From Chelativorans sp. J32 (GTDB taxonomy: Bacteria; Pseudomonadota; Alphaproteobacteria; Rhizobiales; Rhizobiaceae): a stretch of 64,000 nt of DNA. The DNA lies in NCBI RefSeq assembly GCF_000518985.1, contig NZ_JAEQ01000018.1:9114-73113 (forward strand), written 5' to 3'. Position numbers and translations under genes: made by a program. Under the pieces are notes generated by a model that did not search any database, had not been told where the DNA came from, and saw only the letters and a program-made list of their open reading frames with translations. Positions 1 to 64,000 of this stretch are shown one piece after another; the first letter of the stretch is position 1; every line of letters begins with the position of its first letter.

Positions 1-886
1 CATCCCGTTTCTGGATGAAACGGCGAAGGAGCTCGCCTGTGACGCGGTGCTCGTCTGCGATACGGATATGTGGGATGCCAAGACCCCGGCCATCACCACC
101 ATGCTGCGCGGGCTTGTCGGCCAGGAGATGACGATTACCTGTGCCGATCGCGATCTCCACTCCGGTATGTTCGGCAATGCCGCACGCAACGCGCTGACCC
201 TCATGACCGAGATTCTGGCAAGCCTGAGGACGCCCGACGGCGGCGTTGCCATCGAAGGCTTCTACGACGGCGTGCAGGAACTGCCGGACGAAGTGCGCAA
301 GATGTGGTCGCGCCTGCCCTTCGACGAGGAAAAATTCCTTGCCGATGTGGGCCTGTCGATCCCGGCGGGGGAGAAGGGCCGCTCCGTGCTGGAGCAGGTC
401 TGGTCACGTCCGTCCTGCGAGATAAACGGTCTTTGGGGAGGCTACATCGAGCCGGGTTTCAAGACGGTGATCCCGGCCAAGGCCCACGCCAAAGTCTCCT
501 TCCGCCTCGTGGCGGGCCAGGACCCGCAAAAGATCCGCGATGCCTTCCGTGCCCATGTTGAGGCTCGCCTTCCGGCCGATTGCACAGTCGAGTTCGAGGA
601 TCACGGGCTTTCGCCCGCAGTCAGCATGCCGGCGGACGGTCCTTATCTCCAGGCCACGCTTGCGGCACTGACTGAAGAATGGGGCGACGCCGCCATCGCC
701 GGCACCGGCGGGTCGATCCCCATCGTGGGTGCGCTGAAAAAATATCTTGGCGCCGACGCCCTCCTCGTCGGCTTCGCCCGGTTCGACAACCGCATCCATT
801 CGCCCAACGAGAAATATGACCTGTCAAGCTATCACAAGGGCATCCGCAGCTGGGTGCGTATCCTCGAAGGGCTCGCCCAGGCATGA
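1..886 (+). CDS. M20 family dipeptidase (5' end missing)
   Basis: This is the C-terminal part of an M20 (peptidase T/ArgE/DapE-type) metallopeptidase that hydrolyses dipeptides or N-acyl amino acids in the cytoplasm. The reading frame is open from base 2, so the gene begins left of the window and the N-terminal zinc ligands are not visible. What remains shows the dimerisation-domain pattern DLHSGMFGNAARNA, followed by a return to the catalytic domain with the GTGGSIP stretch and the late histidine in RIHSPNEKYD, both typical of the CNDP/PepV-like dipeptidases. It overlaps the next gene by the four bases ATGA, so the two are probably translated together. The substrate cannot be told from the sequence. 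Confidence 0.85.
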   Translation, partial: IPFLDETAKELACDAVLVCDTDMWDAKTPAITTMLRGLVGQEMTITCADRDLHSGMFGNAARNALTLMTEILASLRTPDGGVAIEGFYDGVQELPDEVRKMWSRLPFDEEKFLADVGLSIPAGEKGRSVLEQVWSRPSCEINGLWGGYIEPGFKTVIPAKAHAKVSFRLVAGQDPQKIRDAFRAHVEARLPADCTVEFEDHGLSPAVSMPADGPYLQATLAALTEEWGDAAIAGTGGSIPIVGALKKYLGADALLVGFARFDNRIHSPNEKYDLSSYHKGIRSWVRILEGLAQA

Positions 887-1770
887 GGGTCCTGATCGAT
901 ACCGATCCAGGCATCGACGATGCCATCGCCATCCTCTTCGCGCTCGCCCACCCCGAGTTGGAAGTGGTGGGGATCACGACAGTGGCCGGCAATATCGGGA
1001 TCGGAACCACGACCAGGAACGCGCTGCGTATCCTCGCGCTTGCTGGAAAAAATGTGCCGGTGCACGCCGGCGCAAAAGGACCGCTCACCCGCGAAGGGGT
1101 GGATGAGACGCGCATCCACGGCGCCGACGGACTCGGCGGCGTCGCCTTCCCGGAGCCTCGAATTGAGCCCTCCGGGACGGACGCAGTGGCTTTCCTCTCG
1201 GAAACCCTGATGGAGCGCCCCGAAGGTACTATCGACATACTCGCGTTGGGACCCCTTACCAACATTGCAGAGCTGGTCACCCGGGCGCCAGAGGCCGCCC
1301 GCCGGATGAGGCGGCTGATTGCCATGGGCGGCGCGGTGCATGAGCGTGGCAATGTCGGTCCGCGCTCGGAATTCAACATCGCGCATGATCCGGAAGCCGC
1401 AGAGATCGTTTTTGCGGCCAGCCTGCCCTTCACGCTGATCCCGCTGGACGTGACGCGCAAGGTGCGCGCCGACCATGCCTATCTCGCTCGTCTTGCGGAT
1501 ATCGGCACCCCGCGAGCTCATGCCGTGCGCGATCTCATAGCCGCCTATTTCGATGCGACCACCGGCGGCGAGAGCAGACCGTTGCACGATCCCTGCGTGC
1601 CCGTTCTCGCACTTCGCCCCGAGCTCTTCCGTATCGAGAGCATGAAGCTTTCGGTGAACTGCAGCGCCAGCGAGCTCGCCGGGGCGATCGAACCCGGAAA
1701 ACATATGCTCGACGTCGCGATGGGAGTCGAAGCGTCGGAAGTGCTCGATCTTCTTTCAGGTGCACTTTAA
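883..1770 (+). CDS. Inosine-uridine preferring nucleoside hydrolase
   Basis: Cytoplasmic N-ribohydrolase that splits nucleosides into base and ribose. The protein is 295 aa, normal for the IunH/RihA family. The family calcium- and ribose-binding motif DTDPGIDDA is at residues 6-14, and the usual distal region with NIAHDPEAAE is present near residue 165. It starts with ATG inside the ATGA overlap with the upstream dipeptidase, so it is a translationally coupled salvage gene. Whether it prefers purine or pyrimidine nucleosides cannot be read from sequence. Confidence 0.88.
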   Translation: MRVLIDTDPGIDDAIAILFALAHPELEVVGITTVAGNIGIGTTTRNALRILALAGKNVPVHAGAKGPLTREGVDETRIHGADGLGGVAFPEPRIEPSGTDAVAFLSETLMERPEGTIDILALGPLTNIAELVTRAPEAARRMRRLIAMGGAVHERGNVGPRSEFNIAHDPEAAEIVFAASLPFTLIPLDVTRKVRADHAYLARLADIGTPRAHAVRDLIAAYFDATTGGESRPLHDPCVPVLALRPELFRIESMKLSVNCSASELAGAIEPGKHMLDVAMGVEASEVLDLLSGAL

Positions 1771-1786
1771 CGCTACACACAACCAG

Positions 1787-1815
1787 AAGGAGCAACAGGC
1801 ACTTGCGCGCTCCTT
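1787..1815 (+). terminator. Possible weak terminator after nucleoside hydrolase
   Basis: Inverted repeat AAGGAGC / GCTCCTT (7-bp arms, 15-base loop) 16 bases after the nucleoside hydrolase stop, followed by two further T residues. The long loop and short T tract make it weak. It lies between two convergent genes and could serve either strand. Confidence 0.35.
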
Positions 1816-1828
1816 TTGAATCGACCCG

Positions 1829-2989
1829 TCAGCTGCCTCGGAGCTCTCCGCGCACGATCTCGCACCAGTAGCGCACACCTGCCGGTATGGCCGCATCATT
1901 GAAGTCGTAACGGCTGTTGTGGTGCAGCGCGCCATCCTTCGCGGGTCCGTTCCCCAGCCACGCATAGCAACCCGGCACCCGGATACCGAATTCTGCAAAA
2001 TCGTCGCCGGCAGTGGATGGCGGGAAATCCGTCAGCACGTTCTGAGATCCCACGGCCCTTATCGCGGCGGCCTGTGCCAGCTCCGTGGGACCCGCCGCGT
2101 TGACCACTGGCGGAATGCGCCGATTGAACCGGTATTCGGCTGTAACGCCGTGCGCAATCGCCACCCCCTCGGCGAAACGCCCGATCGCAGCCTCGAGTCG
2201 GTCACGTATTTGCGGCGTGTACGCCCGGGCCGTTCCGCCGACCTTCGCCACATCCGGTATCACATTGAGCGCGGCGAAATTTCCGGCCTCAACCGCGCAG
2301 GCGCTGACGACTGCTGATTCGAGAGGGTCGATCTCGCGAGCCACAATCATATGCAACCCGGCAAGGAACTGCCCCATGGCCGCTATCGGATCACGGCCCA
2401 GATGCGGCTTTGCCCCATGGGTGCCAATCCCTTGGAAGTTCACTGTCCAGCTGTCGGAGGAGGCGAGTTGCGGCCCCTTCACAACGGCGATCTGATCGAC
2501 CGCAAGACCGGGCATATTGTGTAAGCCATAGGCCGCATCCACCGGAAAACGATCGAAGAAGCCGTCGGCCACCATCGCCTTTGCGCCGCCTCGCCCTTCC
2601 TCGGCGGGCTGGAAGACGAAATGAACCGTTCCGGAAAAGTCCCGCGAAGCGGCAAGCTCGCGAGCAGCGCCGAGCAGCATCACGGTGTGACCGTCATGCC
2701 CGCAGGCATGCATCTTGCCGGAAATGGTGGACCTCCACGGCTGCGAACCCAATTCGGGCATGGCGAGCGCATCCATGTCGGCGCGAAGCGCGATTGCGCG
2801 CCTGCCGTCGCCTGCCTTGAGCGTGCCCACCACTCCCGTCCTGCCGAGGCCGCGGGTGACTTCCAGACCGAGCACCTCCAGCTGCTGAGCCACGATGGCG
2901 CTGGTCCGTTCCTCCTCGAATCCGAGTTCCGGATGCGCATGAAGATCGCGCCGCAAGGCCACCAGTTCGCTCAAAACCTGTTCGTTCAT
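1829..2989 (-). CDS. M20 amidohydrolase (hippurate hydrolase-like)
   Basis: Metal-dependent amidase of the M20D (HipO/ILR1-like) family that removes acyl groups from N-acyl amino acids or related conjugates. Length is 386 aa, as expected. The metal-binding motif HACGHDGH is at residues 94-101 and QPAEEG, with the catalytic glutamate, at 127-132; LHNMPG follows. No signal peptide, so it acts in the cytoplasm. The ATG is preceded by GGAG at good distance. It runs convergent to the nucleoside hydrolase and divergent from the phosphoribosyltransferase gene, so it is a single-gene unit. Natural substrate unknown. Confidence 0.88.
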   Translation of the reverse strand: MNEQVLSELVALRRDLHAHPELGFEEERTSAIVAQQLEVLGLEVTRGLGRTGVVGTLKAGDGRRAIALRADMDALAMPELGSQPWRSTISGKMHACGHDGHTVMLLGAARELAASRDFSGTVHFVFQPAEEGRGGAKAMVADGFFDRFPVDAAYGLHNMPGLAVDQIAVVKGPQLASSDSWTVNFQGIGTHGAKPHLGRDPIAAMGQFLAGLHMIVAREIDPLESAVVSACAVEAGNFAALNVIPDVAKVGGTARAYTPQIRDRLEAAIGRFAEGVAIAHGVTAEYRFNRRIPPVVNAAGPTELAQAAAIRAVGSQNVLTDFPPSTAGDDFAEFGIRVPGCYAWLGNGPAKDGALHHNSRYDFNDAAIPAGVRYWCEIVRGELRGS

Positions 2990-3057
2990 CTGCCGCTCCG
3001 ATTGCGCGGGCCGTCGCTCGGCCTATGTTGCCCCTTGTTCTGACATCAGGGGCATCG

Positions 3058-3741
3058 ATGCAAGTCGCACCACATGAGTTCTGGCAACAACTTCATGCCG
3101 AGGATGGATTGCCCGAAGGCGTCCAGCGCGGCGGAACGGCCTTTGCCGCCGCCCTGCCCGACGGACGGCGCATCCTTCTGCCGATACGCGTCCTGCCCGG
3201 TGCAGGCGATAGGGCCGTTGCATCCCTCATCGTGAACCAGGCCAGTTTTGCCGTACTCGATGCGCTCGCCGACATGCTTGCCGATGCGCTGCGTCCTTTG
3301 GCGCCGTCCGTCATCGTCGCCGTCCCGACACTCGGTCTACCGCTTGCCGAAGGCATTGCGCGTCGTCTTGGACATGCCCGGATGGTGCCGCTCGGTACAA
3401 GCCGGAAATTCTGGTACGATGATGCCTTGTCCGAGCCACTCAATTCGATCACGACGCCTGAACAGGCGAAGCGCCTCTATATCGATCCGCGCATGCTGCC
3501 GCTGGTCAAAAACGGCAGAGTTGCCGTTGTAGACGATGTGCTTAGCAGCGGCTCCTCCATGAGATCGGCCCTTCGCGTCCTGCGGCACGCGGGTGTTGTG
3601 CCCGTCGCGATCGCGGTTGCGATGCTCCAGGGCGAAGCCTGGCGCGCGCCAATCACGGAAGAGGCAGGCGGATGCCCAGTGCTCGGCGCAATCGCCACGC
3701 CACTCCTCAAGAATGGAAGCGAAGGCTGGGAAGCCGCCTGA
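3058..3741 (+). CDS. Phosphoribosyltransferase-like protein
   Basis: Type I phosphoribosyltransferase fold of 227 aa. The PRPP-binding loop is visible as VAVVDDVLSSGSS at residues 155-167: hydrophobic strand, two acidic residues, then the glycine/serine loop. I prefer the ATG at 3058 over an in-frame ATG at 3025 because AGGGG lies just upstream of 3058. The base partner cannot be assigned: it is not a clear match to Apt, Hpt, PyrE or Upp. It could act as a salvage enzyme with the nearby nucleoside hydrolase, or be a regulatory PRTase. It converges on the LysE gene with 6 bases between stops. Confidence 0.7.
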   Translation: MQVAPHEFWQQLHAEDGLPEGVQRGGTAFAAALPDGRRILLPIRVLPGAGDRAVASLIVNQASFAVLDALADMLADALRPLAPSVIVAVPTLGLPLAEGIARRLGHARMVPLGTSRKFWYDDALSEPLNSITTPEQAKRLYIDPRMLPLVKNGRVAVVDDVLSSGSSMRSALRVLRHAGVVPVAIAVAMLQGEAWRAPITEEAGGCPVLGAIATPLLKNGSEGWEAA

Positions 3742-3747
3742 ACTCCA

Positions 3748-4365
3748 TCAGTGACGGACGGCGATTGCTGCCGCAGCTCCCGCCATGAAGGCGGCAGCGG
3801 TCTTGTTGAGTGCCTTCAGCGCGCGCGGAGCTTGCAGCAGGAGGCGCGCCTTTGCAGCCAGCGCAAGATAAGGAACCAGCACAATGAGAAGCACCACGAC
3901 AGTGCACAGTGCCAGCATGCCATAATCGAGGAAGGTAAGGCTTCGCAGGTCCACAAGCGTGGGCGCCAGCGCCAGATAGAAGATCATCGTCTTGGGATTG
4001 CCGAGCGTGACGAGAAGGCCGGCCATGAAGCTGGAGAAGGCTCCGCCCTTTCCCCTGCGCGCCTCGATCTTTTCGGCGGAGATTCCTGAGGTCCAGAACG
4101 TCCATGCGAGCCAGGCGAGATAAGCCACTCCCAGCCATTTGACGATCAGGAACACCGTTCCGAAGGTCTGCGCGACCAGAGCAAGGCCGAGTACCACAGC
4201 CGTAAGATAAGTGAGGTCTCCGAGCACGAGGCCGAAGGCCATGAAAAGGGAGGAACGGAAGCCCGAACCGAGTGCGCGCGCAACAAGGGCCGTGACACCA
4301 GGACCCGGAATTGCCGCGGCTACGGCCAAAGCGCCGCCATAGGTGATCAGTCCCGCAAGGGTCAT
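3748..4365 (-). CDS. LysE/RhtB family amino-acid exporter
   Basis: Inner-membrane transporter of the LysE superfamily, 205 aa with about six hydrophobic segments. The N-terminal segment carries the family pattern PGPGVTALVARALGSGFRSS (residues about 21-40), and the usual GNPKTMIFYLAL motif appears near residue 124. Members export amino acids such as lysine, homoserine or threonine; the substrate cannot be predicted here. It stands alone between a convergent phosphoribosyltransferase and the end of the sugar operon. Confidence 0.85.
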   Translation of the reverse strand: MTLAGLITYGGALAVAAAIPGPGVTALVARALGSGFRSSLFMAFGLVLGDLTYLTAVVLGLALVAQTFGTVFLIVKWLGVAYLAWLAWTFWTSGISAEKIEARRGKGGAFSSFMAGLLVTLGNPKTMIFYLALAPTLVDLRSLTFLDYGMLALCTVVVLLIVLVPYLALAAKARLLLQAPRALKALNKTAAAFMAGAAAAIAVRH

Positions 4366-4445
4366 CGCCCGATTTCTCCTATCCGCCTGCCAAATTGATA
4401 AACGAAAAGGAGAAACAAGTCAGCGCCCGCTGCGCGCGAAAATCC

Positions 4446-5339
4446 TCAGCTCACCAGAGCAGAGGCTCCGCCGGCCGCCTGCACCGAGCGGCTACCCGCG
4501 TCGACCGCAGCGGCAAGGCACTCGCCGGGGGATTTGCCGTCCAACCAGGCATCGATAAATCCGGCATTGAAGGCATCGCCCGCACCGGTTGTATCGACGA
4601 CGGGCACCTTGGGCGCCGACCGGCTGACGATTTCGCCCGCCATGCCCAACATCCCGCCTTCAGCCCCAAGTTTCAGCACCACCACGGGGAAGCGCCGCAT
4701 GAGGATTTCCATCGCTTCGCGGGGTTCGCTGGTACCGGTCAGCACGCCTGCCTCTTCCATATTGGGCAGGAACAGATCCACGCCCTCACAACGGTCGAGG
4801 AAGGCCGGATCGCGGATGAGGGTGTCGTCCCAGCTCGGATCAAGCGACACAGAAAGGCCGTGTGCCTTCGCCCGCGGCACCAGACCGGGGATCTCCACCA
4901 GTGTCGCATATTCGGCAATGTGCAGATGGTGCGCCTCCGGCCAGGCGAGAGCCGCCTCCAGCGTCGCGGGATCGGCGGTGCCTGCGCGGCGCGAAAGAAA
5001 GGCGCGCTCCTCTCCTTCGATCATTGCGGCGGTCACCTGCGGCCCGGCATCGGGCGCATGGTCGATGAAGCGCAGATCGATTCCATGCGAGGCGAGCTGC
5101 GGCTCCATTGCTGCCGATAACGCATCGGTGCCATAGCGGGCGACAAGCGCGGTGGCTCGGCCGAGGACGGCACTATGGGCGGCCGTGATGAAGGCGCCGC
5201 CGCCAAGCGCCAGCGTCAGATCGCGCGCGAAAATCTCGCGGCCAAGCCGCGGCATGCCCGGCAACCCCGTGAAGATGAGGTCGCAATAGATGCGCCCGAG
5301 GCTGAGCACAGCCCCACGGCCCGATTTTTGCGATGTCAT
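4446..5339 (-). CDS. PfkB family carbohydrate kinase
   Basis: Ribokinase-family sugar or nucleoside kinase, 297 aa. The C-terminal signature DTTGAGDAFNAGF, containing the catalytic aspartate and the anion hole, is present near residue 250, and the N-terminal glycine-rich part (ALGGGAF) is recognisable. It is the last gene of a six-gene minus-strand operon and overlaps the ATPase gene by four bases. The natural reading is that it phosphorylates the sugar, or a product of it, imported by the ABC transporter encoded upstream. Confidence 0.85.
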   Translation of the reverse strand: MTSQKSGRGAVLSLGRIYCDLIFTGLPGMPRLGREIFARDLTLALGGGAFITAAHSAVLGRATALVARYGTDALSAAMEPQLASHGIDLRFIDHAPDAGPQVTAAMIEGEERAFLSRRAGTADPATLEAALAWPEAHHLHIAEYATLVEIPGLVPRAKAHGLSVSLDPSWDDTLIRDPAFLDRCEGVDLFLPNMEEAGVLTGTSEPREAMEILMRRFPVVVLKLGAEGGMLGMAGEIVSRSAPKVPVVDTTGAGDAFNAGFIDAWLDGKSPGECLAAAVDAGSRSVQAAGGASALVS

Positions 5340-6406
5340 AGGCGGCCTAGCGCTTTTTCGGTCTTTGCGTCGAAGAGGTAGAGGGAGCCCGGCGCGGCAC
5401 GCGCCGTCACCTGACTTTCCACCGCGGGCACGATGCGGCCCGGGGCAGTGGCGACAACATCCGTGCCGGCAATATCGAGATGCACGAGTGTCTCGGCACC
5501 GAGCGGCTCCACGGCCGTCACCACACCCGTGAGAGCGATGCCGCCGCCATTGCCTTCGCCTATGGTGAGATCATGCGGCCTAACGCCCACGAGCACATCG
5601 GCCGTTTGCAATTTTCCGGCGTCGATGCCCGGAACCACGGCACCGCCGACGGTCAGGCCGCCATCTTTAGCGCTGCCCGGCAGCAAATTCATCGCCGGGC
5701 TGCCGATGAAGCGCGCGGTGAAGACATCCACAGGATTGTCGTAGAGCTCGATCGGTGTGCCGACCTGCAGGATATTCCCGTCGCGCATCACCACGATGCG
5801 GTCTGCCATGGTCATGGCTTCGACCTGGTCGTGCGTCACATAAACGGTCGTGGTGCCCAGCCGCTGGTGCAGCCGCTTGATCTCGATGCGCATAGCCGAG
5901 CGGAGCTGGGCGTCGAGATTGGAGAGTGGTTCATCGAACAGGAAGGCGGCGGGGTTTCGAACCATTGCGCGGCCAATGGCGACCCGCTGGCGCTGTCCGC
6001 CGGAGAGCGCTGCAGGCCTGCGTTCGAGCAGCTCTTCGAGCCCCAATATGCGCGCGGCCTCGCGAATGCGCTTCTCCTTCTCCGCCTTGGGCAGACCGGA
6101 GGTGTAGAGGCCGAAGCCGATATTCTGGCCCACCGTCATATGCGGATAGATGGCGTAGTTCTGGAACACCATGGCGATGTTGCGCTGCTTGGGCTCGCGC
6201 TGGTTCACCACCTCGCTGCCGATCCTGAGCACACCGCCGGAAATGTCCTCCAGCCCCGCGATCATGCGCAGCGTCGTGGACTTGCCGCAGCCGGAGGGTC
6301 CGACGAAGACGACGAACTCGCCATCTTCTATGGCAAGATCGATGCCCTTGACCGCCGTCACGCGGCCGTACTGCTTTGTGAGACCTTCAAGTTCGATCCT
6401 TGCCAT
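5336..6406 (-). CDS. Sugar ABC transporter ATP-binding protein (UgpC/MalK type)
   Basis: ATPase that energises the import complex on the inner face of the membrane. The 356-aa length is standard for the UgpC/MsmK group: ABC domain of about 240 residues plus a C-terminal TOBE/OB regulatory domain. Walker A GPSGCGKST is at residues 36-44, signature LSGGQ near 137, Walker B FLFDEP near 155, and the switch histidine follows in VTHDQ. It lies behind the lyase-like gene and before the kinase, with ATGA-type overlaps on the kinase side. Confidence 0.92.
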   Translation of the reverse strand: MARIELEGLTKQYGRVTAVKGIDLAIEDGEFVVFVGPSGCGKSTTLRMIAGLEDISGGVLRIGSEVVNQREPKQRNIAMVFQNYAIYPHMTVGQNIGFGLYTSGLPKAEKEKRIREAARILGLEELLERRPAALSGGQRQRVAIGRAMVRNPAAFLFDEPLSNLDAQLRSAMRIEIKRLHQRLGTTTVYVTHDQVEAMTMADRIVVMRDGNILQVGTPIELYDNPVDVFTARFIGSPAMNLLPGSAKDGGLTVGGAVVPGIDAGKLQTADVLVGVRPHDLTIGEGNGGGIALTGVVTAVEPLGAETLVHLDIAGTDVVATAPGRIVPAVESQVTARAAPGSLYLFDAKTEKALGRL

Positions 6407-7920
6407 CAGGCCTGCTCCATGAGTGCGGCAAATTTCTCGCTGAGCTCGTGCGCGGCTCGTGTTCTCCGCTCCGCGTTGCGTTCGGCGCGCTCGGCAAAAT
6501 CCCGCGCTTGCTGCCGGTAGCTTTCAAGCGCAGCGGCAAGCGGCTCCGGCGCCGGTCCGCCGAAGCGCGTGCGCACGGCCACGAAATGCTCCGGCGAAAC
6601 GAGTTCGGCGAAGGTCTCGGCATCCATCAAGGTCTTGCGCCCGGTGGACTTCTCGAAAGCTTCGATGAAGGCCGGATAGCCGTCGGTCGCAAGATCGCCA
6701 TCGGCCGCAACCACGGCCCGGGCCACCGCTGCCGCGATCTCGTGCCCTTCACGGAAGGAGAGTCCTTCCCGCCGCACCAAGCTGTCCGCAAGCTCGGTGA
6801 TCGTGATACAGGAGCGGCGGATATTCGCTGCCACGCGTTTCGGATCGATGCGGATCTGCGACACGAGCGCTGCAAGCAGGTCGAGCACACGATAGGCGCT
6901 GTCGAAAGCCTGGTAGCCCATGCCCTGTGTCTCGCCTTCCGAGTCGTTCATGTCGGTGAAAGGCGTATTGTGCATCACGTCCAGCATGGCGCGGGCACGC
7001 CCAAAGGTCTGGCTCGCAAGGTGCCTCAGATGCTCGATCGGCACCGGATTGCGCTTCTGCGGCATGATCGAGGAGATCTGCACCAGAGCGTTCGGTACGT
7101 AGACCTGGCCGACCTCGAAACTTGTCCAGAACTGCAGGTCCTGGATGGGACGGCCCAGATGCAGGAACATCAACTCCATCGCACCATAGGTGGCCGTGGT
7201 GTAGTCAACGGCTGCGATGCAGCTATAGGAATTCTGAAGCGGGGCGGAAAAGCCCAAAAGCTCCGCCACACGCATGCGGTCGATAGGAAACCCGGAGGTG
7301 GTGATTGCCGCGGCTCCCATGGGCGATAGATCAACGATCTCGCGCGCCGCATGAACCCGTTCGATGTCGCGGATCAGAACCTCGATCACCGCCGAAAGGT
7401 AATGCCCGAAGGTCGTAGGTTGCGCCGGCTGGCCATGGGTATAGGCGACGATGAGCGTGTCCTTCTCGCGCTCGGCCGCTGCGATTAGCGCCCCCAGAAG
7501 TCCCTGCGCCTTATGCAAGAGGATATCGATGCGCTCCTTCAGCCCGAGCTTGAAAAGCGTGTGGTCGATGTCATTGCGCGAGCGTGCGGTGTGCAGCCGC
7601 CCCGCAAGATCGGGCCCGAGCCGGGCCTTCAGCTCCTTCTCGATGAGGAAGAAGAAATCCTCCACCTCGCCCGTATAGGTAAGCTTGGAGACATCCACGT
7701 CGCGATCGATCGCCTCGAGTGCTTCCGCGACTGCCGCCGCCTGTTCCTTGTTCAGGATGCCGGTTTCGGCGAGCATCACAAGATGCGCCCGGTCGATGGC
7801 TCGAAAGCCTTCGACGTGGTGAGCCTTGGCGCCGTCGAACAGCGGCCTCAGCACCGTCTCCTTGTAGACGGGATCGGGAAAGATGCTCGTGTCTGTCTTG
7901 CGCGGATCGTCCATGGTCAT
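6406..7920 (-). CDS. Argininosuccinate lyase-like enzyme in a sugar ABC operon
   Basis: Member of the fumarase/aspartase superfamily closest in pattern to argininosuccinate lyase, which splits a C-N bond releasing fumarate. The 504-aa product is longer than ordinary ArgH (about 460 aa). The three conserved blocks are visible: HTARSRND at residues 110-117, THGQPAQPTT at 161-170, and the catalytic-serine loop SSIMPQKRNP at 283-292. The residue before that loop is Ile where the signature usually has Gly. The start at 7920 overlaps the permease stop as ATGA; a longer open frame upstream only shadows the permease gene. Its place between permease and ATPase genes suggests it acts on the imported compound, not in arginine biosynthesis. 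Confidence 0.8.
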   Translation of the reverse strand: MTMDDPRKTDTSIFPDPVYKETVLRPLFDGAKAHHVEGFRAIDRAHLVMLAETGILNKEQAAAVAEALEAIDRDVDVSKLTYTGEVEDFFFLIEKELKARLGPDLAGRLHTARSRNDIDHTLFKLGLKERIDILLHKAQGLLGALIAAAEREKDTLIVAYTHGQPAQPTTFGHYLSAVIEVLIRDIERVHAAREIVDLSPMGAAAITTSGFPIDRMRVAELLGFSAPLQNSYSCIAAVDYTTATYGAMELMFLHLGRPIQDLQFWTSFEVGQVYVPNALVQISSIMPQKRNPVPIEHLRHLASQTFGRARAMLDVMHNTPFTDMNDSEGETQGMGYQAFDSAYRVLDLLAALVSQIRIDPKRVAANIRRSCITITELADSLVRREGLSFREGHEIAAAVARAVVAADGDLATDGYPAFIEAFEKSTGRKTLMDAETFAELVSPEHFVAVRTRFGGPAPEPLAAALESYRQQARDFAERAERNAERRTRAAHELSEKFAALMEQA

Positions 7921-8774
7921 CCTTTCAGCCCCGCCAGCATCACGCCGCGCACGATGAAACGCTGCAGGACGAGGAACACGATGAGGGTTGGAATGGTCGC
8001 CAGGGCCGCACCCGTCATGATCATCTCCCACTGGATCGACTGCTCCACGGCGAAGCTCGAAAGGCCGACAGGCAGTGTGTAGTTCTCGGGGCTGGTCACG
8101 ACGATGAGCGGCCAGAAAAAGGCGGTCCAATTGCCAAGGAAGGTGAAGATGGCGAGCGCGGAGAGCGCCGGCGTCACCATGGGCATGGCGATTTTCCACC
8201 AGATGGTGAACTCGTTTAGGCCATCCACCCGTGCCGCTTCGAGAAAATCGTTCGGCACGGTCTCGAAGAACTGCTTCATGAGGAAGGTGCCGAAGGCCGT
8301 CATCATACCGGGGAACATGATGCCCCAATAGGTATCCAGCCATCCGAGCTGGCTCGACATCAGATACCAGGGGATGACCAGCATTTCCGTGGGGATCATC
8401 AGCGTCGAGAGGATGGCGAGGAAGACCAGGTACCGCCCGCGGAACTCGAACTTCGCCAGCGTGTAGCCGACGAGACTGTCGAAGAACACGTTTGAAACGG
8501 TAACCGTCGTCGCCACGACGAGCGAGTTGATGAACCAGCGCAGAAAGCGGCCGTCTGAGAGCACCCGGATATAGTTGTCGAGCGTCGGAGCGGCCGGGAT
8601 AAGCCTCAAATCATAGACCTGGCCGGCCGACTTGAGGGAAGTCGAGAACATATAGAGGAGCGGCGTGATGGTGATCAGGCCGCCGATGAACAACAATGTC
8701 CAGGCGATGATGCGGCCCGGCCGGATCTTGCTGCTGTTGGCGGCGAGTTCCACGGTGGATGCAGCGGCGGTCAT
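7917..8774 (-). CDS. Carbohydrate ABC transporter permease (MalG/UgpE type)
   Basis: Inner-membrane subunit of a CUT1-family importer, 285 aa with about six membrane segments. The cytoplasmic EAA loop that docks the ATPase is visible as EAARVDGLNEFTIWWKI, about 95 residues before the C-terminus. It overlaps its partner permease by four bases upstream and the lyase-like gene by four bases downstream, so the subunits are probably produced in step. Confidence 0.9.
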   Translation of the reverse strand: MTAAASTVELAANSSKIRPGRIIAWTLLFIGGLITITPLLYMFSTSLKSAGQVYDLRLIPAAPTLDNYIRVLSDGRFLRWFINSLVVATTVTVSNVFFDSLVGYTLAKFEFRGRYLVFLAILSTLMIPTEMLVIPWYLMSSQLGWLDTYWGIMFPGMMTAFGTFLMKQFFETVPNDFLEAARVDGLNEFTIWWKIAMPMVTPALSALAIFTFLGNWTAFFWPLIVVTSPENYTLPVGLSSFAVEQSIQWEMIMTGAALATIPTLIVFLVLQRFIVRGVMLAGLKG

Positions 8775-9706
8775 GTGCGCTCCCTCAGGACCCAGAGCTG
8801 GATGAGCGAGACGACGAGCAGGATGGTGAAGAGCACCACGGTCTGCGCCGCCGCATATCCCATGTCATAGGAGGAGAAGGCCGTCTGGAAGATCATCAGC
8901 ACCAGCGGCTTGGTGGTGTTGAGCGGCCCGCCGGGATCGTTGGTCGTCATATTGTAGACCTGATCGAAAATGCGCAGGAAGCCGATCGAGGAGAAGACGA
9001 CGAGGAACACGGTCGTGGGCTTCAAGAGCGGCAGCGTGATTTTGCGCAGGATCGCCCATTCGCCCAGGCCGTCGATGCGTGCCGCCTCGTAATAGGTGGA
9101 GGGGATGGCGCGCAGGCCCGCCATGAAGATGATGATCTGAAAGCCCAGCCCTGCCCAGATCGCCGTCACCATAATGGAAGGCAGCGCCTGATCCACCGAG
9201 CGGAGGAAGGGCTGCTGCGGGAGGCCGAAGAGCTGCAGCGCATCGTTGATCACACCGATCGGCACGGGCTGATAGAAAAATCGCCACACCCAGGCCATGG
9301 CTGCCGCCGTGGTGAGGAAGGGCAGGAAATAGAGCGCCCGGATGAATCCATGCATGAAGCGCACGCGGTCGAGATAGAATGCGATCACGAAGGAGAGCAC
9401 GAGGCTCACCGGCGTGCCGATGATGAGATAGGTGAATGTGTTGCGGAACACCTGCCAGAACAGGGGATCCGCAAACAGCCTCCTATAGTTCTCAAGCCCG
9501 ATGAACGTCGCCGGGCGCAGAAGGTCCCAATCCGTGAAAGACAGCCAGAAGGCCTGGACGGTGGGATAGAAGCGGATGCCGACATAAAAGACGATCGGCA
9601 GGGCAAGGAAACCCCACGCCCATATCACGCGCTTGGTGCGGATCGAAAAGCGATCCCAGAGCCCGGCATTGCCGGCCGGGCTCTCCTGCCCTGCGATCGA
9701 TGCCAT
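8771..9706 (-). CDS. Carbohydrate ABC transporter permease (MalF/UgpA type)
   Basis: First permease of the importer, 311 aa, with a long N-terminal hydrophilic stretch before the first membrane span, as in UgpA. The EAA loop reads EAARIDGLGEWAILRKI near residue 215. It follows the binding-protein gene by 17 bases and overlaps the second permease by ATGA. Confidence 0.9.
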   Translation of the reverse strand: MASIAGQESPAGNAGLWDRFSIRTKRVIWAWGFLALPIVFYVGIRFYPTVQAFWLSFTDWDLLRPATFIGLENYRRLFADPLFWQVFRNTFTYLIIGTPVSLVLSFVIAFYLDRVRFMHGFIRALYFLPFLTTAAAMAWVWRFFYQPVPIGVINDALQLFGLPQQPFLRSVDQALPSIMVTAIWAGLGFQIIIFMAGLRAIPSTYYEAARIDGLGEWAILRKITLPLLKPTTVFLVVFSSIGFLRIFDQVYNMTTNDPGGPLNTTKPLVLMIFQTAFSSYDMGYAAAQTVVLFTILLVVSLIQLWVLRERT

Positions 9707-9723
9707 GACGGCCGCTCCGCTTC

Positions 9724-10977
9724 TTACTTGTTGTAGAACCGGTCGAGAATGGCCTGCTCTTCCTGCGCGGCCTGAGCGAGGGAATCCTTTGGATCCTGCC
9801 CCTGCAGAAGAACACGGTTCGCCATGTCTATCGCGACCTGCCGCTGCGCCTGTTCATCGACGAAAATCGTCGTGTGGGCATATTCCAGCCCTTTGAGGAA
9901 CGGCCCGTAGATGGGGTCGGCAAGGTTCTTTTCGGTCAGAGCCGCTTCTTTTCGCGCCGGCAGCTCGCCCACAACGTCGAGCCAGATCGCCATCGCCTCC
10001 GGCGAGGAGATGTAGGCCAGGAATTTCTGAGCCGCTTCAAGCTCCTCGCCTTCGGCGGTCGCGCCGATGGCGTTGGCGAAGTAGCTTGCATAGTTGGAAC
10101 GGACGCCATCCGCATTGGCCGGCAGCTCTGTCACGCCCCATTCGAACGGATTGCTCTCGAAAGCTCCAAGCCGGAAGGTGCCGTCGATGGTCATCGCCGC
10201 CAATCCCGCCCGGAAGGCTGCCTGGCCTTCATCCATGAAGCCGGCCTGGCCGACCTTATGCACAGTCTGCAGATCTGTGATGAACTTGAGCGCCGAGAGC
10301 CCCGCCTCGTCGTTATAGGTGACCTGCTTGTTGTCGTCCGAATAGGGCTGGCCGCCATTTTGGCGAATGAGCACCTCGCGCCACCACTGGTGATCCTGAC
10401 CTTCCCAGGAAACGGTGATGCCCTCGGAAGTAATGTTGCCGCCGCTGTCATGCTTGACCGTCGCCTTCGCGGCCTCGACCAGCTCGTCAAGCGTCTGAGG
10501 CGGCTTGTTCGGGTCGAGCCCGGCTTCCTCGAAGAGCTGCTTGTTGTAGAAGAGTGCGAGCGAGCGCACTGCCGTCGGCAGGCCGTAATAGGAATCGCCG
10601 CGCTTCATCGCCGAGACGATCGGGAAGAACTCGCTTTCGATCTTTTCGGTGGGGAAGACCGCCGGATCGAGCGGCTTGATCAGACCACCGGCAACGAAAT
10701 TGTCCAGCCAGCCGTAGAAGAGCTGCACCACGTCCGGTCCCTGCCCCGCCACCTTCGAGGCGACGACGCGCGTCTGGTAATCGGCATAAGGGAAGGTCAC
10801 ATGCTTGACCGTGATGTCCGGATTGGCCTCCTCGAATTTCTCGATGAGCTGATCCATCGCTTTGACGCGCGTGTCGAACACATACTGCCAATATTCGATT
10901 TCCACAGCCTGGGCAGAACCCATGGCCAAGAAGCTGATGCCGGCAACAAGCCCGGCCATTCCAATCCTGTTACGCAT
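9724..10977 (-). CDS. Sugar ABC transporter substrate-binding protein (family 1)
   Basis: Periplasmic binding protein, 417 aa, that delivers substrate to the permeases encoded downstream. It starts with a signal peptide (charged MRNR, hydrophobic core, cut after GSAQA around residue 24) and then shows the cluster-1 fold pattern: an early EYWQYVFD strand, PDVVQLF, and LFYNKQLFEEAGLDPNKPP, typical of UgpB/MalE-like proteins that bind oligosaccharides, polyols or glycosides. It is the first gene of the operon and is divergent from the ROK regulator, which probably controls it. Ligand unknown. Confidence 0.9.
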   Translation of the reverse strand: MRNRIGMAGLVAGISFLAMGSAQAVEIEYWQYVFDTRVKAMDQLIEKFEEANPDITVKHVTFPYADYQTRVVASKVAGQGPDVVQLFYGWLDNFVAGGLIKPLDPAVFPTEKIESEFFPIVSAMKRGDSYYGLPTAVRSLALFYNKQLFEEAGLDPNKPPQTLDELVEAAKATVKHDSGGNITSEGITVSWEGQDHQWWREVLIRQNGGQPYSDDNKQVTYNDEAGLSALKFITDLQTVHKVGQAGFMDEGQAAFRAGLAAMTIDGTFRLGAFESNPFEWGVTELPANADGVRSNYASYFANAIGATAEGEELEAAQKFLAYISSPEAMAIWLDVVGELPARKEAALTEKNLADPIYGPFLKGLEYAHTTIFVDEQAQRQVAIDMANRVLLQGQDPKDSLAQAAQEEQAILDRFYNK

Positions 10978-11090
10978 GTGAGCCTCCAGTTTTCTGCCAT
11001 GGCGCGTGCCCTGGCTGTTCCCCAGGAGCGGCTACAAGCCCTCCCTCTTTCAAAACTCATCGCAGCTTTCCACTGTTGTCAATAAAATAA

Positions 11091-11105
11091 TTTACTTGAG
11101 TTATT
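11091..11105. promoter_or_regulatory. Candidate operator in the ROK/binding-protein divergent region
   Basis: AT-rich stretch containing TTTACTTGAGTTATT in the divergent gap between the sugar binding-protein gene and the ROK regulator gene. Its core ACTTGAG also occurs twice in the tandem repeat before the second sugar kinase (19213-19240, minus strand). It is the obvious AT-rich patch of this gap, which suits an operator for the adjacent ROK repressor, but a single imperfect match is weak evidence. Confidence 0.35.
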
Positions 11106-11157
11106 CCCGAGGCAAAAATAGCTTTTCCCGGTAAGGTGCTCCGCACCGGGAGGACTC

Positions 11158-12420
11158 GTGACGAAGCAAAAGGAACTTCAGCGAAGAGCGGTCGCGATCG
11201 GTAGCAATCCCGAGCGGAATCGTGCGCATAATCGCCGTGTCGTTCTGGAAGTCGTGCGCCTTCACGGTCATGTGGGCCGCACCGAGATCGCCCGCCATGC
11301 GCGGCTGACGGCGCAGGCCGTCTCCAACATCGTCGATGAGTTGATCGCTGACGGGCTTCTGATCGAACTGGGCCGGCTTCGAAATGGGCGCGGCCAGCCT
11401 CCGATCCAATTTGCCGTCAATCCGGACGGTCCGCTGACGGCGGGCGTCGAGGTGGCGGCCGATCATATCGTCACGGTATTGCTCGATCTCTCCGGCCGCG
11501 TGAGGGCCGAGGCATTCGCCCCGCTTGATCGCACGGATCCCGAGCATGTCCCGCAGCGCATAGCCGAGGAAATCCAGAGCCTGCGCGGTAGGCTGGGCGT
11601 CGCTGCGCCTCGCCTGCTCGGCGTGGGCGTGGTGATGCCCGGTCCGTTCGAGATCGAAGGCATGAGCTCGGTCGGCCCGGCCACCCTTCCCGGCTGGGCC
11701 GGCATAGATCCGGTGCCCCTTATCGCCGAAGCGACGGGGGAAGCCGTAACCCTCGACAATGACGCGACCGCCGCGGCCGTCGGCGAGCGCCTTTACGGGG
11801 CGGGAAGGCAGATCGGCAATTTCTGCTATCTCTATTTCGGCGTTGGCCTTGGTTTGGGCGTCATCCAGGAAGGCAGGCCGCTGCGCGGTGCCTTTGGGAA
11901 TGCCGGTGAAATTGGCCATGTGGTGCTCGCGCCTCGCAACAGGCAGGCGACTTACGGGCCGGAGGCCGCGCTCGAATCCGTTGCTTCAGTCCTCGCCCTG
12001 CGCGAACGCCTCTCCGCTGCCGGATTAAGTGCCACCACGATCGAGGCGATGCAGGCCCTTTACCACGATCACAACCCCATCTTGATGGATTGGATTGCCG
12101 AGGCGGCCGACCACCTAGCCCCGACGGTAGCAATGCTGGAAAACATCTTCGATCCGGAAATCGTTATTTTCGGCGGCGGTCTGCCCGATGTCATTCTGGA
12201 TGCCGTCATCGCCGCCCTCGAGCCTCTGCCCGTCTCCGTCGCCACGCGCCGGAACCGTGCCCTGCCGCGTGTGATCAGAGGCCAGACAGGTCAGCTCACC
12301 GCCGCGCTCGGCGCGGCGGCCCTGCCCTTGCTCGATACCGTCTCTCCACATCTAAGCGTCGCGCCCGCTCCGCGTGCGGCGAACTCAGACTCTACTCTGG
12401 AAGGAAGCCATGCTGACTGA
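11158..12420 (+). CDS. ROK family transcriptional regulator
   Basis: DNA-binding repressor with a sugar-kinase-like sensor domain, 420 aa, normal for NagC/Mlc/XylR-type ROK regulators. Residues about 20-75 form the winged helix (LHGHVGRTEIARHARLTAQA); the rest is the ROK domain, with GVGVVMPGPFE, LDNDATAAAVGE and GEIGHV visible. The cysteine-rich zinc motif (CxCGxxGC) that normally follows GH is absent; here the segment reads GHVVLAPRNRQATYG. The GTG start is preceded by GGGAGGA. It is divergent from the ABC operon and precedes the PIG-L deacetylase gene with a short overlap, so it is the likely regulator of both units. Confidence 0.88.
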   Translation: MTKQKELQRRAVAIGSNPERNRAHNRRVVLEVVRLHGHVGRTEIARHARLTAQAVSNIVDELIADGLLIELGRLRNGRGQPPIQFAVNPDGPLTAGVEVAADHIVTVLLDLSGRVRAEAFAPLDRTDPEHVPQRIAEEIQSLRGRLGVAAPRLLGVGVVMPGPFEIEGMSSVGPATLPGWAGIDPVPLIAEATGEAVTLDNDATAAAVGERLYGAGRQIGNFCYLYFGVGLGLGVIQEGRPLRGAFGNAGEIGHVVLAPRNRQATYGPEAALESVASVLALRERLSAAGLSATTIEAMQALYHDHNPILMDWIAEAADHLAPTVAMLENIFDPEIVIFGGGLPDVILDAVIAALEPLPVSVATRRNRALPRVIRGQTGQLTAALGAAALPLLDTVSPHLSVAPAPRAANSDSTLEGSHAD

Positions 12421-14803
12421 CCATGAGCGCCTTGCACGCAACAAGGCACGTCCGGCCCTTGTCGAACTGCACAGAGCCCTTTCCCGCCTTACCTCGACGC
12501 TGACGGTCATGAATACCGGAGCGCATCCGGATGACGAGCATAATGGCATGCTCGCCGTTATGCGCTTTGCCTATGGCATGCGCGTCATCGTCGCGTGTTC
12601 GACGCGCGGCGAAGGAGGCCAGAACGGGCTCGGCCCTGAACGGACCGGCGCGCTCGGCGTGCTCCGCACTCGCGAATTGGAAGAGGCCGCGCGTATAATC
12701 GACGCCGACGTGGTCTGGCTCGGCCATGGCCCTGACGATCCGGTGCATGATTTCGGGTTCTCCAAGAACGGGAAGGACACGCTCGCTCGCTGGGGGCGCG
12801 AACGCATCATAGAGCGTCTGGTACGCGCCTACCGCACCGAGCGGCCGGATATCGTAATCCCGACCTTTCTCGATGTGCCCGGCCAGCACGGCCACCACCG
12901 CGCGATGACCGAAGCCGCGGAAGAGGCGGTCAGACTTGCTGCCGATCCGAATGCCTTCCCTGAACATATGGCCGATGGGCTCACGCCCTGGCAGGTCGGG
13001 AAGTTCTACCTGCCCGCATGGTCCGGCGGTGGCGGCACCTATGACGATGAAGTGCCTCCTCCCAATGCAACGGTGACCGTCCGCGCACCGGGTTTTGATC
13101 CGGCGACCGGGGCGTCTTACGCGGAGATCGGCGAATGGTCCCGCGCGTATCACGCCTCGCAGGGCATGGGGTTCTGGGAGGAGGAGTGGCAGGCGGAGTG
13201 GCCGCTGCACTTGAAACTCGGCCAAAACGATACGGAAAATGACATTCGCGACCGCCTCCCCGCGACCCTTGCCGATCTTGCCGCCGGCTTGGACAGGCAG
13301 GTCGCCGCTCTGCTCGAGGCCGCTCATGGCTGCATTGAAACGGCCCTTTCCGCCTTCCCGCAACGAAAGGAAATCATCGAGGCGCTTACCGCCGCCTCCA
13401 GCCATATCGAACTGGCCCAGAACCGGCTCTCGCCGGGAGAAAAAGAGCGATTCGGCCACCGTCTCGAAAGAAAGCTCACGGAGATCGATGCTGCGCTTGC
13501 CACTGCGGCGGGAATCACGGCAACGGCATGGATCGAGCCCGCAACGCTGACGCCGGGCGGAACTGCGCTTCTGCGCATCCATAGCAGCTCGAACGAGGCA
13601 GGTTCTCCCGTTAAAATAATCCCCGTCCTGCCGGCATGGGCTTCCGAGGAGGAAGTCACTCGGGAGAAGTCGGTCACAACATTCCGCCTCAAAATATCAA
13701 AGGACGCTCCGGTTGCGAACCTCTACCCGCCGGCTTTCTCGAGCCTGCTCGGAGGCTGCTCGATCCGCGCCAAGCTCAGTGCGGAGATTGGAGGGCGCAA
13801 GGCGGAGATCTTCGTCGATCCGGAGGAACCGGTAGCCGTCGTCCCGGCCCACTCCGTTGCTTTGTCTCCTCAAGCGCTGGTGGTTTCGACCGGTTCGTTT
13901 CCGGGACCTGTCCATATCGACGCCCGTATCGAAGGACCAAAGGCGGAACTCAACCTGTCCAGCGTTTCCGGCGTCGATGTCCGACCCGAAGACGAGGGCT
14001 TCGAGGTCACCGTGTCTCCCGACATTCGGCCGGGACGATACACGCTACCCGCCATGGTGGAAGGCGCGCAGGCCTATCGCCAGACGCCGATCGCTTATCC
14101 ACATATCGGCCGGGTCCGCTTCATTGAGCCGCAAAACCTCGACATTCTGGTGCTTGATCTGAAGCTGCCTAAAGGTGCGCGCGTCGGCTATGTGGGCGGA
14201 GGTGCCGACCATGTTGGGACCTGGCTCCGGCGCATGGGGATTGATGTCACCATGCTCGACCCCGCGGCACTGGGAGGCGACCTCTCCGGCTTCACCACGA
14301 TCGTGGTCGGCATCTTCACCTTCGGCCTGCGACCGGATCTGGCGGCTGCAACGGAGCGGTTGCACGAATGGGTGGAGGCTGGCGGCCATCTGGTGACGCT
14401 TTACCATCGGCCCTCCGATGGTTGGTCGCCGGTCAAGACGCCGCCGCGCCGTATCGTGATCGGCTCGCCCTCACTGCGCTGGCGGGTAACCGATCCTGCT
14501 TCGCCGGTCGAACTGCTCGCGCCGGATCATCCGCTGCTTACGGGGCCGAACAGGATCACGGCCGAGGATTTCGCGGGCTGGGACAAGGAGCGCGGGCTCT
14601 ACTTCGCTTCCTCGTGGGATGATGCCTACGAACCGCTGCTGGCCATGCACGATGCGGGCGAGGCACCGCTCAAGGGCGCGCTCATCTCGGCCCGCATCGG
14701 CAAGGGCAGACACACCCATACCAGCCTCGTGCTGCATCACCAGCTCGGCAAGCTCGTTCCCGGCGCGTTTCGATTGATGGCAAATCTGGTGCAGCCGGCT
14801 TGA
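12410..14803 (+). CDS. Large PIG-L family deacetylase with C-terminal extra domains
   Basis: A 797-aa protein whose first 270 residues are a PIG-L/LmbE zinc deacetylase domain: AHPDDE at residues 38-43, and the later histidine block GQHGHHRAMTEAAEEA. PIG-L enzymes remove acetyl groups from N-acetylglucosamine conjugates. Behind a helical linker, the middle resembles Ig-like/NEW3 modules and the last 200 residues look like a glutamine-amidotransferase-like (ThuA/DUF4350-type) fold, VGYVGGGADHVGTWL onward. No signal peptide is visible. The ATG at 12410 has GGAAGGA before it and overlaps the ROK stop; a GTG at 12374 lacks such a site. With ROK, ABC transporter and kinase, it suggests use of an acetylated amino-sugar conjugate. 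Confidence 0.75.
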   Translation: MLTDHERLARNKARPALVELHRALSRLTSTLTVMNTGAHPDDEHNGMLAVMRFAYGMRVIVACSTRGEGGQNGLGPERTGALGVLRTRELEEAARIIDADVVWLGHGPDDPVHDFGFSKNGKDTLARWGRERIIERLVRAYRTERPDIVIPTFLDVPGQHGHHRAMTEAAEEAVRLAADPNAFPEHMADGLTPWQVGKFYLPAWSGGGGTYDDEVPPPNATVTVRAPGFDPATGASYAEIGEWSRAYHASQGMGFWEEEWQAEWPLHLKLGQNDTENDIRDRLPATLADLAAGLDRQVAALLEAAHGCIETALSAFPQRKEIIEALTAASSHIELAQNRLSPGEKERFGHRLERKLTEIDAALATAAGITATAWIEPATLTPGGTALLRIHSSSNEAGSPVKIIPVLPAWASEEEVTREKSVTTFRLKISKDAPVANLYPPAFSSLLGGCSIRAKLSAEIGGRKAEIFVDPEEPVAVVPAHSVALSPQALVVSTGSFPGPVHIDARIEGPKAELNLSSVSGVDVRPEDEGFEVTVSPDIRPGRYTLPAMVEGAQAYRQTPIAYPHIGRVRFIEPQNLDILVLDLKLPKGARVGYVGGGADHVGTWLRRMGIDVTMLDPAALGGDLSGFTTIVVGIFTFGLRPDLAAATERLHEWVEAGGHLVTLYHRPSDGWSPVKTPPRRIVIGSPSLRWRVTDPASPVELLAPDHPLLTGPNRITAEDFAGWDKERGLYFASSWDDAYEPLLAMHDAGEAPLKGALISARIGKGRHTHTSLVLHHQLGKLVPGAFRLMANLVQPA

Positions 14804-14808
14804 GCATC

Positions 14809-15669
14809 ATGTCCACGGGAGAAGGGGCGAGCAACCGTATTGCCGTCGCATGGCTCCTGACGGACATGGCGCTCATTTCCGCGATGAGCGCCCTCGTCAA
14901 GATCGAGGGCGCCACCTATCCGGCAGTCCAGCTCGTCTTCATCCGATCGCTGATCGGGCTGGTGACCATCCTCCCGCTCGCCCTGTGTTACCGGCGCGAG
15001 ATCCTGGGCACGCGCCGGCTCGGCCGCCACCTCTTTCGCGTCGGCTGCAACGCGATGGCGCTCACCAGCAATTTCATCGCACTCACCGCGCTGCCTCTGG
15101 CCTTCGTTACCGCAGTCGGCTTCACCCGCCCCTTTGTCGTGATGATCTTCGCCGTGCTCCTCCTGGGTGAGACGGTAAAGGCCATCCGCTGGATAGGAAC
15201 GGCGGTCGGCTTTATCGGCGTGCTCATCATGGTGGCGCCTGGAAGTGTCGTCATGAATGCCGGCCTGATCGCCCTTTTCGCTTCCATCCTCTTCGGATCG
15301 CTGGCTTCAGTGCAGATCCGCGCGCTGAAGGACGAGAACACCGGGGTTCTGATGGTGTTCTATTCGGTAGGCCTGAGCGTGGTAACCGCTCTGCCCGCTG
15401 GCCTCTCCTGGAAGCCGGTTGCGTCTGCCGACTGGCCGACACTGCTCGCCATCGGAATCCTCGCCCAGATCGGCCAATACTGCTACCTGCGCGCCTACCA
15501 GTCCGCGCCGGCCAATTTTCTGGCACCGCTCAGCTATCTCTCGCTCGTATTCGCAACCGCCACCGGCTATTTCATCTTTGACGAAATACCCCAGTGGAGC
15601 ACGATCCTCGGGGTGGCGATCATCCTCGTATCCTTGCACCTGACGAACCGGCTGGAGCGGCGGCTTTGA
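14809..15669 (+). CDS. DMT superfamily transporter (EamA)
   Basis: Inner-membrane protein of 286 aa with about ten hydrophobic segments arranged as two EamA repeats, typical of drug/metabolite exporters or small-molecule permeases. An in-frame TTG at 14800 would overlap the deacetylase stop; I prefer the ATG at 14809, but neither has a strong ribosome-binding site, which fits coupling to the upstream gene. It may export a product of the deacetylase pathway; the substrate is unknown. Confidence 0.82.
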   Translation: MSTGEGASNRIAVAWLLTDMALISAMSALVKIEGATYPAVQLVFIRSLIGLVTILPLALCYRREILGTRRLGRHLFRVGCNAMALTSNFIALTALPLAFVTAVGFTRPFVVMIFAVLLLGETVKAIRWIGTAVGFIGVLIMVAPGSVVMNAGLIALFASILFGSLASVQIRALKDENTGVLMVFYSVGLSVVTALPAGLSWKPVASADWPTLLAIGILAQIGQYCYLRAYQSAPANFLAPLSYLSLVFATATGYFIFDEIPQWSTILGVAIILVSLHLTNRLERRL

Positions 15670-15675
15670 AGCCTC

Positions 15676-16812
15676 TCAGCCTTCCTGCCGGGAGATCCGT
15701 ATCACCGCCCCGCCCTCTCCGTCCGTGAGCGCATAGAGTTGGCCATCGGGGCCAAAGAGCACGTCCCTGATGCGTGCGCCCATATCGATGCGCTCTTCGC
15801 CGACTGCTCTTTCGCCATCCAGATCGAGGCGGACGATCGCCTGGGAAGAAAGACCCGCGAGCAACAGGTCGCCCCGCCAATCCGGGAAGGCGTCACTGGT
15901 CACGAAGGCAATGCCTGACGGCGAGATTACGGGATTCCAGGAATAGACCGCGTCGACAAAATCCGGCTGGGTCGACGGATCGGGGATGGCTTCACCCGAA
16001 TAGTGGCGACCATGGCTGACGAGGGGCCATCCATAATTCTGGCCTGCCCTGGAGATGTTGACCTCGTCGCCGCCGCGCGGGCCAAGCTCTGAAATCCACA
16101 GCTCGCCGGTCTCCGGATGGATGGCAGCACCTTGGACATTGCGGTGCCCATAGGACCAGATCTCGTCTGCACCCTCTCGCCCGACAAAGGGGTTGTCCTG
16201 AGGGATCGAACCATCGGGATTGATGCGCACGACCTTGCCCAGATGGTTCGTCACGTTCTGCGCTTCCTGCATATGGTTGAAGCGGTCGCCCATGGTGACG
16301 AACAGGTGGCCGTCAGGCGAAAACGCAAGCCTTGAACCGAAATGGTTTCCGCCAGACACTGCCGGCTCCTGCCGGAAAATGACCTCGAAATCCTCGAGCG
16401 CCGTGGCATCCTCGTTGAGTCGGCCCCTGCCTGCCGAAGTTCCGGCCCCGTCTCCACGCCCTTCGGAGAAGGAAAGATAAACGAGGCGATTCTGCTCAAA
16501 TTGCGGGTCCAGCGCCACATCGAGCAGACCACCCTGCCCCTGTGCAACGACTTCCGGCGTGCCCCGGATCGGATCCGAAACCTCTCCTTCCAGGCTTACC
16601 CTGCGAAGGGTTCCGCTGCGCTCCGTCACCAGCATGGAGCCGTCGGGCATGAATGCGGCGCCCCAGGGGCCGGAGAGTCCGTCGGCGATTGTCTCTACGC
16701 GAAGCGGGCCGCTCTCGCTGTCCAGGCTTGAGCGCACGCCTTGTGCCCACGCGCAGGAGGTGAGCAAAGGAACGGTAAGGGCAATCAGGAGGGGGATCGT
16801 CTTGCGTGACAT
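15676..16812 (-). CDS. PQQ-dependent sugar dehydrogenase-like protein (soluble aldose type)
   Basis: Exported six-bladed beta-propeller of 378 aa, similar to YliI/soluble glucose dehydrogenase, which oxidises aldoses at C1 using PQQ. The N-terminus is a signal peptide (MSRKTIPLLIALTVPLL, then TSCAWA), ambiguous between lipobox and ordinary cleavage. Family blocks visible: WGAAFMPDGSMLVTER, GGLLDVALDP, NHFGSRLAFSPDG, GHRNVQGAAIHPETGELWISE and the conserved GDEVN. The start at 16812 is chosen because the signal peptide begins there and AGAGAGGA precedes it; an upstream in-frame start gives a non-signal extension. It converges on the DMT transporter gene. Confidence 0.85.
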   Translation of the reverse strand: MSRKTIPLLIALTVPLLTSCAWAQGVRSSLDSESGPLRVETIADGLSGPWGAAFMPDGSMLVTERSGTLRRVSLEGEVSDPIRGTPEVVAQGQGGLLDVALDPQFEQNRLVYLSFSEGRGDGAGTSAGRGRLNEDATALEDFEVIFRQEPAVSGGNHFGSRLAFSPDGHLFVTMGDRFNHMQEAQNVTNHLGKVVRINPDGSIPQDNPFVGREGADEIWSYGHRNVQGAAIHPETGELWISELGPRGGDEVNISRAGQNYGWPLVSHGRHYSGEAIPDPSTQPDFVDAVYSWNPVISPSGIAFVTSDAFPDWRGDLLLAGLSSQAIVRLDLDGERAVGEERIDMGARIRDVLFGPDGQLYALTDGEGGAVIRISRQEG

Positions 16813-16962
16813 ACGGCGTATCCTCTCTTCGGCAGTATGCGGAACCTTCAAAGCGAACGCAGGGTTCCCATGGTAGGCGACGATCACGATAAGGCAAGGG
16901 CGGAGGAGAGAGCCCCCCCCGTCCGTCAGAGAGCGGGGCGTTGTGGGATCTGTTCGTAAGGC

Positions 16963-18213
16963 CTATGCGCCCGCCGCACGCCGGTATTTCGCGACGACTT
17001 GGCCGACCATGAGTCGTACGGTCGCGTTCGTCAGGTTGCCGCCGGAGGGAAGCGTGTCGACGGAGCGGCCGGTAGCCTGCGCGAGCAAGCCAGGCTCGGG
17101 AGAATGCGTGGCAAGGTTCGCGCGCAGTCTGGCAAGAGCCTGCTGGATGGACGGGCGCGGCCAGTAATAGCGGATGCGGTCCGACAGGCCGTAGAGCATC
17201 ATTCGTTCCTCGCCGCTACCGGGATTTACATAAGCCCGCCAATAGCGCGGATCGCTTCTCATCTCCTCGATTACGACTTCGATCAGACGGGAGGGCTCGG
17301 GAACGCCAAGCTCCGCCTCGACCCACGCCAAGGCAAAGATGGCCTGCCGGTACGCGAAAGTGAGTTCCGGCCCGACTTTGAGGACGGCGAAATGCGTGCC
17401 GACAAGGGCGGAAAGTGCATCTTCGCTCTGATAGTCCGTGGAATGTGCCTCGAACGCGAGGTGAGGAAGGCCGCCAATGGATGAGGAAAGCGCCACGGCT
17501 TTTGCCGGGTCGAAGGGAAAAACCTGGTCGTTGCCGAAATCGACACCCGGTTGCACGACGAGCCCGATGACACGCCCGAAAGCCTCTTCAAGGCCGCGCG
17601 CGGCGAAAGCCTGCCGGTGAAGCTCTAGCGTATGTCGCGCGGCTTGCGGCTCGGTCACGGCAAGGCCCTCCAGCGTCTCCGTCTCGCCGCCGGGTATCGG
17701 GACTTCGGTTCCGATCACGTAGGAGAGCGACCTTCCCGCTGCCGCTTTCTCCGAAATCGTGCAGAGATCGGCAGCGCGGGCAGCCATGGTTTCCTCCTTC
17801 AGCAGGCCATCGTCGGCACAGGCCATGGAGGCGTCGAGATGAATCTTTGTGAAGCCCGCGCGTACATAGGCGTCCACCATGGCGCCGGCCTTTTCCATCG
17901 CGCTCTCGGCAGGCTCGTCCTTCCATGGATTGGGGCCGAGATGATCGCTGCCCAGGATGATGCGGTCCGGATCGATTTGCTCCTGCCCCGCAAGGTCTTC
18001 CACGAAGGCGCGGAAGCCGGCAGGCGTCATGCCCGTATAGCCACCGTGCTGATTGACTTGATTAGAGGTCGCCTCGATCAGCACCGGCGCGTCATCTTCC
18101 CTGTAGGTCGAGAGAATAGCCCGAAGGGTCTCCGGATGCGCAGTGCACCAGGACGGAATAGCGCGCTGCTTTCCTGCCCGGTTGTCCGCAACGATTTCTT
18201 CGAGGGCGCTCAT
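16963..18213 (-). CDS. GatZ/KbaZ-like protein (tagatose-bisphosphate aldolase 'non-catalytic subunit' family)
   Basis: Protein of 416 aa in the GatZ/KbaZ family (COG4573). In enterobacteria these assist the class II aldolase GatY/KbaY, but no GatY-like gene is present here. Conserved family stretches: IPSWCTAHPETLRA near residue 18, EATSNQVNQHGGYTGM near 46, GSDHLGPNPW near 90 and HLDASMACAD near 123. From memory, some rhizobial homologues act alone as ketose-6-phosphate (tagatose-6-phosphate) 4-epimerases. With the kinase gene that overlaps it by ATGA and the importer genes following, that enzymatic role is the better guess here. Confidence 0.82.
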   Translation of the reverse strand: MSALEEIVADNRAGKQRAIPSWCTAHPETLRAILSTYREDDAPVLIEATSNQVNQHGGYTGMTPAGFRAFVEDLAGQEQIDPDRIILGSDHLGPNPWKDEPAESAMEKAGAMVDAYVRAGFTKIHLDASMACADDGLLKEETMAARAADLCTISEKAAAGRSLSYVIGTEVPIPGGETETLEGLAVTEPQAARHTLELHRQAFAARGLEEAFGRVIGLVVQPGVDFGNDQVFPFDPAKAVALSSSIGGLPHLAFEAHSTDYQSEDALSALVGTHFAVLKVGPELTFAYRQAIFALAWVEAELGVPEPSRLIEVVIEEMRSDPRYWRAYVNPGSGEERMMLYGLSDRIRYYWPRPSIQQALARLRANLATHSPEPGLLAQATGRSVDTLPSGGNLTNATVRLMVGQVVAKYRRAAGA

Positions 18214-19199
18214 CCACTCTCCAACAGTGCCTGGATTTCCGCCAGGCTGGAATTCCCCTCCATGGGACCGAGCTTGCCCACCGCGAGGGCGCCCGCCGCG
18301 TTAGCATAGGCGAGCGCGTCGCTCAGGCTTCGCCCGCCGGCAAAAAGCGTGACAAACGTGGCACAGAAGCAATCGCCCGCTCCGGTCGGGTCGACAATCT
18401 CTACCGGATGCGCAGGAAGCACAATCATTTCGCCTCCGCGAGCGGCACCGATGCACCCCTTTTCACCGCGTTTCAGAACGACGGCCTGCTTACCTTCTGC
18501 AAGAAGCCGTCCGGCATAGGCCGGAAAATCCTGGCCGAGAAACAGGAATTCAGCATCCGTCTCGCTTGGCAGGACGAAGCTTGCGAGCGCCATCAGTTCA
18601 CGCACCGCATCGACATAGCCGCTCTCGATCAGGAGTTCGCTGCGAATATTGGGGTCAAGCGAAATGGCAGTGCCATGGAGCGCCAGGGCACGGCAGATGG
18701 CGAGCGTCACTCTGCGCATGGCCGGGTCGGCCAGCGCCGAGCCGGAAACATGAAAGACCTCGACTCCGAACGCTTCCAGTGCGGCCAGGCATTCTTCCGC
18801 TTCCGGCAAGCGCGCCGCCGCGGAATGGGCGATGTTGAACACGAAATCGCGGCTGCCATCATTATTATAGGCGACGAAGGCCGACCCGGTCGGGATGCCG
18901 GACATTGTCCTGATCAGCCGCCCGTCGACGCCGGCGGAGGAAAGGCGCTCCCTGATGACGGTGCCGAAAGGATCGTCACCGACTGCGCCGGCAAAAATCG
19001 TGCTGGCACCCGCGCGGGCAGCCTGATCTATGAAGATTCCGGGGGCTCCGGAGGGAAACGGGCCGCGATAGTCGGTGGGCTGAAGGTGTCTCGTGTTCTT
19101 TTCGGCAGCGACGAACTCCACGAGGAGCTCGCCGATCGCGCCGATGCGCACCGGTTCCCGACTGCGCAGTTCTTCACTCTTGTCTTCTTGTTCTTGCAC
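18210..19199 (-). CDS. PfkB family sugar kinase
   Basis: Ribokinase-type kinase of 329 aa. N-terminal IGAIGELLVEFV (from residue 19) and C-terminal VDPTGAGDCFCATFV, which carries the catalytic aspartate, define the family; the middle contains YRGPFPSGAPGIFIDQAARAG, the sugar-binding side. The GTG start gives an N-terminal extension of about 18 charged residues; translation could begin further in, though I see no better ATG. It overlaps the GatZ-like gene, so the pair would phosphorylate and then isomerise a ketohexose such as D-tagatose or D-fructose. It is preceded by a tandem repeat, a possible operator. Confidence 0.82.
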   Translation of the reverse strand: MQEQEDKSEELRSREPVRIGAIGELLVEFVAAEKNTRHLQPTDYRGPFPSGAPGIFIDQAARAGASTIFAGAVGDDPFGTVIRERLSSAGVDGRLIRTMSGIPTGSAFVAYNNDGSRDFVFNIAHSAAARLPEAEECLAALEAFGVEVFHVSGSALADPAMRRVTLAICRALALHGTAISLDPNIRSELLIESGYVDAVRELMALASFVLPSETDAEFLFLGQDFPAYAGRLLAEGKQAVVLKRGEKGCIGAARGGEMIVLPAHPVEIVDPTGAGDCFCATFVTLFAGGRSLSDALAYANAAGALAVGKLGPMEGNSSLAEIQALLESG

Positions 19200-19212
19200 C
19201 TAAAGTCACTTC

Positions 19213-19240
19213 TTTCTCAAGTTAAGTTTCTCAAGTTAAG
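19213..19240 (-). promoter_or_regulatory. Tandem 14-bp repeat before the sugar kinase, possible operator
   Basis: Two exact, adjacent copies of a 14-bp unit, CTTAACTTGAGAAA on the minus strand, 14 bases before the kinase start. Each contains the near-palindrome CTTAA-C-TTGAG (4 of 5 arm positions pair). A TTGAAA element directly upstream (19251-19246) places the repeats in the promoter spacer/-10 zone. This looks like a double repressor site for the kinase-gatZ unit. The binding protein is not known; a ROK, DeoR or GntR type is possible. Confidence 0.5.
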
Positions 19241-19621
19241 CGTTTTCAATTGGCAGCGGCCAGTGGCATCCGCGCCCGCCAGATTGCCGTTGCTGGTCGA
19301 GGTCAACCCGCGGCCCGAAGCGTATACAAGAAGCTTTGCGGAGGCAGGCCGCCTCTCGCGTCCGACGGCTTCCGAGTCCCGATGATCTGGCTCCGTCGGC
19401 CGAAGCTTGCGCAAGCGGATCGCGGTGGGGCTGAGCGAAACGGCATTCAACCCAATCCCGCCTGCCGTAGACCTTAATCGTCGGCGCGCCAAGATCGTCG
19501 CCCCTCTTTTCCGTCTTGTCCAACCCTCTTTCCCTGGACAAAAGAAGGCTGCGGCAAGGCGACAGGGCCCCCTGTGACGCGGGTCCATCTTGCCGGGTTG
19601 AGCGTGGCCCGTAACCAACCT
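19241..19621. other. Intergenic stretch without a recognisable gene
   Basis: About 380 bases between the kinase promoter and the end of the importer operon. Several frames are open for 80-130 codons on both strands, as GC-rich DNA often allows, but none gives a recognisable protein or has a convincing start. A perfect 12-bp palindrome GCTTGCGCAAGC lies at 19405-19416. It could be a decayed gene or the long leader of the kinase unit. Confidence 0.5.
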
Positions 19622-20380
19622 TCACCGACCGCCCACCATCAGCTTCACCACCTCGTCATGGGTGGTTTCGGAGATGCGGCGCTCCCCCGCCATAACGCCG
19701 CGCCGCAGCACGATGATCCGGTCGGCGACGGCGAAGATGTCCTGCAGATTGTGCGAGATGAAGATTACGCCGCGGCCTTCCGCCTTGAGCTGGTGGATAA
19801 GAGCGATCACCTTGCGCTGTTCCGGCACACCGAGCGCTGCGGTCGGCTCGTCCATGATAAGAATCTGCGCGTCCCAATAGACGGCGCGCCCGATCGCCAC
19901 CGCCTGCCGCTGCCCGCCGGAAAAGTTGGAGACCGGCGCTTCGAGGCGGCTCACATGGAAATCGAGCCGCGCCATGGTGGCGCGTGCAGCGTCGGCCATT
20001 GCCTTGCGGTCCAGTATCGGGACGAAGCCGAAGAGCCTCTTCATGGGCTCGCGGCCCAAGAAGATATTGGCACCGATCGAAAGATTATCGGCGAGCGCCA
20101 GGTCCTGGTAGATCGTTTCGATGCCCCTGTCGCGCGCCTCCTGCGGGGTGGTGAAGGTGACCGGCTGGCCATTCAGGAAGATTTCGCCGGAGCTTGGCCG
20201 GAAGACGCCGGAGATGGTCTTGATCAGAGTGGTCTTGCCCGCGCCATTGTCTCCGGCAAGCGCGACCACTTCGCCCCGGTGCACGGACATGGAGAGGTCG
20301 TTCAGGGCGCGGATGGCGCCGAAATGCTTGGAGAGGTTGCGGACTTCGAGGATGGGCGGTTCCTGCGCGGCGCTACTCAT
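19622..20380 (-). CDS. Sugar ABC transporter ATP-binding protein (FrcA-like, single domain)
   Basis: ATPase of a CUT2-family importer. Unlike the two-domain RbsA/XylG (about 500 aa), it has one ABC domain in 252 aa, the size of rhizobial FrcA. Walker A GDNGAGKTT, signature FSGGQRQAVAIGRA, Walker B LIMDEPTAALG and a switch histidine in ISHNL are all visible. It overlaps the permease gene by eight bases. The encoded importer is probably the entry route for the sugar handled by the kinase and GatZ-like protein just downstream. Confidence 0.9.
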   Translation of the reverse strand: MSSAAQEPPILEVRNLSKHFGAIRALNDLSMSVHRGEVVALAGDNGAGKTTLIKTISGVFRPSSGEIFLNGQPVTFTTPQEARDRGIETIYQDLALADNLSIGANIFLGREPMKRLFGFVPILDRKAMADAARATMARLDFHVSRLEAPVSNFSGGQRQAVAIGRAVYWDAQILIMDEPTAALGVPEQRKVIALIHQLKAEGRGVIFISHNLQDIFAVADRIIVLRRGVMAGERRISETTHDEVVKLMVGGR

Positions 20381-21455
20381 CGACCCGCCCTCCGCTGAAG
20401 CGGCGCTGCGCCTGGTCGATCAGCACGGAGATGATGATGACCACGCCGACGCTGATGAATTGCCAGAACGGCTCCACATTGATGAAAACGAGCCCGTATT
20501 GGATGACGGCGATGACGAGCGCGCCGGCGACCGTGCCGAAGATCGTGCCGGACCCGCCGAAAAGGCTCGCCCCGCCGATCACCACCGCCGCGACGCTGTC
20601 GAGGAGCAGCGGCTCACCGGCTTGGGCAGCGCCTGCATTGAACCGGGCGGAATAAAGCACGCCCGCAAGTCCCGCGCAGATGCCCGAGAGGACATAAAGG
20701 CGCGTCAGATGCGACTTGATGTTGATGCCCGCGCGGCGCGCCGCCTGCACATTGGCGCCGATCGCGTAATTGTGCTGGCCGAACCTCGTCTGTGTGAGGA
20801 GGTAGTGCATGAGGAGCACGAAGACGATCGTGACGATGACGATATAGGGTACGCCATGGAAGCGGCCATTGCCGAGCGTGGAGAAGAAGGAATTGCCCTG
20901 TACGGGCACCACGGTTCCGCCGGCGAGGAGAAAGGCGACGCCGCGCGCGACGCCGAACATGCCGAGCGTACCGATGAAGGGCGGCACGCGCAGCCGCGCC
21001 ACCAGCAGCCCGTTGATGAGGCCGGGTACGCCGGCAATGGCGACGCCCGCAAGCGCGCCGGCGAGCACGGCAAGCGGCATGCCGAGCGAAGGGGTTGTCC
21101 AGTTCACCACATGGGCGGCGACGACAGCCGCAAGCCCCATGATGAAGCCGAGCGAAAGATCGATGCCGCCGGAGATGATGACGAAGGTCTGGCCGCTCGC
21201 AAGCAGGAGGGGCGCCACGGCAAAGATCGCGATCGACTGCAGGTTATAGGGATTGAGGATGAAAGTGCCGTCGAAATCGTAGCGGGCCCATATCTCGAAG
21301 GCGAGGACGAGTGCTGCGAGAAACAGCCATGCCCTCAGATCGGCAATCCGCTGCACGAGCGTCTTAGCCCGCTCGGAATGATCGGCCGGCGGCGCGACGT
21401 GATCGCGGGGGGCAGCCTGAGGGCCGGTTTTCTGGACGTCTTCTGTGGAACTCAT
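20373..21455 (-). CDS. Sugar ABC transporter permease (FrcC/RbsC-like)
   Basis: Inner-membrane subunit of 360 aa with about ten hydrophobic segments. The CUT2 permease patterns GGIDLSLGFIMGL (near residue 115), PPFIGTLGMFGVARGVAFL and the AAVVIGGASLFGGSGTIFGT loop near the C-terminus are clear. A long polar N-terminus precedes the first span. It lies between the binding-protein gene, separated by a strong hairpin, and the ATPase gene, which it overlaps. Confidence 0.92.
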   Translation of the reverse strand: MSSTEDVQKTGPQAAPRDHVAPPADHSERAKTLVQRIADLRAWLFLAALVLAFEIWARYDFDGTFILNPYNLQSIAIFAVAPLLLASGQTFVIISGGIDLSLGFIMGLAAVVAAHVVNWTTPSLGMPLAVLAGALAGVAIAGVPGLINGLLVARLRVPPFIGTLGMFGVARGVAFLLAGGTVVPVQGNSFFSTLGNGRFHGVPYIVIVTIVFVLLMHYLLTQTRFGQHNYAIGANVQAARRAGINIKSHLTRLYVLSGICAGLAGVLYSARFNAGAAQAGEPLLLDSVAAVVIGGASLFGGSGTIFGTVAGALVIAVIQYGLVFINVEPFWQFISVGVVIIISVLIDQAQRRFSGGRVDE

Positions 21456-21488
21456 GCCGTCTTCCGGTCTGGCGTGTCAGCGAGCCGG

Positions 21489-21506
21489 GGCCCGGCAAGC
21501 CGGGCC
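21489..21506 (-). other. Intercistronic hairpin between binding-protein and permease genes
   Basis: Perfect palindrome GGCCCGGC-AA-GCCGGGCC in the 65-base gap between the importer binding-protein gene and its permease gene, with no T run after it. Stable stems at this position in importer operons usually protect the binding-protein mRNA or damp read-through, so that the binding protein is made in excess. That role is inferred from position. Confidence 0.55.
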
Positions 21507-21520
21507 GCCCATTGCCATGA

Positions 21521-22510
21521 TCAATCGGAATAGACGTATTTGGCTATTTCCGGATCTGAGACGTTCGACTTGTCGATCACTGTGAAGCCAGTGCCGATCA
21601 GCGTGGGGATGGACTGGCCCGTGAGGTGTGCGAAGGCCGAAACCACGCCGAAATAGCCGATCTCCGCCGGATGCTGCGCGATCGCCACATCCACAAGGCC
21701 GGAATTGATATTGTCGACGATGGATTTCGGCGCATCGAAGGCCACGACCTTGATGTTGCCGCTCTGGCCCGCCTGCTGCACGCCGTTTGCCGCGCCGAGC
21801 GCGGAGAAGAGATTGGCGCCGAACACCCCCTTCAGGTCGGAATTGCGCGCAAACATCGCCTGAAGCTGAGAAGCGGCGTTGTTGGCATCGTTCTGGTTGA
21901 ACTGCGTCTCCAGCACCTCGATGTTGGGGTATTTCTCCTTCATCTCCAGCTTGAAGCCTTCCTCGCGCTGGTCGGTGGTGGAGATGCCGGGCTTTACGTT
22001 CGAGACATAGACTTTGCCCTCCCCGCCGATCGCCTCTCCCAAGGCGCGAGCAGCCATGCGGCCGCCAAGGATGTTGTCGGAGGCGATATAGGCGAGCGGG
22101 AAATCGGCCTCGCCGCCACCCGTCTGGTACTGACCGTTGCCGATGAAAGTGTCGACCGTGATGATCGGGATGCCGGCGTCATGCGCCTTGCGCAATGGTT
22201 CGATGAGCTGATTGGTGTCCGTCGGGGCGATCAGGATCGCGTCTGGGTTGCGCGCGATCACGGCATCGAGCACCGGGACCTGCAGCGTCGGGTTGAACTC
22301 GGGCGCGCCCTGGAACATCAGCTCGACGCCCAGCGCGTCGGCGGCAGCCTGCGCCCCCTTGTGCATGGTGATGTAGAAGGCGTCCGTGGTGAGCCCCGGA
22401 ATAAGGGCGATTGTGAATTTCTTGTCCTGCGCGACGGCAGGAACCGAAATCCCCGTGCCGAGCGCTATCGTGCCAATGACGGCTGCCTTGAGAATGGAAC
22501 GACGTTGCAT
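21521..22510 (-). CDS. Periplasmic sugar-binding protein (FrcB/RbsB-like)
   Basis: Periplasmic binding protein of 329 aa in the RbsB/LacI-type fold. The signal peptide MQRRSILKAAVIGTIALG ends after the VPAVAQ site near residue 26. Mature-part patterns: IALIPGLTTDAFY, GAQAAADALG, DAILIAPTDTNQLIEPLRKA, GIPIITVDTF and VVAFDAP, all typical of pentose/hexose monomer binders. I use the start at 22510 because the signal peptide begins there and GGAGGGAGGAAA precedes it; a longer in-frame start gives a non-signal extension. First gene of the importer operon. Confidence 0.9.
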   Translation of the reverse strand: MQRRSILKAAVIGTIALGTGISVPAVAQDKKFTIALIPGLTTDAFYITMHKGAQAAADALGVELMFQGAPEFNPTLQVPVLDAVIARNPDAILIAPTDTNQLIEPLRKAHDAGIPIITVDTFIGNGQYQTGGGEADFPLAYIASDNILGGRMAARALGEAIGGEGKVYVSNVKPGISTTDQREEGFKLEMKEKYPNIEVLETQFNQNDANNAASQLQAMFARNSDLKGVFGANLFSALGAANGVQQAGQSGNIKVVAFDAPKSIVDNINSGLVDVAIAQHPAEIGYFGVVSAFAHLTGQSIPTLIGTGFTVIDKSNVSDPEIAKYVYSD

Positions 22511-23006
22511 GGGTTTCCTCCCTCCATGGTGCTCTGCCGAAGGTTCCGCGAACCGGGCCTCCCGCCCGGCACCTGGCGCGACCGCGTAAAGCGCGAGCAC
22601 ACCAAGCAGCGACTTCGGCTTCTGACGCGAAGATCGCGCCGGCCAGGTCAATGTAGCCGGTTCAATCTCCTCCTCTCTTATAACTGTCGCCTCCGGCCGC
22701 CCACAGTGCCCCTTTTGGCTAGGCAGGCGAGCGGCGTCGGCAGAATTTGGCGCCCGGCTCCGCCGGGCTGTCAATGGCTTTCTGCGCGCCAGTCATAACT
22801 TCATATGCAGAATCTTCGCTGCGGATCGCAGCCAGCGCAAGCCCAGAACGGAAATGGCTTTGCGGAAGCACTGTGTGTGGATTTCAATAACTTGCACTAG
22901 CCTCATGCGACCCAATGGAAGCATGCCCCTCCGTGTCAGACCACTCGTTCGGAACCTGGCTTTTCCGAGGCCGTTACCTGTTGGTTTCCAATGGGTGGAT
23001 AAGGGC
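22511..23006. other. Divergent intergenic region
   Basis: About 500 bases between the sugar-binding protein gene and the AI-2E-family gene, holding the promoters of both. Visible structure: a GC hairpin CCGGGC/GCCCGG at 22553-22569 in the leader of the binding-protein gene, a CCCGGC/GCCGGG stem at 22753-22767, and GCTGCG-GAT-CGCAGC at 22818-22832. No convincing -35/-10 pair or coding region was seen. Confidence 0.5.
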
Positions 23007-24077
23007 ATGAAGCAGGATGCCAGCTCCGATCTGCATCCCGAGGGCGCGCCGGTCCGGTGGGCCTTCTTTTTTCGCCTTTTTCTTCTGGCCGCAGCCGTCA
23101 TCGCCGCAGGATTGCTGGTATGGAAGCTTTCCAACCTGTTGCTGCTCGCCTTCGGCTCCATCCTCGTGGCTGTGCTGGTGAGGTCCTTCTCCGCCCTTAT
23201 CGAACGATACACACCGCTTCGTTCCGGAACGTCCCTTGCGGCGGCGACCATCGCGATCGCCGCATTCATGGCCGGGTTCGCCATCCTGCTCGGCTCGCAG
23301 ATACAAACCCAGTTTGCCCAGCTGTTCGAGCGGGCGCCGGATCTGATCCATGCCCTTGAAGACCGCTTCGGCGTGGAAAATCTGGAGGACAAGCTTGTCG
23401 AACAGATCCAGCAATCCATCGAACGCACATCCCTGATATCGAATGTCGCCGGCCTCTCCACGACGCTTTTCGGCAGCCTCGCCAATCTCCTGCTTGTCAT
23501 GGTAGCCGGCATCTATCTCGCTGCCGATCCCAGAAGCTACCGTCGCGGCTTCTTCCTCCTGTTCCCAAGGCGCGCGCGCCGCGAAGCCGCCGAAACGCTG
23601 GATGTCCTCTACAACGCCCTGCGTCTGTGGCTGCTCGGTCAGCTCCTAAGCATGTTCCTCGTGGGAGCGGCTTCTGCCGCAGGGCTATGGCTGCTCGGCA
23701 TTCCTTCCGCCCTGGCTCTAGGGGTGATCGCAGGGCTTCTAGAGTTCGTGCCGGTGATAGGCCCGATCCTCGGCGCTGTGCCTGCGGTAGCACTGGCGCT
23801 GGCGGAAAGTCCCGTCACCGCCGCATGGGTGGCACTGCTTTATCTCGTCATCCAGCAGTTGGAAGGCAATCTGATCATGCCGCTCATCCAGCACCGGATG
23901 GTGCGGCTTCCCCCCGCGCTGACCATCTTCGCCATAATCGGTTTTGGCCTGCTGTTCGGGCCGCTCGGCATTCTCTTCGCGACGCCGCTGCTGGTCGTCG
24001 TCTTCGTCACCGTAAAAAAGCTGTGGGTTCGAGACACATTGGACGAAGACACCAAATTGCCGGGAGAGACAGAGTAA
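23007..24077 (+). CDS. AI-2E family transporter (PerM/YdiK-like)
   Basis: Inner-membrane protein of 356 aa with about seven to eight hydrophobic segments: two pairs near the N-terminus, a long amphipathic region (residues 100-190), then a hydrophobic C-terminal half containing GLLEFVPVIGPILGAVPA and the conserved GNLIMPLI. This is the PF01594 pattern; members transport autoinducer-2, sodium/protons or other solutes, so the function stays open. The ATG at 23007 is taken because GGATAAGGG precedes it and family length fits; an open frame extends upstream to 22854 without family similarity. Confidence 0.82.
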   Translation: MKQDASSDLHPEGAPVRWAFFFRLFLLAAAVIAAGLLVWKLSNLLLLAFGSILVAVLVRSFSALIERYTPLRSGTSLAAATIAIAAFMAGFAILLGSQIQTQFAQLFERAPDLIHALEDRFGVENLEDKLVEQIQQSIERTSLISNVAGLSTTLFGSLANLLLVMVAGIYLAADPRSYRRGFFLLFPRRARREAAETLDVLYNALRLWLLGQLLSMFLVGAASAAGLWLLGIPSALALGVIAGLLEFVPVIGPILGAVPAVALALAESPVTAAWVALLYLVIQQLEGNLIMPLIQHRMVRLPPALTIFAIIGFGLLFGPLGILFATPLLVVVFVTVKKLWVRDTLDEDTKLPGETE

Positions 24078-24115
24078 AGATTTGGCAGCTACGTCTCTGC
24101 TTCGACCCTCTAGAA

Positions 24116-24967
24116 TCAGGCCCGATAGTCCAAGCCGATATCCAGCACGGGCGAGCTATGGGTGATCCAGCCAACGGAGATAAGGTCGACGCCTGAGGCA
24201 GCGATGGCGGGTGCAGTTCCTCGCGTAACCCGGCCTGAAGCTTCCGTGATGGCGCGGCCGCCGGTGATCTCCACCGCTCGGGCAAGCTGCTCGGGCGACA
24301 TGTTGTCGAGCAAGACCGCGTCGGCTCCGAGGGAAAGCACTTCCTGGAGTTGGGCAAGCGTGTCCACCTCCACCTCGATCTTGACCATATGGCCCGCATG
24401 CGCCCGCGCCCGCTCTATTGCCGGACGGATGCCACCGGCAATGGCGATGTGGTTGTCCTTGATAAGAATAGCATCGTCCAGCCCGAAACGATGGTTCGAT
24501 CCGCCGCCGGCCCGCACTGCGTATTTTTCGAGCGCGCGAAGCCCGGGCGTCGTCTTGCGCGTGCAGACGATCTGCGCCTTGTGGCCCTTGATGACCTCGA
24601 CGATCGAGGCAGTCGCCGTGGCAATGCCGCTCAAGTGGCAGAGGAAATTGAGCGCCGTGCGCTCGGCCGTCAGCAGGCCCCGTGCCGGGCCGCTGACGCT
24701 GGCGATCACATCGCCCGGAAGAACCGCACTGCCGTCCGGTCTCTCGACCTTGACCGAGATCGCCGGATCGATGAGGCGGAAGGCGAGTGCCGCGACGTCA
24801 AGCCCTGCGACCACGCCCCGCTGCCGGGCGGTGAGCGTCAGTTCGGCATCGAGGCCGGCCGGCACGACGGCATCCGTCGTGAGATCGCCGGCACGGCCGA
24901 GATCCTCCAACAGCGTGGCGCGCACCAGCGACTCAAACATGACCGTGGGAAGCGGAGGAGTGTTCAT
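24116..24967 (-). CDS. nadC: Nicotinate-nucleotide pyrophosphorylase (carboxylating)
   Basis: Third enzyme of the NAD route from aspartate: quinolinate plus PRPP gives nicotinate mononucleotide, CO2 and pyrophosphate. 283 aa, standard length. Family motifs visible: ERTALNFLCHLSGIAT near residue 102, CTRKTTPGLRALEKYAVRAGG near 135, HRFGLDDAILIKDNH near 158, and VEVDTLAQLQEVL plus DAVLLDNMSPEQL for substrate binding. Its ATG overlaps the nadB stop by one base (TAATG), so it is the last gene of nadABC. It converges on the AI-2E-family gene. Confidence 0.96.
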   Translation of the reverse strand: MNTPPLPTVMFESLVRATLLEDLGRAGDLTTDAVVPAGLDAELTLTARQRGVVAGLDVAALAFRLIDPAISVKVERPDGSAVLPGDVIASVSGPARGLLTAERTALNFLCHLSGIATATASIVEVIKGHKAQIVCTRKTTPGLRALEKYAVRAGGGSNHRFGLDDAILIKDNHIAIAGGIRPAIERARAHAGHMVKIEVEVDTLAQLQEVLSLGADAVLLDNMSPEQLARAVEITGGRAITEASGRVTRGTAPAIAASGVDLISVGWITHSSPVLDIGLDYRA

Positions 24968-26520
24968 TATGCGCTCCGTGCAAAAGGCAGGGACGTTTCA
25001 GAAGCTAGATTTCGTGCAGCCTCGAAGGCTTGCTCGAGCGTGAGGCGCGCATGCAGTGCGCGCTCGCTCCGCCCCGGGAAGTCGGAGCGGAAATGCGCGC
25101 CCCGGCTTTCCTCGCGCGAAAGGGCGGAGACAGCCATCATCAGGGCAACCGCCGCGGGATCGGAGGCGGGGCCATCGCCTTCTGCAAGAGGCAGAAGCGC
25201 TGAAACCGCAGCTCGCATACCATCCCCGTCCCGGACCACGCCCAATGGGCGGGAGATGATCGGGCGCACGGTCGAGGCATCGACTTTCCCCGGCGTGGGG
25301 AAGAAGACCGGCCTGGGGTGCGTATGATCGACGGTGCCTGCAATGCTCTCCGCAACCCAACGACCGCAGATGGCGGCCTCGATGAGCGAATTGCTGGCGA
25401 GACGGTTGGCGCCATGCAGCCCTGTGGCAGCTGCTTCGCCGCAGGCCCAGAGGCCGGAAACGGAGCTGCGTCCTTCGCCGTCCACTGCGATGCCGCCCAT
25501 ATGATAATGGACGGCGGGCCGGATCGGGATCGGCTCCCCCGCAGGATCGATGCGCACGGCCTTGCAGGAAGCGTCGATGCCTGGAAAACGCCGAGCGAAG
25601 CGGGTTCCGAGCGCCTTCCGCGCGTCGAGATAGACGCGATGCCCTTCCGCGAGATGCCGCGCGACAGCACGCGCCACTACGTCGCGCGGTGCAAGCTCCG
25701 CACCTGGAGTGCCTTGAAGAATGCGGCGACCGGTCTCGTCGATCAAGATCGCGCCCTCCCCACGCACGGCCTCACTGATGAGGCTCATAGGGCGGGCGGG
25801 GCCATCCAGCGCGGTTGGATGGAACTGCACGAACTCCAGGTCACGAAGTTCGGCGCCGGCACGGGCAGCAAGCGCCAGACCCTGGCCGATAGAGCCCAGT
25901 GGGGTCGTGGTGTCAGTGTACAAGCCGCCTATGCTGCCGGTGGCGATGACGACGCGGCCGGTGGAAAGAAGCACGGCACCGGCGGGGCCGGTGGCGATGA
26001 TACCGGAAACGCCGATCTCATCCGTGAGGAGCCGCCGCGCCTCAAAACCTTCCAGGACGGTAATGGAAGGGGTGCGGCGCACGGCCTCCACAAGCGCGCG
26101 CATGATCTCGCGCCCGGTGGCGTCCCCACCCGCATGGACAATGCGGCGGCGGCTGTGGGCGGCTTCCAGCCCGAGGAGCAATGTGTCATCCGCCGTCACG
26201 TCGAACCGCACGCCGAAGCGCATCAGGTCTTCGACTGCCTGCGGAGCCGCGCGGACGATCCTGCCCACGATCTGCGGATCGCAGAGACCGTCCCCGGCCG
26301 CCAGCGTATCAGCCAGATGAAGCTCGGGATCGTCGTCCGGGCCTATGGCTGCAGCGATCCCGCCCTGGGCCCAGCCGCTCGATGCCTCCCGCCCGAGAGG
26401 CGCCTTGGAGAGCACCACCACGGGTTCGGGCGAAAGGTGAAGCGCGGTTGCAAGCCCGGCCAGGCCGGCACCGATGACCACGGGCCGGCCGGCGAGATCG
26501 CGAAGATCGGTGCCCTTCAT
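24967..26520 (-). CDS. nadB: L-aspartate oxidase
   Basis: FAD enzyme that oxidises L-aspartate to iminoaspartate for quinolinate synthesis. 517 aa from the ATG at 26520, which overlaps the nadA stop as ATGA; a longer in-frame extension shadows nadA and is discounted. The FAD-binding [11 protein letters not shown] is near residue 18, the [14 protein letters not shown] block near residue 47, [12 protein letters not shown] further on, and the active-site region FHPTALDGP and [10 protein letters not shown] match the succinate dehydrogenase/aspartate oxidase family. The C-terminal helical domain is somewhat short. Confidence 0.95.
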
Positions 26521-27494
26521 CTGACCGCAAGCATCCGCTCGACCGCAAGCCGCGCCCGCTCCGCCACTTCCGCATCGACCGTCACTGCGTGGCGATTCTC
26601 TTCCAATGCCTTGCGGATGTTGCCGAGTGTGATGCGCTTCATATGCGGGCAGAGATTGCAGGGCCGGACGAACTCGACATCTGGATGGGCCACGGCGACA
26701 TTGTCGCTCATGGAGCATTCAGTCATCAGCACAACGCGTTGCGGCTTCTCCCGGCCCACATAATCCGACATTGCGGCGGTAGAGCCGGAAAAGTCAGACA
26801 CCGTGATCACTTCCGGCGGACACTCGGGATGCGCGAGTACAACCACGCCGGGGTTGGCCTCCCGCAATTCGTGGATATCCGCTGCGGTGAAGCGCTCATG
26901 CACCTCGCAATGACCTTTCCAGGCGATGATCTCGACATCGGTTTCCGCCGCGACATTCTTCGCGAGGTATTCGTCCGGGATCATGATCACGCGGGGTACG
27001 CCGAGCGATTCCACGACCGCGCGCGCATTGCCCGAGGTACAGCAGATGTCGGACTCCGCCTTCACCGCCGCCGACGTGTTGACGTAAGTGATGACCGGAA
27101 CGCCCGGATAGTGCCGGCGCATCAGGCGCACTTCTTCCGCCGTGATCGAATCGGCGAGCGAGCATCCCGCGCCCATGTCCGGGATCAGAACCGTTTTCCC
27201 CGGATTGAGGAGCTTTGCGGTCTCGGCCATGAAATGGACGCCAGCAAGCACGATGACATCGGCATCCGTGTTGACCGCTTCGCGGGCGAGCGCCAGGCTG
27301 TCGCCGACGATATCGGCAACGCAGTGGAAGATTTCCGGCGTCTGGTAGTTGTGCGCGAGAACGACGGCGTTGCGACGGCGCTTGAGGTCTAGAATGGCCT
27401 CTATATCCTCCGTAAATGCGGGCCACTCGACCGGCGGGATCACCCGCTTCACCTTTTCGTAGAGCGCGTCCGTACGGTGGGGAATATCGAGCAT
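26517..27494 (-). CDS. nadA: Quinolinate synthase
   Basis: [4Fe-4S] enzyme that condenses iminoaspartate with dihydroxyacetone phosphate to quinolinate. 325 aa. Family blocks: [12 protein letters not shown] near residue 44, [13 protein letters not shown] near 86, MGAGCSLAD with the first cluster cysteine near 111, [21 protein letters not shown] with the second near 137, and the last cysteines in [12 protein letters not shown] near 282. First gene of nadABC, with GGAGG eight bases before the ATG. Its promoter region carries two NadQ-type palindromes, so the operon should be repressed when NAD is plentiful. Confidence 0.96.
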
Positions 27495-27508
27495 GAGCGG
27501 GCCTCCGT

Positions 27509-27527
27509 TATGCTCCTAATGAGCATA
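27509..27527 (-). promoter_or_regulatory. NadQ-type operator, proximal copy
   Basis: Perfect inverted repeat TATGCTC-N5-GAGCATA lying between the nadA promoter and its ribosome-binding site. It matches the spacing and sequence of the second copy 26 bp upstream. Assigning it to NadQ rests on position next to nadA and on the adjacent regulator gene. Confidence 0.8.
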
Positions 27528-27534
27528 TGGTACA

Positions 27535-27553
27535 TATGCTTACTCTGAGCATA
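27535..27553 (-). promoter_or_regulatory. NadQ-type operator, distal copy
   Basis: Second inverted repeat TATGCTT-N5-GAGCATA, same 7-5-7 layout with one mismatch in the arms. It sits inside the spacer/-10 part of the nadA promoter, where a bound repressor would block RNA polymerase. Centre-to-centre distance to the proximal copy is 26 bp. Confidence 0.78.
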
Positions 27554-27564
27554 AGCCCTGTCAA
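27536..27564 (-). promoter_or_regulatory. nadA promoter
   Basis: On the minus strand a perfect -35 TTGACA at 27564-27559 is followed after 17 bases by AAGCAT; GCATAT two bases on is an alternative -10. The -35 overlaps the stop codon of the upstream nadQ gene, so the nadA promoter is squeezed into a 66-base gap with both operators. Confidence 0.6.
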
Positions 27565-28502
27565 GCCCGTATGACGGGTAATTTTGTGCCCGCGGCGGTG
27601 CGTTCCATCAGCACGGCCGGGCGGAAGCGGAAGAGCTTTGCAGGGCGCCCACCCGTTTCGGAGCTGGTTTCGCCCGTCTCCTCCACGAGTTCCTGCTGCT
27701 CAATCAGGCGGCGGAAATTCTGCTTGTGCACCAAGCGGCCCGAAAGCGCTTCGACGGCCTGTTGCAACTGCAGGAGCGTGAAGACGGGAGGCATGAGTTC
27801 GAACACCACCGGCCGGTATTTGATCTTGGTGCGCAGCCGCGCAATGCCCGTGGCAAGGATGCGGCGGTGGTCCGCGATCATGGAGCGGCCGGGAATGGGA
27901 GCGGTCGCGTCCTCTCCCCTCTTCCTGAGCGCTTCCTCGACCAAGCCTGCCTCATAGAGCAATTCGTAGCGCTGCAGCACCAATTCCTCATTCCACGAGC
28001 GGCCGTCGAGCCCGAAGGCGATCGCCGCCCGCTGGCACCGGTCCTCGCGCGGCTCTCCTTCGACCTCCTCCGCCCAGGCTGCGAGCCTCGGCAGGATCAG
28101 ACTCTCGACGATTTCCGGCGCCCCGTCGCGATGATCCTCCCAGGGAAAATAGTCGTACCAGCTGCGCCAATCGCGCGGGGCTTGCCCTTCCCTCCGCTCG
28201 TCATGCGTCAAGCCGAGATAGCTGATCGAGATGGCGCGGGTAAGCTCGTCGGCCAGACGGTCACGATCGGCGAAGGTGTAGAGTTGCTCGATATAGCCCA
28301 GGCGATGTCCGGTCTGCTGCTCCACCCAGTCGCGCAGCCCCGCCTGGAGCGAGCGATGTCCGAGTTCAAACGGGCCCGAAGGCAAGGCGCGCCCCTGCTG
28401 GATGGTGAGCGCGCACGGCCGATTGCCGATGACTGCGGCGACGACCGCGATCAGATCGACCTTCACTTCGTGGCGCTGGTGGGGATCCTGCGTGGCGTTC
28501 AT
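27561..28502 (-). CDS. nadQ: NadQ-type (NrtR-related) regulator of NAD biosynthesis
   Basis: Transcription factor of 313 aa with a Nudix-like N-terminal sensor and a C-terminal winged helix. The sensor keeps [11 protein letters not shown] and [11 protein letters not shown], hallmarks of NrtR-like Nudix domains, but the Nudix box is degenerate ([18 protein letters not shown], no REXXEE), so it should bind a nucleotide rather than hydrolyse one. The C-terminus ([21 protein letters not shown], then GRPAKLFRF) is the NrtR-type DNA-binding region. It is immediately upstream of nadABC in the same direction, with two palindromes between, matching the alphaproteobacterial NadQ regulon. Its own start region carries no such palindrome. 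Confidence 0.78.
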
Positions 28503-28690
28503 TGGCTCTGTTGGGTCCTGCTCCGTCCGAACGAGTCAATAACCAGCATGTAGCAGCAGAACGGGCCCGGCGGAACACCGACCTGGATGCGGGAACGATC
28601 AGAGCCTGTGCACCGCAAATTTTTCTTCGCAACTGCACAAAACTATGCGAAATGAGCCGGCACCAGCAGTTGCCTCTGGAGGATGATGTC

Positions 28691-29536
28691 ATGAGCGCAA
28701 CCGGAGGAACGAGATCGATAACACCGCCGGAGATCAGGGCAGCCAAGGGCAAAACGCCCATTGTCTGTCTCACCGCCTATACGACACCGATCGCCCGGCT
28801 CCTCGACCCGCACTGCGATTTGGTCCTCGTGGGTGACAGCGTCGGCATGGTGCTGCACGGGCTTCCTTCCACGCTTGGCGTGACGCTCGACATGATGATC
28901 ATGCACGGAAAGGCGGTGCGCCGCGGGCTGGAAAAGGCGCTGATGGTGGTCGATATGCCCTTCGGCTCCTACGAGGAGGGCCCGGAACAGGCCTTTCGCA
29001 ATGGCGCTCGCGTCATGGCCGAGACCGGCTGCGCAGCTATCAAGCTCGAGGGCGGCGAGAGCATGGCGGAAACGATCCGCTTCCTGGTCGCGCGTGGCGT
29101 GCCGGTGATGGCCCATGTCGGCTTGACGCCGCAGGCGGTGAACGCCTTCGGCGGCTACCAGGTCCAGGGCCGCGGGGCGGATGCCGAGCGGGTGCTGCGC
29201 GACGCGCGCGCGGTCGCCGAAGCGGGTGCTTTTTCGGTGGTGCTGGAGAAAGTGCCGGAAGAGCTTGCCGTCAGGATTACCAAGGAGATCCCGATCCCGA
29301 CCATCGGCATCGGTGCTTCGTCCGCCTGCGATGGGCAGGTGCTGGTGGTGGACGACGTGTTGGGCATGTTCACCGATTTCCGCCCGAAATTCGTCAAGCG
29401 ATATGCGGAGTTGGCGGAAGCGGCGGACGCCGCGGTGTCCGCTTATGCCCGTGATGTGCGGGAACGCCGCTTCCCGGGGCCGGAACACGTCTTCGGCAGC
29501 GCCCCGAAGCCGGTGAAAGGGGGCGAGGCGGCATGA
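28691..29536 (+). CDS. panB: 3-methyl-2-oxobutanoate hydroxymethyltransferase
   Basis: First committed enzyme of pantothenate synthesis: adds a hydroxymethyl group from methylene-tetrahydrofolate to 2-oxoisovalerate, giving ketopantoate. 281 aa from the ATG at 28691, which has GGAGG at the right distance; an open frame continues upstream without family similarity. Conserved stretches: [25 protein letters not shown] (metal-binding Asp), [23 protein letters not shown] variant [15 protein letters not shown], and [15 protein letters not shown]. It overlaps panC by ATGA. Confidence 0.95.
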
Positions 29537-30387
29537 GCGTCCCGATCGTCCGCACCGTGAGGGAGTTGCGTGCCGAGGTGTCTGCCTGGCGAAGGCAGGG
29601 GTTTCGCGTAGGCGTGGTGCCGACCATGGGGGCGCTGCACGAGGGGCATTTGAGCCTGGTACGAACCGCCCTGGGCAGGGCCGACCGCGTGATCGTCACA
29701 TTATTCGTCAATCCGAAGCAGTTCAACAACGCCGCCGACCTCGCAGCCTATCCGCGCACTGAGGAGGCAGACGCAGGGAAGCTAGCACCGCTCGGCGCCC
29801 ACATGCTCTACGCGCCCGACGTGGCGGAGATGTATCCGGACGGGTTTTCCACCACGGTTTCCGTCAGCGGTGTGAGCGAAGGCCTTTGCGGCGCATTCCG
29901 GCCGGGCCATTTCGATGGTATGGCGACAGTGGTGACGAAACTGTTCCTGCAGACTGGTTCCGACCTCGCCTTCTTCGGCGAGAAGGATCTCCAGCAGCTC
30001 CACGTGGTGCGGCGGCTGGCCCGCGATCTCGACATACCGATCGAGATCGTCGCCTGTCCGACGGTGCGCGAGGAGGACGGGCTCGCCCTTTCCTCCCGCA
30101 ATGTTCGCCTTTCGACCGAGCACCGCCTGATCGCTCCGCGGCTCGCCAAAATCCTCTTTGCGACGGCCGGCCGCCTGACAGAAGGCGCGTCCATCGACGA
30201 AACCCTTCTCGAAGCGCGCAATGCGATTCTCGAGGCCGGCTATCAGCAGGTCGAATATCTCGAATTGCGCGCAAACGAGGATCTTGCACCGCTTTCCAAA
30301 CTTGACAGGCCGGGACGGCTGCTCGTCGCAGCATGGCTTGGCGGCGTCCGCCTCATCGATAACGTGCCGGTAGCTCCTGCGCGGTAG
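29533..30387 (+). CDS. panC: Pantoate-beta-alanine ligase
   Basis: Joins pantoate and beta-alanine with ATP to form pantothenate. 284 aa. The nucleotide-binding motif [15 protein letters not shown] begins near residue 29, the FVNPKQF motif near 57, FFGEKDLQQ near 143 and the KMSKS-equivalent region LALSSRN near 176. It is translationally coupled to panB; no panD is in the window. The thiC riboswitch leader begins about 140 bases after its stop. Confidence 0.95.
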
Positions 30388-30491
30388 GAGAACTTACGCG
30401 CAAACGACGTGTAAATCATTGGACCCACTTACTTTTTTTTCGTAACGCTTTGCGGTGCTCGAGCGGCACGGCATGGAGATCGAGCAATGGC

Positions 30492-30520
30492 TTGACAAGC
30501 GTAGGCGCTCCTCGCAAGAT
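30492..30520 (+). promoter_or_regulatory. Putative promoter of the thi operon
   Basis: Perfect -35 TTGACA at 30492-30497, a 17-base spacer and a moderate -10 CAAGAT at 30515-30520. The predicted transcription start near 30527 falls just before the riboswitch, which supports the call. Confidence 0.5.
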
Positions 30521-30529
30521 CACGGCCAT

Positions 30530-32548
<2,019 letters not shown>

Positions 32549-32578
32549 GGCGCGGGATATAAGGGATAGCCGTGATAA

Positions 32579-32804
32579 CCCCCTCTCTTGCAAATTCTAC
32601 TGACTTAGCTTCGCTAAGCCCAAGAATTTGCTTTCTCCCCCACCAAGGGGGAGATAGCCGCCCTGCAGCTGCACCACTGCCAATCTTCAGCTTGGGCGAC
32701 TGGCAGCAAGGCTGGTGCGGGCCCCTATCTCTCCCCTTGCGGGAGAGAAAGCGATTTCGACCTGTTAGCCGAAGGCTAAGTGTTAGAAATCGCAAGAGAG
32801 GGGG
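32579..32804. repeat. RIME-like palindromic intergenic element
   Basis: A 226-bp element bounded by perfect 13-bp inverted ends, CCCCCTCTCTTGC at 32579-32591 and GCAAGAGAGGGGG at 32792-32804. Its two halves of about 80 bp are imperfect inverted copies of each other, and each holds smaller hairpins (CTTAGC-TTCG-CTAAG; CTCCCCC/GGGGGAG; TTAGC-CGAAG-GCTAA). The centre has a further TGCCA/TGGCA stem. This fits the mosaic RIME elements known in Rhizobiaceae. It fills the gap between thiC and thiO; transcribed, it would fold into a large structure inside the thi mRNA. Confidence 0.75.
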
Positions 32805-32849
32805 TCCGGGCCCAGTCGCTCGCCCGCAACTCCGCGCGGGAGAGCCCTG

Positions 32850-33842
32850 ATGCGCATCCTCGTCAAAGGTGCGGGCGTTGCGGGGCTGGCGGCGGCTCAT
32901 GAGTTGGCGGTGCGCGGTGCGGATGTTACCGTGATCGAGAAGAGCGCCGCGGTCGGCGGCGGAGCTTCCTGGCTCGCCGGCGGGATGCTAGCGCCATATT
33001 GCGAGCGGGAGAGCGCGGAGGCGGATGTGATCCACCTCGGAAGAGGCTCGGCCCGCTGGTGGGAAGAGACCCTTCCCGGTCTCGTCGCGTTCAACGGCAC
33101 ATTGGTGGTCGCGCCGCCTCGAGACGCGGCGGAGCTTCGCCGCTTTGCCGCGCGGACGGAAGGCCACGCGCTTTTATCCGCGGAAGAGATCGAGGCACTG
33201 GAACGGGATTTCGCGGGACGATTTCGCAGCGGACTTTTCTTTGCCTCGGAAGCGCATCTTGACCCGCGCAAGGCGTTGAAGCGGCTTCACGCCAAGCTCG
33301 AGGCTCTGGGCGTGCACTTCCTCTTCGGCTGCACCGAGACCCTTCAAACTTTCGACCGTATAGTGGACTGCACCGGTTTCGCCGCGGCGGAGGCGCTCCC
33401 GGAACTTCGCGGTGTGCGCGGCGAGATGCTTTATCTCGAAACGCGGGAGGTGGTGCTTTCCCGGCCCGTGCGGCTGATCCATCCGCGCTTTCCCGTCTAT
33501 GTGGTGCCGCGCGGCGGCGGCCGCTTCATGGTCGGCGCGACAATGGTGGAGAGTGCGGACAGCGGACCGGTCACGGCGCGCTCGATGATGGAACTGCTCA
33601 ATGCCGCCTACACAGTGCATCCCGCCTTCGGCGAGGCGCGTATTCTCGAAGCGGCGGCGGGCGTCCGACCAGCCTTTCCCGACAACCTGCCGAAGATCGA
33701 GACGAGTGGGGACACGCTCTTCATCAACGGCTTCCACCGCCATGGTTTTCTGCTGGCGCCGGCGCTGGCGCGCCAGGCCGCCGACCTGATCATCTTGAAC
33801 GAGGCAAGCAATGAAGCTCATCGTGAACGGGCAAGCGCTTGA
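32850..33842 (+). CDS. thiO: Glycine oxidase ThiO (FAD-dependent)
   Basis: Oxidises glycine to iminoglycine (dehydroglycine), the nitrogen and carbon donor for the thiazole ring of thiamine. 330 aa. FAD-binding GAGVAGLAAAHELAVRGADVT at the N-terminus, then WLAGGMLAPYCE, and near the C-terminus GVRPAFPDNLP and the GFHRHGFLLAPALA stretch of DAO-type oxidases. It overlaps thiS by 32 bases. It is separated from thiC by a palindromic element but runs in the same direction. Confidence 0.9.
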   Translation: MRILVKGAGVAGLAAAHELAVRGADVTVIEKSAAVGGGASWLAGGMLAPYCERESAEADVIHLGRGSARWWEETLPGLVAFNGTLVVAPPRDAAELRRFAARTEGHALLSAEEIEALERDFAGRFRSGLFFASEAHLDPRKALKRLHAKLEALGVHFLFGCTETLQTFDRIVDCTGFAAAEALPELRGVRGEMLYLETREVVLSRPVRLIHPRFPVYVVPRGGGRFMVGATMVESADSGPVTARSMMELLNAAYTVHPAFGEARILEAAAGVRPAFPDNLPKIETSGDTLFINGFHRHGFLLAPALARQAADLIILNEASNEAHRERASA

Positions 33843-34008
33843 GACAACGGCGCGAACGCTTTCCGAGTTGATGGCTGAACTGGGCCACGCCGGGAACTGG
33901 TTCGCGACTGCGGTCAATTCCGAATTTGTGCCGGGCAGCGAGCGCGAAAGGGCCCGGCTTTCCGAAGGCGACCGAGTGGAAATCCTCACGCCAAGGCAGG
34001 GAGGGTGA
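33811..34008 (+). CDS. thiS: Sulfur carrier protein ThiS
   Basis: Ubiquitin-like carrier of 65 aa that brings sulfur, as a C-terminal thiocarboxylate, to ThiG. The required Gly-Gly end is present (PRQGG). Fold residues match: [20 protein letters not shown] at the start and [11 protein letters not shown] before the tail. It starts inside thiO and its stop overlaps the thiG start. The adenylating partner ThiF is not in the window. Confidence 0.93.
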
Positions 34009-34787
34009 CCATGCCGCTCACCGTCTACGGCACCGAACTGTCCTCGCGCCTGCTTCTTGGCACGGCGCAATACCCCTCGCCTGCCATTCTCGCGGAAGCG
34101 GTGAAAGCGTCGGGCGCGGGTGTGGTGACCGTTTCCCTGCGGCGCGAAGGCCTAGATGGCGGATCGGGCGGCGGCTTCTGGTCGCTGATCCGGCAGCTTG
34201 GCGTGCGCGTGCTGCCCAACACGGCGGGTTGCCACACCGTCAAGGAAGCCGTGACCACGGCCAGGATGGCGCGCGAGGTGTTCGGCACGAACTGGATCAA
34301 GCTCGAGGTGATCGGCCATCACGATACGCTGCAGCCGGATGTTTTCGGCCTCGTGGAGGCAGCGCGCATCCTTGCAGACGACGGCTTTGCCGTCTTTCCC
34401 TACACGACCGAGGATCTGGTGGTGGGCGAGCGGCTGATTGAGGCGGGTTGCGAGGTGCTGATGCCCTGGTGTGCCCCCATCGGCTCCGCCAAGGGGCCGG
34501 TCAATATCGACGCGCTCAGGGCTTACCGCGCCCATTTCGCGGACACGCCGCTGATCGTCGATGCCGGACTCGGGCGGCCCTCCCATGCGGCAGCGGTGAT
34601 GGAGTTGGGCTTCGACGGAGTGCTGCTCAACACCGCCGTGGCCAAGGCCGGCGATCCGGTCATGATGGCTGCAGCCTTCGCGCAGGCGGTGGAAGCAGGC
34701 TGCGGCGCGTTCGAAGCAGGCCCGCTCGAGCCGCGCGATATGGCCGTGCCTTCCACCCCCATCATCGGCAAAGCGGTGTTCTCATGA
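34005..34787 (+). CDS. thiG: Thiazole synthase
   Basis: Builds the thiazole phosphate from deoxyxylulose 5-phosphate, iminoglycine and ThiS thiocarboxylate. 260 aa from the GTG at 34005 overlapping the thiS stop; an ATG at 34011 is an alternative two codons on. The Schiff-base lysine lies in [10 protein letters not shown] (about residue 99), and the phosphate-binding regions [14 protein letters not shown] and [11 protein letters not shown] are present. Overlaps thiE by ATGA. Confidence 0.96.
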
Positions 34788-35404
34788 CGCTTGATCCCTT
34801 CTATCTCATCGTGGACTCCTCGGCATGGATCGAGCGGCTGGTGCCGATCGGCGTAAAGCTCGTGCAGCTGCGCATCAAGGAGATGAACGAGGCAGAGCTA
34901 CGGGCGGAAATCCGACGCGCGAGGAAGATCTGCGCGCGGCATGGCTGCCAGCTCATCGTCAACGATTACTGGCGGCTCGCCATCGAGGAGGACTGCGATT
35001 TCGTCCATCTCGGCCAAGAGGATTTAGCCACTGCCGATCTCGCCGTCATCAAGCGGGCCGGGCTGAGGCTGGGCCTAAGCACGCATGATGACGCCGAGCT
35101 TGCGACGGCGCTGGCGGCCGAGCCAGACTACATCGCGCTCGGGCCGATCTACCCGACCATCCTCAAGAAAATGAAATGGGCGCCGCAGGGTCTCGAGCGG
35201 ATTGCCGAATGGAAGCGGCGCGTCGCCCCGCTGCCGCTCGTCGTCATCGGCGGGCTGACGCCGGAGCGCATCCCCGGCGTGTTCGAGCGGGACGCGGATT
35301 CGGCCGCTGTGGTGACAGATATATTGCGCAATTCGGACCCGGAAGCGCGCACGCGCGAATGGATCGCCGCAACCACACCATGGCGGCAGAAGAGCAGAGC
35401 ATGA
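34784..35404 (+). CDS. thiE: Thiamine phosphate synthase
   Basis: Couples HMP pyrophosphate with thiazole phosphate to thiamine monophosphate. 206 aa from the ATG at 34784. TIM-barrel motifs: [11 protein letters not shown] near residue 25, LIVNDYW near 60, VHLGQEDL near 78, [20 protein letters not shown] near 122 and VVIGGLTPE near 152. An open frame extends upstream over thiG but is a shadow. ATGA overlap with both neighbours. Confidence 0.93.
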
Positions 35405-36204
35405 GAACCGAGCCGCGCGTCCTCGTCATCGCGGGCTCCGATTCTTCGGGAGGCGCCGGCATCGCTCGTGACGTAGCGGTTTTGACGGGGCTCGGCGTTC
35501 ACGCCTCTATCGCCATCACGGCAGTGACCGCGCAAACGCATGAACGCGTCGCGGCGGTGGGGCCCATGACACCCGCGCTGGTCTCCGCGCAAATGGAAGC
35601 CGCGCTGGAGGCAGGCCCGGTCGGCGCGATCAAGATCGGTATGCTGGCGACGAGAGGCACGGTGGAGGCTGTTGCCGCGGTGTTGAGGAAGCACGATCGT
35701 ATCCCGGTGGTGCTCGATCCGGTGCTCGTCTCCTCCTCCGGAGGACGGTTGCTGGAGCGCGATGCCGTGGCGGCGCTGAAGCTGGATCTGCTGCCGCTCT
35801 GCCGGCTCGTCACGCCCAATTGGCCGGAACTCGCCGCGCTTACCGATCAAGAACCTGCGCGAAATGAGAAGGAGGCGCTCGCTCAGGGCGACCTGCTGCT
35901 TGCAAGCGGATGCGGCGCGTTGCTCGTCAAGGGCGGCCACGCGCCGGATGGGGAGAAATCAGTCGATATCCTGCTGGGGCGCGGCCACGTGCCAGTGCGC
36001 TTCGAGGCGCCCCGCCTTGACGTAAGCATGCGCGGCACCGGTTGCGCGCTTGCCAGCTCCATTGCCGGCGGCGTGGCCCGAGGGCTTCCCCTGGAAGACA
36101 GCATAGTATTTGGCAAGCAGAACGTATATCATATTCTAGACGCTGCATCGCGCACACACCATCAACAAGGCGATCTAACGCATAAACGCGCACCACAAGC
36201 GTGA
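35401..36204 (+). CDS. thiD: Hydroxymethylpyrimidine/phosphomethylpyrimidine kinase
   Basis: Phosphorylates HMP and HMP-phosphate to HMP-PP. 267 aa from the ATG at 35401. The N-terminus VLVIAGSDSSGGAGIARD, the central VLDPVLVSSSG, the LVTPNWPELAAL block and the anion hole MRGTGCALASSIA match the ThiD family. Last gene of the thi operon; followed by a strong hairpin. Confidence 0.94.
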   Translation: MRTEPRVLVIAGSDSSGGAGIARDVAVLTGLGVHASIAITAVTAQTHERVAAVGPMTPALVSAQMEAALEAGPVGAIKIGMLATRGTVEAVAAVLRKHDRIPVVLDPVLVSSSGGRLLERDAVAALKLDLLPLCRLVTPNWPELAALTDQEPARNEKEALAQGDLLLASGCGALLVKGGHAPDGEKSVDILLGRGHVPVRFEAPRLDVSMRGTGCALASSIAGGVARGLPLEDSIVFGKQNVYHILDAASRTHHQQGDLTHKRAPQA

Positions 36205-36232
36205 CATAAACGTATAGCCAGGCGGGAAAGAC

Positions 36233-36261
36233 CTGTGAAAAGGCATTACGCCTTTTCACAG
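36233..36261. terminator. Hairpin between thiD and omp, possible bidirectional terminator
   Basis: Perfect 12-bp inverted repeat CTGTGAAAAGGC / GCCTTTTCACAG with a 5-base loop, between two convergent genes. No T tract follows on either strand, so termination would depend on the stem, or the hairpin may instead protect transcript ends from exonucleases. Confidence 0.6.
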
Positions 36262-36277
36262 GGACGGTTTCAGAGCG

Positions 36278-36976
36278 TTAGAACTTGTAGGACAAGCCGA
36301 TCCGCACCGTATGAGATTGCGAACTCAAATCAGCGGATCCGATGTTGAGGTCATACGATTTCTTGCCGAAGTCCATGAACTGGTACTCGACCTTGCCGAT
36401 CCAGTTGTCGGTAATCGCATAATCAACACCCGCGCCAAGCGTATATCCAAGGCGCGTTTTGCTGTCCTCCTTAAGCTTGTCGCCATCCTTTGTGGATAGC
36501 TTCAGGTGCTCCAAGGCCACACCGCCGGTAACATAAGGCATGAAGCGGTCCACGGCATAGCCGAGTCTGGCGCGCAGCGAACCAAAGCCTTTCGCTTCTC
36601 CTACAGCCGCGTATTCTCTCAATATCTCATCCGTATCCGCCTTACCGAAATGGAACTGCGCATCGCCTTCCGCTCCGATGACCCAGTTATCGATCTGGTA
36701 ATTGTAGCCGATGTAACCGCCGACGAATCCGCCCTTGGCAGTGGCCTTAGCGCGTCCAAAGCCTGCAGCTTCTGCCTGATCATTCGGCGCGAAGTCGAGG
36801 CTAAATCCCTTGAAGCCGCCGTCCACACCAAGATAAATACCGCTCCAGTCATAGGAAGCGGCGGGAGCGACCGCGGGCGGCACGGGAACCGGGTCTTCCC
36901 GGCGGACGATCGCGTCAGCAGCAAAGGCCGATCCGCTGAGCATGGAGATAAACGAAAGGGCTACAATAAATCGCAT
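36278..36976 (-). CDS. Outer membrane beta-barrel protein (Omp25/RopB-like)
   Basis: Small outer-membrane barrel of 232 aa. Signal peptide MRFIVALSFISMLSGSAFA, cut after residue 19; the mature protein begins with a short proline-rich stretch, then alternating beta strands (YDWSGIYLGVDGG, GGFVGGYIGYNYQID, GSLRARLGYAVDRFMPYVTGG) and ends on the C-terminal phenylalanine (VRIGLSYKF) needed for barrel insertion. This pattern matches the Omp25/Omp31/RopB group abundant in Rhizobiales. It forms a single-gene unit convergent with the thi operon. Confidence 0.88.
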   Translation of the reverse strand: MRFIVALSFISMLSGSAFAADAIVRREDPVPVPPAVAPAASYDWSGIYLGVDGGFKGFSLDFAPNDQAEAAGFGRAKATAKGGFVGGYIGYNYQIDNWVIGAEGDAQFHFGKADTDEILREYAAVGEAKGFGSLRARLGYAVDRFMPYVTGGVALEHLKLSTKDGDKLKEDSKTRLGYTLGAGVDYAITDNWIGKVEYQFMDFGKKSYDLNIGSADLSSQSHTVRIGLSYKF

Positions 36977-37340
36977 TGGTTACCTCTTATTAATGATGTT
37001 TACGGCGTGCGCCTATAAACATCCAATTATCCAAACACAACCCCACGCGGCGATTTAATGCTGCCGTACCCCGCCGGCTCCGGAGGTGGTCTGGTCGTTG
37101 TCTTGGTCAGCGTGTGGCGGGGGCCTGGTCATGGACGAGGCCATGTTCCAGGCGTTGGCCGTTCCCAAGAATGGTGTTGTCGACAATTTGGATACGCTGT
37201 AGGTTGACTTGCGGATCGGACAGAGTATCGACAAAGCCTTTGACCTCACCATACCGGATACGGTTCAACGGCGAGGATCGTGGTCGGCGTCGTTCGAGAG
37301 CACTCAGTTCGGAAAGCGCAGCATAGAGGCATTGGCATCA
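36977..37340. other. Intergenic region, possible gene remnant
   Basis: 364 bases between the barrel protein gene and the GntR gene, holding both promoters. Short open pieces exist on both strands (for example one on the minus strand ending at 37055), but frames are broken by stops and I recognise no family. It could include the remains of a gene. No clear operator was seen. Confidence 0.4.
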
Positions 37341-38093
37341 ATGGCTACCAAAAGCATGGCGGCTGGGAAATCGAAGGACGGAGCAAAGGAGGCACCGGCG
37401 GAGATCCGGGTGCGCGGGCAAGGCGCGCGCAGCGTTTACGAGCGGCTCCGTCAGTCGATTCTCGACCTGTCGCTGCCTCCCGGCAGCCCGCTCGATGAAG
37501 CAACGCTGTCGGAGCAGTTCGCGATGTCACGTACGCCGATCCGCGAGGCATTGCTGCGGCTCGTCGCGGACGGTCTTGCCAGAAGCCTGCCCAACCGGAA
37601 CACCATCGTCGCCCCGATCGATTTCCAGCAGTTGCCCACTTATTTCGAAGCGCTGACGCTGATGTATCGCGTCACCACCCGTTCGGCGGCGATGCATCGC
37701 AGACCGGAGCACATCCTGGTCATCCGCGGCTTGGAAGCGGCCTATGCCGAGGCTGTCTCGCGCAGAGACGTGCTCGCGATGATCCAGACCAACCGCGACT
37801 TCCACATGGCCATCGCGGAGGCGGGCGGCAACAGCTATTTCAGCGGTCTGTTCGGCCGCCTTCTCGACGAAGGCCGGCGCATCCTGCGCATCTATTATTC
37901 CTCGTTCGACGACCGGCTGCCGCACCAATATGTGGAAGAGCACAGCGAGATGGTCGCGGCCATAGAAGAGGGTGATGCCGATCTTGCCGACAGGCTCGCC
38001 ACCGCGCATGCTGCCCAGATCGTGCGGCAGATCCAGAACTATATCGCCCGCGACACGGCGATATCCCTGTCAGTCAACTTGGACCGTTCGTGA
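37341..38093 (+). CDS. GntR family regulator (FadR/VanR subfamily, FCD domain)
   Basis: Transcription factor of 250 aa: winged helix at residues about 30-90 (VYERLRQSILDLSLPPGSPLDEATLSEQF, MSRTPIREALLRL) and an FCD ligand-binding domain with metal-site histidines (NRDFHMAIAEAGGN, HSEMVAAIEEGDADLA). The ATG at 37341 is chosen because it gives the normal length; the frame stays open 132 bases upstream. It overlaps the oxidoreductase gene start and precedes the hydroxyproline epimerase gene, so it probably senses an amino-acid-derived ligand and controls this operon. Confidence 0.88.
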   Translation: MATKSMAAGKSKDGAKEAPAEIRVRGQGARSVYERLRQSILDLSLPPGSPLDEATLSEQFAMSRTPIREALLRLVADGLARSLPNRNTIVAPIDFQQLPTYFEALTLMYRVTTRSAAMHRRPEHILVIRGLEAAYAEAVSRRDVLAMIQTNRDFHMAIAEAGGNSYFSGLFGRLLDEGRRILRIYYSSFDDRLPHQYVEEHSEMVAAIEEGDADLADRLATAHAAQIVRQIQNYIARDTAISLSVNLDRS

Positions 38094-38095
38094 CC

Positions 38096-39328
38096 ATGAA
38101 GATCGCGGTCATCGGCGCCGGCATCATAGGCGCCACCATCGCCACGCGCCTTATCAGCACCGACCACGAAGTGACCATCTTCGAGCCTGATCCGGACGGT
38201 CTGCCAACCTCTTCCGGGAACGCCTCGCTGATCGCCCTTCCTGAGATCGCGCCCATTGCAAGCCCCGGCATCCTGACCGCTGTTCCGAAGTGGTTGCTCG
38301 ATCCCCTGGGTCCGTTGACACTGCGCTGGAAAGACGTTCCGGCGCTCACGCCCTGGCTGCTGGCCTTCCTTGCGTCCGCCACACCGGCGCGCGGGATGAG
38401 GGCCCGCACGGCACTGACCTTCCTGATGCGTAGCGCCCTCAAGGACCACCAGGAACTCGGCCAACAGGCAGGCCTTACCGGGCACCTGCGCCAGACCGGC
38501 TATATCTCCGTGCATGATACCGGCGCGAGTGTGGATGCGGCGCTGCGGGAAGCTGCGGTGGTGAAGACGGCGCTCGGCTATGATTTCACTCGGCTGACGC
38601 CCGGGGAAGCGCGGCAAATGGTACCGCAACTCGAAGGTCCGTTTGCGGGTGCCGTGCACCAGCCGGTCTACTGGACGGCAACCGATCCGCTCGCCATCTT
38701 GAGACATTATCAGGCTTATGCCACGGGCAAGGGGCGGCTGATCCCCGCACGGGCGGAACGCTTGAGGCAGACGGAGGCCGGCGTGGAAGTGCAGGCATCA
38801 TCCGGCAGCGAGACCTTCGACAAGGTGGTGGTGGCGGCCGGCGTCTGGTCGCGTGAGCTGGTGCGGCGCCTCGGCGCAAAGGTGCTGCTCGAGACAGAAC
38901 GCGGCTATAACACCACTTTCACCGATCTTGGCTGGAACCTGCCCATGCCGCTCGGCTTTGCGGACCACGGTTTCGTTGCGACGCCATTGGTCGGCGGCCT
39001 GCGGGTTGGCGGGGCGGTGGAACTGGCCAAGCCGGAGACAAGCCCGAATTTTGCCAGGGCCAAGGCCATGCGCACCAAGATGCGGCGCTATGTGCCCTCG
39101 CTGCCAGAGGAAGGCGGCGCCGAGTGGATGGGGCGGCGCCCCTCCACGCCGGATTCGCTTCCCGTTATCAGCCGGCATCCGGGCGACGACCGCATCGTTT
39201 ATGCATTCGGCCACGGCCATCTCGGACTGACACTCAGCGCCGTCACGGCACGTTTGGTTGAAAACCTGCTTAAACCCGGCAGCGCAGATCCCACCCTCAG
39301 CCCCTTCAGCATCAACCGCTTTCAATAG
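38096..39328 (+). CDS. FAD-dependent D-amino-acid (hydroxyproline) oxidase/dehydrogenase
   Basis: DadA-type flavoprotein of 410 aa that oxidises D-amino acids to imines. FAD site IAVIGAGIIGATIATRLI at the N-terminus, typical C-terminal WMGRRPSTPDSLPVIS and FGHGHLGLTLSA blocks. The ATG at 38096 is preferred to a GTG at 38090 that overlaps the GntR stop. Next to the hydroxyproline epimerase it fits the second step of trans-4-hydroxy-L-proline breakdown, oxidation of cis-4-hydroxy-D-proline. Confidence 0.85.
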   Translation: MKIAVIGAGIIGATIATRLISTDHEVTIFEPDPDGLPTSSGNASLIALPEIAPIASPGILTAVPKWLLDPLGPLTLRWKDVPALTPWLLAFLASATPARGMRARTALTFLMRSALKDHQELGQQAGLTGHLRQTGYISVHDTGASVDAALREAAVVKTALGYDFTRLTPGEARQMVPQLEGPFAGAVHQPVYWTATDPLAILRHYQAYATGKGRLIPARAERLRQTEAGVEVQASSGSETFDKVVVAAGVWSRELVRRLGAKVLLETERGYNTTFTDLGWNLPMPLGFADHGFVATPLVGGLRVGGAVELAKPETSPNFARAKAMRTKMRRYVPSLPEEGGAEWMGRRPSTPDSLPVISRHPGDDRIVYAFGHGHLGLTLSAVTARLVENLLKPGSADPTLSPFSINRFQ

Positions 39329-39335
39329 GTTCGGA

Positions 39336-40340
39336 ATGGCCAAGAAAAGCTTCTTCTGCGTAGACGCCCACACCTGTGGCAACCCCGTGCGTGTTGTGAC
39401 GGGCGGCGGTCCAGATCTCAAGGGCGAAACGATGAATGCCAGGCGGGAGCATTTCGTCGCCGAATATGACTGGATCCGCACCGGCCTCATGTTCGAGCCG
39501 CGCGGACACGATGTGATGAGCGGCTCGATCCTCTATCCCGCGCTCCGCGAGGACGTGGACGGCTCAATCCTCTTTATCGAGACCTCCGGCTGCCTGCCCA
39601 TGTGCGGCCACGGTACGATCGGCACGGTGACGGTGATGATCGAGGAAGGGCTGGTGACACCGAAGGTGCCTGGCAGATTGAGGCTTGAAGTGCCGGCCGG
39701 CATCATCGAGGCCGAATACGAAATGGACGATGCCGGACACGTGACGAAGGTGAAGATCACCAACGTCCCGTCCTTCCTCTACGCCAGAAACCTTGAGATC
39801 GACCTGCCGGGCATTGGCCCGCTCAAATTCGACGTGGCCTATGGCGGCAATTTCTATGCGATTTTCGAACAACAGCCGGGCTTCAGCGACATGAGCCAGT
39901 TCTCGGCCTTCGATATCCAGCAGCTCTCCCCTGTGGCCCGCCGCCTGATCAACGACAAGTACACCTTCCAGCATCCGGAATACCCGACCATCAAGGGCTT
40001 GCGCCACGTCATGTGGACCGGCGCGCCGAAGCATCCGGAGGCCGATGCGCGCAATGCCGTCTTCTATGGCGAGAAGGCCATCGACCGCTCCCCCTGCGGC
40101 ACCGGCACCTCCGCCCGCATGGCGCAGAAGGCGGGCAAGGGCGAACTCACGGTGGGCGACAGCTTCGTCCATGAGAGCATCATCGGCAGCCTGTTCTGGG
40201 GCAAGGTGGAGGCTGCAACCAGGGTGGGCGAGTACGACGCAATCGTGCCTTCCATCGCCGGTCAGGCGTGGATCACCGGCTACAACACCATTTTCCTGGA
40301 CGACCGCGATCCGTTCGTAAAGGGGTTCACGGTGGAGTAA
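39336..40340 (+). CDS. 4-hydroxyproline 2-epimerase (proline racemase family)
   Basis: Cofactor-free epimerase of 334 aa that converts trans-4-hydroxy-L-proline into cis-4-hydroxy-D-proline. Both catalytic cysteines are present: C90 in MCGHGTIG and C254 in SPCGTGTSA, so it is the two-cysteine epimerase/racemase type and not the Thr-containing dehydratase. The ATG at 39336 has a GG-rich site before it; the open frame extends upstream into the oxidase gene. Third gene after GntR and the D-amino-acid oxidase. The deaminase and semialdehyde dehydrogenase of the pathway are not in the window. Confidence 0.9.
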   Translation: MAKKSFFCVDAHTCGNPVRVVTGGGPDLKGETMNARREHFVAEYDWIRTGLMFEPRGHDVMSGSILYPALREDVDGSILFIETSGCLPMCGHGTIGTVTVMIEEGLVTPKVPGRLRLEVPAGIIEAEYEMDDAGHVTKVKITNVPSFLYARNLEIDLPGIGPLKFDVAYGGNFYAIFEQQPGFSDMSQFSAFDIQQLSPVARRLINDKYTFQHPEYPTIKGLRHVMWTGAPKHPEADARNAVFYGEKAIDRSPCGTGTSARMAQKAGKGELTVGDSFVHESIIGSLFWGKVEAATRVGEYDAIVPSIAGQAWITGYNTIFLDDRDPFVKGFTVE

Positions 40341-40381
40341 GGGGCGGCACAACCCTTCATCACGGAAGCCGAAGCGAAGCT

Positions 40382-40499
40382 TATCCGGGGCCATAGCAAA
40401 ACGCGGCCGTTCCTCCGCAGAAGACGCAGCCGCGCTGAACTCTGGCAACGAGGACGGGGCCGTGCTCGATGATCCGGTGAGCCGATGAGGCCCCGGATA
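40382..40499. repeat. Inverted repeat in the gap after the epimerase gene
   Basis: Perfect 11-bp inverted repeat TATCCGGGGCC (40382-40392) and GGCCCCGGATA (40489-40499), with partly matching GC-rich flanks beyond both arms. It lies between convergent genes and resembles the short palindromic intergenic repeats of rhizobia. It might also help end transcription from both sides. Confidence 0.55.
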
Positions 40500-40533
40500 G
40501 CGCCTCCGGCGCTTCCGGGATGAAGTTCTGGGC

Positions 40534-40887
40534 TTAGCCCTTCACCGCAACGACCTGGACTTCCACCAGGACATCCGGGGCTGCCATGCGGGATTCGACG
40601 CAGGCGCGCGCGGGCGTATTGCCGGGCGATACCCACTTGTCCCAAACGGAATTCATCTCGTCGAAGTCCGCGATATCGCGGAGCCAGATATTCGCTTTAA
40701 GCAAATTCGACTTGTCCGTCCCCGCCTTTGCCAAAAGCTCGTCGATGCGCTGGAGCACCTGCGTTGTCTGGTCGGCGACGGACGTACCACCGCGCCGCTC
40801 GGCGACGATGCCGGCGAGGTATACGGTATCGCCATGGATGACGACCTGGCTCATGCGGGGACCAACTTCGATACGCTCAATCGACAT
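40534..40887 (-). CDS. RidA (YjgF/UK114) family protein
   Basis: Small trimeric imine/enamine deaminase family member, 117 aa from the ATG at 40887 with GGAG before it; the frame stays open further upstream. It keeps the family pattern (VYLAGIVAERRGGTS early, NLLKANIWLRD, and the conserved arginine in ARACVESRMAAPDVLVEVQVVA). RidA enzymes hydrolyse reactive imines released by flavin- or PLP-dependent enzymes. Last gene of the long minus-strand aromatic cluster, or possibly a partner of the D-amino-acid oxidase encoded by the convergent operon, whose product is an imine. Confidence 0.85.
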   Translation of the reverse strand: MSIERIEVGPRMSQVVIHGDTVYLAGIVAERRGGTSVADQTTQVLQRIDELLAKAGTDKSNLLKANIWLRDIADFDEMNSVWDKWVSPGNTPARACVESRMAAPDVLVEVQVVAVKG

Positions 40888-40926
40888 TTCTGCTCCGTGC
40901 TCCTGATCAATGGTCATGTAAAAGCA

Positions 40927-40946
40927 GGGGCTTTTTTTGTGGCCCC
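40927..40946 (-). terminator. Possible terminator after the acyl-CoA dehydrogenase gene
   Basis: On the minus strand GGGGC-CACAAAAAAA-GCCCC followed by TGCTTTT, 88 bases after the dehydrogenase stop and before the RidA gene. Short stem and short T run, so weak. Confidence 0.3.
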
Positions 40947-41033
40947 GCAACCCTTGTTGCCTTCGATCTTCCTCTTATGCAAGCGGAGACCGTCGCACGG
41001 CGTAAAAGCTTGAGCCCGCAAAGTCGCCGATCA

Positions 41034-42770
41034 TTACGACCACGGATCAGGGGCACTCCACGGAGCAGCGGCCAAATCTGCCGGGATTTGGCAACGCTTC
41101 TCCGCAGCGGTCATCTCCACTTCAGCCTCGTGAAGGCCGTAGCGGCCGATCGCGCCGAGATACCGGTCTGTCTCATCACGCGGCTTGTCGAGGAGGGAAA
41201 CGAGGCGCAACGACATCCACGCGAAAACGCAAGCCCAGGCTGCCCTGAGAAACGCATCGGCTCCGGTTTCAGCGGCGCCACGATCTGTCCTAAGACGCGA
41301 AAAATGTTCTGCTAGCGCCTCCAAGCGGCTCAATACATCCAGCGCCAGATTTGCCGCCTCGCGATCCGCGGCACGCGCCGCCTCCTGGCGTATCCTATCG
41401 GCGAGTATGCGAAGCCCCCGGCCCTCGTCTTTCCACAGCCGGCGGTGTAGGAGATCCAACGCCTGCATGCCCGTCGTTCCTTCGAAAATCGAGAGGATAC
41501 GGGAATCCCGCAGCAGCCTTTCCGCTGGCCATTCCTTCGTATAACCGGCACCGCCCAAAATCTGGATTGCCGCACTTGCCGTCTCGAAGCCGATCTCCGC
41601 GCCGAAATTCTTGGCCAGCGGCAAAAGCCATGCCGAAAGGGCCTCCAGGTCTCGGCCCTCCGCCTCGTTTCCGGTGAAGTTCGCCAGGTCGATGATGGCT
41701 GCCAGTTCCAGCACAAAGGCATGAAGAGCCTGGGTCCGGCAGGCCATGACAGTCAGTTGCCGACGGACATCGCAATGTTCGATGATCGGAATGGGCGCTC
41801 TTTCCGGAGCACCGCCTTGCCGGCGTTCGCAGGCATAGCGCTCGGCTATGTCCAGGGCGGCGAGTGCCGTCGCGGTGCCCTGCCCGGCCGTCAAAAGCCG
41901 CATTCGCTCGATCATCAGAAAAAGTTGTGGCAGGCCGCGGTTCAGCTCGCCAAGAAGGATGGCTTCGGCCTGCTCGAAGTTCAGCACGCAGGTGGGAGAA
42001 CCATGAAGGCCGAGTTTCTCCTCGATGCGTTCCACGGCAATGCCGGAGCGCCGATATCCGCCGCTGTCGTCGGGAAGACTATCCGGGACGAGGAAAAGGC
42101 TCAGCCCCCTCGTACCAAGCTCGGCAGGACCGGTCCGGGCGAGGAGGAGATGACCGATGCGGCTTGTGACGTCATGGTCGCCGAAGGAGATCCAGCATTT
42201 CTGTCCTGAGATGCGCCAGCGTCCGTCCGGCCCTCTATCTGCGCGTGTGCGGATACGGCCGACATCCGAACCGGCATCAGGCTCCGAGATGCAGATCGTC
42301 GCGCTCCATTCACCCGCGCCAAGGCGCGGTAACCACTCGCTTCGCGCCTCTTCATCGCCAAAAGCGTCGAGGACGAATACCGCAGAACGGGTGGACCCCG
42401 CGAGCATGGCGAATGCGGGGCATGCGCAGTCAAAAAGCATCTGGGCAGCGGTGTGCAGTGCCAGGGGAAGATCCTGACCGGCAGCCTCGGCGGGCAGGTC
42501 GAGCCCCAACCAACCCTCATCGCAGAGTGCATGCCAGGCTTCTTTGTAGCCTTGCGGCGCCACTACCCGTCCATTCACCAGCCGGCAACCCTCCCGGTCC
42601 GCGATCTGCGCGAGCGGTGCTATCCGATTTTCGGAAAATTGAGCGGCGCCCTCGATCACCATCCGGATCAGACCTGTGTCGAGTTCTTCCCTGCGCGAAA
42701 GAAGCTCGGACCAGGAAGGTGACACCTCAAGTAATCGCGCGGTTATGTCTGCCTGTCTCGCAAAGCTCAT
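41034..42770 (-). CDS. Acyl-CoA dehydrogenase (DmdC-like, long form)
   Basis: FAD enzyme of 578 aa that introduces an alpha-beta double bond into an acyl-CoA. It is larger than ordinary acyl-CoA dehydrogenases (about 380 aa) because it carries an extra C-terminal helical domain, as in DmdC/AidB-like proteins. Visible: ATICISEPDAGSDVGRIRT near residue 155, GQKCWISFGDHD, the QILGGAGYTKEWPAERLLRDSRI block and IFEGTTGMQALDLL near 440. Start ATG at 42770, 23 bases after the LysR gene, so it is in the same transcript. It might process CoA-linked aromatic side chains; the substrate is unknown. Confidence 0.83.
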   Translation of the reverse strand: MSFARQADITARLLEVSPSWSELLSRREELDTGLIRMVIEGAAQFSENRIAPLAQIADREGCRLVNGRVVAPQGYKEAWHALCDEGWLGLDLPAEAAGQDLPLALHTAAQMLFDCACPAFAMLAGSTRSAVFVLDAFGDEEARSEWLPRLGAGEWSATICISEPDAGSDVGRIRTRADRGPDGRWRISGQKCWISFGDHDVTSRIGHLLLARTGPAELGTRGLSLFLVPDSLPDDSGGYRRSGIAVERIEEKLGLHGSPTCVLNFEQAEAILLGELNRGLPQLFLMIERMRLLTAGQGTATALAALDIAERYACERRQGGAPERAPIPIIEHCDVRRQLTVMACRTQALHAFVLELAAIIDLANFTGNEAEGRDLEALSAWLLPLAKNFGAEIGFETASAAIQILGGAGYTKEWPAERLLRDSRILSIFEGTTGMQALDLLHRRLWKDEGRGLRILADRIRQEAARAADREAANLALDVLSRLEALAEHFSRLRTDRGAAETGADAFLRAAWACVFAWMSLRLVSLLDKPRDETDRYLGAIGRYGLHEAEVEMTAAEKRCQIPADLAAAPWSAPDPWS

Positions 42771-42793
42771 GGGCTATCTCCCCGCCAATCCTC

Positions 42794-44041
42794 TTAAGTG
42801 TCGTTGATCAAGTCGGGCCTGCAGCCTGCGTTTTCCGCAACTGCTTCACGCAGCGCGGAAATGAAATCGCGCTGAAGCACCGTCGGCTCCCAATTGCCGC
42901 GCCGCGTCATCCCGATCGGCCGGTCCGAATGCGGCAGATCGAAGGGGATGACGCCGAGCAAGCGGGCTTTTTCGTCATACTCGATCTGCTGGCGTGAGAG
43001 GATCGTGAGACGATCCGTCTGGAGGAGAATGCCGCGGATGGCGACCAGCGAGCCGGTGACAATGGTGCCGTGCGAAGACCATCCTCCCGGGAAAGCTTCG
43101 GCCAAACTCTCGAAGATTGCGCGGGTGGGCGTGCCCTGTCGTGGTAGGATCCAGGGGTAACGCGCCAGATCATGGTATGTCACCCGCGAGCGTTGCCGCA
43201 GCGGATGATCGGCCCGCGCGATGACCGACAATCCATCGCTGAACAGCGTTTCCTGCACCAGCCTGTTGTCGAGAGTGCGACGCCGGAGCGCGCCGACCAG
43301 AAGATCGATCTTGCCGGAGAGGAGCGCCATGACGAGGCTTTCGTAATCGCCGTCAAGCAGTTCGATGCTTGCGTGAGGACGGCGGCTTGAAAGCTTCGCA
43401 ATCGCCGCCGGGATGATCTTCGTGCGCACCAGGGGCAGCGTTCCGATGACAACCCGTCCGTCGAACGTACCCTCCATCTCCCTCACCTCCTCGCGGGCGC
43501 TGTCGAATTCCCGCAGGATGAGGTGGGCGTGGCTTGCAAGCATAGTGCCTGCAGGCGTCAGCCGGAGGGAACGATATGCACCTTCAAAGAGCTGGACGCC
43601 GACGATCCGCTCCAGCTGACGCGAAGCCCGCTGAACCGAAGGTTCGGCCTGCCCCAGCGTCCGGGCGGCGCCCTGGAAGGAACCCATATCCGCGAAAGCC
43701 GCGAGTGCGCGAAGCTGGGTGACGGTGGCATGCACCTCGAGCAGGTCCATGGCAAGGCCTTTGCCGATACGGGACTGACGCGCCAGATTGGTGCTGGCAA
43801 GGCGCAGGAGCTCGAGGCTCCGCCGGGCCCGGCGCGCGACGAGCAGGCCTCTTTCGGTTGGGGAAACCCTTGCCCCCTGCCGATTGAGGAGCAGTCCGCC
43901 GAAAAGGGCTTCCAGCTTGGAGATCGCCTGCGATGCGGCGGGTTGAGAGATGTGAACCGCTTCGGCTGCCCTGGAAAGCGAGGAAAGGTCGACAGCGGCT
44001 TCGAAAAGCCGGATATGGCGCAGGTTCGGATAGAGCGGCAT
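42794..44041 (-). CDS. LysR-type regulator with two DNA-binding domains
   Basis: Regulator of 415 aa, about 110 residues longer than usual LysR proteins. Two LysR winged helices are present in tandem: residues 5-65 (LSRAAEAVHISQPAASQAISKLE) and 107-166 (SFQGAARTLGQAEPSVQRASRQLE). The ordinary ligand-binding domain follows from about 185 (GRVVIGTLPLVRTKIIP onward). The ATG at 44041 starts the first helix; an in-frame start upstream is possible. It follows galD in the same direction by 64 bases, so it is likely the local activator of the ring-cleavage operon. Confidence 0.85.
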   Translation of the reverse strand: MPLYPNLRHIRLFEAAVDLSSLSRAAEAVHISQPAASQAISKLEALFGGLLLNRQGARVSPTERGLLVARRARRSLELLRLASTNLARQSRIGKGLAMDLLEVHATVTQLRALAAFADMGSFQGAARTLGQAEPSVQRASRQLERIVGVQLFEGAYRSLRLTPAGTMLASHAHLILREFDSAREEVREMEGTFDGRVVIGTLPLVRTKIIPAAIAKLSSRRPHASIELLDGDYESLVMALLSGKIDLLVGALRRRTLDNRLVQETLFSDGLSVIARADHPLRQRSRVTYHDLARYPWILPRQGTPTRAIFESLAEAFPGGWSSHGTIVTGSLVAIRGILLQTDRLTILSRQQIEYDEKARLLGVIPFDLPHSDRPIGMTRRGNWEPTVLQRDFISALREAVAENAGCRPDLINDT

Positions 44042-44105
44042 GCCGCCTTCTAAACCAGCAGACCTGATATCCAAAAGCGCCCCGCTCACTCCGGCGCCAC
44101 CATCG

Positions 44106-45161
44106 TCAGGGAAAAGTCAGGCCGTCAGACAATTTCCGGGCGGTCCTCAAGACCCCGGCTGACTGGACATTGCCGCTTTCATCAAGAGTGGCGATGACCG
44201 TAAACTCGCCGGTCGGATGTTCGACGGACATCGACTTGGCGCGCCCCTCGGGAACTTCGGCGTATTTCGCCGCCGGGCCTTCCTGCAGTAGGCAGGCGGT
44301 CGCAACGGTAACGGCACCCAGGACGCCGATCGCCTCGTGGACACGATGCGGGATGAAGCTTCGGGTCGAGATGACGCCGCCATGTCGCGACGGGCTTACC
44401 AGTGTCATCTTTGGCACGGACTTTTCCGCCACGTTACCGAGATGCATCAGCGGACCAGCCTTGAGGCGGATCGATTCAAGCCGGGTCTTCAGCCCCGTAT
44501 TTGCCTCAAGCTCCTTTGGCGCTTCCTGGCCGGAGATGCCAAAATCAGCCGCATCGAGAATGACGCAGGGCATGCCGTTATCGATCAGCGTTACGTCGAC
44601 ACCGTCGATCACATCGACGGCATTGCCGGAGGGCAGCAGCGCTCCGCAGGAAGAGCCTGCCGTGTCCTGGAACACGATGGGGATAGGAGCGGCCGTACCA
44701 GGCACCCCATCGATGCGAGCCTCGCCGGCATAGTTCACCTTGCCATCCGGTGTGTCCACCGTGGCGATGGCGATCTGGCCGGTGTTCTCCATGAAGATAC
44801 GGACGTCGGTCTTGTTTCCGGTTACCGGCACCAGCCCTCGCTCGATGGCAAACGGGCCTACGCCGGCGAGAATGTTGCCGCAGTTCTGGGAGTCGGTCAC
44901 GATGGGCTGATCGACGAAGACCTGCAGGAAGAGATAATCCACATCCACACCTTCGCGCTCGGAAGGCTTCACCACGGCCACTTTCGAGGTGAGCGGGTTT
45001 GCGCCGCCAAGTCCATCGATCTGGCGCGGATCAGGTGAGCCCATAATACGGAGCAGCAGCGCGTCGCGCTCACGCCGATCCTGCGGCAGGTCGGAGGCGA
45101 GGAAATAACCGCCCTTGGAGGTTCCTCCCCGCATCCACATGGCGCGGATGCCCTCAGACAT
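44106..45161 (-). CDS. galD: 4-oxalomesaconate tautomerase (PrpF family)
   Basis: Interconverts keto and enol forms of 4-oxalomesaconate (OMA), the ring-cleavage product of gallate. 351 aa, PrpF/diaminopimelate-epimerase-like fold. Family stretches: [14 protein letters not shown] near residue 7, [18 protein letters not shown] with the conserved cysteine near 91, and the late [24 protein letters not shown]. It overlaps galC by eight bases and follows galB and galC, which supports the specific name over a generic PrpF isomerase. Confidence 0.82.
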
Positions 45162-45825
45162 ATTTGAGGCCCTTCTCCTTCAATCTTTCACGCATATCGT
45201 AGAGATCGAGGCCGAGTTCGCCAGCCGCAAGCCGCCGGCGCTTGGCCTCCTCATTGGCGACGCGCGCCTCGGCGGCCTTGAGCACTTCACCAGCCCTTTC
45301 CCGCGAAACGACGCAGACGCCGTCGTCGTCAGCGACGATCACGTCTCCCGGATTGACAAGCGCGCCTGCGCAGACGACTGGCACATTGACGGAGCCAAGC
45401 GTTTCCTTGACGGTTCCCTGCGCCGATACATAGTGCGACCAGACGGGAAAGCCCATCCTGGTTAGATCGGCAATGTCCCGCACACCGGCATCGATGACGA
45501 GCCCCCGGCAGCCGCGGGCCATGGCCGACGTGGCAAGGAGGTCGCCGAAATAGCCGGCATCCGACGGCGATGTGGGCGCAAGAACGAGCACGTCACCTTC
45601 CCTGATCTGCTCGATGGCCACATGCAGCATCCAGTTGTCGCCGGGCGGTGCAGAAATTGTGACGGCAGAGCCTGCAATCCGAGCCCCGGAATAGATCGGC
45701 CGCATATAGGAGGCGAGAAGCCCGGTGCGCTCTTGCGCCTCGTTGACGGTCGCCACCCCGCATTCCGCCAGCCCGGCGATAACCGCCGGATGGGCACGCG
45801 CGATATTCTGAACCACCACACCCAT
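45154..45825 (-). CDS. galC: 4-carboxy-4-hydroxy-2-oxoadipate aldolase (LigK/GalC)
   Basis: RraA-fold class II aldolase of 223 aa that splits 4-carboxy-4-hydroxy-2-oxoadipate into pyruvate and oxaloacetate. Very characteristic stretches: [69 protein letters not shown] and [14 protein letters not shown], which carries the substrate and metal residues; ADDDGVCVV follows. The ATG overlaps the galB stop by one base (TGATG). It is the last chemical step of the gallate/protocatechuate 4,5-cleavage pathway. Confidence 0.9.
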
Positions 45826-46556
45826 CAGAGCTCATCCACCGTACGAGGGAAGATCGATTGGAACGCCTCGGCATATTTCGCTTCGCGCCCGCCGGCCTGC
45901 CCGCCGGAATTGCGGCGGAACTGGTTGGCCCGGTTTTCCGCGACATTGGTGTAATATTGCCAGAGATGCTGCTGGCCCTCCATGCATTCGATCGCGGCGC
46001 GCTTCTGGTCCCACACCTCGGTGATGTCGAGGATCGTGTCGGGTTTCCAATTGCACTGCTCGGTCTGGTGCGGCTCATAGAGATAAAGCTGCGGAGCCCC
46101 TAGAATCTTCTCGCCCGGATTGTGCCCCCAGGCCTGCGCGATCATCCGGCACTCGATCGCCATTCTGGTCGCGTAGGGATGATCGGTGTTGTACGGATCC
46201 TCTAGAGAGTGCGAGAGCATAAAGGCGGGCTGCACTTTGCGGATGACGTCGACCAGCCGGTATTTCGCCTCCCGGTCCATCTCCAGCGGATAGTCGCCGA
46301 GATCGAAGAACTGGATGTCGTGGACGCCGAGCGCCTTGGCCGCGCCTTCTGCCTCTTCACGGCGGGCGGCCTTCACGCCTTCGAGGGTGGCGCCGGGGGC
46401 TTTCCACAGCTTGGCACTCTCACCGCGCTCGCCGAAGGAAAGGCAGACCACCGTGACATCGTAACCCTTCCTCTGGTGAAGGGCGATGGCGCCGCCACAA
46501 CGCCACACGAAATCCGCCGAATGGGCGCTGATGATCAGGGCCGTCTTGTTGCTCAT
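45825..46556 (-). CDS. galB: 4-oxalomesaconate hydratase (GalB, PIG-L-like)
   Basis: Zinc protein of the PIG-L/LmbE fold, 243 aa, which in the gallate pathway hydrates OMA to 4-carboxy-4-hydroxy-2-oxoadipate. The metal motif is the variant AHSADF (near residue 11) in place of the deacetylase AHPDDE; the second ligand block [17 protein letters not shown] is present. I choose the ATG at 46556, which has GAGGAG before it; an in-frame ATG at 46571 overlaps the dioxygenase stop. The galB-galC-galD order and coupling support the hydratase role over a deacetylase. Confidence 0.82.
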
Positions 46557-46567
46557 GCCGCTTCTCC

Positions 46568-47533
46568 TCAAGATTTCTGCGCCGGATCGACCGGCGGCGT
46601 GCCGTGCGTATGAAAGGTCTCGATCGTCTTCATGCCCCAGGCCTGCCCCTTCTTCCGCTCGGCCTCGGTCCAGGTGATGGGCTGCCAGTCGGGCCTCAGG
46701 ATCAGCCGCGCACCGGCATTGGCCACCTCGACGCGATTTCCCGCCGGCTCATAGGCATAGAGGAAGAAGGTCTGCTGGATTGCATGCTTGTGCGGACCGG
46801 ACTCGATGAAGACCCCATTTTCGAGGTAGATATCCGCTGCGCGCAGCACGTCATCGCGGCTGTCCACCGCATAGGTGAGATGGTGGAAGCGGCCCGAGGC
46901 GCCGTAATGGTCCTCCGTGCAAGCCAGATCATAGCTCTTGTTGTTGACCGTGAACCAGCAGCCGGCAAGACGGCCATTGTCGAGCACCACCTGCTCGGTG
47001 ACGCGGCTGCCGAGCGCCTCGATCATGAAGTCGCGGATTTGCGATACGTCGCTCGCAAGCAGGTTCACATGGTCGATGCGGCGCACGCAAACGCCTCGCC
47101 CATGGAAGCGCTGCGCCACGTTCTTCAGCGCCGGCCGCTCCTCAGGCGGCGCAACATAGAGATTGGTGTCGTAATAGAGTTCGAAGATGTGCCCGTCGGG
47201 GCTCTTGAAGCGGTAGGCGCGGCCGTGACCGAGATCGCCATCCACCCAGCCGATCCCGAGCCCCATCTTCTCGATCACCGCGACGCGGCGCTCCAGCGCC
47301 TCGGGCGAGGAGGTGCGGTAACCGACATGCCCCATCCCGGTCGTGTCCGACCGGGTGAGCTTCAGACTATGGTACTCGTAGTCGTCCCAGCCGCGGAGAT
47401 GGGCGGAATTTTCATCTCGACCGCTCTCCGTCATGCCATAGACGTTGACGAAGAAATTGAGGCTCTCCTCGAACTTGTTCGTCAGAAGCTCGACATGGCC
47501 CAGATGGGCGACATCGAAGCATGGCTCCGCCAT
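46568..47533 (-). CDS. VOC-family extradiol ring-cleavage dioxygenase
   Basis: Type I extradiol dioxygenase of 321 aa with two glyoxalase-like (VOC) modules, as in catechol 2,3-dioxygenases. The active iron site in the second module appears intact: H155 (RIDHVNLL), H217/218 (RFHHLTYAV) and E269 (NRVEV). It lies in the middle of the cluster, between the YCII protein gene and galB, although LigAB already provides a ring-cleaving enzyme of a different fold. It may open another catechol, for example a methoxylated or substituted one. Stop overlaps the upstream in-frame ATG of galB. Confidence 0.82.
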   Translation of the reverse strand: MAEPCFDVAHLGHVELLTNKFEESLNFFVNVYGMTESGRDENSAHLRGWDDYEYHSLKLTRSDTTGMGHVGYRTSSPEALERRVAVIEKMGLGIGWVDGDLGHGRAYRFKSPDGHIFELYYDTNLYVAPPEERPALKNVAQRFHGRGVCVRRIDHVNLLASDVSQIRDFMIEALGSRVTEQVVLDNGRLAGCWFTVNNKSYDLACTEDHYGASGRFHHLTYAVDSRDDVLRAADIYLENGVFIESGPHKHAIQQTFFLYAYEPAGNRVEVANAGARLILRPDWQPITWTEAERKKGQAWGMKTIETFHTHGTPPVDPAQKS

Positions 47534-47542
47534 GGTCTCCTC

Positions 47543-47857
47543 CTATTTCGTCAATGGATCGATCCGCTGCGCCTGGAAGGTGTCGGCGAGCCTCACGAGT
47601 TCGACGTTCTCAACAACACCGTTGATATGAAAGGGGTCCTGTTCAGCGAAGGCCCGCGCCCTTTCGTAAGTTTCAGCCTCCAGGATACCGAAGTTTCCGA
47701 TGCCGCTGCCGGTCTCGCGTTCCCAAAGTGCGCTGCCGGTCAGCACCTTCGCCAAGCCGCGCCCACCAGTGGCGACATGCTCGCGGTGCTTTGGCCTGAG
47801 TTCGTCGCGCAATTCGGAAACCCCTTCCCGGTGCCTGCAGATCATGAGGAAATACAC
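47543..47857 (-). CDS. YCII-related small protein
   Basis: Ferredoxin-like fold protein of 104 aa from a GTG at 47857 with GAGGAGG before it; the frame is open upstream but only overlaps the ligB gene. Pattern YFLMICRHREG ... RPKHREHVATGG ... SGIGNFGILEAETYERARAFAEQDPF matches YCII/muconolactone-isomerase-like proteins. In such clusters these small proteins are thought to assist isomerisation or lactone handling, but the role is not proven. Placed between the two ring-cleavage dioxygenase genes. Confidence 0.72.
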   Translation of the reverse strand: MYFLMICRHREGVSELRDELRPKHREHVATGGRGLAKVLTGSALWERETGSGIGNFGILEAETYERARAFAEQDPFHINGVVENVELVRLADTFQAQRIDPLTK

Positions 47858-47870
47858 GAAACCTGCCTCC

Positions 47871-48713
47871 TCAACCCCGGTTTTCCAGCACCACCATTCC
47901 CGCCCCGGTCGTGGAAGCCGGCGCATAATAGTGCTTGTGAACGGTTTCGACGCGCTCATCCATCGCACCGCGCATGACCAGCCACATGATAAGCTCCGCG
48001 CCTTCGCTGCCGAATGTGCGGATGTAATCCTCGCGCATCATCTCACGATATTTCTGCGGATCGTTGCCGATCTCCTCGATCCAGGCCTGGTCGGCATCGC
48101 GATTGATGAAACCGGCCCGCGAGCCCTGCAGTTGATGCGACAGACCACCCGTCCCCATGATGACGAAGCGCTCATCGGTCGGCCAGCTTTCGATCGCCGC
48201 GCGCAGAACCTTGCCGAGCTGCCACATGCGCTGCGGCGTCGGGATCGGATACTGAATGGTGTTCACAAAGACCGGTACCACCTTTACCGGCCATGCTTCC
48301 GGGCGGCCGAAGAAGAGCTCCATCGGCACTTGCATGCCGTGGTCGACGTCGATCTCACGGCAGACAAGCGGGTCGAAGTGGTTCTCGACCAGCGTATCGA
48401 CGAAGTGCCACGAGAAGTCCTCCGCGCCTTCGAAAACGGGAACGTCGCGCGGCCCCCAGCCTTCATCGATGGGCCTGTAGCTCGAAGCACAGCCGACAGC
48501 CAGGGTCGGGACCTTGTCGAGGAAAAACGCATTGCCATGATCGTTGAAGATCACGACGGCGACATCCGGCCGGCGATCGCGCATCCATTGCTGCGCCGGC
48601 ACATACCCGTCGAAAAAGGGCTTCCAATCGGGCGTGTCGCGCAACCCTCGGTCAAGAGCGACGCCGATCGAGGGGACGTGCGAGGTGCCCAAGCCGCCGA
48701 TGATCTTAGCCAT
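47871..48713 (-). CDS. ligB: Class III extradiol dioxygenase, catalytic beta subunit (LigB-like)
   Basis: Catalytic subunit of a protocatechuate 4,5-dioxygenase-type enzyme that opens protocatechuate or gallate between C4 and C5. 280 aa from the ATG at 48713. The LigB iron ligands are at matching positions: H12 (GTSHVPSI), H59 (FNDHGNAF) and E240 (GSEGAELIMW), with catalytic H193 (GGLSHQL). It overlaps the alpha-subunit gene by eight bases. Because no dehydrogenase (LigC) or lactonase (LigI) gene is nearby but galBCD are, gallate or a related trihydroxybenzoate is a plausible main substrate. Confidence 0.88.
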   Translation of the reverse strand: MAKIIGGLGTSHVPSIGVALDRGLRDTPDWKPFFDGYVPAQQWMRDRRPDVAVVIFNDHGNAFFLDKVPTLAVGCASSYRPIDEGWGPRDVPVFEGAEDFSWHFVDTLVENHFDPLVCREIDVDHGMQVPMELFFGRPEAWPVKVVPVFVNTIQYPIPTPQRMWQLGKVLRAAIESWPTDERFVIMGTGGLSHQLQGSRAGFINRDADQAWIEEIGNDPQKYREMMREDYIRTFGSEGAELIMWLVMRGAMDERVETVHKHYYAPASTTGAGMVVLENRG

Positions 48714-49080
48714 TGAGCTTCTTTCCAAGTCTCTCGGTGAGGAATTCAGTGTGATCCATGCCGGCCTGCGCGGCCCCGATCTGCGTTATCGGCACCGGGT
48801 CGACGGCGGAAATCTTGAGAATGAAGAAGAGATTGCCGCCAAGGCGGACCATCTCGCGCCAATCGCGCGATTTGACGGCAGCCTTTTCCTCGGCCGTCAG
48901 TCCATAGGAATCGAGAAATGCCTCCTCATTCGCCTTGAAGGCCTCCCGGTTCCTTTGATCGCTGAGCGCCATCGCCATCTTGTTGATGCGGTAGCCGGCG
49001 ATATTCCGCTTCCGGTCGAGAAGCGGTGTTTCGGGAATGGTGCCCGTACCGTCGGCTGGCGCACTCACTGCGGAATCCAT
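48706..49080 (-). CDS. ligA: Class III extradiol dioxygenase, alpha subunit (LigA-like)
   Basis: Small helical subunit of 124 aa that covers the active site of LigB. Family pattern: YRINKMAMALSDQRNREAFKANEEAFLDSYGLTAEEKAAVKSR is typical in composition (motif near residues 30-75), with GGNLFFILKI after it. The two-gene alpha/beta layout is that of protocatechuate 4,5-dioxygenase; most gallate dioxygenases (DesB/GalA) are single fused chains. It starts 16 bases after the alpha/beta hydrolase gene region in the opposite reading sense of the map, i.e. directly upstream of ligB. Confidence 0.87.
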   Translation of the reverse strand: MDSAVSAPADGTGTIPETPLLDRKRNIAGYRINKMAMALSDQRNREAFKANEEAFLDSYGLTAEEKAAVKSRDWREMVRLGGNLFFILKISAVDPVPITQIGAAQAGMDHTEFLTERLGKKLNG

Positions 49081-49096
49081 CTAATACTCCGTTAAT

Positions 49097-49792
49097 TCAC
49101 GCTCGAATCCAGTTTTCCAGCGCCGCTCCGACAGCCTCCGGCCGCTCGATGGGCGCAAAATGCCCCGCATCCTCGATCACCTCCAATCGGGCGTGAGGCA
49201 GGAGCGACTGCATCTCCTCATGCTGGGCCAGCGGGCTCCAGGCATCCTGTCGCCCGACCAGGAGCAGCGTCGGGCAGCGGATATCCTGTAGGCTCGGTCT
49301 TGCATCTGGCCGATCGAGCAAAGCCCGGATCTGCCGCTCGTGCAATTCCGGTGACATCCGCTCGACCATGGCGCATAACTCGCTCATGAGGACCCGGTCC
49401 GTATGGCGCGCCGAATGAACCATCGGCGGCAGCCACTGGTCGGCCAGCGCTTTCATGCCCTCCCGGTAAGCCAGTTCCACCAGCACCTGGCGACGTGCTT
49501 CCTCCCCTTCCTTGCGGGGGTGGATGCCCGTATCGCAGAGCGCGAGCCTTTCGATGCGATCGGGAGCGAGCCGCACCATTTCGAGCGCGACACGTGCGCC
49601 CATGGAATGGCCCGCCAAATAAAGAGGCCCCGGATGCGCCGACAGCGTATCCTCGGCCATGCGCGTGATGTGGTCCTGTGTCGAAAGATCGGCCACCGCG
49701 ACCGGCAGCACGGTGGAAATGCTTTCGACGGCGCGGCGCCAGACGATACCGTCCGACAAGAGCCCGGGGATCAGGACCAGGGTAGGTTTCAT
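49097..49792 (-). CDS. Alpha/beta hydrolase
   Basis: Serine hydrolase of 231 aa with a complete catalytic triad: nucleophile S63 in GHSMG, acid in VGRQDAW near residue 184, and histidine in EDAGHFAPIERP near residue 212. No signal peptide, so cytoplasmic. It lies between the TRAP transporter and ligA genes in the same transcript, so it probably cleaves an aromatic ester, a lactone or a ring-cleavage intermediate; the exact substrate is unknown. Confidence 0.8.
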   Translation of the reverse strand: MKPTLVLIPGLLSDGIVWRRAVESISTVLPVAVADLSTQDHITRMAEDTLSAHPGPLYLAGHSMGARVALEMVRLAPDRIERLALCDTGIHPRKEGEEARRQVLVELAYREGMKALADQWLPPMVHSARHTDRVLMSELCAMVERMSPELHERQIRALLDRPDARPSLQDIRCPTLLLVGRQDAWSPLAQHEEMQSLLPHARLEVIEDAGHFAPIERPEAVGAALENWIRA

Positions 49793-49806
49793 GCCATTTT
49801 CTCTTC

Positions 49807-51111
49807 TTATCCGATCATCGTGCTGGGCAGATAAAGCGCGATCTGGGGGAACAGCACGAGGATGATGACCGCCAGCAGCATCACCAGCCAGAAGGGCGCC
49901 ACACCGACGAAGATGTCACGCAACGGAACGTGCGGCGCGACCGATTTGACGATGAAGACATTGACACCGACGGGCGGACTGATGAGCCCCATTTCCAACG
50001 TGATCACGACGAGCACGCCGAACCAGATCGGATCGAAACCCAACGCCATCACGGCCGGGAAGAAGATGGGCATGGTCAGTACCAGCATGGCGAAGCCCTC
50101 CAGGAACAGGCCAAGCACCATGTAGCAGGCGAGGATCAGCGCCAGGACCACGGTCGGCCCGACATCGAGGCCGGTCAGGAAGCCGGCGATTTCGTGAGGG
50201 ATGCGGCTGAGCGCGAGGAAGGGGTTCAACAGATGGGCCGATATCAGGATCAGCATCACCGTCGCGGTCGTGACGATCGAATCCCGAAGCGCCCTATAGA
50301 GCCCGTCGAATTTTAGCTGTCGCGTCACTGCGCCGGAGAGGATGACCAGGCCTGCGCCGACGGCCGCAGCTTCCACAGGCGAGAAGAAGCCCAGATAGAT
50401 GCCCCCGATCGTAAGCAGGACGATGACCAGGATCGGGACAGCGCCAAGAAGGGCTGCCGATTTCTCCCTCCAGCTGGTTCGCGGGCCCGGCGGACCATAA
50501 TCGGGCCACAGATAGGAGAGCGCCGTGATCAGGATGATGAACATGATCAGGAGCATGATTCCTGGAAGGACTCCGGCAAGGAACAGGCGCCCGATCGACT
50601 GCTGAGTCAGGATCGCATAAACCACGAAGCCGGTGGATGGCGGGATGAGGATACCCAGCGTGCCACCTGCCGCGACCGCCCCGGTGGATAGCTTCGGGCT
50701 GTAATTGAATCGGTCCATCTCCGCGAGCGAGACCCGTCCCATGGTGAGAGCGGAGGCGACCGAGGAGCCGCAGAGCGCCGCAAAACCGCCGCAGCCGATG
50801 ATGGTGGCAGACGCCAGACCGCCCTTGACCGAGCCGATGAGCGCATAGGCTGCATCGTAGAGCCTGCGGCTCATGCCGCTTTCTGTGGCGACATTGCCCA
50901 TCAAGATGAACAACGGAACAACGATAAGCTCCGCGCTGGAAGCAAGCGTGAATGTTTCGCTTGCCAGAAGGTTCAAGGCGTTGCTGGGACTGGCAAGAAC
51001 GGAGACGCCCACGAGCCCGACCGTAAACATGGCAAAGGCCACCGGAACGCGCAGGGCAAACAGCACAAAAAGTGCGACGAGGCCGAGAAGGCCGATCACT
51101 GTCGCGCTCAC
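49807..51111 (-). CDS. dctM: TRAP transporter large permease (DctM)
   Basis: Inner-membrane subunit of a sodium-coupled TRAP importer for organic acids; 434 aa with about twelve hydrophobic segments. Family blocks: RVPVAFAMFTVGLVGV early, IPLFI-like VVPLFILMGNVATESGMSRRLYD, GGTLGILIPPSTGFVVYAI and the C-terminal GLISPPVGVNVFIV. GTG start overlaps the dctQ stop (GTGA). The importer probably brings in an aromatic acid. Confidence 0.93.
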   Translation of the reverse strand: MSATVIGLLGLVALFVLFALRVPVAFAMFTVGLVGVSVLASPSNALNLLASETFTLASSAELIVVPLFILMGNVATESGMSRRLYDAAYALIGSVKGGLASATIIGCGGFAALCGSSVASALTMGRVSLAEMDRFNYSPKLSTGAVAAGGTLGILIPPSTGFVVYAILTQQSIGRLFLAGVLPGIMLLIMFIILITALSYLWPDYGPPGPRTSWREKSAALLGAVPILVIVLLTIGGIYLGFFSPVEAAAVGAGLVILSGAVTRQLKFDGLYRALRDSIVTTATVMLILISAHLLNPFLALSRIPHEIAGFLTGLDVGPTVVLALILACYMVLGLFLEGFAMLVLTMPIFFPAVMALGFDPIWFGVLVVITLEMGLISPPVGVNVFIVKSVAPHVPLRDIFVGVAPFWLVMLLAVIILVLFPQIALYLPSTMIG

Positions 51112-51617
51112 GGCATCGCCTCCTTATGCTCCGCGCGGCGATCTTCTCGGAGAATGAGTTCGAGGCCGCGCAAAAACATGCCGAGCGCGGTGAGAATGGA
51201 GAACCCGGCCAGGGCCCACTGGAACCACGCTTTGGGAAGCTGGATGATGTTCGTCGCCAGATTGAGCATCAGCGAGAGCTGGGCGGATTGGATAACCTTC
51301 CAGGCGACCGCACCAAACAGCACGACTCCGAGAAAGGCGACGCAGATATCGATCACCCGGTTCATCCTCGGTGGAAACGCATTCTCGAAGATGTCGATCG
51401 CGATATGCCCCCCATGACGACCGCAGTAGGCCATGCCGCCAAAGACGATGATCACCATGCCCATCTGGCCGATGTCCTGGGCGCCGCGAAGAGGTGCTCC
51501 GAAGTAGCGCCCGATCACATCGATCAGGATCACGATCGTGACGAGTGCGAGCGCCACGCTTCCCAGGATGTTGGACAGGCCGATGAGCCTGTCCACAACG
51601 CTGCGCAAAGATCTCAT
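51108..51617 (-). CDS. dctQ: TRAP transporter small permease (DctQ)
   Basis: Small four-segment membrane protein of 169 aa that pairs with DctM. The pattern VIGRYFGAPLRGAQDIGQMGMVIIVFGGMAYCGRHGGHIAID is typical of DctQ proteins in composition (motif near residues 37-78). Sits between dctP, 22 bases upstream, and dctM, which it overlaps. Confidence 0.9.
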   Translation of the reverse strand: MRSLRSVVDRLIGLSNILGSVALALVTIVILIDVIGRYFGAPLRGAQDIGQMGMVIIVFGGMAYCGRHGGHIAIDIFENAFPPRMNRVIDICVAFLGVVLFGAVAWKVIQSAQLSLMLNLATNIIQLPKAWFQWALAGFSILTALGMFLRGLELILREDRRAEHKEAMP

Positions 51618-51639
51618 GGCGCTCGCCCCACGCTCCCGA

Positions 51640-52638
51640 TCAGTTCTTTTTCAGCATCGCGTCCAGGACGTCCTGCGCCCCCATATCTGCGATCAGTTTG
51701 GTGCGCAGATCGTCCGCGATCTTCGTGAAGGGAGCGATCTCCTCGGCAGTCAGGTCGATAACCGTGTTGCTCGGATCCGCGCGCACCTCCTGCAGCGTGC
51801 GTTCGGCGGCGGCATTCCAGCCTTCCTCGCCCTTCTGGGAGAGGGTGCGGCCGGTATGCTTGTCGAGAATCGCCTTGTGCTCGGGGCTCAGACCGTCATA
51901 ACGGGCCTGGTTCATAACCAGATAGAACATGATGTTCCCGAGCGGAGCGCCGAGCGTGTAGGAATTCGCCACCTCGTCGAGCTTGAAGTCGTTGATCGCG
52001 CTGGAGCCGGTGACGATACCGTCGATGAGCCCCGTCTGCAGGGCGTTATACATTTCACCGGCCGGCATCTGCACCGGCGTGGCGCCAAAAGCCTCGACGA
52101 GCGCGCCCGATACGGAGCCCGAGACGCGGATACGCAGGCCCTTGAGGTCACCGGGTGAACGGATCTCGTGATCCTTCATGATGAAGACGTTCGGCTCCGA
52201 TATCCAAAGCGCCAGCGGATGCGTGCCGGGGAACTCGCTCTTGAGATGGTCGTCGAAGGCGTTCCAGAGCATATCGTAGCCGGTCATCCCCTCCGGCACG
52301 GCGCCCGGCATCTCGACGATCATCGATTTGGGAAATTGCGACGAGGTGTAGCCGGACAGTCCCCAAGTGATGTCGGCGACGCCCTGGACAGCGCGCACAT
52401 ATTGCTCCATCGGCCCGGCGCCCAATTCCCCGCCGGGATAGACACGAATCGTAAGATCGCCGTTGCTATCCGCCTTCACGCCTTCGACCAGCGGCTCCAC
52501 CACCGACGCGGTCACGACGTGAGCCGGCGCCACGAAATGCGCCAGCGACAGTTCCTCTGCCTGCGTCAGCGCCGGAACGGCGACCATGCTCGACGCGAGC
52601 ATCAAGGAAGCGATGGATCCTCTCAACCAAGCTTTCAT
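51640..52638 (-). CDS. dctP: TRAP transporter substrate-binding protein (DctP)
   Basis: Periplasmic binding protein of 332 aa. Signal peptide MKAWLRGSIASLMLASSM, cut after PALTQA near residue 27. DctP-family patterns: ADITWGLSGYTSSQFP, LRIRVSGSVSGALVEAFGATPVQMPAGEMYNALQTG in the carboxylate-binding area with the conserved arginine, and GIVTGSSAI. The start at 52638 has GGGAGGAAAA before it. The ligand is probably an aromatic carboxylate given the surrounding genes. Confidence 0.92.
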   Translation of the reverse strand: MKAWLRGSIASLMLASSMVAVPALTQAEELSLAHFVAPAHVVTASVVEPLVEGVKADSNGDLTIRVYPGGELGAGPMEQYVRAVQGVADITWGLSGYTSSQFPKSMIVEMPGAVPEGMTGYDMLWNAFDDHLKSEFPGTHPLALWISEPNVFIMKDHEIRSPGDLKGLRIRVSGSVSGALVEAFGATPVQMPAGEMYNALQTGLIDGIVTGSSAINDFKLDEVANSYTLGAPLGNIMFYLVMNQARYDGLSPEHKAILDKHTGRTLSQKGEEGWNAAAERTLQEVRADPSNTVIDLTAEEIAPFTKIADDLRTKLIADMGAQDVLDAMLKKN

Positions 52639-52696
52639 GATTTTTCCTCCCTGCAAAAGCGCTCCGGCGCAGCGCTGCCAAGCCGGACATACCCCT

Positions 52697-52725
52697 AAAC
52701 ACCGTTAGACAGAGCGGCTTGTCAA
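52697..52725 (-). promoter_or_regulatory. Candidate promoter before dctP
   Basis: Perfect -35 TTGACA on the minus strand at 52725-52720, with only a weak -10 (GTGTTT) at 52702-52697. A 10-bp palindrome ATAAGCTTAT at 52751-52760 lies about 25 bases upstream, the usual place for an activator such as a LysR protein. Suggests the transporter and ring-cleavage genes can be transcribed apart from the demethylase genes. Confidence 0.4.
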
Positions 52726-52814
52726 AACCAATTCAAAGTCCGTCTCCGCCATAAGCTTATGCTATAATAGCTTCCCAGGTTCACCGCCCAAGCTTCTGAT
52801 TGTGATAAATATTC

Positions 52815-53723
52815 TCAGCCTTTTCTTGTCTGTCCGGCGTCAGACTTCTGCTGAAGAGCATCCGAGGCCCGCCTTGCCACCTCCGCCGGATCAGTGACCT
52901 TGCCGAGTTTCAAGCCAAGGCCGCCGACGCTTGCCTGCAATTCGGCGATCGCCGCGGCCAGCGCGCGCCCTTCAGGAAAACCGAGCTCGCTCATCGCAAC
53001 GGCGGATTCCCGCATTTCGGCAGCCCGGCGGGTGCCGTGCGTCGCGACGCGCTCGAACTGGTAAGAAAGGAACCGGTCCCATTCGAATTGCGGGAAGCTC
53101 TCGGCAAGGGAGGCCTTCACCCGTTCCAGGCAGCCTGCCCTGTGGGCCGCCATCAGCATCTGCACGCTGATCGCTTCGAGTCCTTTCACGAAGAGGCTGC
53201 GCACCATCTTGATGGTTGCCGCCATGCCGGGCTCACGCCCCACCATCTCGAAGTCGAAGCCAAGTTCCTCGAGCTGCCCGATAAGAGCCGTATCGATCGA
53301 ACCGGCCACCAACACCGGTGAGCGATGGCCTCGCGGGTGCACTGGCGACATCACGGCCATATCCACGTAGCGGGCGCCCGATGGCGCCAGAAGCGCAGCG
53401 GTCTGTTGCTTCACGCCAGCAGAGACGGAATTGATGTCGAAATAGACCTGGCCGGACCGGAGTGCGGTGGCCACGAACCGGCCGGCATCGAGGCTCGATG
53501 CAGCCGTGACCGCGGCAATAACCCAATCTGCTCCCGCCACCGCTTCATTCGGCGTTTTGGCAAGCCTGACGTCCGTCTCTTCCGCGGCTTTCCTGATCGG
53601 AGCGCCGTCGCCGGTGTCCAGAAGGATATCATAGGCGGAAAAGAGGAGTCCTGGCCGCGCCTCCTTGAGGCTGTTCGCAAAAGCACGTGCGGCCTCGCCA
53701 AAACCTATGAACGAAACATGCAT
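52815..53723 (-). CDS. NAD(P)-dependent dehydrogenase (6PGDH-like with DUF1932 domain)
   Basis: Beta-hydroxyacid-dehydrogenase-type protein of 302 aa. The Rossmann start MHVSFIGFGEAARAFANSL gives the nucleotide site (GxGxxA), and YVDMAVMSPVHPRGHRSPVLVAG is the substrate-side block; residues about 190-260 match the DUF1932 C-terminal helical domain. Reaction unknown. Placed between purU and dctP in the aromatic cluster, so it could reduce or oxidise a hydroxy-acid, aldehyde or semialdehyde intermediate; it is not of the LigC fold. Confidence 0.75.
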   Translation of the reverse strand: MHVSFIGFGEAARAFANSLKEARPGLLFSAYDILLDTGDGAPIRKAAEETDVRLAKTPNEAVAGADWVIAAVTAASSLDAGRFVATALRSGQVYFDINSVSAGVKQQTAALLAPSGARYVDMAVMSPVHPRGHRSPVLVAGSIDTALIGQLEELGFDFEMVGREPGMAATIKMVRSLFVKGLEAISVQMLMAAHRAGCLERVKASLAESFPQFEWDRFLSYQFERVATHGTRRAAEMRESAVAMSELGFPEGRALAAAIAELQASVGGLGLKLGKVTDPAEVARRASDALQQKSDAGQTRKG

Positions 53724-53813
53724 CCGCTACCCCCTACTGCTTCGAACACCAGCGTCTCGGCCGCGCGGGCCAGAATTTGGATAATGTCAGGGATGGCGCT
53801 GCGGGCCCGCACG

Positions 53814-54665
53814 CTATTCCGGAAACACGATCGTCTTGCTGCCGTTGAGCAGCACCCGATCGTCCAGATGATAGCGCACGGCACGCGCGAGCACGCGGCG
53901 CTCGATATCCCTGCCCTTGCGGATCAGCCCCTCAGGCGTATCGAGATGGCTTATCCGCTCCACATCCTGCTCGATGATCGGACCTTCGTCGAGATCGCCG
54001 GTCACGTAGTGCGCAGTTGCACCGATAAGCTTCACGCCGCGCTCGAATGCCTGATGGTAAGGCTTCGCGCCTTTGAACCCCGGCAGGAAGGAGTGATGGA
54101 TGTTGATGCAGCGGCCGTAAAGATCGGAGGCGAGTTCGTCCGACAGGACCTGCATGTAGCGCGCCAGGACCACGAGATCCGCCGTCGTCTCCTCGATCAC
54201 GCCCCTGAGCTCCTGCTCCTGTTTGGGCTTCGTCTCCTTGGTGATCGGCAAGTGCCAGAAGGGCAGATCGCCCATCATGATGTTACTGTAGATATCGCGC
54301 GGATAGTTGGAGACGATGCCCGCGATCTCCATCGGGAGCTCGCCCGACCGCCATCGGTAGAGGAGATCGACAAGACAATGATCGAAACGGGAGACGAGCA
54401 GAAGCACCCTGCGGCGCTCGGCCTGGTCACGTAGGGCCCATTTCATGCCGAACCGCTCAGTCACCGGCGCAACGGCTCCCCGCACGGCCTCGCCCTGTAG
54501 GTTTGGTCCCCTGAAGACAATGCGGATGAAGAACTGGCCGGTGACCGTGTCTCCGAACTGCTGCAGGTCCTGGATATCGCAGCCCAGGTGAAAGATCGTG
54601 GTGGAAAGAGCCGAAACGATACCTGGCCGGTCGGCGCAATAAGCCGTGAAGACAAAGGACTGCAT
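53814..54665 (-). CDS. purU: Formyltetrahydrofolate deformylase
   Basis: Hydrolyses 10-formyl-tetrahydrofolate to formate and free tetrahydrofolate. 283 aa: N-terminal ACT domain ([20 protein letters not shown]) and a formyltransferase-type catalytic domain with [18 protein letters not shown] and [20 protein letters not shown], which holds the catalytic Asn/His. Start at 54665; a longer frame overlaps metF and is discounted. Six bases after metF in the same direction. In this cluster it would release the methyl-derived carbon as formate and regenerate THF for the demethylase. Confidence 0.92.
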
Positions 54666-54670
54666 CTTCC

Positions 54671-55576
54671 CTACCTTACCGCTTCGAGGCCAGCGAAATG
54701 GGCAACCCACTCGGCCGTGTTCTTCACTCCACCGAAAGGATAGAAATGAAGCGCGACATCGCCATGGATGCGCGGATTTAGGCCGCTTGCAAATTCCTCT
54801 ATGATGCGGTCCGGCCCGGCGGTCGTAAGAAGCTTGGTAATGGACACGCCATACTTCGCCATGACCTTCGCCGAAGCCCCGACGCCGCAACGGGCCGCGA
54901 AGCGAAGCAGCGTCTTGACGCTTGCCGGGCCGGCGACCCCGACGCGCACTTTGGCTTCGATCCCTTCCTCGCGCACACGCTCCAGCCATGTGAGCACCGG
55001 CCCCGCGTCGAAGCCGAACTGGGTGGTGATCTCGCATTCGTGCCCAAGGACCTTGAGGGCGGCATGCTTGTCCTTCAGGGCGCGCCAGAGCTTCTCCTCG
55101 GAAATCTGCGGATGTCCCTCGGGATAACCGGAGATGCCGACGCGACCGATACCGTGCTTTGCCAGCAGGCCGGACTGGATGACCGCAAGTGCATCCTCGA
55201 AAGGGCCTTCAGGCTGGGCGGGATCTCCCGCCACCACGAAGGCGCTCTCCACCCCGTGCTGGGCGAGCCGCGAGAGGAATGTTTCAAGCTCCGCCGTGGA
55301 TTTCAATCGTCGTGCAGAAATATGAGAAACGGGACTGAACCCCAGGCGCTTGGCAGCACCGGCGGCAGCCACACGCGCATCGACATCCTCACCCGGCAAA
55401 AACGTGACGGAGATCGACGTTCCTGCGGGCACGAGCTGTGCTGCTTCGCTCAGGCTGTTCACGTCCTTTGCGGTGATCTCGATCGAGTGGCCGCGCAGAA
55501 GTTTGCGCATCCTTTCGCCCAGACCATGTCCCGAGTCTTCGCCGATATTTCTGCTATCCTGCGTGACCAGCGCCAT
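54671..55576 (-). CDS. metF: 5,10-methylenetetrahydrofolate reductase
   Basis: FAD enzyme linking 5-methyl- and 5,10-methylene-THF. 301 aa from the ATG at 55576, which has GGAGGAA before it; the longer frame is discounted. Blocks: [54 protein letters not shown] and [19 protein letters not shown]. In methionine synthesis it forms methyl-THF; here, next to a THF-dependent O-demethylase and purU, it more likely runs in reverse to oxidise methyl-THF. Confidence 0.9.
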
Positions 55577-55645
55577 CGCACATTCCTCCAATTGCCCAAT
55601 GCCTGCCATCGCCGCACCGCGGGAGGGTAGACGGCAGCACCCTCT

Positions 55646-55677
55646 CTTGCGGCCCACGCTTCTCCGCGGGCCGCAAG
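55646..55677 (-). other. Intercistronic hairpin between the demethylase and metF
   Basis: Perfect 10-bp inverted repeat CTTGCGGCCC / GGGCCGCAAG with a 12-base loop in the 127-base gap between the O-demethylase and metF genes. No T run follows on the minus strand. It may set the ratio of demethylase to folate enzymes by partial termination or by protecting the upstream mRNA. Confidence 0.55.
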
Positions 55678-55703
55678 CCCTTGTTCAATGATTGCCCTTG
55701 CGT

Positions 55704-57110
55704 TCAGGCCGCTCCCTGGGCCCGCCAACCGCCTTCGACATAGGTCTTGCGAACGGTTTCCACATAGGGAACGGGGCTCACGATCGCGCGGATCTCCATC
55801 TGCCTGTGAGGCTCGACGGTGGGCTTTGCCGTCCCACCACCTTCCTCACCCCAGACGAAGATCACTTCCTGACCAGGCTGCGCGTATTCTTCCTCGAGGA
55901 TCGCGAGCGTGAGCATCTTGCGCTCGTTGGAGCTGTAGCCGACCCAGGTGGAAATGCCGACCGTCTCGCCGCTGCCGACGATCACCTTGTCATAGGGATG
56001 CATCGAATAGACTGCCGATGGAAATTCCATGAACTTGCCACGGCCGTCGCCTTTTTGGAGCTGTGAGGCAAAGACGCGGATAACATCCTCGTTTTCCAGC
56101 GCGAGCGTCACCTTCTTGCGGTGCGGCTGCTTTGCCCTTTCCTCAAGCGCCTCGCGGCCGATGAAGTCGTGGTCGAACTTCAGCACATGGCCATAGCCCA
56201 GATCCCAGGGCGTGAGATAGTAATCCTCGATACTGTCGGAAACGAAGCTGCCGCCGATCGAGGCCTTCGCTTCGTAACTGTCTTCCGTCAGCCACTGGCG
56301 ATAAGCTTTCATCTTCTCGCCCGTATAAACGGCCGGCAGCGGTGACGGGACCCAGCCGGACTCCAGCGTGTTGGACGAATAGGCGCGCCCGCCGACCTGG
56401 AGCAGCCCAAACTCCTCACCCGCCCTGACGATCGCCTCACGCACCGCCTCGCCTTCGGCCCAGGGACCGAAAAGCTCATAACCGGGCTGGCCGGCCATGC
56501 CGTGGCGCAGCGCGCGCACCTTCTTTCCGGCGATCTCGATGGTCGTCATGTTGAAGAATTTGAGTTCCGGCGCGGGCTTGCCGGTCAGTTTCTCCACCAC
56601 CTTCACGGCATTCGGGCCCTGGATCTGGAACCGATAGGACTTCCTGTTGAAGGGGTCGGGCCGTGCGGCCGAGCGCTCGTCGAGCTCAAGCTTCACGTCA
56701 TAGCGGCCGGTTTCCGCATGGAAGCGAATCCAGTTCAACACTGGAATGCGGCCCACGAGATTGAAGCTGTTCTCGGCCAGATAAAACAGGATGACGTCGC
56801 CGATCACATAGCCGTCATAGGAGCAAGGAACGAACTGCTTGGCCTTGTCGACGGCGAAATTCGCAAAGCTGTTGATGCCCAGATGCGACAGGAGCTTCAG
56901 CGCGTCCGGCCCTTCAACGGCGAGATCAGCCATGTGATAGGACTGGTTGAAGAGCACGCAAGTGTTCTGCCAGGCAGCTTGCTCGTTACGCCAATTGGTG
57001 AATTCGGCCGGAACGCCCGGATAGACGTTCGGACCAGTCTTCTGATTGCGGAGGAGCTCAACAGGATTGCCACTCTCCTGAAGCAGGTCTTCAAGGCTGC
57101 GTTTCGACAT
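55704..57110 (-). CDS. ligM: Tetrahydrofolate-dependent aromatic O-demethylase (LigM/DesA-like)
   Basis: GcvT-fold methyltransferase of 468 aa, the size of LigM (about 470 aa) and clearly larger than the glycine cleavage T-protein or DmdA (about 370 aa). It would move the methyl group of vanillate, 3-O-methylgallate or syringate onto THF. Visible: WQNTCVLFNQSYHMADLAVEG near residue 48, NSFNLVGRIPVLNWI, GQPGYELFGPWAEGEAV near 205, IGREALEERAKQP and the C-terminal VPYVETVRKTYVEGGWR. Downstream metF and purU supply THF recycling, as expected for this enzyme type. DmdA or a choline-type demethylase is less likely. Confidence 0.78.
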   Translation of the reverse strand: MSKRSLEDLLQESGNPVELLRNQKTGPNVYPGVPAEFTNWRNEQAAWQNTCVLFNQSYHMADLAVEGPDALKLLSHLGINSFANFAVDKAKQFVPCSYDGYVIGDVILFYLAENSFNLVGRIPVLNWIRFHAETGRYDVKLELDERSAARPDPFNRKSYRFQIQGPNAVKVVEKLTGKPAPELKFFNMTTIEIAGKKVRALRHGMAGQPGYELFGPWAEGEAVREAIVRAGEEFGLLQVGGRAYSSNTLESGWVPSPLPAVYTGEKMKAYRQWLTEDSYEAKASIGGSFVSDSIEDYYLTPWDLGYGHVLKFDHDFIGREALEERAKQPHRKKVTLALENEDVIRVFASQLQKGDGRGKFMEFPSAVYSMHPYDKVIVGSGETVGISTWVGYSSNERKMLTLAILEEEYAQPGQEVIFVWGEEGGGTAKPTVEPHRQMEIRAIVSPVPYVETVRKTYVEGGWRAQGAA

Positions 57111-57125
57111 TCCAGGCTCCCTCCC

Positions 57126-57145
57126 TCAATTTCATTATCGTGAAA
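57126..57145 (-). promoter_or_regulatory. Candidate IclR operator before ligM
   Basis: Perfect inverted repeat AATTTCA-N6-TGAAATT, 15 bases before the ligM start and directly before its ribosome-binding site (GGGAGG). The same half-site and spacing recur at the start of the IclR gene, which points to one protein binding both. Confidence 0.65.
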
Positions 57146-57227
57146 TTACACACTCATGAAGCATAGGGAAGGGAGCGCTGTCAAGCGGCGCTCTTCCGTG
57201 GTCACTCGCAAAACGAGGGGCGGGGAT

Positions 57228-57968
57228 TCAGGCGGCGCTGTTCAACTCGTCCAGGCCGCGCCTGATCTCATCCGCGATCTTCCGCTCGGTCAGGTGATCG
57301 AACCGCGGAGAAGGAATGCCTACGCTCAGACTATGCTGGTGATCGAGAGCCACGCCGATGCCCATGACTCCGATCGTATGCTCCTCGCGCGAGAGCGCGT
57401 AGCCGCGGTCCCTCGTGCGCTTCAGATCGTCCCGAAGGCTCTGCTCTTCAACAAGCGTATAAGGCGTAAAGCGGATGCGCGGCGCAGTCGCGAAATACTC
57501 ATCGAGAAGATCCGGCGGAAGCGCAGCAAGCAGGGCCTTTCCCGACGCAAAGCTGTGGAGCGGGACGCGCATGCCCTTTTGCGGCGTGAAGCGAAGGGCG
57601 TGGCTGGAAGCCTCTACGTCGAGCACTTCCACATCACTGCCGCGCCTGATGAACAGGGACGCCGTTTCGGCGGTTGCCCGCGCGATGGCGCGCATCACGG
57701 CAACTCTGCGCTGGGTGATATCCAGCGGATTTCCGGCAGCAAGACGAGAGACCGCCGGCCCGATGCTGTAGGTCCTGTCGGAGGCCGGAGACAGCCACTC
57801 CCGACTGACAAGCGTCGTCAGCAGATAGGAGAGACTGCTTTCCGGGATTCCCGTCGCACGGCTGATCTCACGCGCGGTCGCTGCCCCCTTGCGGGACACC
57901 TGCTCGACGATATCCATGGCTCGGGCCGCGGACTTCACAGAGGCTGAGGGCTTATCTTTCGTCAACAT
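57228..57968 (-). CDS. IclR family transcriptional regulator
   Basis: Regulator of 246 aa: winged helix at residues about 10-70 (VKSAARAMDIVEQVSRKGAATAREISRATGIPESS) and an effector-binding GAF-like domain (MRVPLHSFASGKALLAALP, FTPYTLVEEQSLRDDLKRTRDRGYA, GVALDHQ). IclR proteins often control aromatic degradation (PcaR, PobR, VanR-type functions). It lies directly upstream of ligM in the same direction, and both genes carry the same palindrome. No Shine-Dalgarno is seen before its ATG; the palindrome occupies that place. Confidence 0.88.
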   Translation of the reverse strand: MLTKDKPSASVKSAARAMDIVEQVSRKGAATAREISRATGIPESSLSYLLTTLVSREWLSPASDRTYSIGPAVSRLAAGNPLDITQRRVAVMRAIARATAETASLFIRRGSDVEVLDVEASSHALRFTPQKGMRVPLHSFASGKALLAALPPDLLDEYFATAPRIRFTPYTLVEEQSLRDDLKRTRDRGYALSREEHTIGVMGIGVALDHQHSLSVGIPSPRFDHLTERKIADEIRRGLDELNSAA

Positions 57969-57970
57969 GC

Positions 57971-57990
57971 AATTTCATATACGTGAAGAA
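57971..57990 (-). promoter_or_regulatory. Candidate IclR autoregulatory operator
   Basis: AATTTCA-TATACG-TGAAGAA, identical in the left half and spacing to the ligM site and sharing TTCA-N6-TGAA. It ends two bases before the IclR start codon, so binding would block both promoter clearance and translation start. Supports negative autoregulation. Confidence 0.55.
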
Positions 57991-58208
57991 CTTGTTTCGG
58001 TCAATTCAGTTGGGTGAAGCGAGCCAGCTGCAAAACTGTAACCGTAAGACGGAGATGCCGCATCCGCTGAATCGTCAAGGCCTCACAATGAGTGACAAGT
58101 CTGCAACACTTTAAAAAGGATATTCGGAGATGAAAGCCATGGCTCCAATCTTGCCACAAGCGCGTTGGAGATCGAAGCTGTTCTTACATGTAGAAGGAGT
58201 GCTTAAAG

Positions 58209-58883
58209 TTGCCTGTTCTGTCCCGCCGCGTATTCCTCCTTTCGGCAGCTTCCGCGCTCGCAGGTTGCGCGTCTACCGCGCAGCGGCCCCAGCCAGCGCC
58301 AAAGCCGGCGATCCCGCCACATTACTATACGATGTACGCACCGATCCACGACGAGCAATTCCCCATCGCGGCAGCGGACCTGACAAAGATCGACCCGAAA
58401 TATCTCCGTCAGGAAGTTGATTATGATACGGCCGAGATGCCCGGCACGATCGTCATCGACACGCAGGAGCGCTTTCTCTACCTCGTGCGCGAGAACGGGC
58501 GCGCGCTGCGCTACGGCATCGGCGTCGGGAAAGAAGGCCTGGCTTTCGAAGGGCGAGCCGTGATCGGTTACAAGCGCAAGTGGCCCCGCTGGACGCCGAC
58601 CCGCTCGATGATCGAGCGCGAGCCTGAGCGCTACGGGCCGCTCGCCGCGGGAATGGAACCAGGGATTCACAATCCGTTGGGCCCTCGGGCGCTTTATCTG
58701 TTCAAGAATGGCGCCGACACGCTTTACCGCATTCACGGCACGACAGAGGACTGGTCCATCGGCCGCGCCGTTTCCAGCGGCTGCATACGTCTACTGAACC
58801 ATGACATTATCGATCTCTATGATCGGGTTCCGACCGGCTCCCGCGTCGTGGTGCTGCAGCAGGGTTCGTCGCCAAGCGTCTAG
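58209..58883 (+). CDS. L,D-transpeptidase (YkuD domain), lipoprotein
   Basis: Cell-wall enzyme that forms 3-3 peptidoglycan crosslinks or anchors proteins. 224 aa. N-terminal lipoprotein signal with lipobox LAGC (Cys20) after two arginines; YkuD domain at about 78-215 with H176 in RIHGTTE and catalytic C192 in SSGCIRL. The start is a TTG at 58209 with AAGGAG eleven bases before. It is divergent from the IclR gene and convergent with the ABC-F gene, whose stop shares the bases CTAG with its own. Confidence 0.87.
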   Translation: MPVLSRRVFLLSAASALAGCASTAQRPQPAPKPAIPPHYYTMYAPIHDEQFPIAAADLTKIDPKYLRQEVDYDTAEMPGTIVIDTQERFLYLVRENGRALRYGIGVGKEGLAFEGRAVIGYKRKWPRWTPTRSMIEREPERYGPLAAGMEPGIHNPLGPRALYLFKNGADTLYRIHGTTEDWSIGRAVSSGCIRLLNHDIIDLYDRVPTGSRVVVLQQGSSPSV

Positions 58884-60475
58884 CTCTCCGGCCGATTCCC
58901 CAGTTCAACCCATCGTCCGATGCGGATCGCTTCGAGGAACGCCGTGTCGTGGCTGACGACGATAAGCGCACCGTCATAGGCCAGGAGGCCTGCCTCCAGC
59001 GCCTGGATGGAATCCAGGTCCAGATGATTCGTCGGCTCGTCCAGAAGGAGAAGCTGGGGTGGTTTCCCACCGCCGAGGACAGCGGCCAGCCCTGCCCTCA
59101 GCACTTGCCCTCCGCTGAGCGCCCCCACGGGCTTGAGCGCGGCATCCGCCCTGAACAGGAACCGCGCCAGCGCCGCTCGGCAGGCATTTTCATCCGCGTC
59201 CGGATTGAGCCGCAGAAAATTATCGCGAACGGAGGATTGGGGGTCCAGGAGGCTCATCGTCTGGTCGAGCACGGCATGACGCACATGGATCCGCGCCTCT
59301 CCCGCGACAGGCTGAAGCTCTCCAGTGACGAGGCGCAACAGGGTGGTCTTGCCGGACCCGTTCGGTCCGACAATCGCCACCCGTTCCGGCCCGACCAAAG
59401 CGAAGCTGAAATTTTGGACGACCGCCGTCCCGTCATAGCCGCCTGAAAGCTCCTGCGCCTCGGCAACAATCTTTCCATTAGCAAGCCCGGTCGGCTGGAA
59501 CGTTAGCGACAGCTCCTTCAGCTTCTCGATTCGGGAGCGCGCCTCCTCCGCTTCGGCGGCAGCAGCCTGCCTAAGCCTGCTTGCAAGCTTCGCCTGGCCA
59601 CCGGCGGTGCTTTCCGCCCGCTCCTTCATGGCATCGAGCATGATCTTCGGCATGTCTCCCTTGGCGCGCTTGCGCCTTCCTGCAGCATCCCGCCTCGCCT
59701 TGCGTTCCGCGGCTGTCTGCAGGCGCCGGTCCACCTCTTCGACCTTGCGCTCCGCCGTTTCAAGCTTGTGCCGCACCGCTTCGAGCTCGATTGCCTTCTG
59801 CTCTCGGTAATGGCTCCAGTTTCCACCATAGGTCTTGGCGCCGATGGTCGACAGCTCGACGATCTCGTCCATATGCTCGAGCAGCTCCCGGTCATGGCTC
59901 ACGACGATCGCACCGCGCCGCCATTTGGCGAGAAGCTGCACGAGAGCCTGCCTTCCCTCGCGGTCGAGATTGTTCGTGGGTTCGTCGAGGAGGATCACGT
60001 CGGGTTCCTGGAACAGCACACTGGCGAGCGCGACCCGCGTTCTCTGGCCACCGCTCAACTCCTGCAAAGGATAGTCCGATGGAAGCGCAGAAAGGCCGGC
60101 TTGAACCAGGCAGTCGTAAAGGCGGGGGAGCAAAGTCCAGTCGGCCTCGGCAATTTCATCGGCAACCGCCTCTCCCGCCTCGATCCTGTCGAGGAGTTCC
60201 AGCGCCCCCGTTATGCCGAACCAATCGGCAACGGTCTCCCTCTCGCCGACCTGCACTTCCTGGCGCAAGACGGCAATGCGGCTGCTTGTCGAGACCGTTC
60301 CCTTTAGCGGAACAAGCTCGCCGGCGATTATCTTGAGAAGGGTCGATTTCCCGACGCCATTGCGGCCTACGAGCCCCGTTCGGCCAGTGCCGAAGGAAAG
60401 GTCGAGACCATCGAAGAGAGTGGTGCCGTCAGGCGTGGACCAGGAGATATCCTTGAGAACGATGGAAGCGGGCAT
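58880..60475 (-). CDS. ABC-F family ATPase
   Basis: Soluble protein of 531 aa with two ABC domains and no membrane segments, the layout of ABC-F translation factors (EttA, Uup, antibiotic-resistance types). First Walker A GRNGVGKST near residue 38, signature LSGGQRTRVAL near 140, Walker B VILLDEPTNNLD near 158; linker with a long charged coiled coil (residues 220-310); second Walker A GPNGSGKTT near 368 and LLLLDEPTNHLDLDSI near 475. The role is probably ribosome-associated; subgroup not determined. Confidence 0.9.
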   Translation of the reverse strand: MPASIVLKDISWSTPDGTTLFDGLDLSFGTGRTGLVGRNGVGKSTLLKIIAGELVPLKGTVSTSSRIAVLRQEVQVGERETVADWFGITGALELLDRIEAGEAVADEIAEADWTLLPRLYDCLVQAGLSALPSDYPLQELSGGQRTRVALASVLFQEPDVILLDEPTNNLDREGRQALVQLLAKWRRGAIVVSHDRELLEHMDEIVELSTIGAKTYGGNWSHYREQKAIELEAVRHKLETAERKVEEVDRRLQTAAERKARRDAAGRRKRAKGDMPKIMLDAMKERAESTAGGQAKLASRLRQAAAAEAEEARSRIEKLKELSLTFQPTGLANGKIVAEAQELSGGYDGTAVVQNFSFALVGPERVAIVGPNGSGKTTLLRLVTGELQPVAGEARIHVRHAVLDQTMSLLDPQSSVRDNFLRLNPDADENACRAALARFLFRADAALKPVGALSGGQVLRAGLAAVLGGGKPPQLLLLDEPTNHLDLDSIQALEAGLLAYDGALIVVSHDTAFLEAIRIGRWVELGNRPES

Positions 60476-60753
60476 GCATGGATTCCGGATGATGATGATC
60501 GTTGCGGGCGAAAATCATCTGGAACCGCATTGGCCTCGACCTCCTGTTCAATGGATATCGCTTTAACTAAGGACGATGCCTCTCTTCGTCAACTAGGCGT
60601 GACTCCCGACCCTCGTAAGCGCGGCGGGGCGTGTGATCGGGAAAGGGCCGCCTTCACTTTTCCGTTACTTTGATCCGACATCACCCTGACTTAATTTCGC
60701 TGTCATCCGCAGCAGATGAAGATAGCCAAACGGCAACCACGGAGGAGGAGACG
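60476..60753. other. Divergent intergenic region
   Basis: 278 bases between the ABC-F gene and the metallo-hydrolase gene, holding both promoters. I see no convincing -35/-10 pair, palindrome or small gene. Confidence 0.4.
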
Positions 60754-61536
60754 ATGATCCTTACGAGACGGAAAACCTTGCAACTTGGGGCAGGCGGCCT
60801 GGCTGCTGCCGGAGCAACACTCATCATGCCCTTCTCCGCCATGGCACAGGAGAACGCGGGCGATCGCTATGAGAGCGACAATGGAGAAATCGCCATCTCC
60901 CCCATCGCGCATGCTTCTTTCGTCATGACGGTTCCGAACATGGTCATCTATGTCGACCCCGTCGGAGGTGCCGCTGCCTATGATGGCCACCAGCCGGCCG
61001 ACCTGATCCTCATCACCCATGAACACGGGGATCATTTCGAGCCCGAGACGCTCACGGCGCTGGCAGGCGAACAGGCTCGGCTCGTCACCAGTCCGTCAGT
61101 ATTCGAAAAGTTGCCTGAAGAACTGAAGGGTCGGGCGACAGCCATTCGCAACGGGGAAAAGACGACGGAAGGGGAAATCGGGATTGAAGCGATCCCGGCC
61201 TACAACACCACCGAAGACAGGCTGCAATACCATCCCAAAGGGCGGGACAATGGCTACGTCGTTACGGTCGATGGGCGGCGCGTCTACATTGCCGGGGATA
61301 CGGAAGACATACCGGAAATGCGTGCCCTCAAGGACATCGATATTGCTTTCGTGCCGATGAATCTGCCCTACACCATGGATGTGGATCAGGCAGCATCAGC
61401 CGTGGCCGAGTTCGCACCAAAAGTGGTCTACCCCTATCATTACCGCGGAAGCGATCCCGAGGCCTTTGCCTCGAAGGTCGCGGAAGCAAATGGTGAGATC
61501 AAGGTCGTTCAGGGACCCTGGTATAGCGAAGGCTGA
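60754..61536 (+). CDS. Tat-exported MBL-fold metallo-hydrolase (UlaG-like)
   Basis: Zinc hydrolase of 260 aa. The N-terminus RRKTLQLGAGGLAAAGATLI is a twin-arginine signal ending at the AMAQ site near residue 31, so the protein should be folded before export to the periplasm. Metal motif HEHGDH at residues 89-94; further ligands in VYIAGDTED and YPYHYRG. The ATG at 60754 has GGAGGAGG before it; an upstream in-frame start would bury the signal. Substrate unknown. Confidence 0.85.
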   Translation: MILTRRKTLQLGAGGLAAAGATLIMPFSAMAQENAGDRYESDNGEIAISPIAHASFVMTVPNMVIYVDPVGGAAAYDGHQPADLILITHEHGDHFEPETLTALAGEQARLVTSPSVFEKLPEELKGRATAIRNGEKTTEGEIGIEAIPAYNTTEDRLQYHPKGRDNGYVVTVDGRRVYIAGDTEDIPEMRALKDIDIAFVPMNLPYTMDVDQAASAVAEFAPKVVYPYHYRGSDPEAFASKVAEANGEIKVVQGPWYSEG

Positions 61537-61558
61537 AAACCAGTTACCGCCATCATCA

Positions 61559-62055
61559 TCACCAGGCCCGCAGCAGCGGGCCTTCCTTTCCATAAAACGG
61601 GTCGGTTTGAGGACGTGGCACGTCCGGCATCGACTTGACCTCGGCCTTGCTACGGCAGATCGTGTAATCTTCCTGTCCAGCGGGGTAAGAGCCGATCACC
61701 TGAAGGTCACCGCTGGCAGAAAGGTTCTTATGGCCGGTGCCTGCCGGCAGGACGACGAGATCGCCCGCAGTGAGCTTGAAGCGCTTTCCAGTCTCGCCGC
61801 CGATCTGCACTTCGACGCTGCCACGCGCGATTCCCAGAGCCTCATGCGCATCCGGGTGAAAGTGGTGATACGGAAAGATGCCGTTGCGCCAGGTTCCGCG
61901 CCAACCACTCTCTGAAAAGTGCCGCTCGAACGCAGCCGCCTTGTCAGGCACTTCATCACCGAGCACTTGCGGGTAGATGAGAACGGGGAGTTCCGGATTG
62001 TTGGGAATGTCCGGATCTTCCTTGAGAAAGACTGTTTGAGGCTCGACTGTTCTGC

Positions 62056-62059
<4 letters not shown>
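61559..62059 (-). CDS. Cupin domain protein (YjlB-like)
   Basis: Single-domain cupin of 166 aa. The first motif supplies metal-binding residues in YHHFHPDAHEALGIARG (near residue 64) and the second in GDLVVLPAGTGHKNL (near 99). Such proteins can be oxygenases, isomerases or simple metal binders; function unknown. Its start overlaps the stop of the AraC gene upstream, so the two are one transcript, beside pobA. Confidence 0.78.

Positions 62060-64000
<1,941 letters not shown>

Follow-up and report, generated by a model that had tools for sequence, protein, structure and literature searches.

A predicted syringate, 3-O-methylgallate and gallate gene cluster of Chelativorans sp. J32 with a proposed type I (VOC) gallate dioxygenase

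Gallate and 3-O-methylgallate serve as points of entry into catabolism for both hydrolysable tannins and syringyl lignin. A gene cluster of Chelativorans sp. J32 encodes two extradiol dioxygenases of different superfamilies, LigAB and a VOC protein. The window, i.e., the whole stretch of 64,000 nucleotides that was analyzed, carried 19 genes at approximately 40.5–58.0 kb, all of them intact reading frames of the minus strand. The ORF check agreed with the original prediction of about 19 consecutive minus-strand genes with short gaps or overlaps, and Pfam and NCBIfam matches agreed with the gene families named there. The cluster is probably a syringate/3-O-methylgallate/gallate operon with C1 recycling, in which the VOC protein would act as a type I gallate dioxygenase. 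Its genes are listed below (model score versus cut-off where both are given):

57228..57968, minus: IclR-type regulator, candidate desA regulator (Pfam HTH_IclR, IclR_C; 117 bases before desA)
55704..57110, minus: predicted DesA-type THF-dependent syringate O-demethylase (NF047633, 875.7 vs 800)
54671..55609, minus: MetF-like methylene-THF reductase (Pfam MTHFR; under the NCBIfam cut-off)
53814..54665, minus: PurU formyl-THF deformylase (TIGR00655, 314.9 vs 285.95)
52815..53723, minus: DUF1932 6PGDH-like NAD(P) oxidoreductase (Pfam; in 17/45 VOC-clade loci)
51640..52656, minus: TRAP substrate-binding protein DctP (Pfam DctP)
51108..51617, minus: TRAP small permease DctQ (Pfam DctQ)
49807..51111, minus: TRAP large permease DctM (Pfam DctM; TIGR00786, 300.2 vs 268.45)
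49097..49792, minus: alpha/beta hydrolase, candidate CHMOD methylesterase with an MgaC-like role (Pfam Abhydrolase_1)
48706..49080, minus: LigA-like alpha subunit (PF07746, 95.8 bits; TIGR02792, 76.4 vs 108.6)
47871..48713, minus: LigB-like type II extradiol catalytic subunit, candidate 3-O-methylgallate dioxygenase (PF02900, 190.4 bits)
47543..47863, minus: YCII-domain protein, speculative CHMA tautomerase (PF03795)
46568..47533, minus: VOC (type I) extradiol dioxygenase, proposed gallate dioxygenase (TIGR03211, 336.6 vs 320.2)
45825..46556, minus: GalB 4-oxalomesaconate hydratase of PIG-L fold (PDB 5cgz, 331.5 bits; PF02585)
45154..45825, minus: GalC CHA aldolase/oxaloacetate decarboxylase (TIGR02798, 382.3 vs 304.5)
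44106..45161, minus: GalD 4-oxalomesaconate tautomerase (NF033377, 532.4 vs 440)
42794..44089, minus: LysR-type regulator, candidate gal regulator (Pfam, two HTH_1 stretches and LysR_substrate)
41034..42770, minus: acyl-CoA dehydrogenase, the last closely spaced gene (Pfam)
40534..40887, minus: RidA-family protein (PF01042)

With the starts used here, neighboring genes between dctQ and the acyl-CoA dehydrogenase gene overlapped or were at most 23 bases apart; wider gaps preceded desA (117 bases), metF (97), the DUF1932 gene (90), dctP (173) and the RidA gene (143). The starts of metF and purU were our choice, and that of the YCII gene is uncertain. The core of the cluster was found again in a rearranged form in another phylum, Acidobacteriota, and its arrangement is therefore more than chance. 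Acyl-CoA dehydrogenase and RidA had no match beside gal genes in the 45 VOC-clade loci described below.

The demethylase passed the models of both DesA (NF047633, 875.7 vs 800) and LigM (NF047885, 660.1 vs 580), with a higher score for DesA, and aligned with the LigM structures 5x1i/5tl4 over approximately 460 residues. The enzyme had been described as LigM-like; its assignment to THF-type O-demethylases stood, while the LigM label gave way to the model of DesA, and a DesA-type syringate O-demethylase is the prediction that fits best. Its closest DesA matches came from a Chelativorans MAG (93%) and, next, from Nitratireductor aestuarii (81%); these relatives, together with the gene families, bear out a cluster for THF-dependent O-demethylation and gallate/3-O-methylgallate ring opening outside the sphingomonads. 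The cluster is not the fully self-contained island that had been proposed: the LigM-type paralogue for the second demethylation was encoded outside it, on the separate contig C13, and folD was not among the 19 genes. LigM-type demethylases convert 3-O-methylgallate to gallate, and LigM yields protocatechuate as well. Both demethylase models were run on ten proteins: two were the C13 copy of the own genome and an additional copy from L004, its second, and the other eight were neighbors of VOC genes taken from 17 such loci. The LigM cut-off was passed by seven of these eight; the demethylase of L054 was under it (564 vs 580) and had a higher score for DesA (623.6, below 800). As to regulation, the LysR protein contained two HTH_1 domains, an architecture common to all eight relatives scanned, and the IclR-type gene recalls DesX of SYK-6, an IclR-type regulator according to the available part of PMC12314914.

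In the proposed pathway, the TRAP importer would take up the aromatic acid, DesA would transfer the first methyl group of syringate to THF, leaving 3-O-methylgallate, and MetF and PurU would recycle the C1 unit. 3-O-methylgallate would reach 4-oxalomesaconate (OMA) by two routes. In route A, LigAB would open it to CHMOD, the alpha/beta hydrolase would strip methanol, and the YCII protein would perhaps isomerize the product; in route B, the LigM-type paralogue on C13 would produce gallate, which the VOC dioxygenase would open. OMA would then be converted to pyruvate and oxaloacetate by GalD, GalB and GalC. We infer all these substrates and activities from the observed sequences, families, synteny, clade and active-site substitution.

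Ring opening had been attributed to LigAB, but when loci were compared, it was the VOC dioxygenase that formed the conserved core. Among 62 loci with desA homologues, LigA and LigB were both present in L011, L019 and L057, and LigB alone in L055, while the VOC gene occurred in 12, outnumbering LigAB, which was therefore rejected as the conserved ring-opening enzyme. LigB of the window scored 368.2 vs 290 with PRK13364, 302.6 bits with PDB 1b4u and 243 bits with DesB (3wku), and failed the gallate dioxygenase model PRK13367 of GalA/DesB type (304.7 vs 412); the window enzyme also consists of two chains, not one. The alpha/beta hydrolase gene adjoined ligAB in L100, L151 and L176 as well, and in L100 and L151 the YCII gene belonged to the same module. 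This module had VanA nearby in L151, and a Rieske oxygenase together with a VanB-type reductase nearby in Roseomonas. In Pseudomonas sp. NGC7, a LigAB-type pair and a hydrolase are likewise located near a VanAB-type demethylase, and MgaAB, MgaC and MgaD have been proposed to open 3-O-methylgallate, release methanol and isomerize the product, respectively (available part of PMC12314914). In Chelativorans, ligAB, the hydrolase and the YCII gene would presumably constitute a second, 3-O-methylgallate branch.

Named gallate dioxygenases belong to the LigB superfamily, judging from the available parts of PMC4250580 and PMC12314914, and we failed to find a type I gallate dioxygenase in the open-access literature. 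We propose that the VOC protein is an evolutionarily unrelated replacement for type II GalA/DesB, a type I extradiol dioxygenase of gallate and perhaps also of 3-O-methylgallate, because of its clade, its linkage with gal genes, the hosts lacking LigB and a tannase-family gene next to its counterpart in one plasmid lineage. The clade comprised 57 sequences with support of 99/98, and nine plasmid members also fell inside it. The nearest PDB chain was 9wgj, named ‘Catechol 1,2-dioxygenase’. The protein retained the metal-ligand positions H155, H218 and E269, as well as H250 and Y259. Its Tyr201 occupied the position that we take to be that of the second-sphere acid/base His199/His200 of XylE/HPCD. 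This Tyr was found in 56/57 clade members and in 9/9 plasmid members (Cys in L030), while His was kept in 10/10 outgroup enzymes. The VOC family and the metal-ligand positions are thus common to XylE/HPCD and the window protein; what sets the latter apart is the replacement of the acid/base His by Tyr, seen in 65/66 clade members, a clade of its own and the gal operon context. In HPCD, mutants of His200 had a slowed reaction (PMC5291488, available part).

Neighborhoods were analyzed in 45 VOC-bearing genomes (all five non-self high-identity matches of the class and 40 matches of the order) in stretches of up to 20 kb. At least one of galB, galC and galD was present in 28/45 clade loci and in 0/10 outgroup loci; galB was found in 27 of the former (Fisher p=0.0004), and nine loci had the order galB-VOC-galC. 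The linkage recurred in Pseudomonadota, Acidobacteriota and, in part, Deinococcota. Of the 76 plasmid records with a match, nine were read, and seven of these contained galC. On pAt of Agrobacterium tumefaciens, galB-VOC-galC-galD was followed by a gene of the tannase/feruloyl-esterase family; as a query, its protein had no match in the other fetched loci, so this link belongs to one plasmid lineage. The Pfam family of the tannase-type gene also takes in feruloyl esterases. No gal gene was present in the stretch in 17/45 clade loci, and in genus g5 only 1/12 VOC-bearing genomes had GalD over the cut-off, so some members of the clade may act on different substrates.

The VOC gene was found in 59/397 genomes of the window's order. 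Over-cut-off GalD was present in 46 of these 59 genomes versus 48/338 VOC-negative ones, counts that ignore relatedness, and in 29/31 VOC-bearing genera. A phylum-wide search revealed the clade in 20/398 genomes, 18 of them from the window's own order, so it is sparse elsewhere in this sample. Besides being common in that order, the clade occurred sporadically among other Alphaproteobacteria and among Gammaproteobacteria, Acidobacteriota and Deinococcota, and was sometimes plasmid-borne. Among 32 hand-chosen VOC-bearing genomes, 13 lacked a LigB-superfamily gene. Six of these 13 (G476, G749, G1097-G1100) had galB, galC and galD beside VOC and no LigI match >24 bits, an elimination that covers the LigB superfamily and LigI alone; four of the six genomes are MAGs whose completeness was not stated.

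LigA was not complementary to VOC: strong LigA (>90 bits) was present in 10/40 GalD-bearing genomes with VOC and in 14/40 without it (p=0.46; 12/40 vs 16/40 at the curated LigA cut-off), and this argument was dropped. The comparison covered 80 of the 94 GalD-bearing genomes, 13 having been removed for completeness <90% or contamination >5%, and G493 to keep the set at 80. Among 26 GalD-bearing genomes with neither VOC nor strong LigA, 12 were inspected; six had a GalD-like gene but neither galB nor galC, and GalD is thus an impure marker. The other six were real gal clusters, with a LigI homologue in four (L155, L156, L157, L160); the remaining two were L153, a short stretch, and L154.

It is unlikely, though worth weighing first, that the VOC enzyme opens 3-O-methylgallate straight to CHMOD in a DesZ-like manner, served by the hydrolase and with gallate as a minor substrate. 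The overlap of the VOC and hydrolase genes in L047 and Roseomonas would fit this substrate too, as would the presence in the cluster of DesA, whose product is 3-O-methylgallate; however, the hydrolase occurred in just 2/45 clade loci and a demethylase in just 5/45, and the tannase-family gene of one plasmid lineage points to gallate.

Protocatechuate, supplied by LigM or PobA and opened by VOC, with DUF1932 or an aldehyde dehydrogenase oxidizing the semialdehyde toward OMA, is a still more doubtful substrate. In Thermus oshimai, VOC and galB-/galC-like genes lay beside PobA and an aldehyde dehydrogenase gene, with no GalD in the stretch, and this context fits protocatechuate. LigM makes protocatechuate too, the DUF1932 oxidoreductase occurred in 17/45 loci, and a LigI homologue was found in 5/45. 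On the other hand, homologues of two query aldehyde dehydrogenases were present in just 2/45 clade loci, and the own genome contained PcaH and had no match to the LigI pyrone hydrolase at E 0.001 (the query being one LigI homologue, which scores 366 bits against PDB LigI 4d8l). Together with LigA being under the cut-off of the protocatechuate model TIGR02792 (76.4 vs 108.6), these results do not support vanillate/protocatechuate meta-cleavage, also named in the original prediction, and it was rejected as the main role.

That the protein is an ordinary catechol 2,3-dioxygenase, found in gal operons by chance, with LigAB performing all gallate/3-O-methylgallate cleavage here, is very improbable: TIGR03211 was passed by the window VOC (336.6 vs 320.2) and by L030 (340.9), but the gal-operon sister L101 failed it (303.6), the gal linkage is recurrent across phyla, and there are hosts with gal genes and without a LigB-superfamily gene. 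Taken together, we lean slightly toward the VOC clade being a new family of type I gallate dioxygenases, with Tyr for the catalytic His, that replaces GalA/DesB and has been overlooked in annotation.

The syringate pathway of Sphingobium SYK-6 and Novosphingobium DSM 12444 consists of DesA, LigM, DesZ/LigAB, DesB and LigU/J/K. THF-dependent DesA and LigM, an IclR-type gene by desA and OMA as the meeting point are common to these strains and Chelativorans, whereas the latter has a GalBCD-type lower pathway, the VOC dioxygenase, one compact operon and no LigI match. The linear syringate pathway of strain NGC7 comprises VanA1B1, MgaAB, MgaC, MgaD and GalBCD (available part of PMC12314914). Compared by description, not by sequence, it shares with Chelativorans a LigAB-like pair and an alpha/beta hydrolase that would feed GalBCD; Chelativorans differs in a THF demethylase in place of VanAB, YCII in place of the SnoaL-like MgaD and the extra VOC dioxygenase. 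GalB, GalC, GalD and a LysR-type gene are shared with the gallate pathway of Pseudomonas putida KT2440 (GalA, GalBCD, GalR), but GalA of KT2440 is a type II enzyme of the LigB superfamily, while the gallate dioxygenase proposed for Chelativorans belongs to the unrelated VOC superfamily.

Which enzyme opens gallate in such bacteria is a question answerable with one purified protein. If the proposed function is true, the annotation of many genomes would change (59/397 in the order sample), and gallate use would have been overlooked where the gene is labeled ‘catechol 2,3-dioxygenase’ or ‘VOC family protein’. The clade would also offer a natural His-to-Tyr active site for work on the extradiol mechanism and a new part to funnel lignin aromatics into 4-oxalomesaconate.

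The minus-strand cluster holds the gene families, in the same order, that the original prediction had listed:

40534–57968, minus strand: 19-gene cluster encoding IclR, DesA, MetF, PurU, a DUF1932 oxidoreductase, DctP, DctQ, DctM, an alpha/beta hydrolase, LigA, LigB, YCII, a VOC dioxygenase, GalB, GalC, GalD, LysR, an acyl-CoA dehydrogenase, and RidA

Reading frames were open in all 19 genes. From dctQ to the acyl-CoA dehydrogenase gene, neighboring genes overlapped or were separated by no more than 23 bases; thus, at least this part is probably covered by a single transcript. Enzyme activities throughout the cluster and its relatives are those we infer, and the VOC enzyme (46568–47533) is proposed to be a type I extradiol gallate dioxygenase. 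The acyl-CoA dehydrogenase and RidA genes, which close the operon on its 3' side (40534–42770), had no match in 45 VOC-clade loci. The LysR-type regulator (42794–44089) carried two tandem HTH_1 domains, an architecture common to all eight gal-cluster relatives scanned. The DUF1932 NAD(P) oxidoreductase (52815–53723) accompanied galBCD and the VOC gene even where any demethylase was lacking, and the same combination was found in loci L098, L100, L101, L173, and L179.

GalB, GalC, and GalD act on 4-oxalomesaconate (OMA), which the established protocatechuate 4,5-route reaches via LigI. The cluster had been predicted to include protocatechuate meta-cleavage, and this is not supported: LigI had no match in the genome at E 0.001 (query: a LigI homologue scoring 366 bits against PDB 4d8l), the window LigA scored 76.4 against a protocatechuate LigA cut-off of 108.6, and PcaH was present above its cut-off with a weaker second match beside it, probably PcaG. 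These data point to ortho cleavage as the most likely route for protocatechuate in this organism. For gallate, by our own derivation, a split between C4 and an adjacent hydroxylated carbon would give 4-carboxy-2-hydroxymuconate, the enol of OMA, so no dehydrogenase would be required.

With the window VOC protein as the query against 385 class genomes, five non-self genomes had matches of 67–78% identity, followed after a gap by five of 47–49% and a remainder of about 30%. High-identity matches were found in 59 of 397 order genomes (own genome counted, one match partial). In the phylum sample, 18 of the 20 matching genomes (of 398) belonged to the same order; therefore, the clade is common within this order and sparse elsewhere. 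The 57 clade sequences were grouped with 99/98 support, with a long-branch warning on the outgroup rows, and nine plasmid proteins (Agrobacterium, Pantoea, Chimaeribacter, Roseomonas, Thermus oshimai, Thioclava, and a Paracoccaceae strain) were placed inside.

At least one of galB, galC, and galD was present in 28 of the 45 clade loci (27, 25, and 26, respectively), on both the acidobacterial and proteobacterial sides of the clade, and galBCD was found beside none of ten outgroup dioxygenases. The VOC gene lay between galB and galC in nine of the 45; DUF1932 was found in 17, LysR in 14 (12 of them 388–429 residues long), DctP in 13, demethylase and LigI homologues in 5 each, and ligAB in 2. 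Gal genes were absent from the stretch in 17, and VOC-bearing genomes of one genus (g5) mostly lacked GalD. Over-cut-off GalD was encoded in 46/59 VOC-positive versus 48/338 VOC-negative order genomes (counted singly, relatedness ignored) and in 29 of 31 VOC-bearing genera of the order; the model is impure, as 6/12 inspected matches lacked galB and galC nearby. These six GalD-like genes (L158, L159, and L161–L164) passed the OMA tautomerase cut-off with 46–51% to the window GalD and probably serve another PrpF-family role. VOC and LigA were not complementary among GalD-bearing genomes.

A LigB-superfamily gene was absent from 13 of 32 hand-chosen VOC-bearing genomes. In six of these (G476 and G749, both 99% complete, and the MAGs G1097–G1100) galB, galC, and galD adjoined the VOC gene and LigI had no match above 24 bits. 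Of the enzyme kinds covered by the search, this leaves only the VOC enzyme as a candidate source of OMA in these genomes.

Several plasmids gave substrate clues. On pAt of a walnut Agrobacterium tumefaciens, galB, VOC, galC, and galD were followed by a tannase/feruloyl-esterase family gene (PF07519, 437.9 bits) that had no match in any other fetched locus; gallate is the product released by a tannase. On the Paracoccaceae and Thioclava plasmids, a TRAP importer and LysR accompanied galB-VOC-galC-galD. The Pantoea gene adjoined an aromatic acid symporter and DUF1932-galD-galC-galB, and gal genes were absent from the Chimaeribacter stretch. In the stretch read from the Thermus oshimai plasmid (L177), genes for 4-hydroxybenzoate monooxygenase and aldehyde dehydrogenase accompanied VOC, PIG-L, and aldolase genes, and GalD was absent; this is possibly a protocatechuate variant, a context allowing protocatechuate as the substrate for part of the clade.

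Active-site roles follow those in XylE and HPCD. Metal-ligand (H155, H218, E269) and second-sphere (H250, Y259) positions were conserved in all 57 clade and 9 plasmid members. The usual acid/base His, present in 10/10 outgroup enzymes, was replaced by Tyr in 56/57 clade members (Cys in L030) and 9/9 plasmid members; the closest PDB chain, 9wgj, likewise aligned with Tyr. Literature searches, limited to open-access papers, found none on a type I gallate dioxygenase.

The cluster demethylase, predicted to be LigM-like, did pass the LigM cut-off (660.1 versus 580), but the DesA model, which also claims it, fits better (875.7, cut-off 800). A second copy on contig C13 of the same genome (59% identity), directly preceded by an MTHFR gene, scored 771.9 with LigM and 667.4, below the cut-off, with DesA. 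By these scores, the syringate enzyme is most likely in the cluster and the vanillate/3-O-methylgallate (3MGA) enzyme elsewhere. Tyr247 of LigM, which we take to be catalytic, was retained in the cluster demethylase as Tyr244 (hand count in the alignment). Among eight scanned demethylases adjoining VOC genes, seven passed the LigM model.

VOC homologues were found near DesA/LigM homologues in 12 of 62 loci. Chelativorans L004 (93%), the closest relative, had the same iclR-to-galD operon as far as the stretch extends, with one difference: ligAB, YCII, and the hydrolase were without a match, and a MetE-like gene (PF01717, 17262–18365) occupied their position. The family of this gene recurred in eight of the DesA/LigM loci. 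L004 also encoded another demethylase, oriented divergently to the operon (7611–8966; DesA 662.9, below the cut-off; LigM 609.8, just above). Demethylase, VOC, and galBCD without a ligAB match were found in Mesobaculum L054 and acidobacterial L030, L036, L039, and L040.

The YCII-ligB-ligA-hydrolase module recurred in L100 and L151, in the latter near VanA, and in Roseomonas mucosa LigA-LigB-hydrolase-VOC was accompanied by DUF1932, a Rieske oxygenase, GntR, and a VanB-type reductase. For the Pseudomonas sp. NGC7 syringate operon (PMC12314914), the proposal is that 3MGA is opened by the LigAB-like pair MgaAB and methanol removed by the hydrolase MgaC, an arrangement mirrored in L151 and Roseomonas mucosa. 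By this analogy, the LigAB-hydrolase-YCII module is read as a 3MGA branch that would run parallel to the gallate branch.
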